Assembly: GCA_963921795.1 (NCBI GenBank)
Contig: OY997658.1
Location: 26,651,456 to 26,715,455, forward strand
Reading direction: 5' to 3'
From: Nannobrachium achirus
Taxonomy: Eukaryota; Chordata; Actinopteri; Myctophiformes; Myctophidae
DNA: 64,000 nucleotides
Shown here: piece by piece, positions 1-64,000 of the stretch
Numbering within the stretch: the stretch's first letter is position 1
How the letters are laid out: every line of letters starts with the position of its first letter
Notes under the pieces: model-generated
Databases searched by the model: none
What the model saw: only the letters and a program-made list of their open reading frames with translations
What the model was told of the DNA's origin: nothing
Made by a program: the position numbers and the translations under genes

Positions 1-186
1 ACATGGGTGAACTTGAAACTGTGTGCATGCATTTGTGTGCCATATCATCATTGCATGACATTATGATAGCCGTTATGTAAATATATATTCATGTCAGCTG
101 AAAGTTAACCTGTCACGAGTGTGTGCATTTTCTGCTATACAGTACCTCCAAAGGAAGGTACAGTAGCACAACTACATCACTGACAA

Positions 187-352
<166 letters not shown>

Positions 353-356
353 TGGG

Positions 357-520
357 CAGTGTTTGAAATAAATGTATTTGAAATACATATTTGAAATACT
401 TTTTTTTTTTTTTTTTTTTGTATTTGGAAAAAATGGATGTAATTTGTATCAGAATACTTTCAGGTCTAGTATTTTCTGTATTTGAAATACAAAATACTTT
501 TTTGATTTAACTTTATTCTC
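357..520. mobile_element. hAT-like MITE fragment with TATTTGAAATAC motifs
   Basis: The segment begins CAGTGTTTGAAATA directly after the CA repeat and carries repeated TATTTGAAATAC motifs in both orientations. This style of terminus is common in small non-autonomous fish hAT elements. No second terminus or target duplication was found, so it may be truncated. Confidence 0.4.
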
Positions 521-904
521 AAATGCACACATATTAAACATTCACAAAGGTTTAAACTGTAGGGGGAAAGACACATTTTATTTCAATCTAATTTGCTGGT
601 GTTTTGTATGCTTTTGTGATACAGCCATAGCACTTGACTTTGATTTGTTAGTATGATGTATGATTATAATTTTTTCTTTTTCTTTTTTGAGCATCCGGCT
701 GATAAGAGCACTCTTCTAGACAGACCTTCATTCAGCCATGGACACTATTGAGGACGAGTTAGTCATACTGTGTAAAACCTACAAGTGGAAATGGAAAATG
801 GGCAAAATCCACTCAGCTAATGGATGGAACTACAAATGAAAAACAGCTGAACTACTTCCTGTTCTGTTTCTTTGTACCATGCAAATATCTTTTTTTAGTT
901 TTTC

Positions 905-958
905 GTTCGTCCGTCCGTCCGTCCGTCCGTCCGTGCGTGCGTGCGTGTGTGCGTGCGT
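905..958. repeat. (CCGT)n/(GCGT)n simple repeat
   Basis: A tetranucleotide run changes from TCCG units to TGCG units. Confidence 0.85.
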
Positions 959-1029
959 CCTCGCAGTTTGTTACCACCTAATCTCAGTCGCCGTTGGCCC
1001 GGTCGCTGCCAAAATGAGCACACACACTC

Positions 1030-2265
1030 CCTGGATGCCAATTCAGAACCTCTGACCCACATTTTTCAAATGGGCCTGTTCTAGCGCCACCATGAGGCAG
1101 ATGTTTGCAAAACACATTTCTGTACACTACTCTTAGAGATTTTGTCCAAAAATCCTACAAATTGGTAGGGAGTATCTCGACAGTCATGTGATCAACACGG
1201 ATCTGTCCGATTTTGCATATTCCATCCTGATTGGCTAAGATTCCTATACGTTTGTAGGATCGTTTTGAACAAAATGCCTCAAATCCCAAACGCAAAGTGC
1301 AATTATCATGAAATCGCACACATGTTCCCACTAGGCAGAGGAAGAAATGCCACTTAAAATTTTTGAAGTCAGCCTCATGGTGAGGCCGATTTGTGGTTTT
1401 ACCTATAACTCCACCGATCAGTTGCAAACTTTGTAAGCGCACTCCCTAGAGGCCAAGGAAAAACCCTTTCCCTGCATTTTTCACATCAGCCTTTTATAGC
1501 GCCACCATGAGGCTGTTTTTTGTCAAACACATTTTTTGAAGGTACTCCTACAGATTTTGTCCAAAAATCACGCTTATCGGCAGACAGTATCTCTACAGTC
1601 ATGTCATCGACATGGATCTGTCTGATTTTCCATATTCCATCCTGATTGGCTAATATTGGCTTCCAAAGTTTGTAGGATTGGGCCGTTTTGAACAAAATGC
1701 CTCAAATCACAAACGCAGAGTGCAATTATCATGAAATCGTGCACACACGTTCCCACTAGGCAGAGGAAGAAATGCCACTTCAAATTTTTGAAATCAGCCT
1801 CATGGTGGCGCTATAACAGGCCGATTTGTGGTTTTACCTATAACTCCACCGATCAGTTTCAAACTTTGTAAGCACACTCCCTAGAGGCCAAGGAAAAACC
1901 CTTTCCTTGCATTTTTCACATCAGCCTTTTATAGCGCCACCAGGAGGTCGACTTATGTAAGACAAATTTTTGGATCCTTCAGAATTTACCCAAAATTAAC
2001 AAAAATCAGTACACAGCATCTCTACAGTCATATGATCAAGACGGATCTGTCCCATATTAAATATTCCATCCAGATTGGCTAAGATTGGCCTCCAAACTTT
2101 GCAGGATTGATCCGTTTTGAACAAAATGCCTCAAATCATGAACACAGCGTGCAATTGTAATGAAATTGGCAGTATCTCAACAGTCATGTGATCGTCACCG
2201 TTAAAGGCCAAAGAAGACATGGCACCCTTTTCACATGTAGCGCCACCAGGAGGCCACAATAATTA
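1030..2265. repeat. Tandem repeat of about 415-435 bp, three units plus a partial
   Basis: The landmark TAGCGCCACCA recurs at 1082, 1497, 1932 and 2238. Between landmarks the same order of segments returns: a block with CCTCAAATC, a block with TTCCCACTAGGCAGAGG, then CTCCCTAGAGGCCAAGG. Units are diverged and the last is shortened. An inverted copy of the landmark (CATGGTGGCGCTATAA) lies at 1801-1816. The landmark also occurs alone near 46120 and 63924, so this is a dispersed family that became tandem here. Confidence 0.75.
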
Positions 2266-2328
2266 ATACCTGACCTGGCGGAGACCTGTGCTCGGAAGAG
2301 CACTGCTTCTAGTTTGTGCTGAGTTATC

Positions 2329-2540
2329 TTTTTTTTTAAGATTAGTCTTTTGGGGCTTTTAGGCCTTTATTGATAGAACAGTAGACTGACAGGAATTGGG
2401 GGAAAGATGGGCAGTGACACGCAGCAAAGGTCGTCCGGATCGGGAATCGAACCGACGACACCGCCAGGCAACCATGCCTATATGTGGCAATGCCTAGGTA
2501 TTCGCCTGGACCAGTAGGCCAGCAGGCGCCCGCTGCAGAG
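2329..2540 (-). mobile_element. tRNA-derived SINE
   Basis: Read on the minus strand, a tRNA-like head carries a good B box (GGTTCGATTCC, complement of 2443-2453). It is followed by a tail ending in CTATCAATAAAGGCCT and an A-rich stretch (T run at 2330-2338 on the plus strand). This order of head, unrelated body, then A tail is that of a retroposed SINE; very similar tails are known from teleost SINEs. The A box is weak and no target duplication was found. Confidence 0.65.
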
Positions 2541-3299
2541 TTTTCACATTGTGTTGTTTTGTCATGTTCATCCATCATGAGAACTGTCAGAATATGAGAA
2601 CTATTTGCATTTCCAGCCACAACAGAACATTAAAAGGTGCTATACTGCATGTGTGGACAGCAGAGCACACAGAGAAGACGACTCCACTGCAGGGCAAAAA
2701 GGTTTGATTGCAAAGGTTACAAGATTATGCATTTTGAGTTATATTATGTAGTTGATTTAGTATTATGTTGTAGTGGAATTTTCATTAGCATTATGTTTTA
2801 GAGGTGTTCTGATTATAGCATTATGTTAGAGATGTTTTGCTAATCAAAGTGTTTATTATTTGTCTTTTCATTTGTCTGTCTCCCCATAAGACTGAATTGT
2901 GAAAAGCGTGTTCAAAGCTGGCAGGAAGATGAACACATCAAACGAGTCCGTCATCTACAGCAACGTGGACATTGTACAAATCTCCAGCACAACAGTCAGC
3001 CTGGTCCTGGGAGTCCCCATCAACAGCTGGGTTCTGTGGCTGGTATTAACCGGACGTCCGGACCAGCTGGTACAATGGCCTCAGAGATCTTCACACTCAA
3101 TCTGAGTGTATGTGAGATTATCTTCAGCTTGTTATGGCTTCCCATTGTTATCAAGCCAATTCCCCTGTTTGAAACATTTGTTACTGTTTTCCTGTAACAT
3201 GGACGTCCTGTCTTCCAGAGCTGTATCTGCGTAGAGAGATTCATGGCAATGGTTCACCCTGTGCTCTTCCTCAAGTACAAACCCCTCAGGTACAGGGTG

Positions 3300-3535
3300 T
3301 GTAGCAACTCATAATGTAATAACGGCTCATAATGTAATAAGGGCTCATAATGTAATAAAAAATATGTAATAAAAACTCATAATGTAATAATCAGCTCATA
3401 ATGTAATAAAAAAAAGAGCGCATAACGTAACAACAGATTTTTCAATAATGTAATAATGTAATAATGTGTTACATTAAGAACCTCCACATAGGAGGCTCAT
3501 AATGTAATAAAACTTCATAATGTAATAATGGCCTA
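3300..3535 (+). repeat. Left TIR: array of CATAATGTAATAA units
   Basis: About ten variants of CTCATAATGTAATAA occur in direct orientation. The inverted counterpart is 9196-9430. Such arrays are typical of transposase-binding subterminal repeats, which is an inference here. Confidence 0.85.
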
Positions 3536-4024
3536 TTTTTTTGGTAAATATCATGGTATTTGCGACCGACCTCCAGGGACCCCCAGGGACCCCCAGGGAC
3601 CCCCTGCCACCACCGCCAAATAGTGCAAAAATGACCAAATCAACACCCCAACTGGGCTGCTCATGGGGGAATTCCCAGGGACCACCGACTCCTGCTACTC
3701 CAACAGTCCTTCACCTTCATTGGTTTAACTTTGCCCCGCCCCCTCCCCTCATTGGCCGAAAGTTTATTTGGCTTTACTCATCAACTGTTTGTCGTACAAA
3801 CTTGTGGGTGGTGTCAATTGACTTGATTAAGAGTCCTTAACCTTAATTAGTTTAACTTTGCCCCACCCCCTCCTCTGATTGGCCGAAACTTTATTTGGCT
3901 TTACTCATCAACCATTTGTCGTACAAACTTGAGGGTGGAACCAATGCCACTCACAGGCCTTTTTGTGTACATACTGTGACCTGATGGTCGCTTATCTCCT
4001 GATTAGGGAGCCTTACTGGTATCA

Positions 4025-4170
4025 TGGTAGTATCATGTCAGTATCATGGTCATTATCCTGGTCAGTATCCTGGTCAGTATCATGTCAGTATCCTGGTCAG
4101 TATCATGCCAGTATCATGTCAGTATCATGGTCAGTATCATGCCAGTATCATGTCAGTATCATGGTCAGTA
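4025..4170 (+). repeat. GTCAGTATCATG minisatellite, left arm, first part
   Basis: Units of 11-12 bp (GTCAGTATCATG, TCAGTATCCTGG and variants). The array is interrupted at about 4172 by an insert and resumes at about 5560. Confidence 0.9.
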
Positions 4171-4171
4171 T

Positions 4172-5550
4172 CATACTAGTAAGACACCTGAGGGTGGAAT
4201 GCGACCTCAGGGTGACATGCGACCTCGCCCTAAAGGGCGAGGTCGCGCCAATTCTTGACTATCTGGCCAACCACAGCGTTTCTCTGACGATTCTAGTTGT
4301 TATCATTCTGGGGGGAGTTTGTTCATGTTTTTGTGAGGGTATCAACCCTAGGAGACACGGGGAGAACATGTGAGGGTATCAACCCTAGGAGACACGGGGA
4401 GAACATGCAAACTCCACACAGAAAGGCCCTATCGCCAACCCCACCTAGGGTGTGAGCGATAGGGCCTAAACATGGAGATGTGTAGAACACTATATATGAA
4501 GATAGTCCAGTCCATCATGTCATATGGGACTACCGTCATAGACAGTAGCCATTGTTAGGCCAGAGTCAATGGCTGTCTGTCTGACTGTCTGTACAGGAAG
4601 TGATGTCACATGACATACTTTTTATGCCCATATATGAGTCATTCTGTACCACATCTCCATGTTTAGGCCAAACAGGTTTGCTCCATTTCTCCATGTATAG
4701 GTCCAAATGACCTCGCCCTAAAGGGCGAGGTCGCGCCAATTCTTGACCATCTGGCCAACCACAGCGTTTCTCTGACGATTCTAGTTGTTGTCATTCTGGG
4801 GGGAGTTTGTTCATGTTTTTGTGAGGGTATCAACCCTAGGAGACACGGGGAGAACATGCAAACTCCACACAGAAAGGCCCTATCGCTCACACCCTAGGTT
4901 GGGTTCACGATAGGGCCTTTCTGTGTGGAGTTTGCCTAAACATGGAGATGTGGTACAGAAGGACTCATATATGGGCATAAAAAGTATGTCATGTGACATC
5001 ACTTCCTGTACAGAAAGTCAGACAGACAGCCATTGACTCCGACCTAACAATAGCTACTGTCTATGACGGTAGTTCCATATGACATATTGGACTAGACTAT
5101 CTCCATATATAGTGTTATCCACATCTCCATGTTAGGACTCATATATGGGCATAAAAAGTATGTCATGTGACATCACTTCCTGTACAGACAGTCAGCCATT
5201 GACTCCGGATTAACAATGGCTACTGTCTATGACGGTAGTCCCATATCATATGACATATTGGACTAGACTATCTCCATATATAGTGTTATCCACATCTCCA
5301 TGTTTAGACAGCCAATGACTCCGGCCTAACAATGGCTACTTTCTATGACGTTAGTCCCATATGACATGATGGACTGGACTATCTCCATATATAGTGTTAT
5401 CCACATTTCGTGTAGCCGCCCTGTACAGGAAGTGATGTCACAACTCGCTGACATCACACTGACATCACAGAGGATACGGACGGTCACGAGGATACGGAAG
5501 GACACTCAAGTTACACGGTTCTTCAGAGTATTATGCGACCTTCGGTCGCA
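4172..5550. mobile_element. Nested palindromic insert in the left minisatellite arm
   Basis: The right arm of the 6.1 kb transposon lacks this segment. It contains the perfect palindrome GACCTCGCCC-TAAA-GGGCGAGGTC twice (4221-4244 and 4709-4732). It also has inverted blocks around CTATCTCCATATATAGTG and repeats of ATATGGGCATAAAAAGTATG, so most of it folds back on itself. No coding potential is seen. It may be one element or several nested ones. Confidence 0.6.
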
Positions 5551-5559
5551 ATCAGTGGC

Positions 5560-6380
5560 ATGGTCAGTATCCTGGTCAGTATCATGCCAGTATCATGGTC
5601 AGTATCATGTCAGTATAATGACCGTATCATGTCGGTGTCATGGTCAGTATCCTAGTCAGTATCATGCCAGTATCATGGTCAGTATCATGTCAGTGTCATG
5701 GTCAGTATCATGTCAGTATCATGGTCAGTATCATGTCAGTGTCATGGTCAGTATCATGTCAGTATCAATGTCAGTATCCCAGTCAGTATCATGTCAGTAT
5801 CATGGTCAGTATCCTAGTCAGTATCATGTCAGTATCATGGTCAGTATCCTGGTCAGTATCATGCCAGTATCATGGTCAGTATCATGTCAGTGTGATGGTC
5901 AGTATCATGTCAGTATCATGGTCAGTATCATGTCAGTGTCATGGTCAGTATCATGTCAGTATCATGGTCAGTATCCCAGTCAGTATCATGCCAGTATCAT
6001 GCCAGTATCATGTCAGTATCATGGTCAGTATCATGTCAGTATCATGGTCAGTTTCAGTCAGTGTCATGGTCAGTATCATGTCAGTGTCAAGGTCAGTATC
6101 CCAGTCAGTATCATGCCATATCATGTCAGTATCATGGTCAGTATCCTGGTCAGTATAATGTCAGTATCCTGGTCAGTATCATGCCAGTATCATGTCAGTA
6201 TCCTGGTCAGTATCATGCCAGTATCATTTCAGATATCCTGGTCAGTATCATGCCAGTATCATGTCAGTATCATGGTCAGTATCATGGCAGTATCTTGTCA
6301 GTATCCTGGTCAGTATCATGGTCAGTATCATGGCAGTATCATGTCAGTATCCTGGTCAGTATCATGGCAGTATTGTAGGC
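5560..6380 (+). repeat. GTCAGTATCATG minisatellite, left arm, second part
   Basis: Same unit as 4025-4170. Because the period is about a multiple of three, frames stay open over hundreds of codons (MVSIMSVSWSVSCQYHG repeats); these are not proteins. Confidence 0.92.
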
Positions 6381-6410
6381 TATATCATGTAGGGAAGGAA
6401 GGTCACCAGT

Positions 6411-6411
6411 C

Positions 6412-6458
<47 letters not shown>

Positions 6459-6459
6459 C
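6411..6459. repeat. (TCTG)n simple repeat
   Basis: Left-arm counterpart of the longer CAGA run at 7191-7291. Confidence 0.9.
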
Positions 6460-6478
6460 ACTATCAGCAGGATCACAC

Positions 6479-7170
6479 CCTTATTACTTCATAATGTAAT
6501 AAAAGTTATTAATGTAATAATTGCCAATTGTTTTTGAAAACTATCATAATTATTACCTCCATTGAAAAAGGGCCAAGACAGAATGTCTGTCCACATATAT
6601 AATTACAGTCTTCTTGAATTCGTCACCAGCATAAATGTATAATGCAATACCTTTTAGTCTCTAATGTATCTTGAAATATTATCTATACAATCAATATAGT
6701 GTAGGCATATGTATATATGTGTATATATTATAGGTAATAATTCAATCAATATCTACAATATTATCTACAATCATCTCGCTTGGTGGACTAACTTGCTCGG
6801 AAACAAGCAGTTATGCTTCTGTGTGTTCTATTTTATTTTTAATCGTCAACACTATGCTAGCACTGCTCAGGGTGTACATATACTGTATATATTTTGTTGC
6901 AGACTGTGGAGCCTGAATTTTCCCTGCTGGATCAATACAACTTTTATCTCTTATCTTATACATTAAAACACTTAAAGGATTGGTCTTTTCAAATAAGTAA
7001 ACTAACCATCTTTCTTTCAAAAACACATGACAAAGACCTTGTCAAAACATGTTTTTATTATCTTATATAATATTATATATATATATTATATCTTATCGGG
7101 TCTTTTGGCCAAGTTGGCCAATACTACACCCCTCCACCAATGTTTTGTGCAAATCAGTCTGGACATTTTT
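6479..7170. other. Unpaired centre of the 6.1 kb transposon
   Basis: AT-rich spacer between the inverted arms. It includes two further CATAATGTAATAA-like motifs near 6488-6520 and no convincing coding sequence. Confidence 0.6.
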
Positions 7171-7190
7171 GTGTGATCCTGCTGATAGTG

Positions 7191-7293
<103 letters not shown>

Positions 7294-7326
7294 GACTGGT
7301 GACCTTCCTTCCCTACATGATATAGC

Positions 7327-8710
7327 CTACAATACTGCCATGATACTGACCATGATACTGACATGATACTGACCATGATACTGACCATGATACTGACCAG
7401 GATACTGGCATGATACTGACCAGGATACTGACCATGATACTGACATGATACTGACCATGATACTGACCATGATACTGACCAGGATACTGACCATGATACT
7501 GACCATGATACTGACCATGATACTGGCATGATACTGACCATGATACTGACCATGATACTGACCATGATACTGACCATGATACTGGCATGATACTGACCTT
7601 GATACTGACCATGATACTGACCATGATACTGACCAGGATACTGGCATGATACTGACCAGGATACTGACCATGATACTGACATGATATGGCATGATACTGA
7701 CTGGGATACTGACCTTGACACTGACATGATACTGACCATGATACTGACATGATACTGACATGATACTGGCATGATACTGACCAGGATACTGACATTATAC
7801 TGACCATGATACTGACCATGATACTGACATGATATGGCATGATACTGACTGGGATACTGACCTTGACACTGACATGATACTGACCATGATACTGACATGA
7901 TACTGACCATGATACTGACATGATACTGGCATGATACTGACTGGGATACTGACCATGACACTGACATGATACTGACTATGATACTGACCATGACACTGAC
8001 ATGATACTGACCTTGATACTGACATGATACTGGCATGATACTGACTGGGATACTGACCATGACACTGACATGATACTGACATGATACTGACCATGACACT
8101 GACATGATACTGACCATGATACTGGCATGATACTGACCATGATACTGACCATGCCACTGATATGATACTGACCAGGATACTGACATTATACTGACCAGGA
8201 TACTGACCATGATACTGACCATGATACTGACATGATATGGCATGATACTGACTGGGATACTGACCTTGACACTGACATGATACTGACCATGACACTGACA
8301 TGAAACTGACCATGATACTGACATGATACTGACCATGATACTGACATGATACTGGCATGATACTGACTGGGATACTGACCATGATACTGACATGATACTG
8401 ACCATGACACTGACATGATACTGACCATGATACTGACCATGACACTGACATGATACTGACATGATACTGACCATGACACTGACATGATACTGACCATGAT
8501 ACTGACATGATACTGACCATGACACTGACATGATACTGACCATGATACTGACCAGGATACTGACCAGGATACTGACCATGCCACTGATATGATACTGACC
8601 ATGATACTGACATGATACTGGCATGATACTGACCAGGATACTGACATGATACTGACCAGGATACTGACCAGGATAATGACCATGATACTGACATGATACT
8701 ACCATGATAC
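7327..8710 (-). repeat. GTCAGTATCATG minisatellite, right arm (inverted)
   Basis: Reverse-complement version of the left-arm array, 1.38 kb against about 0.97 kb on the left. The minus-strand open frame of more than 500 codons is a by-product of the repeat. Confidence 0.92.
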
Positions 8711-9195
8711 CAGTAAGGCTCCCTAATCAGGAGATAAGCGACCATCAGGTCACAGTATGTACACAAAAAGGCCTGTGAGTGGCATTGGTTCCACCCTCAA
8801 GTTTGTACGACAAATGGTTGATGAGTAAAGCCAAATAAAGTTTCGGCCAATCAGAGGAGGGGGTGGGGCCAAGTTAAACCAATTAAGGTTAAGGACTCTT
8901 AATCAAGTCAATTGACACCACCCACAAGTTTGTACGACAAACAGTTGATGAGTAAAGCCAAATAAACTTTCGGCCAATGAGGGGAGGGGGCGGGGCAAAG
9001 TTAAACCAATGAAGGTGAAGGACTGTTGGGAGTAGCAGGAGTCGGTGGTCCCTGGGAATTCCCCCATTAGCAGCCCAGTTGGGGTGTTGATTTGGTCATT
9101 TTTGCACTATTTGGCGGCGGTGGCAGGGGGTCCCTGGGGGTCCCTGGGGGTCCGTGGAGGTCGGTCGCAAATACCATGATATTTACCAAAAAAAT

Positions 9196-9430
9196 AGGCC
9201 ATTATTACATTATGAAGTTTTATTACATTATGAGCCTCCTATGTGGAGGTTCTTAATGTAACACATTATTACATTATTACATTATTGAAAAATCTGTTAT
9301 TACGTTATGCGCTCGTTTTTTTATTACATTATGAGCTGATTATTACATTATGAGTTTTTATTACATTTTTTTTATTACATTATGAGCCCTTATTACATTA
9401 TGAGCCGTTATTACATTATGAGTTGCTACA
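9196..9430 (-). repeat. Right TIR of the 6.1 kb transposon
   Basis: Reverse complement of 3300-3535 with few differences, ending GAGTTGCTACA directly before the GGGTG duplication. Confidence 0.85.
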
Positions 9431-10134
9431 GGGTGGCTTGCTCTGCGTTGGCCTGGTTGGTCATCATCGCGGTTTCACTATTATATATGTTATTATACGT
9501 CCTGTTTGGTAACCGTATTAACAAGATATTGTGTTATGTTTATTTGGGTGAATGCCTATTTTTCATGTCAGTGATGCTGTTCTGCAGCCTCGCCGTTCTC
9601 AGGGTTCTGAAACAGCCCATGCCAGGGGAGATGGGGAGGGAGAGGGAGAGGGACAACAGCATGAAGAGGAGAGCCTTCATTATCATCTGTCTGATCATGG
9701 TGTCATTTTTAGGAAGTTTCTTAATTTGGTGCATCGTTCTCATTTTTGCCATTGAAGCCCTACTATAAACAGTTCTGACCCATTGTTTGGGTAACTAGAG
9801 GACTGCTGATACAATTTCCATTTCATGTGCAAGCCTGCAATCTGGGAATCCATCTGCAAAAAAAAAAAAAGGAAAAACAACGCCCTCTGCTGTTAGCAAG
9901 CTTGTAAATGGCAAAGTGAACCTTGTGAACCGTGTCTTAGGAATTAGAATTCACAACATGTTACATTGAATCTTAAATTGGTCACTACTCTACTCTCTAC
10001 ATATGCAACTCAGTGTTTAATAGATGATGATATTCATATCATCATCTAGTTGGCTCCTTGCATCTGACAGAGTGATTCATCTCTATTAATAACACCTGAC
10101 ATACTGTAGATGCCTCTCTCTCTCTCTTTCTCTG

Positions 10135-10144
10135 GCACACACAT

Positions 10145-10187
<43 letters not shown>

Positions 10188-10200
10188 CACACACACAGAC
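10135..10200. repeat. (GCAC)n/(CA)n simple repeat
   Basis: About twelve ACGC units followed by CA units. Confidence 0.9.
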
Positions 10201-10538
10201 GTTAGTGGGTCATTTAATCATAGTTTGTAAGTTGACATCCCGCCTGTGATGAGAGATGAGACATTAGTGAGTGTGACAGCAGCTCGTTGATGAGTGGCAC
10301 CATAATGAGTGTGACACCGCTGAGGGGTGAGGACTGTGAGCAGGTGTTTCATCATTTTCTGTATCCTGGACAGATCCGGGACACTTCCTGTCTGCCTCAC
10401 AGAGAGAGAGAGACAGAGACAAACTGTCTCTACACCTTGGTAAAATTATTTTTGGGACCAGAAATTCTCTGAGTGAAATAAATGTAAACAATTTCAAGGT
10501 CAAAGTTGATGACACAAGGAAGAGATTACCTATTTGGT

Positions 10539-10850
10539 AAGTCTGCCATCCATAAGATGAACGATACTCTCATGATTAATTGGAAATGACGCAAGTTCGG
10601 GACTCATGACCCTGAGCTGGCCGCCTCCGGAGAGGGTGTATAGTGTATAATGGCCGAAACACCCTAAGACCTGGAGGAACACTACTGATGATGCGTCCTA
10701 GATTAAAAACTAACCCCAGCCCCCCCCCCCCCCCCCCCCTCCCTTGCATCCATCATTCACCACCAAGATGACACACACACACACACACACTCTCACACGC
10801 ATGTGCCTGCACAAAGGAAATTAACATCTTATCCTGTGCTTTGTAAAACT
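10539..10850 (+). repeat. Left copy of a 300 bp direct repeat flanking a retroelement
   Basis: Nearly identical to 14109-14408. Both begin AAGTCTGCCATCCATAAG and end TTTGTAAAACT, with a poly-C and a CA run inside. It could be the 3' tail plus flank of a neighbouring element copy, or an unusually long target duplication. Confidence 0.85.
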
Positions 10851-10984
10851 GAGTATCTGGACACTGAGTCCAGTGACTGCTGAGAAAGATCAGCTGACGA
10901 CAGGGGAAAGTCCTTGTGGCGGCATGGAGAGACAGCTGACGGGAGGGAATAGACCCCACTGGGACGGGCATGGGCTAGCTTCCC

Positions 10985-11743
10985 ATGTTTGTAGTTTCAT
11001 ATGTCTTTGGCATGTTGGAATCACCCGCTATAGCTACGAAAAGACGACAAAAGAGAACACCCCTAGAGTCTGCGAGAGCGGGGGCGGAAGATGACTCATC
11101 GGCTGACATCATGGTAACAGACCCTGGAACGGAAAAGACTACGAGTAACGAGAGCACAGCGCAAGAGAGTGACACAGCAGTTGCCCCAGCTACAGCCACG
11201 TCAACGGGCCACAAACAGCAAATATGTCCCTGTGGTTGGAGGAAGGTTACATCCTATCGGGGGTTGAGAATTCACCAGGGAAAGATGAAGTGTTTGACAG
11301 AAGAGAGACAGAGGCCTCGCGTTGATTACTTTCTGCGAAAAGAATCAAATCAGTCGAATGAAGTACAGCAACTGGACACAAACCATAGCTTGCAGTACAT
11401 CAATACCACTGTCGTGGAGGAAGCAAACACAGAGGTGATAACAACAGAGGCAGAACCGACCCAACCTCCTAGACCTGCAGTCGAAAGGAGACTAGCAGGG
11501 CATAGATTGCATGTGAAGTGGCCTGGTGCCGTGGATAAGAAGCTCTGGGAAACTATCAATACTGATCTGACCCTGTCTCCTGAGCAACTTCGAGGGACAG
11601 TGGAAAAGAAGCTGGAGAGAATGGGGATATCATCTACCAATATGGGGCAGAACGCTTTGGAGTGCAAGAAAGGAAAGGCAGGAAAGATGTTCCAACCGCA
11701 CCAGTCTCCAGGAGGCAACAGGAGATCAAGCGCCTCGTCCTAG
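10985..11743 (+). CDS. N-terminal part of non-LTR retrotransposon polyprotein (zinc-finger region)
   Basis: An open frame of 252 codons. The CxC-x13-H-x5-C cluster (CPCGWRKVTSYRGLRIHQGK, then MKC) lies near residues 80-102 and resembles the nucleic-acid-binding finger at the start of R2/NeSL-type polyproteins. A linker and a basic region follow. After residue 235 the family-like sequence moves to another frame: GRKDVPTAPVSRRQQE then RLVLERRQLRKRWKK is readable to about 11790. A frameshift therefore lies near 11680. In an intact element this would bind the RNA or target DNA for target-primed reverse transcription in the nucleus. Confidence 0.7.
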   Translation: MFVVSYVFGMLESPAIATKRRQKRTPLESARAGAEDDSSADIMVTDPGTEKTTSNESTAQESDTAVAPATATSTGHKQQICPCGWRKVTSYRGLRIHQGKMKCLTEERQRPRVDYFLRKESNQSNEVQQLDTNHSLQYINTTVVEEANTEVITTEAEPTQPPRPAVERRLAGHRLHVKWPGAVDKKLWETINTDLTLSPEQLRGTVEKKLERMGISSTNMGQNALECKKGKAGKMFQPHQSPGGNRRSSASS

Positions 11744-11848
11744 AAAGAAGACAACTTAGGAAACGGTGGAAAAAAGCCTCTGGAGTGGAAAGGGTGCTTT
11801 ACCACCTCTGACTTTACCACCTCTTGGCAGTGCCTGGAAGTAGGCATC

Positions 11849-13654
11849 ATGGCGGGATGCACCATCTCACCTCTGGCATTCACGATGGCAATGGAGATCA
11901 TCATCCGAGCCTCAAAATGGGTTGTAGGCGGACAGCGGGTTGACTCTGGTCAGCGCCTCCCTCCGCTCAGAGCTTACATGGACGACATTACAACGTTGAC
12001 CACCACCGTCCCATGCACCAGGAGGCTGCTCGGAAAACTGGAAGAGAACATCAGTTGGGCCCGCATGAAGATCAAACCATCCAAGTCACGAAGCATCTCA
12101 ATTGTGAAGGGAGTGCTCTCCGACCTGAAATTCTTCTTCGGCGATGACCCAATCCCAACAGTGTCTGAGCAGCCTGTAAAAAGCCTTGGCAGGTGGTATG
12201 ATTCAAGCCTGAATGACAAAGACCAGGTGCAACAACTGCGCAAAGACATCAGCAGTGGCCTGCAGTCCATCGACAACACACAACTACCTGGAAAGTTAAA
12301 GGCCTGGTGCCTTCAGTTTGGCCTCCTACCCCGGATGTTGTGGCCCCTTGCAGTTTATGAGGTCCCAATTTCAACGGTGGAGAAGTTGGAAAGAGGAGTC
12401 ACAGGCTACATCAAGAAATGGCTCGGAGTTCCACGATGCCTGACCACCATAGGCCTCTATGGAGATGGCATCCTCAAGCTCCCCCTCACCAGTCTCACAG
12501 AGGAGTTCAAGGGTGCAAAAACAAGACTCCAGATGACACTGAATGAATCCAGAGATTTAGTGGTGAGCAACAACGCACCGACCTTGGCAACCGGGCGCAA
12601 ATGGACACCAGCCAAAGCAGTGGAGGAAGCAACAGCAGCCCTCAAACATGCTGACATTGTGGGCTATGTTCAGCAGGGTCGAGGGGGTTTTGGGTTAACA
12701 GCTACTCGCCCTGCTTGGAGTAAGGCAGCAGCACCAGAACGGAGAAAGATGGTGGTGGAGGAAGTACGCCACCAGGAGGAGGCTGGAAGATGGGCCAAGG
12801 CAGTCTTTCTTGCAAAACAGGGCCAGTGGACACGATGGGACAGTGTGGAGAGGAGGAAGATTAGCTGGAAGGATATGTGGGCCATGGAAGCGAGGCAGTT
12901 GAGCTTTATCATAAGAGCTACATATGACGTTCTTCCAACACCAGTCAACCTTCACCAGTGGTTTGGTGAAGACCCGGGGTGTGCCCTTTGTTCAACTCCA
13001 GCCACCCTAAGGCACATTCTATCAGGGTGCAAAACCAGTCTCGCCCAGGGACGTTACACATGGCGCCACAACCAAGTCCTAAAGATCCTTGCCTCCACCT
13101 TGGAGGACAAACGAGCTGCCACCAACTCCCTACCGTCACCAGCATCCAACCACCAACAGGCAACCACCTTTGTCCGTGAGGGGGCAAAGGTAACCAGGAG
13201 TGGCTTGACACCATCTGAGCGAGGCCAACTACGTTTGGCTCGCGACTGGAAGATGCTGGCTGATATTGGCCGACAACTTGTGTTTCCTCCAGAGATCGCT
13301 ACAACCACCCTGAGACCTGACTTGGTGCTCTGGTCCCCTTCTCTAAAAAAGGTGTACATCATTGAGCTCACAGTACCCTGGGAGGACTCAGTGGATGAGG
13401 CTTACGAGCGGAAACACCTACGCTATGCAGAGCTCGCGGCTGAAGCACAACAGCGCGGCTGGAACACTGAAGTCCGCCCAGTGGAGGTGGGATGCAGAGG
13501 GTTTGTGGCAAGATCTACAACCAGGCTCTTTGCAGACCTGGGAATTAGAGGCCAAAGCCAGCGTTCAGCCATCAAAGCTGCATCGGAGGCAGCCGAAAGA
13601 AGCAGCCAGTGGCTTTTTATGAGGAGGAAGGACCCCTGCTGGGCCCCAAAGTAA
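11849..13654 (+). CDS. C-terminal half of non-LTR reverse transcriptase with PD-(D/E)XK endonuclease
   Basis: 601 codons from the first ATG; family-like sequence starts slightly upstream at about 11810 (DFTTSWQCLEVGI). The reverse transcriptase catalytic box is AYMDD near residues 42-46, followed by thumb-like sequence. A CCHC cluster (CALCSTPATLRHILSGC, about residues 377-394) precedes the restriction-like endonuclease, where RPDLVLW (about 489) and VYIIELTVPWED form the PD...ExT core. This arrangement marks the R2/NeSL/Hero group rather than the apurinic-endonuclease LINEs. The frame is fully open to its stop, so the copy is fairly young despite the upstream deletion. Without the N-terminal reverse transcriptase motifs it should be inactive. 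Confidence 0.85.
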   Translation: MAGCTISPLAFTMAMEIIIRASKWVVGGQRVDSGQRLPPLRAYMDDITTLTTTVPCTRRLLGKLEENISWARMKIKPSKSRSISIVKGVLSDLKFFFGDDPIPTVSEQPVKSLGRWYDSSLNDKDQVQQLRKDISSGLQSIDNTQLPGKLKAWCLQFGLLPRMLWPLAVYEVPISTVEKLERGVTGYIKKWLGVPRCLTTIGLYGDGILKLPLTSLTEEFKGAKTRLQMTLNESRDLVVSNNAPTLATGRKWTPAKAVEEATAALKHADIVGYVQQGRGGFGLTATRPAWSKAAAPERRKMVVEEVRHQEEAGRWAKAVFLAKQGQWTRWDSVERRKISWKDMWAMEARQLSFIIRATYDVLPTPVNLHQWFGEDPGCALCSTPATLRHILSGCKTSLAQGRYTWRHNQVLKILASTLEDKRAATNSLPSPASNHQQATTFVREGAKVTRSGLTPSERGQLRLARDWKMLADIGRQLVFPPEIATTTLRPDLVLWSPSLKKVYIIELTVPWEDSVDEAYERKHLRYAELAAEAQQRGWNTEVRPVEVGCRGFVARSTTRLFADLGIRGQSQRSAIKAASEAAERSSQWLFMRRKDPCWAPK

Positions 13655-13728
13655 CGAAGCTAGATAGCGTTCGTATAGGTATATACGATTTGTTCTTTGT
13701 TCTGGATTGATATCTCTATGCAGTTGAT

Positions 13729-14008
13729 GTATTGATGTTGATTAAGTCCCATGAGGAGGGGGCATAACGCTATCCTCATGCTTAATCACTTTGATTGTTG
13801 TATTGCTTATTGTATTGCTTTGCTTGTTGTGGGTAGCTTTGGATTTGGAGCTTCCAGTTTGGGTATTGATGTTGATTAAGTCCCATGAGGAGGGGGCATA
13901 ACGCTATCCTCATGCTTAATCACTTTGATGGTTGTATTGCGTATTGCTTATTGTATTGCTTTGCTTGCTGTGGGTCGCTTGGATTTGGAGCTTCCAGTTT
14001 GGGCATTG
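13729..14008 (+). repeat. 134 bp tandem duplication in the retroelement 3' UTR
   Basis: The segment starting GTATTGATGTTGATTAAG and ending near CTTCCAGTTTGGG occurs at 13729-13862 and again from 13863, with small indels. Confidence 0.85.
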
Positions 14009-14108
14009 AGCTTCTGCTAAATGCCTAAACTGGAGCCAGGAGGTATGCGGTCAGCCTATAGGCTTGACTCAGGGAAAAGGACGCCCCTGCCTTGCACAGT
14101 CCCATGAG

Positions 14109-14408
14109 AAGTCTGCCATCCATAAGATGAACGATACTCTCATGATTAATTGGAAATGACGCGAGTTCGGGACTCATGACCCTGAGCTGGCCGCCTCCGG
14201 AGAGGGTGTATAGTGTATAATGGCCCAAACACCCTAAGACCTGGAGGAACACTACTGATGATGCGTCCTAGATTAAAAACTAACCCCAGCCCCCCCCCCC
14301 CCCCCTTGCATCCATCATTCACCACCAAGATGACACACACACACACACTCTCACACGCATGTGCCTGCACAAAGGAAATTAACATCTTATCCTGTGTTTT
14401 GTAAAACT
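14109..14408 (+). repeat. Right copy of the 300 bp direct repeat
   Basis: Matches 10539-10850 with a few substitutions and a shorter poly-C run. It joins directly to a second non-LTR fragment at 14409. Confidence 0.85.
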
Positions 14409-14686
14409 TTGGGCTGTATTCTTGACAAATACCTGTCTGGGGATAGCATGGCAACAATGGTGATCAAAAAATGTAATCAAAGAAAAAGATTCCTGGGCAG
14501 AACCTCCACTTTTGTCAACAAAAGTTCCCTCGGGACTCTTGCTGGGGCCCTCACTCAGTCCCACTTTGACTACCCTTGCACCTCATGGTAATCCAACATC
14601 AAAAATGGGATTGACTTTCAAAATAGTCAATGCAAATCTGCCCTCCATCCCCTCAGTGCCAGCATATCTGACCAAACATCTCCAAA

Positions 14687-14690
<4 letters not shown>
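14405..14690 (+). pseudogene. CR1/L2-like non-LTR reverse transcriptase fragment
   Basis: The translation LGCILDKYLSGDSMATMVIK, followed by RKRFLGRTSTFVNKSSL and TQSHFDYPCTSW, matches the end of the reverse transcriptase domain in CR1/L2/Rex-type LINEs (the HFDYxCTSW motif). It begins abruptly at the direct-repeat boundary and runs into a CAGA repeat. The more C-terminal part of a similar protein is found at 54540-54785. Confidence 0.7.
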
Positions 14691-14692
<2 letters not shown>

Positions 14693-14763
<71 letters not shown>

Positions 14764-14800
14764 GCAGACAGAGCAGACAGACAAACAGACAAACAGAGCA
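14693..14800. repeat. (CAGA)n simple repeat
   Basis: About 17 perfect units followed by GCAGACA variants. Confidence 0.93.
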
Positions 14801-14878
14801 GAGCAAGACCCAAGTGTACAGCCGGATGTTCATGGTAAACAAGCTTAGTGAGGCACTGAGGCAAGCAGGTGGTCAACA

Positions 14879-15337
14879 CAGGGGCGTCAATTGGGTATGG
14901 CAGGGGTATGCAGCTGCCATACCCTGGGTCCAGGGGGGAACATAAAAGTTACTTTTAAATATAAATCCATGAATGTCTCTTTGTCTATCTGTTCTGGTTA
15001 TTATGTTGTTAAATTACAGTAAAATAACTAGAAATGCAACATTTTACAAAATGGTCACTTAAACAATTTTATAATGATATTCTCTACACTTGTATTCTCC
15101 CCATCTTGACAAAATGGTACAGGTGCAATTCATTATTTTTAATTGTGGCACGATTACTATAGCCTATGCCAAGTTTAGTTGCACTAGGGAAAAAATGTAA
15201 TGTACTTCTTAAAATAAATATATCATGCCTGTTGCTAAGGTATGGCAACAGGCATAAGGTATATGTGTCTTGCACGCACGCGTGCAAGACACCAGTCATG
15301 TTGCCATACCTTAGCTTTTTCTGAACTGACGCCACTG
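14879..15337. mobile_element. hAT MITE, TIR CAGGGGCGTCAATT, 8 bp TSD
   Basis: A perfect 8 bp target duplication GGTCAACA lies at 14871-14878 and 15338-15345. Termini are CAGGGGCGTCAATT and CTGACGCCACTG. Near the right end is a palindrome GTGTCTTGCACG/CGTGCAAGACAC (about 15262-15292). A second, truncated copy starts at 59251. Confidence 0.92.
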
Positions 15338-15679
15338 GGTCAACACCTGTCAGTTATAGGTAGGACGAATTGGCAAACTACTGATCCAAAAGTAGATCGT
15401 GAAATAGGCCAAAGACAGGCAAAAAAGGTTAAACACTATGAAGACAGGTGAGACAGCATCTGAGACTTGACTAGTTACCAATTATGTAAGAAGAGGCAAG
15501 GCAGTCTGAAGAAACACAGGGAACAAAGTTTAGGATCTGTCAACGAAGACGGGGAACTCCAGGGCTTACAAATGAATGCTAAAATATGGATAGTGGGAAC
15601 AGCGGAGTAGATGGACAGGGAACAGCAGGACTGATGAAGGACACTGCCCGCTCGAATCTAGACAGTGTAACTGCATTTC

Positions 15680-16859
15680 TAGCTCTGGTCCATAGCGTTA
15701 GTGGAGTTCTCCCTAACGCTATGTTCCTCTACCTCCGTATTCCTTGGCAAAACCGGAAAACACCGCCGTCTGGTCCGAAAATCACAAAAACTGTTTCACC
15801 CCTCACCAAACCAAAGGTATCAGTGGACAGTTGAAAGCTTACTCTACTTAGTGGACGCGGTCTGAGCCCCCCACCACACGATTAACACATCGGGTGCCCA
15901 GAATTATTCGACGTTTAATTTGCTGGTGCCCATGGCAACCCGCCATTTTACCTACCTTCGAAGTACTGGCAAGAAAAGTAATCCGAGTAAATGTAATCCA
16001 AGTATGTCCTGTTTATTTCGCGAAAATCTTTTCTTTCAGTCAGGACCGTTTTTTATCAATTCTAAGCCACAGTGTTTGTGTTACGGCCGGTAGAAGAGGC
16101 TGCCGTTTTGAGAAAAAAAAAAAAAAAGGAAGAGAATCCGGAGAAAACAGCATTTTTGTGCAGCCGCTAAACAGGAAGTCAACGAGACAGACAGCACGTC
16201 CGGGTGACGTAATTTCGTGCTGCATGTTGGGAAATGGAGTTTGTTTCATCACCGCGGTAGCCAAGTGCAGTAGCTACAGTACAGTATAGTTTACTGTACA
16301 ACGCGTCGAACGCGTCGTGGGCACACGTAAACATCAAAGAGATTGGCGCGTGGGCACCACAGGGGCGCTTAATGTGTTAAAATACATTTCTAGGGCGAAA
16401 TAAAAAAGAATCCACCTGACGGGATACACTTTTCCTGGTTGAAGACTGTTTTTACGAAACAGCGCTCCCAACGTCGCAGAGCTGAATAACCCCCAACGAG
16501 ACTAATGCTCTGTTAATGCGGTGCATTTCGGTCCTCTGACCTGCGCGGCAATAGTGAGTTGGCACGGTGATGGCGACGACAAATAGTAAAAAAATAGAAG
16601 AAATGGAGTCTCCATCCGATGGATTATTTTTCATTTCGCCCTAGAAATGTATTTTAATCGTGTGGTGGGGGGCTCAGACTGCGTCCACTAAGTAGAGTAA
16701 GCTTTCAACTGTCCACTGATACCTTTGGTTTGGTGAGGGGCGAAACAGTTTTTGTTATTTTCGGACCAGACGGCGGTGTTTTCCGGTTTTGCCAAGGAAT
16801 ACGGAGGCAGAGGAACATAGCGTTAGGGAGAACTCCACTAACGCTATGGACCAGAGCTA
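15680..16859. mobile_element. MULE-like long-TIR element, 9 bp TSD
   Basis: A perfect 9 bp duplication CTGCATTTC lies at 15671-15679 and 16860-16868. The termini (TAGCTCTGGTCCATAGCG and its complement) extend as inverted arms of about 215 bp (15680-15893 and 16645-16859). Nine-base duplications with long TIRs are characteristic of Mutator-like elements. A second inverted pair lies inside (16378-16410 and 16619-16655). The core has no transposase; it contains a TGACGTAA motif and several short GC-rich blocks. Confidence 0.88.
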
Positions 16860-16980
16860 CTGCATTTCCTACCATCTCCGGCTGTTAGCTGAAAAGCTTA
16901 CTATGATCTCCTTTTAGTTGACCTTGTACCAGTGACTTTTTCCTATGCAACCTTCTAATAAATTATTCAATCGATCGACG

Positions 16981-17026
<46 letters not shown>

Positions 17027-17027
17027 C
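16981..17027. repeat. (AATC)n simple repeat
   Basis: About eleven AATC units. Confidence 0.9.
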
Positions 17028-17097
17028 CAAATATGAAAACATCATTACAAATAACCACATGAACCCCAGCTATGCATATTCTGGGGGGGAATAAGCC

Positions 17098-17172
17098 AAA
17101 AATAGCCGATCTACAAGCTCACAACGTGTCACTCTGCGTCGCATTGTAAGCTTGTAGATCGTCTATTATTGG
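17098..17172. repeat. Hairpin module copy 1
   Basis: AAAATAGCCGATCTACAAGC on the left, GCTTGTAGATCGTCTATT on the right, with a diverged loop. No surrounding MITE recognised. Confidence 0.85.
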
Positions 17173-17276
17173 TAAAGAGATTTGGTGTTTAGCTTATCAA
17201 AGAAAAGCAGTCAAAGAAATGTGGATCCGTTTTTACTGAGAATAGAGGGTTTAATAGGCTACATGTAAATTACCAT

Positions 17277-17521
17277 TGTTTTCCTGTTGAGATTGGCACA
17301 TTTCACCCAGGTTTTTTCATCTCACTCACATCACTTTGTCTGCTGACCTCACTCAGCAACGAAATAAACAGAAAAAAAATAAAAAAATAAAATAAAACAA
17401 TTCACAGGAGGCAAGCAGTGATCATCACCCCATGATGTGCACTGCAATGTAGTTTCAAATGCACTACATTGCAGGCGCTTTTTGAGAGTGAAAAAATAAG
17501 AAGACACGTGTGACATGTGTG
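17277..17521 (+). repeat. Dispersed repeat, copy A (inverted copy at 38569-38804)
   Basis: Includes TGAGATTGGCACATTTCACC and a local palindrome around TGCAATGTAGTTTCAAATGC. The copies differ by small indels. Confidence 0.75.
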
Positions 17522-17831
17522 ATCTGGGCAGCTTGGCCCAGGAAATGTGTCAAGCTCAATAGGGAACAACGGTACATCAATGATTGACAGATTCATATGG
17601 TTATTTATGACAATAAAGCACAGATGTTTCGTTTTTGTTTCGTTTTTTTGTAGCCCACATCTGTGTGTGATTATGTGTAACCAATACAAATATTGTGGAT
17701 TGTGCAATTCTTTTTTTTTATATGGTCATAAGCTATTCAGATGGGGGAAATTAGTCTGGTGATTCAACAACAATCAGGATTTTTACATTTATTGAAAGAC
17801 TTGTGCATGTGTCTGGCCATTTGTTTGGGGA

Positions 17832-18115
17832 ATCTCGCTCTTTCGAACGACCGTCATTTCGACAAAGGAGCGTCGGGAGGGTTAGCGACTCACCCCACGG
17901 AGGTTAGGGTTAGGGTAAGAGGGGAGCGTGTCGCTGTTACTACATGTCATCTTTTCGACACCCGACTCTAACCCTCACCCTAACCCTAACTTCCATGGAG
18001 TGAGTCACTAACCCTCCGGTCGAAGTGATGGTCGTTCGAAAGAGCGCGATTTTCCCGCGTTAGAGTTGGGTGTCGAACAGATGACACGTAGTAACAGCAA
18101 AACGCTCCCGTTTGT
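17832..18115. repeat. Palindromic element with telomere-like TTAGGG motifs
   Basis: Arms GCTCTTTCGAACGACCGTCA (17838 on) and its complement (ending about 18048) enclose GGTTAGGGTTAGGG on one side and CCCTAACCCTAAC on the other. A third, outer partial copy of the centre follows. A similar half occurs at 54828-54955, so the TTAGGG runs belong to a mobile repeat. Confidence 0.75.
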
Positions 18116-18635
18116 TTTGAATTATCTTCCATGCATTCTGTATTTGGAGAGCTGGGTGACTGAAAATAAACTACAAGGTAAAAACCAGCTTCACAGGACG
18201 TTCTGTGACATTGGTTATAGTGAGCATCACTGCTGGGTGAGCGTACATCAGTGCTGAGCCATGAATCCACAGCTGCAGGCTTGTCCACCCGACCTGGAAA
18301 CGGCTCTATCGCGCCGCGGTCTGCGTCGAGTACGTCATGTCAGTTTTTTTCTCTTAACATGGGAGTGAATGGGAGTTACGAGCCGACGAGCGCCCAGTGT
18401 GACGCACCCTTTAATTCTGACATCCCAATAGTCTGACAAATGTTAGGTTAGTAGTGAGAGGTTATGGTTAAGGTTATGGTGAAGCTAGTTATAATGCGCG
18501 CCTGTCAGACTAATGGCACAACACCGTGGGAATGGTGCAGGTGTGTAGCGGGGAATTGTGAGGTGTAAGGAATGTGGAAGTGGCCAGAGGGGGAGAGACA
18601 GAGACAAAGAGTTGATTGTCTTCTTAGTCTAGATT

Positions 18636-18706
18636 ATGTGTGCGTGTGCGTGTGCGTGTGCGTGTGTGTGTGTGTGTGCGCATGTGTGTGTGTGTGTGTG
18701 TGTGTA
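18636..18706. repeat. (GT)n microsatellite
   Basis: GT/GCGTGT units. Confidence 0.93.
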
Positions 18707-18961
18707 CTTGTCTCTGATCTGTCCTTGGCATGCGTGACAGACAGGTCTGCACAGCTATTGCCTGAAAACTCAATGGTGTTAAATCGATGATGAAATTCAG
18801 TATGACTGCACAATACAAGTTATTCTGAGTGTTCGCCACCTACAGTGAATAATCCTATGATGAAACACTTTCACACTCTCTTAATGGGATTGGGAGCGGT
18901 CACTCCCAGGATGACATTGACAACCTCACCCACAGGGCATGAGGAGACCCACAAGCATGAA

Positions 18962-19625
18962 TAGCCGGGGAGCCACAGGCCCAAAAGCTCAAAGAATAGG
19001 GTTTTACCTGTGACGTCATGACATACTTTTTATTTTTGTTTTTTCTATTAATTTGGTCATTAAGGTACACAGAATGAGAGGCCTGCTCTGCCGGAAACTC
19101 TGCGAAAAAAAGTTATGGCCATTTGTATATTCACTCCATCGACTTCAATATAGAGGAAAGAAACACACCAAAAGAAATATGCTTTAAGTAGCATGTGAGG
19201 GATCAAACTAGGGGTTCTTGATGATTCTGAATCCATTGCAAGCATTTGTTTTGCATGAAAAACATTCCTTGGGCTAGAAAACGGACCAAAATAACGGTGA
19301 AAAGTGATGACTCATCAATTTTCACAGGTTTGAGAGGCTGAAATCTAGCCCAAGGAATGGTTTTCATGCAAAACAAATGCTTGCAATGGATTCAGAATCA
19401 TGAAGAACCCTTAGTTTGACCCCTCACATGCTACTTTTTGTGGTGTGTTTTTTCCAGTAGGCCTATAGTGAAGTCAATGGGAAACTTTTTTTCGCAGTGT
19501 TTCTGGCAGAGCAGGCCTCTCATTCTGTGTACCTTATTGACCAAATTAATAGGAAAAATTAAAATTTGGAGTATGTCATGACATCACAGGTCTTCTCTCA
19601 TTTTGGCACATTGGCTCCCCGGCTA
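18962..19625. mobile_element. Foldback element of 0.66 kb
   Basis: Nearly perfect palindrome with ends TAGCCGGGGAGCCA and TGGCTCCCCGGCTA, arms of about 300 bp and a centre near 19300. The inner 120 bp of each arm (around TGAATCCATTGCAAGCAT and CCTTGGGCTA) is also the core of the foldback at 49446-50077, whose outer arms are unrelated. Confidence 0.85.
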
Positions 19626-20056
19626 GAAGCATTTGAATTGATATGTGCAGCATAATATACTGGGACCTCTGCAACCACCTACCCAGAAAGGTATAAATGA
19701 AAGCCTACAGCATCACCCCTTTCAAGGACTGTTTGACCTGTTGACGTTCTGGAAGAAGGCTGACTGACTATTCATAATATTATACGTCACTGTACAACTC
19801 GTTATGTTGCCAAATGTCTAACGCTTTAGCATTCGGATTCTCTGATGAGAGAGAAAGATAGATTATGTAGAGAGAGCTCTCTACAGAGGGGTGGGTGTGG
19901 CTTCTAGTTCAGGAAATGTGAGCAGATGTTGACTCTCAAGTTGAAGTTGATATCAACAGCAGTGTCCCCCTGGCCCCACCCCTCTCTAAAGAACATAATG
20001 AACAGACTGTGACACAACAACGCAATAATACTCAAAACGCTAAACCATCAATCAAC

Positions 20057-20082
20057 AAGAGAGAGAGAGTGAGTGAGAGAGA

Positions 20083-20129
<47 letters not shown>

Positions 20130-20190
20130 CATGTGCCTGCGTGCTTGTGTGCATGTGCATATGCGTGCGTGTGCGTGTGTGTGTGTGTAC
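20057..20190. repeat. (GA)n followed by (GT)n
   Basis: A GAGAGA run to about 20127, then TGCGTGTG and GT units. Confidence 0.93.
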
Positions 20191-20339
20191 AGTTGTATAT
20201 ATACACCTACATTCCTTCCTCGGTCCTCCCCTATAATAGGCTCACTCTTAAGACTGAGATTCACTCATTAGACACAGAAACTATCCTGTTGAGAGAGAGT
20301 TACCAGTCAGTAAATGAACAGAAAGACGGTGCTATTGAA

Positions 20340-20402
20340 CAGCCTGGCTGATCAACCTGCAGCACAGAGACAGACTGCTTATCTGATACAACCTCCTCTG
20401 AG
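20340..20402 (+). other. Possible 5' untranslated exon of the TRIM35-like gene
   Basis: A donor-like CTGAG/GTAAGA lies at 20398-20408. The next plausible acceptor, TTCCCCTTGTAG (ending 22322), lies 67 bp before the TRIM ATG. The pair would define an intron holding several MITEs. The left boundary is unknown; this is an inference. Confidence 0.3.
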
Positions 20403-20455
20403 GTAAGAACAGACATTTGTTATGACTAAAAAAGCTGAATGATTACTATACTACT

Positions 20456-20733
20456 CAGGGACGTGCAGAGAATGTTACAGAGGCTGGGGCTGATATTTCT
20501 AAAAGGGCCTTTTGGCGAAAATAGCCGACCTCCAAGCTCACAATGCGTTGCGTTGATACGGTACTTGATACCACCCTGAACTAACTTGAATGCTGCCTTC
20601 AGGTATGGCATGGAAAGAGGGCAGTTGCATTTCTTTCAAAATAGTAAAAACTGCATTCATGGTCTGAAGAGGGGAAAAAGGGCAGTGGCTCAAGCCCCCT
20701 TTGATGTCTATGTGTGCACGTGACTGCTACCAC
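20456..20733 (+). mobile_element. MITE of the CAGGGACGT family
   Basis: Starts CAGGGACGTGCAGAGAATGT and ends near TGATGTCTATGTGTGCACGT. Further copies are 21963-22287 and 42536-42955, both in the opposite orientation. The palindrome inside is reduced to one arm. Confidence 0.7.
20517..20556. repeat. Hairpin module copy 2 (one arm)
   Basis: AAAATAGCCGACCTCCAAGC arm only; this family has ACCTCC in place of ATCTAC. Confidence 0.75.
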
Positions 20734-20743
20734 TGCAACTATT

Positions 20744-20905
20744 CGTTGTTGTCGGGTGGAAACCTTGTATGTGAAAAGAAAAAAAAAAAAAAAAATTGTT
20801 TTGTTTTGTATTTATCTTTTATATTAAAAATGATTTAAAATAGTGAAAATAGTCGATCTACAAGCACACAACGGCTCACGGTGTGAGGCTTTGTGTGCTC
20901 AGACG
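20744..20905 (+). mobile_element. MITE fragment of the GTCGGGTGGAAACC family
   Basis: Shares TTGTCGGGTGGAAACCTTGT and the following AT-rich block with 48991-49260 and 51463-51725. Confidence 0.65.
20843..20902. repeat. Hairpin module copy 3
   Basis: Arm variant CAAGCACACAAC paired with TTTGTGTGCT. The right end is lost. Confidence 0.75.
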
Positions 20906-20921
20906 GAAATCAGATGGTACT

Positions 20922-20983
20922 AGTGAAAATAGCAGATCTACAAGCTCACAATGTGTCGCGTTGAGAGATTGGCTACTTTCACT
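20922..20983. repeat. Hairpin module copy 4
   Basis: AAAATAGCAGATCTACAAGC left arm; the right arm is degraded to ATTGGCTACTTTCAC. Confidence 0.7.
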
Positions 20984-21387
20984 ACTTCTATTTGTTTTCT
21001 AAATTATGGAATGTCTTAGATTTTATGAAATTACTTGAAATTACTTAATCATGGAAATCTTTTTGAGGTAATGTTTTTTGAAAATGTTTTGAAATAATAA
21101 TAATTAAAAATAAAGGAAGCAAAAAAAATAATAAGGGCCCCATCTGAATATGCTTGAGCATTCACCAATTAAGCTCTAATATTTCTACAATTGCAACTAA
21201 TTGCTACAAAACCTGTATTGTCATTTTGAGCATAATTAAGAAGTTGGAGGATAAAGTCTGATAATGATTCTAATCATGTTCGAATATACTTTACAAGTTA
21301 CTTCAGAACATTTTTAAAATATTTTATTTTGTAACCTTTTTGAACAAAATATATTGTCAATTTTAGATCAAGGTGCCCACTCTTCCT

Positions 21388-21390
<3 letters not shown>

Positions 21391-21457
<67 letters not shown>

Positions 21458-21475
21458 GCGTGCGTGCGTGCGTGT
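21391..21475. repeat. (GT)n(GCGT)n microsatellite
   Basis: GT units followed by CGTG tetranucleotides. Confidence 0.95.
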
Positions 21476-21651
21476 CCTGTCATACACACCATGGCAACCA
21501 TGTGACTCATAGACAACATGTTGTGATTTGAGGCCCAGACAAACATCTACATTCCAAGAAGGCTATGGTAGCTTCTTAATGACTGATCCCTCCAGGGGAA
21601 TTCAGTTGTCATAAGCACTGTGGAACACAAAGACAGATAGTTGGACAGGTA

Positions 21652-21652
<1 letters not shown>

Positions 21653-21724
<72 letters not shown>

Positions 21725-21739
21725 CGTGCGTGCGTGTGT
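21653..21739. repeat. (GT)n(GCGT)n microsatellite
   Basis: About 33 GT units and four CGTG units. Confidence 0.95.
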
Positions 21740-21962
21740 GGTGTGCAGGGGATAATAGGCTCAATGACATCATCATTATTATGACATGAGGCAACTTGTT
21801 GATTTGATTTGGCATTATGCAACAAAGCAGAGCTCCCAGATTGGTACTGTAACAAGCTGAGAACTCTCTCTCTCTTTTTCTACTAGGTACTTTTTTACTT
21901 ACTACTTGTAATACTACTACGGAAAGTACTAATAGGCCTACTGTAACTGCTGTATGAATAGT

Positions 21963-22287
21963 ACTATCACTAGCACTAAGCCCCTGCCCTTTTATCCATT
22001 TGTAAAAACTGCCCTCTCAAGACCATGAATGCAGTTTTTACTATGGTGAAAGAAATGCAAATACCCTCTTTCCATGCCATACCTGAAGGCAGCATTCAAT
22101 AGAATTGCCTTGTCTAAACTCTCCTGAACAGCATCTTATGTTGAACGAATTGCCCTCTCAGTGTCGAAGTCAACCATCGAAAATAGCCGACCTCCAAGCT
22201 TGGAGGTCTGCTATTTTCAACATTTTCACCAAAAGGCCGCTTTAGAAATTCAGCCCCTGCCTCTCTAACATTCTCTGAACGTCCCTG
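21963..22287 (-). mobile_element. MITE of the CAGGGACGT family, reverse orientation
   Basis: Ends AACATTCTCTGAACGTCCCTG at 22267-22287, the complement of the family terminus. Shares GCAAATACCCTCTTTCCATG and related blocks with the other copies. The far end is eroded. Confidence 0.7.
22176..22220. repeat. Hairpin module copy 5 (short)
   Basis: GCCGACCTCCAAGC directly abuts GCTTGGAGGTCTGC. The central part of the hairpin is deleted symmetrically. Confidence 0.85.
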
Positions 22288-23417
22288 ACTTATAATGTTA
22301 TTGTTGTTGTTTCCCCTTGTAGCATTCCTGCTGCAGTAACAGACTACGGTGAACACTCCAGATTATAGGGAGTGCGACTGGCAGACAAAATGGCTTCCCG
22401 CTTGCCTCATCAGGAAGAGGACCACCCCTGTCCCGTGTGCTGTCACATCATTAAACACTCCGTCCACAGCTACTGCAAAGACTGCCTGCAGGAATGGTGG
22501 ACGGAAAACCCCCCAAATGGATGTTCTATTTGTAAAACAAGATCGTTCCGGGACCAACCTTCTGCAAACCTGGGGTTGAAGAAACAGTGTGAGAAACTGA
22601 AATGCAGGATTGCCTCGTCGGAGAGCTCAGAGGCCCTCTGCACTGTGAACGGGGATAACTCCTTGTTCTTCTGTCTGAACAATGATCGGCCGGATTCAGA
22701 AGAAAAGGCCGGACACCCGTTCAGGCCTGTGGACGAAGCGTTGTGGCGCTGTAGTCGGGAACTCCAGGAATCACTGAAGCCTTTGAAGGAGAAACTGGAT
22801 GTGTTTGAGGACGTTAAAGTTAAGTGTGACCAGGCGGAAAATCTGATCAAAGTTCAGGCACGTGACACAGAGGCGCAGATCAAGAAACAATTCAAGAATC
22901 TTCGTCAGTTTCTGCACGACGAAGAGGAGGCCAGGATCGCCACGCTGAGGGAGGAAGAGGCACAGAAGAGTCAGCAGATGAAGGAGAGGATCGAGGGGCT
23001 GAGCAGAGACATGGCGGCGCTCTCGGACACAATCCGAGCCGCCGAGGACCAACTGAGAGCCGGCGATCACGTGTCGTTTCTGCAGAACCGTAAGGCCGCG
23101 GCGAAGAGAGTCCAGCTCACCCAGCAGGACCCACAGCCAGTCTCGGGAGGGTTGCTGATGATAGACGAGGCCAAACACCTGAGCAACCTGGCCTTCAGGG
23201 TCTGGGAAAAGATGAGGGAGATGGTCGTCGACACTCCTGTAACGCTGGACCCCAACACTGCCGAATCGGGACTCGTCCTGTCCGACGATCTGACCGGCGT
23301 GAGACGTGCAGAGTTGCAGCAGCCTTCTGAGAACCCGGAGAGGTTGGAGTTACGGCCCTCTGTCCTGGGTTCTGCAGGCTTTAACTCAGGGTCGCGCAGC
23401 TGGGATGTGGAGGTTGG

Positions 23418-23974
23418 CAGTGGTGTAAAGTAACTAAGTACAGTTACTTAAGTACTGTACTTAAGTACAATTTTGAGGTATTTGTACTTTACTTGAGTAC
23501 TTCCAATTTCCAATACTTTTACTTCTACTCCACTATACATCTCGGATCCAAATATTGTACTTTTACTCCACTACATTTATTTGAAAACTTTAGTTACTAG
23601 TTACTAGTATTGAATTATAATATTACAAAACATACATTAACCACTTTAGCCCTATTATATACCTTGGCTATTTGAAAATAGCCAATCTACAAGCTCACAA
23701 CGCGTTGCATCGCGGCGCATTGTGAGCTTGTAGATCTGCTATTTTCAAACATTTTATACTTTTACATTTGGTACGCGTTGTGAGCTTGTAGATCGGCTAT
23801 TTTCAAACATTTTGTACTTTTACTTTTGGTACTTTAAGTACATTTTGATAACAATACTTTCATACTTTTACCCAGATTTTGAATTCTGGACTTTTACTTG
23901 TAACAGAGTATTTCTACATTGCTGCATTGATACTTTTACTTTAGTATAAAATGTGAGTACTTTTTACAACACAG
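23418..23974. mobile_element. hAT MITE (CAGTGGTGTAAAG family) inside the SPRY region
   Basis: A perfect 8 bp duplication GAGGTTGG lies at 23410-23417 and 23975-23982. The ends are CAGTGGTGTAAAGTAAC and TTTTTACAACACAG. The body is rich in AAGTAC/GTACTT motifs. It carries one full hairpin module and an extra half module. Relatives are 32049-32401, 35520-36488 and a fragment near 54396. Confidence 0.93.
23672..23750. repeat. Hairpin module copy 6
   Basis: Arms GCCAATCTACAAGCTCACAA and TTGTGAGCTTGTAGATCTGC around GCATCGCGGC. A further right arm lies at 23774-23808, so the module is partly duplicated. Confidence 0.9.
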
Positions 23975-24401
23975 GAGGTTGGACACAATAGTGTCACTGG
24001 GTGTGTCAGCAGAGTCTAGCCAGGGAAAGGGAAATAAAGGGGGTAGACACTGGACGATAGCGTTCTGTGACGGTAAATACACCAGGGTCTGTCGCTGATC
24101 TCTCAGTGAACCACAAAGCCCGGAAGATCAGACTCCAGCTGGACTGGAACGGAGGAAAGTTGTCCTTCTCTGATGCAGATAATTCGACACACCTGCACAC
24201 CTTCGCACACACTTTCGCTGAGAGACTATTACCATGCATTGGTAACGGTGATGTTGGCGGTACGGGAAGCACGTTGGGAATGCGTGCCCCACCTGCAGAT
24301 GCAATATCCGTTGCAAGTTGTATGGAGATTATTATGTTTTCATCCGTCTGTGTCTAGAGGAGGAAAGACTACTGAAAAATCTTTTCCATTGATTTGTGTA
24401 C

Positions 24402-24473
24402 AAAACATAGCAGCTCTACATGCTCACAATGCCACAGAGGTGTTGTGAGCATGTAGATCTGCTATTTTCACAA
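24402..24473. repeat. Hairpin module copy 7
   Basis: ACATGCTCACAA paired with TTGTGAGCATGT, the variant typical of the CAGTGGTTCTCAACC family, followed by the same CACAATTTTGCCCTC flank. Confidence 0.85.
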
Positions 24474-24489
24474 TTTTGCCCTCTATTAT

Positions 24490-24760
24490 TTGACAATTTG
24501 GCCTATTATTGACCAGGGGTACCAAAAAGCCTGAAAAAAAAAAGAATTTACTTTACTTATTTACTGAATTGAAGCGCTCTTACTCATTGTCCAAATGAAA
24601 AGTAACACGTACAAGTATTTAATTTTTTAACTTACTCAAAAGTAAGAGTAAAAGTAGAGCATTTAAACATTACTTTAAAAGTACAGATCCTCAAAACACT
24701 ACTCTTGAGTAAATACTTAAGTACTTTTACTGTCTGATGATATTACTTGCGCCAGCAGAG
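24490..24760. repeat. AAGTAC-rich hAT MITE remnant and AT-rich sequence
   Basis: Repeated AGTAAAAGTA and CTTAAGTACTTTTAC motifs resemble the body of the 23418 family, without clear ends. Confidence 0.45.
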
Positions 24761-25263
24761 CGCACAAGTACTGCGTTGGGTGGCGTCCCTGTCGGCTGTC
24801 ATGTTTACGCCTGTAGCCAATTACGGACCAGCATTCCAGGTGATGTCACCATCAACAGCCAATGAGGGACCAGCATTCTTGGTGACGTCACCAACAACAA
24901 GTGAGACCTGATATATAAATGACAAGGCTCAAGTTGGCACCCCGGCAGAGTGCCAACTTGCCCACCCACACACATACAGACTACAGTACTTGCGCACACT
25001 GCTGGCGCACAAGTAGGCCATGCATGGCCACGAGTGCCACAAGGTGCAAGTTTGCACCTCTAGAGTGCAATTCTTGTTGTTTTATGTGTTGGTGTAGTTC
25101 TCTAGACCAGTAGGCCATAAAAGATAAATCATCAAGAGTCAAAAAGTAAAATAAATATTAAAAAATAAATCTATCTCACAAAGATGTGATGGCCCTCCTA
25201 GTAACCTTGAGGAACCCTAGGTTCTCTGATCCCTAAGATCCCTTTGAAGACCATGCTCTATTG

Positions 25264-25693
25264 CAGTGGTTCTCAACCTTTTCAGGCTGCGACCCTCAAA
25301 ATAATAATATTTTAACTGGGGACCCCCCACCCGACTAGCACTAAGAGTTGAGGCATTACATTTTGTATAACACGGTTCTATTGTGAAAATAGCCGATCTA
25401 CATGCTCACATGTAGATGTGAGCATGTAGATCTGCTACCTTCACAATTTCTGCCTCTAATATTTGACAGTTTGGCCAAGGTTTAAATTGTAATTTTAGTG
25501 GTATTAAAAAGTCCTTAGATTGTCACTTTAGAAATGTGCAGATACCCTCTGTCTATACACTTAAACTTTATGTTGATTTGTTTACTGTTGAGTGAGAAAA
25601 TGATGTTTCACATTAAGTTAATCGGCTGGGGACCCCCAAAATAATTTGGAGACCCCCCCTGGGGGATCCCGACCCACAGGTTGAGAACCAATG
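25264..25693 (+). mobile_element. hAT MITE (CAGTGGTTCTCAACC family), 8 bp TSD
   Basis: The duplication CTCTATTG lies at 25256-25263 and 25694-25701. Termini are CAGTGGTTCTCAACC and GGTTGAGAACCAATG. Other copies are 33230-33975, 37057-37330 and 42172-43015. The 33230 copy still contains part of a hAT transposase. Confidence 0.94.
25381..25447. repeat. Hairpin module copy 8
   Basis: ATTGTGAAAATAGCCGATCT on the left; CATGTAGATCTGCTACCTTC on the right. The loop is shortened to ATGTAGATGT. Confidence 0.88.
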
Positions 25694-26054
25694 CTCTATT
25701 GCACACATCCAAAAGCATTTTCTATTCTGACCATTAGGTGGTGCCACAAATGCAAAAGGTTTATGACCCACCATGACTTATCACCTTGGCCAGTGGTATT
25801 ATGTTGACATTTTATATATGATTATTACATCATATTATGGCATTATGTCATATGCCATTCATGGCTTGAATGGTGACATGTTTGATACGTTTATTATGGA
25901 TGTATCAATTTGATAACATACTTTTTATAGGGCGGCCCAGCGTCTAGTCGGCGACCTGGCCAACTCGGGAACGATGTAAATAGGGAATGAATGCCCCGCC
26001 CTTTAATGCAAACCCCATTATACATGTTGTCATAGGACCCGTTTTGACCATCTG

Positions 26055-26310
26055 TTTGCCTGTGTCCATTTATGCCCATATATGGAGATATCTGTATCTG
26101 TCTGTCTGTCGGCGTCCATTTTATGTCCATATATGGAGATCACTGCAGATATAGTTCTGGGTCCATTTTATGCCCATATATGGAGATATCTGTCTATTTG
26201 CGTCCATTTTATGCCCATATATGGAGATCTCTGTATCTGTCTGTCTGTGTCCCTTCATGCCCGTATATGGAGATATCTGTTTATCTGCGTCCATTTTATG
26301 CCCATATATG
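26055..26310 (+). repeat. Minisatellite built on TTTTATGCCCATATATGGAG
   Basis: Five units of 55-75 bp, each with a CATATATG core and a CTGTCTGTC-type tail. Isolated further units occur at 26545-26570 and 26637-26660. The core is similar to ATATGGGCATAAAAAG in the insert at 4172-5550. Confidence 0.8.
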
Positions 26311-26771
26311 AGATCTCTGTCGCTTTTTGTTTGTTTCTTCTTTAAGCAGAATACACAGCCTGCTTAAATCTGCATCATTCAAGTCATCCTCCCAGTCCCA
26401 CGCTTTGTTGCTTGTCTTATGTTTGTCTTTGTCTCTTTTATTTTCTTTTTTGGAGCAGACCCCATGAATGCCCCACCCTTTAATGCAAACCCCAATATAC
26501 CTGTTGTCATAGGACCTGTTTTGACCATCTGTTTGCCTTTGTCCCCTTATGCCCATATATGGAGATCTCTGCACACACAGTACCGGTTGCGGAAAACTCT
26601 GATGTTAGACATCAGCTCCGCATTCGGGCATTCATTTTATGCCCATATCTGGAGAACGCGCGTGCCGGTGGGAAGAACGGTTCTCGAGATACGCGGATTA
26701 CATACATACATACACATTCACAGAGATTTTTTGTTGACTCATGTGGCGTAAGTGATGTCAGAGCCTTTTAA

Positions 26772-27452
26772 CTCATTGAGTGCCAGCGCCCTCTAGGGGC
26801 CAAAGAATGCCAGCGCATCTCTCATAGGCGAGCGCTTTAGCTTCCAGGACCTAACCTTCCAGGACCTCACGTGCTCACGTTCATGCACGTCATGGAAATG
26901 TCCCGGATGATAATGCTAACAGAATGGCTATTCCCATTTTGTCATCTAAAAGATCATTTTTGGGCGATTTCGCCGTAAATAAACCTCGCGCCGCTTCCCT
27001 AAAGACACAATCCAGAGATACAAGCCTTCAAAGATGCGGTCTTTCATTGGATTAGGCGGAGATTGGCGATTTCGTTCGCAAATAACGTCCGGCCGGGACG
27101 TTGTTAGCTTTCGGCTAGTAGCTACAAAAATCAAGCCAGGCTTCAGAAGGCCTCTTATCATTTTATTCCATTTCATTAAATATCCCGATCTAGTTCGGGA
27201 TAGGCACCCTGGAATACGTCGCGCCGCTTACAATGAACATTGGGTGAACATTGGGGGGGGGTCTAAACTTTATTTTAAACCATTTTCAATGGAATAAATC
27301 GTCGGAGCATCTAGCGTAGCTCGTTGGCTAGCGCTGGGCGAGCCGGGACCACCCACGTTGCTCCAAGCAGCTCGGGGTAAGTAAAATAGCAAATAAAAAA
27401 TTGTTTTTGATCCCGAATATCCCGAACTAGGTCGGGATAGGCACTGTATGAG
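26772..27452. mobile_element. TTAA-flanked MITE (piggyBac/Kolobok type)
   Basis: TTAA lies at 26768-26771 and 27453-27456, with inverted ends CTCATTGAGTGCC and GGCACTGTATGAG. TTAA target duplications are the hallmark of piggyBac and Kolobok elements. The internal segment 26990-27385 recurs inverted at 59735-60130. No transposase is present. Confidence 0.75.
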
Positions 27453-27609
27453 TTAAGTGATGTCACAATGAGTCAGCGCTTGCGCAGATTTCCTCCGGAA
27501 CAGCCTGATGTCAACAATCAGCTCCGCATAAGGAGATTCCGAACGTTTTGCGCCGGTTCGAAAAAAACGTGCGTCGGGAAGCCGGTGGGACGAACGGTTC
27601 TCGAGATAC

Positions 27610-27624
27610 GCGGATTACATACAC

Positions 27625-27669
<45 letters not shown>
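27610..27669. repeat. (CAGA)n simple repeat
   Basis: About 13 units after the sequence GAGATACGCGGATTACATAC, which also occurs at 26685-26705 before a CATA run. Confidence 0.92.
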
Positions 27670-28327
27670 GATTTGTCGCATTTATAGATAGATACTAGTG
27701 CATGTCATTCATTGTTCACGTTTGAATTATATTGGTATTATGGTTGGTGACATGTTTGATATTATTATTATTGATAACATGCTTTTATATTGTGGTGTTT
27801 GTCATATATCATTCATATGTACAGTCTCATGGTGATTAGGTTTCATGTGATTATTATTCATATTAATAACATGCTTTTACTTTGTATTGTACATCAATCA
27901 GTTTCTAATAATGTCGGTTATTATGTCTTGAAATGAAATCAGTGGATATATTGATAATTATGAGATTAATATCTCAGCCAGGCTGAAGACTGACTCGTGT
28001 GTGCGTGTGAGAGTGCATGGTGTGCGTGTGCACACATTTGTGCACGCGTGCAACTAATCTCACAAACCACGTGACCAGTCAGTGCCAAATTACTGTTGTC
28101 GGTAGGCCAAGGAAGCAACATATTTCTGTGTATTTCTTTTGTTATTTTCATTTTTTTTTGTGAATTCATAATCATCATAACAATCCTATATGGGACATAG
28201 ACTGGCACCCTTCTTTTTGGGGGTTTTAGGGTTAGGTGTTTAGGTGCAACATACTGCATAAAATAACACACACTCACACAATAATAAAACTGCATAATAT
28301 TAACGGTATGACTTGTATGAGCTAGAC

Positions 28328-28700
28328 CAGGGGTCTTCAACAGGTTGTCCGGGACCCCTAAGGGGTCCTCAGAGTTACTACAGGGGGTCCTCCAAATCTT
28401 TTTGTGATATTTTGTGAAATTAATTTTTTCCATCCTTTTCTTTTTATTAACCACTTGAACCCAAGTGTCCATATTCAGAGAACTTTAGACAAAAATAGCC
28501 GATTGTGAAAGGTGATTAAGAGAGAAAGGTCAAGTTTATTGACGGTTAAATATCTGAAAACACAGACATGAATCCAAAATACACTGACGATTGTGTTGTC
28601 AAACAATGAAACTATATGGAATCTGAAAAGGTTGCGGGGGTCCCTGCTTCATCTCTCTCGCAACTAAGGGGTCCTTGGCCTGAAAACGTTGAAGACCCCT
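28328..28700 (+). mobile_element. hAT MITE (CAGGGGTCTTCAAC family)
   Basis: Duplication AGCTAGAC (28320-28327) and AGCCAGAC (28701-28708), 7 of 8 matching. Termini are CAGGGGTCTTCAACAGG and AACGTTGAAGACCCCT. The hairpin module is almost deleted here (AAAAATAGCCGATT at 28492-28505 only). Other copies: 30766-31075, 34987-35429, 52948-53366, 53686-54119. Confidence 0.88.
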
Positions 28701-30765
28701 AGCCAGACAGATGAATGAGCACCACCTCATGCTCCAGCTCTGTGAGTTGTTTAAACATACAGTAGGTGAACAGACCGTTCATGGTGGAAGAAAGTTGCGG
28801 GCCTGTAATTATATAATTGTACTGTGGGTGGTGCTGTTGTCCACCCTGTTGAAATACCCCCCACCCCTCTGAAGTCCCATAGCCTGTTGGGTCGGTTGCC
28901 CTGTGATTGGCTCGTTGGTTGTGCAGCAACAGTTCACAGCAACAGTTCACAAATGACACGAAAGTCATGTGAACAATTGTTTGGTAATAAATAGATTATG
29001 TTGATGAATGTCTGAATCTGTCTGGTCTTTACAATGACAGTGGTTTCCAGTTTGTATAGATTAGATATGATATTATAAATGCCTATTCTATTTGATTATA
29101 TACTTTGGTTTGAACTAGCCTAGATCTAATGTTAAGGCATGTCAAGGATACAATTTTTTATGAATGTATACACATCCCAGAAGTTGTGTGGGGGCGAATA
29201 AATCATAGATATGTATTAGCTAAAGTCATAGATATAACATTCGCAGCTGAGTGACAGGCAATGATCCAATTATAGTGCAACTGTCCCTCTGAACTATGGG
29301 ATCTGGGATCTGTTAAGTTAGACCAGAAGTGGGTGGGGGAAAGCAGTCCATTGATAAAAAAAGGCTTGTGTTCTGGCCTGGGAGGTAATCTTTGTTCAGT
29401 TGGTCCTTAAGTGGCCCGGAGACCCTGAGGTGGAATCTGCTAGTTCTAACGACAATGTATTGCAGGTAGGAACAATACTGCAAAGGTTGTTAAGGTTAGA
29501 ATGTAGAAACTAGGGTGATATTTGATGTCTAATAATGTTAAGACTATACTTTGCTACCTTGTTTTGTATTTTGATAAGATCTTGAAATAAAATTGTGTAG
29601 AATGTAGGGGGATGCCGCAGTAGACTGACGCTTATTGTTATCTAGACTAACCATGTTGAATTATTGGTAACCTATAATGTCTCTGTTTGTGTTTCAATTT
29701 TTATATAAAGCCTGGGTAACTTTTACATTACTTTAACCATATTAACTCTGGCATCCCTATTTTGGTAAAAAGAAACAACAACAACCACAACAACTAACTT
29801 TTTAACATTTTCAAAATGTTTCAAGGTGTTTTCCTAAAAAAAGAAGTAGATCTACAAGATCACAAAACTTGCATACATTGTGAGCTTGTAGATCGTCTAT
29901 TTTCTTTATTTGACCCATAACAAATTATATAAGGCTTAATAGGAGTTTTCCTTTTAGTCTTGCAATAGTAATAGTATTCATATTAATATTAATAATAAAT
30001 GTGAAATGTATTTTAAAAAGAAAATAGTTTGCTTAGTTTAAATAAACACACTGTTCTGGGGAAATATAGCCAATCTCCCGAGCATTATACCCAAAATGCA
30101 GTATTTGCAAAATGCAGGCTATTTATTCATGGAATAGTCTATTTTAATCTTAATATGATGTAACTTTGATATTGATATTCAAAGGTATGGTACAGTATGA
30201 TAAGCATTCATGATCTATTGCGCTGTTGTAGTGTAACTGAAATTAATTAAATGATCATCACAACGATTTAGTTGAATACTTTATTTATTGATAGTGGTTG
30301 GTTCAATCCGATTTCATATTCCATTCTATTGTGATTTAATTGACATGCAGGTGCTTTTCGAGTGTAGGGCCCTATGCATCCTTTACATAATTATGCAATT
30401 ACATTGAAAAATGTGCTATAATCAATGAAGACAACAATGATTATTGGCGCTTTGATTGATTGATTGATTGATTAATACTTTATCAGCATTTTGCCAAAAG
30501 AAAGGAAGAAAAAAAAGAGAAAAGGAAAAGCCAATGGCTTGTTTCCATTGGAGTCCTTTGTACTCTCTTTTAATTGAATGATTGAATATTTTATCAACAG
30601 TTTGCATCGAGTACAGATGTGCACTGTTATACAATATAACACAAAAAGTCCCAGAGGGTGTTTCTATAGTGGTCTTGTGGTGTTCAATTCATCAAGACAT
30701 GTAAATACAATCTTACAAAACGTGCACACACGTGTGTGTATAGGGCAGTGATAATTATGACTTCA
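28701..30765. other. Intergenic stretch without recognised genes
   Basis: AT-rich sequence. It contains the hairpin module at 29845-29904, a short (TTGA)n near 30453-30474 and two TTTATCA-type repeat tails near 30475 and 30585. No convincing coding sequence on either strand. Confidence 0.6.
29845..29904. repeat. Hairpin module copy 9
   Basis: GTAGATCTACAAGATCACAA and ATTGTGAGCTTGTAGATCGT; no host MITE ends recognised. Confidence 0.75.
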
Positions 30766-31075
30766 AATCAATATCATATTCGGAGAACTTTAGACAAAAA
30801 TAGCAGATCTACCAGCTCACAACGCCTCGCGCTGCGAGGCGTTGTGAGCTTGTGGATCTGCTATTTTCGGCAAAGAGGTTTGGTGTAGAGGGGAAAAAAG
30901 AGCAGACTAAGTACAGAGTGAAAGGTCAAGTTTATTAAGTATTGACTGTTCGAGTGGTTACATCTGATGATGGTGCTGTCAAAATGATATGGTATCTATG
31001 TAGTTGTGGGGGTCCCTGCTTCATCTCTCTCTCTCGACTAACGGGTCCTTGGCCTGAAAACGTTGAAGACCCCTG
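30766..31075 (+). mobile_element. 5'-truncated hAT MITE (CAGGGGTCTTCAAC family)
   Basis: Internal sequence from TATTCGGAGAACTTTAGAC to the right terminus GTTGAAGACCCCTG. It ends 26 bp before the start codon of the retinol dehydrogenase, so it supplies the immediate upstream sequence of exon 1. Confidence 0.8.
30795..30870. repeat. Hairpin module copy 10
   Basis: Near-perfect 33 bp arms meeting at GCCTCGCGCTGCGAGGC. The only arm differences are CTACCAGC against GCTTGTGG. Confidence 0.92.
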
Positions 31076-31101
31076 TTATACAGAAAGGAGAGGGACATGC
31101 T

Positions 31102-47971
<16,870 letters not shown>

Positions 47972-48700
47972 CCCGGTCAGCTTCTATGCTCCCTGCATTC
48001 ACTCTGGCCCTGTCTGCTGTTTTTTTTTTTAATGTTTATTTTTTTTTCACACACATAACACAATACATACACTCACACCCATTCACTCACCCCCACACAC
48101 ACAGCCTACCCCCTGCACATGCCCATTAAGAGTCACCTTGTTTACAAAATGAAATACCAAAAAATTCAATAAAAAAAAAAACAATTCAGATGACATTGTT
48201 CACATCATTTTCTTTTTCCCCCATTTCTTTTCCTTTTCTCTTTAATCATACATCACCCTTGTGAATATGCACACTATTTTCAGGTATTTGTCTCCACAGC
48301 ACCCATATACACCTCCCAAAGCTGTTCTGAAAAAAGGTGTTGAGCTAAAAATCAGCAATCCATCTCCCAGTGGGCTAGTACAGTACATTGAAAAAGAGAC
48401 AGACACCCTTGCTCTCAGCCGATACTGATGATAATCCACTCCAACCGACTGACTTACTTACCTTAAGTGTAATCTCTCAAGACAGACTCTGATAGCTTAA
48501 GGAAGAGGGACAGACAGCATAGGCGCTATTTGCGTCAATTGCATGTATGCAAACGGGTGGGGAGTAGCGCTCGATATGGCTTCAACCCCCCGCGGCGTGG
48601 ACAAAACTTGGTGCCTCGGACAGACAGAGAGGGTTGTTCCCTTTTCTTTGCAATGGTGTGTCAGGAGAAGAAGTACAGACTATTGGAGGCAGGGCAGGTT
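47972..48700. other. Region downstream of the retinol dehydrogenase, no gene seen
   Basis: T-rich and CA-rich sequence. AATAAA-like signals occur near 48168 (CAATAAAAAA), which could serve for polyadenylation of the upstream gene. Confidence 0.4.
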
Positions 48701-48711
48701 CAAATACAATG

Positions 48712-48760
48712 AGCCTCATTCACAAAACTGTATTATATAAGCATGTTTTGTGAATGAGGC
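48712..48760. repeat. Short perfect palindrome GCCTCATTCACAAAAC
   Basis: 16 bp arms (48712-48727 and 48745-48760) around an AT-rich 17 bp loop. Confidence 0.9.
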
Positions 48761-48990
48761 CCAATGACTTGTATTAGCTAGCCACTATCACCCTGGCATC
48801 TCGATGTTGGGGCCCCTTCCTAAATGATCAAACATTATGAAGCTACATGATGCCATGTCCACAGCCTTGTGCTCAAGGTCACATGACTTGATGTTACAAA
48901 GACAAGTTTGTCTTTATGCACGCACAGACAGTCACCATGGCAGATATACCGGTACCTACGGTAAATATGTGTAAAGGAATGCCTGCCATG

Positions 48991-49260
48991 CATATCGTCG
49001 TTGTCGGGTGGAAACCTTGTATCTCCAAGTTTCAAATGTGTACGTTCTTTCGCAAAGTAAAGCCCTGCTTCATCGTACAAGGCCGTCGCGCAAAAGTAGT
49101 GAAAACAGCCGGTCTACAAGCACACAACGCCTCGCTGTGCGAGGCGTTGTGTGCTTGTAGATCGGCTGTTTTCACTAGTTTAAATCATTTTTTTTAAATG
49201 GCAAATGCAAAACGAACGTTTTTGGACATACAAAGACATACGACGATATACGACGATATG
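48991..49260. mobile_element. MITE of the GTCGGGTGGAAACC family
   Basis: Perfect 11 bp ends CATATCGTCGT and ACGACGATATG, with hairpin module copy 27 in the middle. Related to 51463-51725 and 20744-20905. Confidence 0.8.
49098..49177. repeat. Hairpin module copy 27
   Basis: AGTGAAAACAGCC and GGCTGTTTTCACT outer arms, then CTACAAGCACACAACGCCTC and its exact complement. Stem about 36 bp. Confidence 0.96.
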
Positions 49261-49445
49261 AATGAATGCCTGTACTCTCGCTCATACACATACATGTGCC
49301 ATGTCCATTACTGTGTGTTAACAGTGACTGTGCCCCGGCGCAGTGCTCCAGGGACGCTTCAGACGACGTCTTGTCCCAGAAACTGTGGGAGATCAGCTGC
49401 AACATGTTGGGCATCAAATGGGACTAAACCCTGAAAAGCATTTTG

Positions 49446-50077
49446 ATCTCCATGGGCCATACGAGATGTCGGTATCGGAAAGGTGGCAAAGGTTACCATG
49501 CATTTTTGAAAAGCTCTATATCTGTATACTATATTTTTGTATGATAACCCTTTCTGAGACACAGCTAAAATGGTGTTATCAGCCGCTAGAGTTGGTGTCC
49601 CATTAACTTTACTATAAAAAAAAGCAAAAAAGATCATCTGCTTTAAGTAGCATTTGAGGGGTCGAACTATAGGGTTTTTCATGATACTGAATCCATTGCA
49701 AGCATCTGTTTTGCACGAAAAACCTTCCTTGGGCTAAAAACGGCCCCACAAGACACTTTTCACACTTTTGTGGAGGCCGTTTTAGCCCAAGGAATGTTTT
49801 TCATGCAAAACAAATGCTTGCAATGGATTCTGAATCATGAAAAACCCCTAGTTTGACCCCTCATATGCTACTTAAAGCAGATTAATGTTTTGATTTTTTT
49901 TTTTACTGTATAGTAAAGTTAATGGGAGACCAAATCTAGCGGCTGATAACACCAATTTAGCTGTGTCTCAGAAAGGGTTATCATACCAAAATATAATCTA
50001 CAGATATAGAGCTTTTCAAAAATGCATGGTAACCTTTGCCACCTTTCGGATACCGACATCTCGTATGGCCCATGGAC
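49446..50077. mobile_element. Foldback element of 0.63 kb
   Basis: Arms CCATGGGCCATACGAGATGT and its complement continue for about 280 bp each, meeting near 49755. The inner third matches the core of 18962-19625; the outer two thirds do not. Confidence 0.87.
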
Positions 50078-50085
50078 TAACAAGC

Positions 50086-50115
50086 TCACAATGTGTCGAT
50101 GCAGATTGGCTATTT
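50086..50115. repeat. Hairpin module remnant
   Basis: CAAGCTCACAATGTGTCGAT followed by GCAGATTGGC, just outside the foldback. Confidence 0.55.
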
Positions 50116-50420
50116 GAAGTATTTTAAAAATGTTTTTCAAAATAGTAAAAAAGGCAAAGAGGTTTAGGGATAAAGGGGTAAGGTATGGACGTTATTAAAC
50201 GTTATTAAAATGCTCTGCTCGTGCTTATGTAATGCATCAGTCCTGCACAGATTGAGAATGGACGTATCCAGGGTTTGATATTTGAGCTTGTCTTTACTAA
50301 ACCACGTATTCTGAGCAGATCAATATGCATATTATGCTATGTTTAAACAGCACTGTGCAGCACTTTTGTAAAGACAATGTCATCACTTTTGAAAGGTATA
50401 CTATATAAACGATGATCTAA

Positions 50421-50968
50421 AGCCCCTTTTCGACTGCAGCATTAGCACCACTCCACACCACACTACACCACACCACACCGCACCACATACAAATATCTAC
50501 ATTTTCCATTACACAAAAGTACCCCTATCTGTAAGAAACAAATTGACCCCTTTAACTGTGATTATAATACAATATAAATTTGTATTACAACTATCCTAAA
50601 TTATAATACACTATAATAGATTATAACTGTGATTATAATACACTATAAAGTATTAATGTATTACTATGATAATTATAATACACTATAATAGATTATAATA
50701 GTGGTTATAACACAATACAATCTATTGTCATGTATTATTACAACTATATCCTGGTGGTCTAAATGAAAAGTCAGTGAGTGATCAGCCATTATGAAGTGTT
50801 TGGCCCTGTTTGGCCTCGCTCAGACCTACTCTAGATTGGATACTTTTTAGTACCACGTTTAGTACCACTTTCACATCACTCTACCCAGGTCCTTGTAGTG
50901 GAAAACCCTGGCACAAGTGGGCGGTGTGGTGTGGAGTGGTGTGGTGGTGGGCTTGTGGAAAAGGGGCT
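50421..50968. mobile_element. MITE with AGCCCCTTTTC ends
   Basis: Ends AGCCCCTTTTCGACTGCAG and GTGGAAAAGGGGCT, with CACCACACC-type repeats inside near the left end and GGTGTGG-type repeats near the right. A related copy around 56810-57480 is broken by another element. Flanking TAA on both sides would fit Harbinger, but this is uncertain. Confidence 0.65.
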
Positions 50969-51462
50969 AAGTGTGTGGGGAGTGTGCCATGTGCTTGACT
51001 GCCTTGTAGGTCATCAGCAGTGTTTCCAGTTAAGTAGATAAGTAGAATATTTAGCACATTAATCTATGCCACAAACACAGAGACCTGGGAAATAGTTAGA
51101 AACGTGTTTCCCATAGCATTTTATAACTTCCAGACATCCTGCTAAAAGGTGTTAAGAAACCGGTGGCCTGTACCTAAATCGAATTCATCTTTATTGTTCT
51201 TGATATCGATGGCCAAAATGCAAAACCTCCCATCTGCAAATTTCATGATTTTCGACTTTTACTTGAAATGATGACAACAGGCTATGCTGCACAAGATCGT
51301 TCTGCCCAGGGACGTGCTGGTCCCCTGATTCAGCCCGGGAAAAAGACTTGGAGAGGCCCTCATTGCGCGCTATAGAGAGAGATTTCTCTCTCTATAGCGT
51401 TGCTGCTACTCAAAGATTTGAGACAAAGTAACAAGCCAGTGGGCCAATTACATGAGTTATAT

Positions 51463-51725
51463 TTCGTCGTTGTCGGGTGGAAACCTTGTATGTCCAAAAC
51501 CGTTTGTTTTGTATTTATCATTTTAAAAATGATTTAAACTAGTGAAAACAGCCGATCTACAAGCACACAACGCCTCGCACCGCGAGGCGTTGTGTGCTTG
51601 TAGATCTGCTGTTTTCACTACTTTTGTGGCAACGGCATATAAGGCAACGGCCTTATATGATGACAGGGCTTTGCTTTACATTTGAAACTTGGAGATACAA
51701 GGTTTCTGCACGAAAGTGACGATTT
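51463..51725. mobile_element. MITE of the GTCGGGTGGAAACC family, nested
   Basis: TCGTCGTTGTCGGGTGGAAA to GATACAAGGTTTCTGCACG; orientation opposite to 48991-49260. Confidence 0.78.
51540..51620. repeat. Hairpin module copy 28
   Basis: TAGTGAAAACAGCCGATCTA and TAGATCTGCTGTTTTCACTA; inner CAAGCACACAACGCCTCGC and complement are perfect. One mismatch, C against T, next to GATC. Confidence 0.96.
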
Positions 51726-52262
51726 ACTTTGTTGGCCGCCCAGCCCCCAAAATGGAACGAAGGCCGACATTTTATTTAAAACTTTTTCCTAATGGCCGGC
51801 CTGGACCGGCCGGGAATGAACCGCCCGTTCGGGAGTTGTCCCGCTTTTCCCAATGGCCAGCACGTCCCTGGTTCTGCCCCTCATTTTGTGAAAGAAATTC
51901 ATGTGAATAGAACCCCTTTCATGTTGTATGCATGTTGTCGACTACAACATGCAGATAGGAGGTTTTTACCTAGAAATAGTTAGGCTATTTTCTTTGTTGA
52001 ATAACACTTTTAGCACTTAATTGTGCTCCTTTTGAGAACAAGACTATCTACATTCTACAGGTCTGTTACAAGTATTAGAATTACCATCAATATTCTCACC
52101 GTCTTGGTGTGGGAAAGGTTTCACCACCTGACACCAATCATTAGCAATCAACAAGGAAATGCACATAGGAGGTTTTGGTGTTGAACACACATTTTTCTTT
52201 TTCATTTTCCCAACAAAGTTAATTTTTCAGATAGGAGGTTTTGCATTTTGGCCATCGATATT

Positions 52263-52947
52263 TGGTTTATAATAATTTCAGAGGATTATTCCGCAAAGCC
52301 ACTTTAAAGCGGGCGGGAAGTATAGCCATTTCAGTGTATTCTTGTTGTTGCTTTTTTAAGGTGTGTAAGTTAGCTCTGGGTTGGCATGGTATACACAGTA
52401 CGTACTCATACACAATAAGGATGTCAAAAATCATACTATGGCATCTTCTATTATTGCAACGCATGTCATGTGATATAAAATAAACATGTTATTTTGCCAA
52501 ACATAATGTTTTGTTTCGCCTGTTGTTTTTCTTAAAACCCCTGTGCAACTTTTGTGCACACTGCATGATTACACAGAATTATAGCCTACTACAGGCTGGT
52601 AGCTAGACCCATCATCATACATGCAGGATATCAGCCTACACGTGACTGACTTACATGTGATGTGGAATTTTCCCTGGGGGTTACAGGGACTTAGTTTTGG
52701 CTTATTAATAATGCGAGACTTGAATGGCTACATAATGGGGGGTATAAGCCAACAACAGCCAACCTCCTGACAAGGCTTTACTGGGACTTGTTCCAGTCCA
52801 CCCAGTCCACCCAAACAAAGGAATGATGGATGTACAAGGCTGAAACTGTTCATTTTTACAGGCCCATTATGGTCATACACATTTAGTGACCACTCTATAT
52901 TGCTGCACATCTATACCAAATCGGGTGAACATGGACACGTGGTACAT
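52263..52947. other. Intergenic stretch, no gene seen
   Basis: AT-rich single-copy-looking sequence without recognised repeats or convincing frames. Confidence 0.45.
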
Positions 52948-53366
52948 CAGTTCTTCAACGTTTTCAGGCCAAGGACCCCTTCGTTGAGAGAGAGAGATGA
53001 AGCAGGGACCCCTGCAACCCTGTCATAGATTCCATATCGTTTCATTGTTTGAAAGCACAATTTTGGATTCATGTCAATTTGTGTTTTCAGATATTTAACC
53101 ACTTGAACTGTCGATATTTCTCCCCTCTACACCAAACTTCTTTGCCGAAAATAGCTGATCTACAAGCTCACAATGCCTCGCAGCACGAGGCGTTGTGAGC
53201 TTGCATAGATCTACTATTTTTGGCTAAAGTTCTCAGAATCTGATTAAGAATTTGGCTAAAAAGGAGATTTAATTGTTTTATTTCTAGAACACAAAGATTT
53301 GGAGGACCCCCTGTAGTAACTCTGAGGACCCCCTAGGGGTCCCGGACCCCCTGTTGAAGACCCTTG
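52948..53366 (-). mobile_element. hAT MITE (CAGGGGTCTTCAAC family)
   Basis: Duplication TGGTACAT (52940-52947) and TGGTACAC (53367-53374), 7 of 8. Ends CAGTTCTTCAACGTTTTCAG and CCCTGTTGAAGACCCTTG. Confidence 0.9.
53144..53223. repeat. Hairpin module copy 29
   Basis: GAAAATAGCTGATCTACAAG and CATAGATCTACTATTTTTGG, inner GCCTCGCAGCACGAGGC. Two inserted bases in the right arm. Confidence 0.9.
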
Positions 53367-53685
53367 TGGTACACTGATAAACCAGGCCCAAATGCTCTGA
53401 GTTCAAGTATTCATTTTGTATTGGGGAAACAAAAATAATGTTTTACTTTTACTTTTAGTTTTTACTTCTTCTTCTTCATTTTCATTAGGAAACCCAAGAC
53501 ATCCGTATTAGGTCATTTGAAAAGTGTTTGTCCCATGGGAGAAGCTTTTAGTCGTTAGATGACATTGAAAAGGTACCATGTGCAATGTGTACAAGTCTTC
53601 ACCATGCTTCCTTCGCAGTGGATGGCAGGATGGACAGGACCAGATGGAACACATCAAGGGACAGGTCTTTGTGTGGAGTCTAGAC

Positions 53686-54119
53686 CAGGGGTGTTCAACA
53701 GGAGGTCCGGGACCCCTAGTGGGTCCTCAGAGTTACTACAGGGGGGCCGCCAAATATTTGTGATGGGATCATTCTTTTGAATTAACAACTTGAACCCTCG
53801 CATCCCTATTCTGAGGAGAACTTTAGCCAAAAATAGCATATCTACAAGCTCTCAACGCCTCGCAGCGCTTGTAGAGCTTGGAGATCGGCTATTTTCGGCG
53901 TGGAGGTAAAACAAGAGCAGACCAAGTACAGAGTGAAAGGTCAAATTGACTAAAAACACATCCAACATAGACTGATGACAGTGCTGTCAAACAAGTCTAT
54001 ACTCTATCTATGAAATCGATGAAAATCTGCATCACACATTTATACAATATGTAGAGGGGGTCCTTGCTTCATCTCTCTCTCAGCTAAGGGGTCCTTGGCC
54101 TGAAAACGTTGAAGACCCT
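53686..54119 (+). mobile_element. hAT MITE (CAGGGGTCTTCAAC family)
   Basis: CAGGGGTGTTCAACAGGAGG to AACGTTGAAGACCCT. Flanks GTCTAGAC and GTCTAACA only partly agree. Confidence 0.83.
53826..53898. repeat. Hairpin module copy 30
   Basis: AGCCAAAAATAGCATATCTA and GAGATCGGCTATTTTCGGC; inner arms diverged. Confidence 0.8.
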
Positions 54120-54539
54120 GTCTAACATAAAAAGAAAAAGTGTGTTTTGCTGCACACACAGCCTCCGAATGGCCTTTTGCCATTCAGAGGTTCATTCCAG
54201 TCCAGAAACCAATTGGAGCACAATGCGTTCTTTTGACGCAGACACTGGCAAGACACACTGTGGTGCCTTCCAAGAAGCAGTGAGTGAACGACAGCTGCCA
54301 TGTCCTCATGGGGCCACTGGGTACTCTTATGGTCAGTGATACAGATTTCTTCTCACTAAATAAACAAATACATACACTAATAATACTATATGCAGTGGTG
54401 TAAAGTAACTAAGTAACATACTATCTACAAACTATAGCAGGCATACTGGGGAGACCAAGAAATCTGAAAAAAGTAGAAAAAGGTTACATTCATGGTGTAG
54501 CCCCTTTAAGACTCATCTTGACTCTGATCATTTTGAAAG

Positions 54540-54785
54540 GGTGGGATGGCTCAGGGTAGTTGACAGAGTACAGCATCTTGCAATGGGCCTGGTGTACAAG
54601 GTACACTACACCTGTCAAACTACTTCCAAAACGTCAAAGATGTCCACAATCACAACACCAGAGGCAGCTCCACTAATCACGTCCAACCCAGATTTGGCTC
54701 AAACAAAGGTTTAAATTCGTTCTCCCAATATGCCACAAAAATGTGGAATGCCCTACCGCCTTACAGGACTATAAAGAGGGGTGTT
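54540..54785 (+). pseudogene. CR1/L2-like LINE, C-terminal fragment
   Basis: In one frame VKDVHNHNTRGSSTNHVQP continues to QYATKMWNALPPYRTIKR, which matches the NTR...WNALP end of CR1/L2-type reverse transcriptase proteins. The preceding part (HLAMGLVYKVHYT) is in another frame, so it is broken. It would follow the part found at 14405-14690. Confidence 0.7.
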
Positions 54786-55108
54786 GCACCAAATCATGGG
54801 CCCTGGTTATTTAACTATTAAAAAATGGGAGCGTGTCGCTGTTACCACATGTCATCTTTTGGACACCCGACTCTAACCCTCACCCTAACCCTAACCCCCA
54901 TGGAGTGAGTCGCTAACCCTCTGGTCGAAATGATGGTCGTTCGAAAGAGCACGATTTCCCCTTGAAAAATAGCAGATCTACAAGCTCACAGCGCAGCACT
55001 TGCATATCTGCTATTTTTCAATAGCTAAATTATAAAATGGTTAAGGCCCCTCCACCTTGGGCCCTGGTAACTCAGTCCCCCCCCCCCCCCCCCCTTGTGA
55101 CGCCCCTG
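54776..55108. mobile_element. hAT MITE (CAGGGGCGTCAC family), with telomere-motif insert
   Basis: GAGGGGTGTTGCACCAAATC to TTGTGACGCCCCTG. Flanks ACTATAAA and AGTATAAT match at 6 of 8. Half of the 17832-18115 repeat (CCCTCACCCTAACCCTAAC) is inserted at 54828-54955, next to the hairpin module. Confidence 0.75.
54963..55021. repeat. Hairpin module copy 31
   Basis: AAAAATAGCAGATCTACAAG and CATATCTGCTATTTTTCAA; part of the right arm lost. Confidence 0.82.
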
Positions 55109-55535
55109 AGTATAATTCCCCTCTCACTTTCCTTTAACACCCTGTAGCAACTCATAATGTAATAACGTCTCATAATGTAATAAGGGCTCATAATGTAATA
55201 ATTAAAATGTAATAAAAACTCATAATGTAATAATCAGCTCATAATGTAATAAAAACACGAGCGCATAACGTAATAATGGATTTTTCAATAATGTAATAAT
55301 GTGTTACATTAAGAACCTCCACATAGGAGGCTCATAATGTAATACAACTTCATAATGTAATAATGTCTTTTTTATTACATTATGAGCTGATTATTACATT
55401 ATGAGCTTTTATTACATTTTAATTAATACATTATGCACTTGTTTTTTATTACATTATGAGCTGATTACATTTTGAGTTTTTATTACATGTTTTTATTACA
55501 TTATGAGCCCTTATTACATTATGAGTTGCTACACA

Positions 55536-55950
55536 CCCTGCCAACTTTGTTGATGAAGAATGGAGCAATTATCTGCTAAACATGCAGCAAATGAATGTGA
55601 AATATGGGGATCATTTAGCTGTCCACAATGTGCATCCACAATGTTCAACATACAGTTCGTGGTTGTTGGGTGTTGATGCAACATCGATAATATCCCCATG
55701 TGGTCAGTATGACGACAGTCTGCCATTGCTAGTTCTGGGCCACTTTGCCGAAGGTCATGGGGACCATTATGTAATACTTGATGGACCAGTCACACACTTG
55801 ATTCAAAGAGTCCAGGAATCAGAGGAGAGTGCACCACTTCGATCTGTCCTTCACTCTGGTCCTAAGTCTAGCCCTCACTCTGGCCTTGACTCGGTACCTC
55901 ACTCTGGCCCTGACTCGGTCCCTCACTCTGGCCCAGGGCCGGATTTATAA
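55536..55950 (+). pseudogene. OTU-like cysteine protease fragment in the transposon arm
   Basis: The frame is open from the TIR border: FVDEEWSNYLLNMQQMNVKY then GDHLAVHNVH, and later LPLLVLGHFAEGHGDHYVIL. These resemble the second half of an OTU domain (E-W-x-x-YL, the W/YGDHLxLxxx segment, and a final HY with the catalytic histidine). The N-terminal Asp/Cys part (DGNC-type) is absent. After residue about 100 it turns into a PHSGPDSV repeat. A mutated inverted copy lies at about 58330-58690. OTU proteins are known cargo of several large eukaryotic transposons. The assignment is moderate. Confidence 0.5.
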
Positions 55951-56868
55951 TAGGGCTTGACGTGCTGAAGCACAGGGCCAGGGCAGGTTCCTGGCATAAG
56001 CAATAAAAGCTGTCGCTTAGGGCCACAACCACTAAGGGGGCCACATCACAGGGAGAAGATGGGGCCATGTCCCTGCTGCTATCAGACAGACAGGCATTAC
56101 TTTCTCAATTCACCTGTGCTCAGACACTTTGTTTTTGTTCTGGAGTTGTTTTTTTAACTATAGAGAGGGGAGAAGGGAACAGCCCATGCCATAATGATGA
56201 CATCGTAGCGTGATACACACGTAACAATGTGTTCTTATCAACTCACCAAGCTGTCATCATATTCAGAAGATCACAATAGTATCCTTGATTTATTAGACGT
56301 CATACAGGAAAAAACTCAAGTTACATCATGTTCATCTGAGAAGCGTCAAGGATACAAACACAACATAGTCTTGCGACTTATTTCCATTGTGGTCCCTGAA
56401 ATATTTATTCTTGTTAGTTTTTTTCTCCCACTGCTTGTTGGTGCTTTCATTAGAAGTACAGCTGAAGTTTTTACTAGTCACTGCTCGTTTATACGTCTAA
56501 TTTAAAATGTATGAAGATCTCTGCGTTAAACAACTTCGACACTTGAAGAAAACTCAAGGAAGGAAGGTCCTGTTCGTTCAAAACAAAGCACTCTGTAGTT
56601 AATAGTATCTCAAATGAGAATTGCCAGATTTCAAATAGTTTGCATCACTGGGAATAAGAAGAAGTAGAATAGATTGCATCACTGGAAGTTTGCATGAAGA
56701 AGAAGTAGAATGGATGAGATGTTTGACCTTTTCAGTATTAATGAAGATAAGTCACTGATGACCCCTGGTAATGTTACTACTGACCAGTCTGCCGCAGCAG
56801 CGTTATACGTCATTGCTTTGGCCCTGCTTAGCCGAGTTCGGACCTACTCTAGAGTGGATACTTTATAC

Positions 56869-57364
56869 TAGCCTGATTTCAGACTCTGCGCTGGAGCTTG
56901 AGTCTGAAGTTGTCCCTATTCTATTTGATTTAAAAGGGGAGGGGATTTAAAATTTGAAATTCCCAATCACAAGAGATCTGGTGGGAGGGGTTGTGTTTAA
57001 CTTGTGTACACAAAACATTCCCCCTCCCCCTGTATGACAGGAATCAAGTTGTTGTCTTTGATGTTTCATTGATTAGAGAGAAGCACTAACAAGCTATTTA
57101 CACTTGTATGGCTCAATCAATGACTGCAGTTCAGAACCCCTTTGAAGTTCAAAGGGAGCAATTAAGAGCTCTGGTGAACCACCCCTCCCTCCACTGTTTC
57201 TGTTGATTTTCAAAAGTTAGACGCACCCCTCCTCCGTCTTGCATTGATTTCATTGGTCGGTGCGCCAAGACACCGATAGAAAGAGACGCGTCATATGACA
57301 AAACCAGACCAAGAGAAGCAGTCCACTCAGAGAGTGGGCGGGTCTATTGGCTGGAGCCAGGCAA
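56869..57364. mobile_element. MITE with TAGCCTG ends, 9 bp TSD
   Basis: Duplication ACTTTATAC at 56860-56868 and 57365-57373. It interrupts a copy of the AGCCCCTTTTC-type MITE (compare ATACTTTTTAGTACCACG at 50840-50857, which is continuous there). Confidence 0.82.
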
Positions 57365-57685
57365 ACTTTATACTACCACGTTTTGTACCACTTTCACACC
57401 ACTCTACCCAGTTCCTTGTAGTGGAATACCTGGAACAAGTGTGTGGGGTCGGGTCGGGTGGGGTGGAGTGGGGTGGTGCCATGCCAAATATAATATAATA
57501 ATAATAATCTGTTTATCTAAAATAATCTTGCATAGGGCCACCTGAGTCCTAGAACCGGCACTGCACAGGGCATCAACAACCACAGGGGGGCACCAGAGGA
57601 TCAACTGTAAAAAAAAGATATTCACATGAGCTTAGCTAAGCTAAGCTAACCTAACGTTGCTGTCTGTAATGACTGGTTACACTTA

Positions 57686-58112
57686 AAGGTGATACACCAT
57701 GCATTTAAAAATTATTTATGTCATATTGTTTATGTCCCAAAAACGTTTTTCAAAAGGTTTGAGGCTAAATTACCACTCCTGAATAGAGAGCCTCTCTCAT
57801 TTTTGAATGGCTCTCAGAGCATTTCAGCTGCAGTACCACCTTTGGCCTGAACTGCGCCGGGGGGGGGATGACGTCACAATCGGCAGATGACGGGGGGGGG
57901 ATGACGTCACAATCGGCAGATGACGTCACAATCGGCAGCAAATCTGGACAGCCTGTTTTGAGAACCCGTGGGATACTTTTAACCTTCGCCTTCTCAAAAC
58001 CAGAGAAAGACACAACGGTCAGAAATGGGACTTTGTGAGGATAGAAGGTGCTAGTGGGACCCCAAAAAAAGGTTTTAAAATAGGAAAAGTGAAATTTCAT
58101 GGTGTATCTCCT
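57686..58112. mobile_element. Harbinger-like MITE with triple CRE motif
   Basis: Ends AAGGTGATACACCATG and CATGGTGTATCTCCT, flanked by TTA on both sides (57683-57685 and 58113-58115). Inside, GATGACGTCACAATCGGCA occurs three times (about 57868-57940), each with a perfect TGACGTCA site. Confidence 0.82.
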
Positions 58113-58225
58113 TTAAGGGTTTTGAAGAAACGTTAGGTGGATACTAGTATGCACAACTCTAAAAGAACTGGTGCACTATTGTGTTGGAGCGCCTCAGTGC
58201 GGCTGCAGAGTTAAGGTGCTATCTA

Positions 58226-58272
58226 TCCCTGATTGATTGATTGATTGCTTGATTGATTGATTGATTGATTGA
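58226..58272. repeat. (GATT)n simple repeat
   Basis: About eleven GATT units with one interruption. Confidence 0.9.
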
Positions 58273-59250
58273 AAACTTTCAAACTAGGTCCAAGCACAGG
58301 GCACCATGAAGGGTAAATCCTGCCCTGCTCTGGCCCTCACTCTCGCAGTAAGGCCCTCACTCTGGCCCTGACCCGGTACCTCACTCTGGCCCTAGGTCTG
58401 GACAGATCGAAGTGGTGCGCTCTTTGAATCAAGTATGTGACTGGTCCATCAAGGCTTATACATAATGGTCCCCATGACCTTCGGCAAAGTGGCCCAGAAC
58501 TAGCAATGGCAGACGGTCGTCATAATGACCACATTGGGATATTATCGACACCCAGTGTCGATACAATCACGAACTGTATGTTGAACATTGTGGATGCTCT
58601 TTGTACAGCTAAATGATCCCCATATTTCACCTTCATTTGCTGCATGTTTAGCAGATAATTGCTCCATTCTTCATCAACAAAGTTGGCAGGGTGTGTAGCA
58701 ACTCATAATGTAATAAGGGCTCATAATGTAATAAAAACATGTAATAAAAACTCAAAATGTAATAATCAGCTCATAATGTAATAAAAAACAAGTGCATAAT
58801 AATGTAATAATTAAAATGTAATAAAAGCTCATAATGTAATAATCAGCTAATGTAATAAAAAAGACATTATTACATTATGAAGTTGTATTACATTATGATC
58901 CTCCTATGTGGAGGTTCTTAATGTAACACATTATTACATTATTACATTATTGAAAAATCCATTATTACGTTATGCGCTCGTTTTTTTATTACATTATGAG
59001 CTGATTATTACATTATGAGTTTTTATTACATTTTTCTTATTACATTATGAGCCGTTATTACATTATGAGCAGTTATTACAGTATGAGTTGCTACACACCC
59101 CTCTGGAAAATCACTTACAGGTGGCTGCAACTTGAAACTGGTCAAGACAAAGCCGAAAGTACCCTCACCTACTGCATTCCAGCTTTTATGGTAACTGTTC
59201 TGTTTGGAGCGGCAATCAATGCAGAGGGTGGTGAAAACTGCACACTGCAT

Positions 59251-59577
59251 CAGGGGTGTCAATCAGGGGTGTCAATTGGGTATGGCAGGGGTATGCAGCT
59301 GCCATAGCCTGGGTCCAGGGGGGAGTATACAAGTTACTTTAAAATATAAATCCATGAATGTCTCTTTGTCTATCTGGGCTGGTTATGTTGTTAAATTACA
59401 TTAAAATAACTACAAATGCAAAATTTAACAAGGTATTATAATTATATTCTCCACACTTTTATTCTCCCCATCTTGACAGAATAGTATATTACCAGGTTCT
59501 GCAGGTCAGCTGCACAGGTGCAATTCATTATTGTTAATTGTGCACGTTTACTATATTATGCCAAGTTTAGCCGCACT
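59251..59577 (+). mobile_element. Truncated hAT MITE, copy of 14879-15337
   Basis: Starts with CAGGGGTGTCAAT twice in tandem (59251 and 59264), then follows the 14.9 kb copy through GGTATGGCAGGGGTATGCAG to CCAAGTTTAGCCGCACTT. The right third is missing. Confidence 0.8.
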
Positions 59578-59650
59578 TGAACAACCGTTCCAGACTGCCA
59601 TATCCAGCCCAAGAAACCATGGAGATTTTTGGGGAAAAAAATGGATCTTC

Positions 59651-60130
59651 TTAACCCTTCTTGTGCCTATATATCCCGAACAAGTTCTTTTTTCAATTTT
59701 CAATCCAATACAATATTTTTTGTTGCTATTTTACATACCCTGAGCTGCTTGTAGAGATGTGGGTGGTCCTGGGTCGTCCTACGCTTTCCAACGAGTGATG
59801 CTAGATGGTCCGACGATTTATTCCATTGAAAATGGTTTAAAATAAAGTTTAGAGCCCCCCCAAAAAAACTCAATCTATACTGTCGGCGGCGCGACGTATT
59901 CCGGGGTGCCTATCCCGATCTAGTCCGGGATATTTAATAAAATGAATTAATTAATCGGAGGCCTCAACAAAGCCCCGGTCTAAATTTCCATCCATGGCCC
60001 GGGCCGAGACTCGGCCATCCACGGGCCGTAATCGGGCAATGCCGCCGCATCGCTCCGCCGAATCCAATACAAAGTCACATCTTTAGAGAGGATTTTCTCT
60101 TAAAAAATAAAGACGCTAATGGCTAAGTGT
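59651..60130 (-). mobile_element. Partial TTAA-type MITE, inverted copy of 26990-27385
   Basis: Begins TTAACCCTTCTTGTGCC. Shared blocks include TATCCCGATCTAGT, GGCGCGACGTATTCC and ATTTATTCCATTGAAAATGG. The other end is not recognisable. Confidence 0.6.
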
Positions 60131-60640
60131 TAGCTAACTTCCTCCTCTCGCCATACATAACAGTGGCTGGAGTGAAATCCCAAGGCACTACGGGCAGTGT
60201 CGACGGAAGCTAGAGCGAAGGCCTACAGTGGTTAGCACTTGAGATTGGCAGTGTCACCAGTTGGCTGCCTCAGTGGCACCACTGTAGTGCCATTGAGTGA
60301 ATTGAGTGAAATGTGGTACCACCTTTTTTAGAGGTGTTACAGCATGTAATGTGGCTGATCTGCCACAGGGAGGCACATGTGAGTCCATGAACCCTACATT
60401 ACAGTGTTGGCAACACGGCAAGGGTGAACAGATTCATTGTGATTGTTATTAATTAAAGAAAAATTAGACGACAATGCAGAGTTCAGGTTGAATTGAAATG
60501 CAATTGTTGCTTTATACACAACTGTGTTTATTATACTTAAAAACATTTGACAAATGAAAAACTAGATGTGCCTAGAACTCAACTAGATTTGTAATAATAA
60601 GTATGCTATTGAATTCTAATTTCCCCACAACCCATGACAG
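60131..60640. other. Intergenic stretch, no gene seen
   Basis: Contains GTGGCACCACTGTAGTGCCA, a local palindrome near 60270-60290, and otherwise nothing recognised. Confidence 0.45.
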
Positions 60641-60702
<62 letters not shown>

Positions 60703-60718
60703 TAATAATAATAATAGT
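60641..60718. repeat. (AT)n then (AAT)n
   Basis: About 25 AT units then AATAAT units. Confidence 0.95.
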
Positions 60719-60944
60719 ACATAAAATATTCAGTCAACAATTAGAAAAATACGGTTTAAATAAAAACATTGGAAACTGTTTGAATGGACAACATTTTAGA
60801 GGCTAAAGGAACAATGAAACCCTGATCTCCTGACTAACAAGTATATATCCTGGCCTAGACAGCTGTAACTTAGTGGTTATTGAGAATGGCTGGAGAGCCT
60901 AAGCTCCTGTTTGTCCCAGGTACTATTCCTGGCCATGTCATTAA

Positions 60945-61125
60945 TATACCTTAGAGGAGTTGTGTGGAAAGAGAAAAAAAGTTCCCCCTCTTCTGTGTTG
61001 CCTAGAACTGGAGGATTGATTTTGGGGTTTGTATTGTAAACTAGAAAAGAAAATTTCTAAGAAATTTTAAGTGTGCCTGCAGCTCGCTAAGTCTGTGCAA
61101 CCTTGTGTAGCGGTTGGTGTTAGCA
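60945..61125. repeat. Repeat pair: one half inverted, one half direct, at 63215-63405
   Basis: TTGCCTAGAACTGGAGGATT (about 61000) is inverted at 63240-63280, while AAGAAATTTTAAGTGTGCCT and the following 60 bp are repeated in direct orientation at 63339-63402. Confidence 0.75.
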
Positions 61126-61179
61126 TTAGCGTTATTAACATTAGCATTTTTTGCATAAACTTTAACATTATTGTTCTTC

Positions 61180-61562
61180 ATATGACACCACCCACATGTC
61201 TGTACGACAAACGGTTCACGAGAAAACGGGTCACTTCCTGTTTGGTGAGGGGCACTTCCTGTTTGGCGAAATAGGCCCCAATTAAGTTTAAGGACTCTTA
61301 ATCTTGTCATTTGACGCAACCCGCGTGTCTGTATGACAAACGGTTCACGAGATCAAGGGTCACTTCCTGTTTGGTGAGGCGCACTTCCTGTTTGGCGAAA
61401 TAGGCCCCAATTAAGTTTAAGGACTCTTAATCTTGTCATTTGACGCAACCCGCGTGTCTGTATGACAAACGGTTCACGAGATCAAGGGTCACTTCCTGTT
61501 TGGTGAGGCGCACTTCCTGTTTGGCGAAATAGGCCCCAATTAAGGTCATGGACGATTAATGA
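61180..61562 (+). repeat. 128 bp tandem repeat, three units
   Basis: GTCTGTACGACAAACGGTTC at 61199 recurs with T for C at 61327 and 61455; CACTTCCTGTTTGG occurs twice per unit. A fourth, separated unit lies at 62575-62670. Confidence 0.9.
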
Positions 61563-61564
61563 AT

Positions 61565-62110
61565 TAAAGCTGCAAGCAGCGATGACCGGGCCCTCGCAGC
61601 TCTACCCACGTCACAAGGCCAGCAGCCAATCAGAAACCAAACAGGAAGTCAGCCATTTCGACTAATTAGTGGCGTTTTGGCGCATTTTTGGCCGTTATCA
61701 CGGGTCGCACATTAACTCATTGCATGCCAGGCCCGATAGTCCCGAGATTATTTTAATGTCTTTCCCTGCCAGGCCCGATAGTCCCGAGAATTTCCGCCAT
61801 TTTGAAAAAAAAAAATGTTTTCAAAAATGTTTTTGGACCCCAAAAAATGTAGTAGGCATGATAGAAATCGCGAAATTGCATGTTTAACCCCCATAGCAAC
61901 CCCATCTATCAAACATGGCAGCCATCTTTGTTTACATTTTAGGAAAACATAATGGCTTGTATCTCATGAATGCCTGAACGGATTTCCATTCGGATTTTTT
62001 GGTTTGAAAGCTGTGAGCAATGTGGACACACGTGGTGCATTATCTAGGCATGGGTGTGCATGATCCGTGCACTATGAATTACATGGAAGTCTATGGAGAC
62101 CAGAGGCACC
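61565..62110 (+). repeat. Dispersed repeat starting TTAAAGCTGCAAGCAGCG
   Basis: Contains GCCAGGCCCGATAGTCCCGA twice (about 61727 and 61769). No coding signal. Confidence 0.55.
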
Positions 62111-62154
62111 ATAGAGTACGAAGGTATTGTTAAATGGCGGGGAATGTGTTAACG

Positions 62155-62560
62155 ACAGTTTTTTGAGAAAAAAAAGTTTTTTGAGAAAAAAAAGTTTTTT
62201 GAGAAAAAAAAAGTTTTTTGAGAAAAAAAAAGTTGAGGAAAAATTTTGAGGAAAAAAAAATTTGAGAAAAAAAAAATTTTGAGAAAAAAAAAATGTGAGA
62301 AAAAAAAATTTGAGAAAAATTTTTTTTTGAGAAAAAACAAATTCTGAGAAAAAAAAAATTGAGAAAAAAAGAATTTGAGAAAAAAAATGTTTTGAGAAAA
62401 AAATTGAGAAAAAAAATTTGAGAAAAATTTTTTTGAGAAAAAAAAATTTGAGAAAAAAGATTGAGAAAAAAAAAATTGAGAAAAAAAAAATTGAGAAAAA
62501 AAAATTTTGAGAAAAAAAAAATTTTTGAGAAAAAAAAAATTTTGAGAAAAAAAAAATGTA
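62155..62560. repeat. Degenerate (TTTGAGAAAAAAA)n minisatellite
   Basis: About 27 TTGAGAAAAA-type units with variable A runs. Phe/Lys-rich frames on both strands are by-products. Confidence 0.93.
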
Positions 62561-62753
62561 TGACACCAGCCGCGAGTCTGTACGACAAACGGTTCATGAG
62601 TTATAGAGGCACTTCCTGTTTGGTGAAGGGCACTTCCTGTTATAGAGGGGGCGGGGCTTAATCAATTAGACCAAAGTTGTGTGAGCATTTTACATTTTAA
62701 ATGACGTTGCTAGGCAAAAGTATGGCAGAGTTATGTGGCGCCAAAGTTTCTGG

Positions 62754-63117
62754 TTTTTTTTCGGAGTCCCCCATTCAAAGTCAATGGAGTTTTTGGGCGT
62801 CGTTTTTTGCGAATTACATCGCAATCGTATCGCGGATCGGAAAGAAAAGTAATAGCACACCATTCCCGGCCGAGCCGCACATTTTGATGTATATATTGCG
62901 GGGGTGGCGTAAATCGTGCGGCAGTTATTACGTGCCGAAGTTTTCCCCATTCTAAGTCAATGGGGTTTTTTGGCGTCGTTTTTTGCGAATTACGTCGCAA
63001 TGGTAACGCGGATCGGAAAGAAAAGTAATAGCACCCCATTCCCGGCCGAGCCGCACGTTTTGATGTATATATAGCGTCGGTGGTGTAAATCGTGCGGCAG
63101 TTATTACGTGCCGAAAT
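62754..63117. repeat. 176 bp tandem repeat, two units
   Basis: AAGTCAATGG at 62778 and 62954; both units contain GCGGATCGGAAAGAAAAGTA, CCCGGCCGAGCCGCAC and GTGCGGCAGTTATTACGTGC. Confidence 0.9.
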
Positions 63118-63405
63118 TTGCAAGGAACTTAATTACTTAAGTATGGCGGATTACAATAAGTGTTTTGCCATTGCGTTGCATGGCAGGCACACTTAATTAC
63201 AACTTGATGACATCACACATTGTACTTTACAATACAAACCCCAAAATCAATCCTCCAGTTCTAGGCAACACAGAAGGGGGGGAACTTTTTTTTTATTACC
63301 ACACAACTCCTCTAAGGTATACTAGAAAAGAACATTTCTAAGAAATTTTAAGTGTGCCTGCAGCTCGCTAAGTCTGTGCAACCTTGTGTAGCGGTTGGTG
63401 TTAGT

Positions 63406-64000
63406 GTTTCGTTTTGAGAGGGTCGTTCCCCCTGAAAAACACGTTTTGGCATGAAACGGTTACGTTTTGCGCGTTTGTGGTGCCCCCTATGGGTCGAAGT
63501 GGAAATGCTTTTGGGTATATGTTCAGTATAGCGCCCCCCATCTGTGGTTAAAATTTGGTGTTGACTGGATGTTTCGTTTGTGATTTATGGCTACTTCTTA
63601 CAAAACGGGCTCCTCCCGCTAACTTTGGAACCCTGTTACGGAAGAACGGTATGGACTATCAAAATATCGTTTAAATATGTTTATCGCATGAGTCCATAGA
63701 TCGTGTGTATCGATTTTTGTGACATTTGGAGAAAATATGTAGGAAAAGGAGCAAAAAGTGTGTTTTGAAGAAAATTCAAAATAGCGGAAAATCTATCCTG
63801 ACGCAAATGGGCGTGGCCTATATGAGGAGATGCGTCATGACCCAAGGAATCCAGGGAAAAAGGAATTTTAATTTTCCGACCCACGGTTCAAGAGTTACAG
63901 GCCGAAAGGTAAAGTGGACTGTTATAGCGCCACCATGAGGCCAACTGATGAAATATTTTTTTATTTAATCCTTGATATCATTATAAATCTCCTCTCCAAG
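63406..64000. other. Right edge of the window, no gene seen
   Basis: Repeat-like sequence with TATAGCGCCACCATGAGGCC at 63921-63941, the landmark of the tandem array at 1030-2265. Confidence 0.5.

Follow-up and report, generated by a model that had tools for sequence, protein, structure and literature searches.

A near-perfect hairpin shared by several, mostly hAT-type MITE families of Nannobrachium achirus

Results

A homologous hairpin inside MITE families with mostly unrelated flanks

A near-perfect DNA hairpin of 75 nt is homologous across several MITE families of Nannobrachium achirus, where it occupies one site per family in the copies seen, or two in E, is ancestral in the six families tested and has been lost later through deletions. 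That it was captured repeatedly, as an earlier note on this DNA had suggested, is supported by its homology between hosts with mostly unrelated flanks, by the single site in each family and by one chimera. The window analysed is a 64,000-nt stretch of contig OY997658.1 (positions 26,651,456 to 26,715,455), and all coordinates below are window positions on the + strand. As an explanation we favour, with a probability of roughly 0.4, a shared internal module of mostly hAT-type MITEs that is ancestral in its hosts, has been transferred between families and has kept its pairing because the pairing is helpful. The hairpin would have been present in each host family before the spread of that family and then been multiplied by the cut-and-paste cycles of its host. 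Transfer between families would have involved an intact two-armed stretch, moved when hairpins or nested elements of one genome recombined or when replication switched templates between them. The pairing would be kept in the line of active copies because the hairpin, as extruded DNA or as RNA, aids its carrier, while dead copies would drift and lose it via palindrome-type deletions. The hairpin looks like a spare part common to its hosts, and not like a jumper active today.

Each family sequence is a 34-3-34 palindrome, all have the same core, and their inner boundaries are alike across families (RAAAATAGC...GCTATTTTY). Local alignment of the 36-nt arm TGAAAATAGCCGATCTACAAGCTCACAACGCGTTGC at a score of at least 34 gave 52 matches in the window, from 17099 to 54994, and none in two first-order Markov shuffles of the window at score 34 or, likewise, at score 30, ruling out chance palindromes. 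With a profile HMM and an E cutoff of 10, 58 arms were found in the window (51 of them with E <0.01), making up 35 units, 23 of them two-armed. In the whole genome the arm pattern AAAATAGCNGATCTACAWGCTCRCARYGC had 57,057 + 56,342 exact matches (113,399 in total), compared with 0 + 0 for the reversed pattern used as control; it had no match in the viral contig collection or the genome contig collection. The more than 30 palindrome copies in 38 kb reported earlier are real, and their number is larger than noted. A random genome sample of 20 x 5-kb stretches, with 87,955 readable bases, contained 67 arms in 42 units (25 two-armed) by the profile HMM, covering about 2.2% of the sample (1,974 of 87,955 readable bases), from which roughly 0.5-1 million units are estimated genome-wide.

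Host families and their target duplications

The hosts are the hAT-type MITE families A, B, D, E, F and H, together with family C and with G, a relative of D, and are about 240-735 bp long. Family A (CAGTGGTTCTCAACC) is a hAT MITE at 25264-25693 with CTCTATTG flanking both sides, and arm matches mark its hairpin (25384-25443), that of a copy starting at 42172 (42282-42344) and that of a reverse fragment (37243-37301). In the family B MITE (CAGTGGTGTAAAG) at 23418-23974, with GAGGTTGG flanking both sides, a complete hairpin (23673-23746) is followed by an additional arm (23773-23805) that stems from a partial duplication; an arm match places the hairpin of a second copy, whose end lies at 35520, at 36237-36312. 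Family D carries a hairpin at 30797-30868 (end CAGGGGTCTTCAAC, with its reverse complement at 31062) that folds with -57.9 kcal/mol and z -13.5. Arm matches identify a shortened hairpin (35139-35186) in the D copy 34986-35435, further D hairpins at 53147-53220 and, within copy 53680-54118, at 53830-53896, and the hairpin of family G at 17099-17167. No element ends were found for G, copies of which lie elsewhere in the genome (loci L002-L008). Family E is a hAT MITE (CAGGGGCGTCAC) that bears the hairpin twice, within a long inverted repeat. Its copy at 32454-33188, with target duplication ATTAGGAA, has left and right hairpins at 32561-32621 and 33036-33106 (both arm matches), its copy at 45109-45640 has them at 45197-45256 (arm match) and 45497-45567 (z -15.4), and a fragment ending near 55106 retains a shortened one (54966-55020, arm match).

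Family F is represented by a copy with its CAGGGACGTGCAG end at 20456, in which an arm match finds a single arm (20517-20551), by a copy with its end at 22287 whose hairpin has lost its centre (22179-22219), and by a copy at 42536-42955 that is nested in the A copy from 42172 and has a hairpin at 42824-42897 (z -15.1). The GGGTCAGTGACG insert (39401-41812) does contain a hairpin, as had been reported, at 40402-40466, but the hairpin adjoins sequence that by eye resembles family F. For family C, arm matches mark a hairpin in a reverse copy (49100-49174) and two arms (20844-20959) in a rearranged copy with GTCGGGTGGAAACC at 20751. A further C element, the GTCGGG element, lies inside the hAT element CAGGGACGTGCTGG at 51307-51870 (target duplication GTTCTGCC) and has its hairpin at 51543-51617 (z -16.4). 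Several differently ended host families exist, as the earlier note had it, but two of the ends that it counted apart, CAGGGACGT (51307/51862) and GTCGGGTGGAAACC (51472), belong to this one composite. A further host family, H (TAGGGCTGTCAC...GTGACAGCCCTA), comes from locus L039, which lies beyond the window.

Among the copies seen, the hairpin sits at a single site in each family, or at two in E. Families A, B, D, E, F and H have short terminal inverted repeats (CAGKG... / TAGGG...), which we take to be of hAT type, and C, whose ends read TATCGTCG, does not show hAT ends. Target site duplications of 8 bp, in place of the TTAA target sites of piggyBac, accompany A, B, D (loci L045 and L050), E (32454-33188), the C composite and H. 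Flanks were assigned by their match to reference flanks, clustering of flanks having been dropped when neighbouring hairpins merged families, and 65 of the 109 two-armed units then had both flanks from one known family. Together with the 8-bp duplications, this speaks for spread driven by the hosts. In the search for a transposase partner, 150 PF05699 hits were scored of 1,653 candidates; the scan identified no partner with matching ends in five long-ORF PF05699 loci, two of which contain arms. An abundant hAT family at 14879-15337 (3,962 first-look candidates) has a window copy that contains another palindrome and reads without this hairpin, and the proposition that every abundant hAT family carries the hairpin was rejected.

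Pairing is kept between families and decays in single copies

Between the family sequences, for which A and F are each represented by one chosen copy, D by two and B by four, and in which C and E copies are not oriented by host, 12 of 34 stem positions have changed on both arms and 4 have changed otherwise. By contrast, single copies showed 4 double against 44 other changes in 29 copies of B, C, E and G only, with four asymmetric arm positions excluded (Fisher P 8e-7 for the comparison, in which counts are not independent). The retention of pairing between families and its decay in single copies hints that active elements need the hairpin. In a more tentative reading, the hairpin would be a portable propagation aid, conserved in pairing, repeatedly recruited by different families and decaying once selection ceases. 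Such aid might consist of cruciform extrusion that eases replication-timed excision or gap repair. The hairpin may help any MITE that has it, as the earlier note also suggested: the pairing at the level of family founders favours a helper role, whereas the abundance of the hAT family at 14879-15337, despite the other palindrome in its window copy, counts against necessity.

It is rather doubtful that the hairpin is a passive passenger, captured a few times without benefit, its pairing maintained by template switching and its copy number owed to the hosts alone. Template switching can make and repair perfect stems (PMC8794818), and it may restore pairing without selection, which also tells against the favoured reading. 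Copies that keep both outer arms around a lost centre, as expected of DNA-level processing of a hairpin, made up 7 of 40 when arms were sorted by eye. Examples also come from a separate classification of copies, which rests on flank spacing alone, includes references matching themselves and contains at least one misleading row (E copy L046, scored as full, has a centre deletion in its letters). The hAT family whose window copy lacks the module is abundant as well. However, 44 of the 48 changes in single copies are not compensatory, and repair after insertion is therefore uncommon. A C/A mismatch at arm position 9 has likewise survived in five of eight family sequences (A, B, D, F and H), and is also present in 5 of 7 C copies; as a shared feature it speaks for the homology of the hairpin, too.

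Hairpin-less copies are mostly later deletions

The hairpin-less set comprised 78 copies from six families (A, B, C, E, F and H); 20 stretches of B yielded 12 hairpin-less copies after 8 with part or all of the hairpin were excluded, and 20 stretches of H yielded 14 after 6 were excluded. At least 5 nt of the hairpin remain in 67 of the 78, although by our own reading 16 of these (A 3, B 6, E 7) possibly retain direct-repeat bases only, leaving 51 clear. Exact removal of the hairpin fits 3 of 78. Breakpoints are all distinct in C (10), F (12) and H (14) and recur between copies in A, B and E, which counts against the favoured reading. Most of this sharing can be put down to slippage between the direct repeats CTATT, GGCTATTT and GCTATT. 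Two pairs of A copies (L079/L092 and L081/L087) nevertheless have a common breakpoint away from the direct repeat, and slippage in B and E would be indistinguishable from the spread of a subfamily lacking the hairpin or from a genuine state before insertion. Most hairpin-less copies are thus later deletions, and the hairpin is therefore ancestral in its families. Deletions occur in all six families examined, making the instability of the hairpin visible. Given the residues kept, plain empty sites were rejected as a general account of these copies, with exceptions. Read by eye, hairpin-less locus L121 (family H) gives AAAAATATC with a single TA and locus L116 (family C) gives AAACTACCTTTG followed by a short duplication, and both could be true empty sites.

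These two loci, which read as empty sites would, are what might be left by an independent mobile palindrome, a tiny MADE1-like MITE that would be, or have been, mobile and whose insertions into older MITEs, perhaps at TA, would have founded new families. In 4 of 5 copies of C and 5 of 6 of H, hosts with unrelated flanks, GTG...CAC is immediately bordered by TA at either end, which would fit self-insertion and weighs against the favoured reading. The alike inner boundaries, the direct repeat of 8 bp that borders the hairpin in B and the 13 of 109 two-armed units with flanks outside the reference families point the same way. However, because TA is self-complementary, TA beside a palindrome is indistinguishable from a stem two pairs longer; family A has TT and AA at these positions in 10 of 10 copies, an inverted and not a direct repeat, and the listings of B, D, E and F showed no TA/TA flanks. 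Deletions explain most of the 78 hairpin-less copies, no hairpin in the copies covered was shown to be solitary, and the sole singleton traced genome-wide (L039:1549) lies within family H. An independent palindrome is unlikely. Mobility at present, one of the earlier suggestions, is not supported, whereas self-insertion may have occurred in the past, given the TA flanks of C and H.

Also compatible with the other readings is selection on the transcript, as a microRNA-like or RNA-surveillance hairpin. Six copies fold as RNA (-43 to -66 kcal/mol, z -10 to -17), and the human mir-548 family arose from MADE1 hairpins (PMC1784062). In Rfam, however, one copy met only sub-threshold models, the best microRNA match (mir-3145) reaching 42.9 bits, below the gathering score of 98, and such a role seems improbable.

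Relatedness of the hosts and exchange between families

The earlier statement that the hosts share little else holds for most compared pairs, with three exceptions of 25-45 bp: A and D have their first 25 bp in common (84%, E 0.004), a 38-bp stretch next to the hairpin is common to D and G (79%, E 0.001), and E holds 45 bp resembling the end of A (80%, E 1e-4). By eye, F and the C composite both start with CAGGGACGTGC. Pure descent of every host from one hairpin-bearing ancestor, with only the ends diverging, would account for these three likenesses, but it was rejected as most improbable, since in the remaining compared pairs no likeness beyond the hairpin has an E value below 0.05, the relative position of the hairpin differs between hosts, and C is without hAT ends.

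Under the favoured reading families exchange the module, and one unit, L172, is a D/H chimera, with D on one side and H on the other from about 22 nt off the hairpin. Of the 70 units in which each flank was assigned, it alone joins two families, and since there is a single such chimera, the route of transfer is mostly inference.

Discussion

It has long been asked why a few MITE families explode while the majority stay small. In this genome a single, defined and testable part is present in many of the elements that were most repeated in the sample. If the hairpin is a portable aid, DNA transposons of this lineage would exchange interchangeable parts, and the module would be to DNA transposons what the central conserved domains are to SINEs. 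If it brings no benefit, its copies still amount to a large natural data set for studying how palindromes become unstable, a subject treated in PMC13155455, and how transposon families recombine with one another.

No description of this hairpin was found in the titles and abstract openings of the open-licence literature, in line with the earlier remark that no described family fits, although that remark has to be set against a precedent in corals, discussed below. Several known systems are alike in part. Teleost hAT MITEs have internal inverted repeats and ectopic recombination, but they form one family of two subfamilies with long TIRs of tandem repeats, and the account available of them makes no mention of a module common to several families. 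Template-switch hairpins show a DNA-level process that creates and repairs perfect stems, known there for RNA genes and not for modules of transposon families (PMC8794818). MER6, a MITE with the highly conserved domain of SINE V, is likewise a case of a conserved module carried by a DNA transposon, but involves one MITE pair and a SINE-derived module (PMC6887750), as against a palindrome in at least 7 hosts. MADE1 is a similarly short, near-perfect palindrome with 37-bp arms and a 6-bp spacer, and is a free-standing mariner derivative (PMC1784062), unlike the present hairpin, which is embedded in other elements, adjoins what is left of them or has flanks outside the reference families.

The closest precedent is that of the CMITEs of Acropora corals, several MITE families whose TIRs differ but whose interiors have in common a conserved stretch, about 75 bp long and of unknown origin (PMC2872659); the hosts of the hairpin likewise combine different TIRs with a shared internal part. 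CMITEs are piggyBac-like, use TTAA target sites and total about 100 bp, and the main text of that paper uses neither 'hairpin' nor 'stem' (PMC2872659), whereas the present hosts are mostly hAT, with 8-bp duplications, a length of about 240-735 bp and a shared 34-bp stem. For their internal region, the authors of the coral study propose a role in transposition (PMC2872659).

Abundance of the hairpin in the window and the genome

The earlier note had counted more than 30 hairpin copies within MITE families of the window, and this abundance was borne out by a window scan that found 52 arm matches between positions 17099 and 54994, as against 0 in two shuffles of the same sequence. Across the genome (1,658,514,493 bases in 564 contigs, the window lying at C21:26651456-26715455), a degenerate 29-base arm pattern gave 113,399 exact matches while its control gave 0. 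A random sample of 20 stretches of 5 kb, in which 12,045 of 100,000 bases were N, held 67 arms that form 42 units, 25 of them two-armed. Scaling 42 units per 87,955 readable bases leads to an estimate of ~0.7-0.8 million units genome-wide, which Poisson error widens to roughly 0.5-1 million. In a depth count over window and sample, partly inflated by the hairpin itself, 68 of 115 repeated segments had an arm inside or at most 300 bp away.

Pairing is conserved between families

The complete hairpin consists of a 34-nt arm, a 3-nt loop and a second 34-nt arm, with a few extra base pairs that vary by family, and the predicted folds of six copies reach -43 to -66 kcal/mol (z of -10 to -17). Differences between families mostly hit both arms together, the family-specific arm letters being AAAACAGC and GCACAC in C, ACATGC in A, GACCTCC in F and CAGCGCGGCAC in E, with G-C as first pair in H. 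Among the 34 stem positions of eight family sequences, 18 are invariant, 12 have both partners changed and 4 differ otherwise. At position 9 of the arm, five of the eight family sequences and likewise five of seven family C copies share a C/A mismatch, which argues that the two-armed unit was inherited whole and not rebuilt each time from a single arm. Leaving out the four asymmetric positions, double changes make up 11 of 14 variable positions between families, compared with 4 double versus 44 other changes within single copies (29 copies of B, C, E and G); the excess has a Fisher P of 8e-7, computed on positions and copies that are non-independent events. This difference thus suggests that active lineages retained pairing and single copies did not. 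Selection for the hairpin in active elements explains the pattern, and template switching, which can restore pairing (PMC8794818), would also account for it by acting at rare founder events. Beside the arm, the left flanks of the A, B and E hairpins bear an extra CTATT, which repeats the base of the arm in inverted orientation (TTCTATTGTGAAAATAG, GGCTATTTGAAAATAG and GCTATTGAAAAATAG, respectively).

Host families

Target duplications of 8 bp flank A (ends CAGTGGTTCTCAACC), B (CAGTGGTGTAAAG), D (CAGGGGTCTTCAAC), E (CAGGGGCGTCAC), H (TAGGGCTGTCAC) and the composite CAGGGACGTGCTGG. The ends of family F are CAGGGACGTGCAG, and family C (TATCGTCGTTGTCGGGTGG) is a TIR element in its own right, of uncertain superfamily. 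When the hosts were compared pairwise with the hairpin masked, likeness was seen between D and G, which are similar next to the hairpin, between A and D over 25 bp of terminus, and between A and a stretch inside E; no other pair gave a flank match better than E 0.05. That the hosts share little else, as had been proposed, holds for most of the pairs compared and less fully for these three.

A scan of window and sample for hAT ends with 8-bp duplications returned 12 candidates, eight with arms and four with none, two of the latter being overlapping predictions inside 55934-58327, an arm-free region in the window scan. The window copy of the hAT family at 14879-15337 (CAGGGGCGTCAATT, TSD GGTCAACA; 3,962 first-look candidates) contains no copy of the hairpin and carries an unrelated palindrome of ~80 bp at element positions 356-437. 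Palindromes inside the element may be more widespread among the hAT MITEs of this genome.

Several neighbouring features were also recorded. A TRIM-like reading frame occupies 22390-23417 and ~23980-24240 (Pfam TRIM_CC and PRY within 22390-23415) and meets the family B MITE that spans 23418-23974 and is bordered by GAGGTTGG at either end; the insertion seems to have broken this gene copy. The TRIM-type frame, together with MITE types known from teleosts, suggests a fish-like genome. An element with GGGTCAGTGACG-type inverted ends and many TGTCACACCATATGAT-like motifs spans 39401-41812, where a hairpin at 40402-40466 adjoins F-like sequence by eye. Two longer palindromic elements at 19186-19436 and 49672-49847 (arms of 125 and 80 nt) are alike and differ from the hairpin, and TCATAATGTAATAA repeats lie in both orientations at 55100-55540 and 58810-58899.

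Hairpin-less copies resemble deletions more than empty sites

The hairpin had been suspected of being itself mobile, and a precise insertion point in empty copies had been put forward as a check. Searching the genome with hairpin-deleted queries, a design that favours clean empty sites, we fetched and aligned 78 hairpin-less copies (A 20, B 12, C 10, E 10, F 12, H 14). Exact removal fits three of them (one each in E, F and H), eight have lost a flank or keep less than 5 nt of hairpin, and in the other 67 no fewer than 5 nt still align to it, some of these bases possibly by chance. With junctions read by eye, 16 of these copies (A 3, B 6, E 7) retain nothing beyond the direct-repeat bases CTATT, GGCTATTT or GCTATT, and those of B and E may represent a true pre-insertion state.

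Distinct breakpoint pairs by script numbered 16/20 in A, 8/12 in B, 10/10 in C, 5/10 in E, 12/12 in F and 14/14 in H; reading places one more B copy and two more E copies in the repeat class than the script shows. Two copy pairs of family A share a breakpoint away from the direct repeat. Family H is young (identity to the query as high as 98%), yet its 14 breakpoints all differ.

Mobility of the hairpin itself, opposed by the retained hairpin bases, gains from L121 (an H locus with one TA) and L116 (a C locus), both possible true empty sites, and from TA flanking GTG...CAC on both sides in 4/5 C and 5/6 H copies. Family A has TT and AA at the same place in 10/10 copies. Because TA is self-complementary, a stem and a target duplication look identical, and the TA may be either. 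On balance, the alignments favour a hairpin that the ancestors of families A, B, C, E, F and H already carried and that is a deletion hotspot.

Of 40 arms from the pattern list inspected by eye, 25 had a second arm that extends to GATCNGC or beyond, 7 had lost the centre but retained the outer part of each arm, and 8 missed much of the second arm. Host sites in window and sample were full in 36 of 45 cases, partial in 8 and lost in 1, by a rough flank-spacing measure that includes self-matches.

Possible exchange between families and a model of spread

Among 109 non-redundant two-armed units, a set biased to near-consensus arms because many loci were found by arm pattern, 65 were flanked on either side by a single family, correctly ordered, 26 had one flank assigned, 13 had none and 5 were discordant, four of these being same-family cases. 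Locus L172 joins D flank to H flank across a hairpin that lacks its last bases, and its match to H begins ~22 nt away from that hairpin. The proposal of repeated capture is favoured by this single inter-family chimera and by one hairpin occurring in hosts mostly unrelated in flank.

Elsewhere, a family E arm in the 181-bp stretch L184 continues into a dissimilar hairpin nested with it, which may likewise have arisen by recombination, and at L035:598-743 a piece of the hairpin arm is tandemly repeated in units of 25 bp, AGCTTGTAGATCTGCTG + TGACTTAC.

The hairpin is homologous, is ancestral in the six families tested, is amplified by its hosts and is lost in the manner of palindromes. We judge with a probability of roughly 0.7 that it is a module carried by its hosts. 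It would enter a new host by lateral capture, through recombination or template switching, and might then benefit the host element; the full statement including this benefit is tentative, at somewhat less than even odds.

Comparison with known systems

The earlier note knew of no described family that fits, and the literature searched gave no description of this hairpin; its way of working, however, has a parallel. MADE1 has a similar shape but is a free-standing element (PMC1784062), and MER6 is an example of a module travelling in a MITE (PMC6887750). The nearest precedent is the CMITE group of corals, in which MITE families with different TIRs likewise share a conserved internal region of ~75 bp, of origin unknown (PMC2872659). 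Compared with CMITEs, the hosts described here differ in target sites and superfamily and the hairpin has a long stem, so that it is a parallel to the group and not a member of it.
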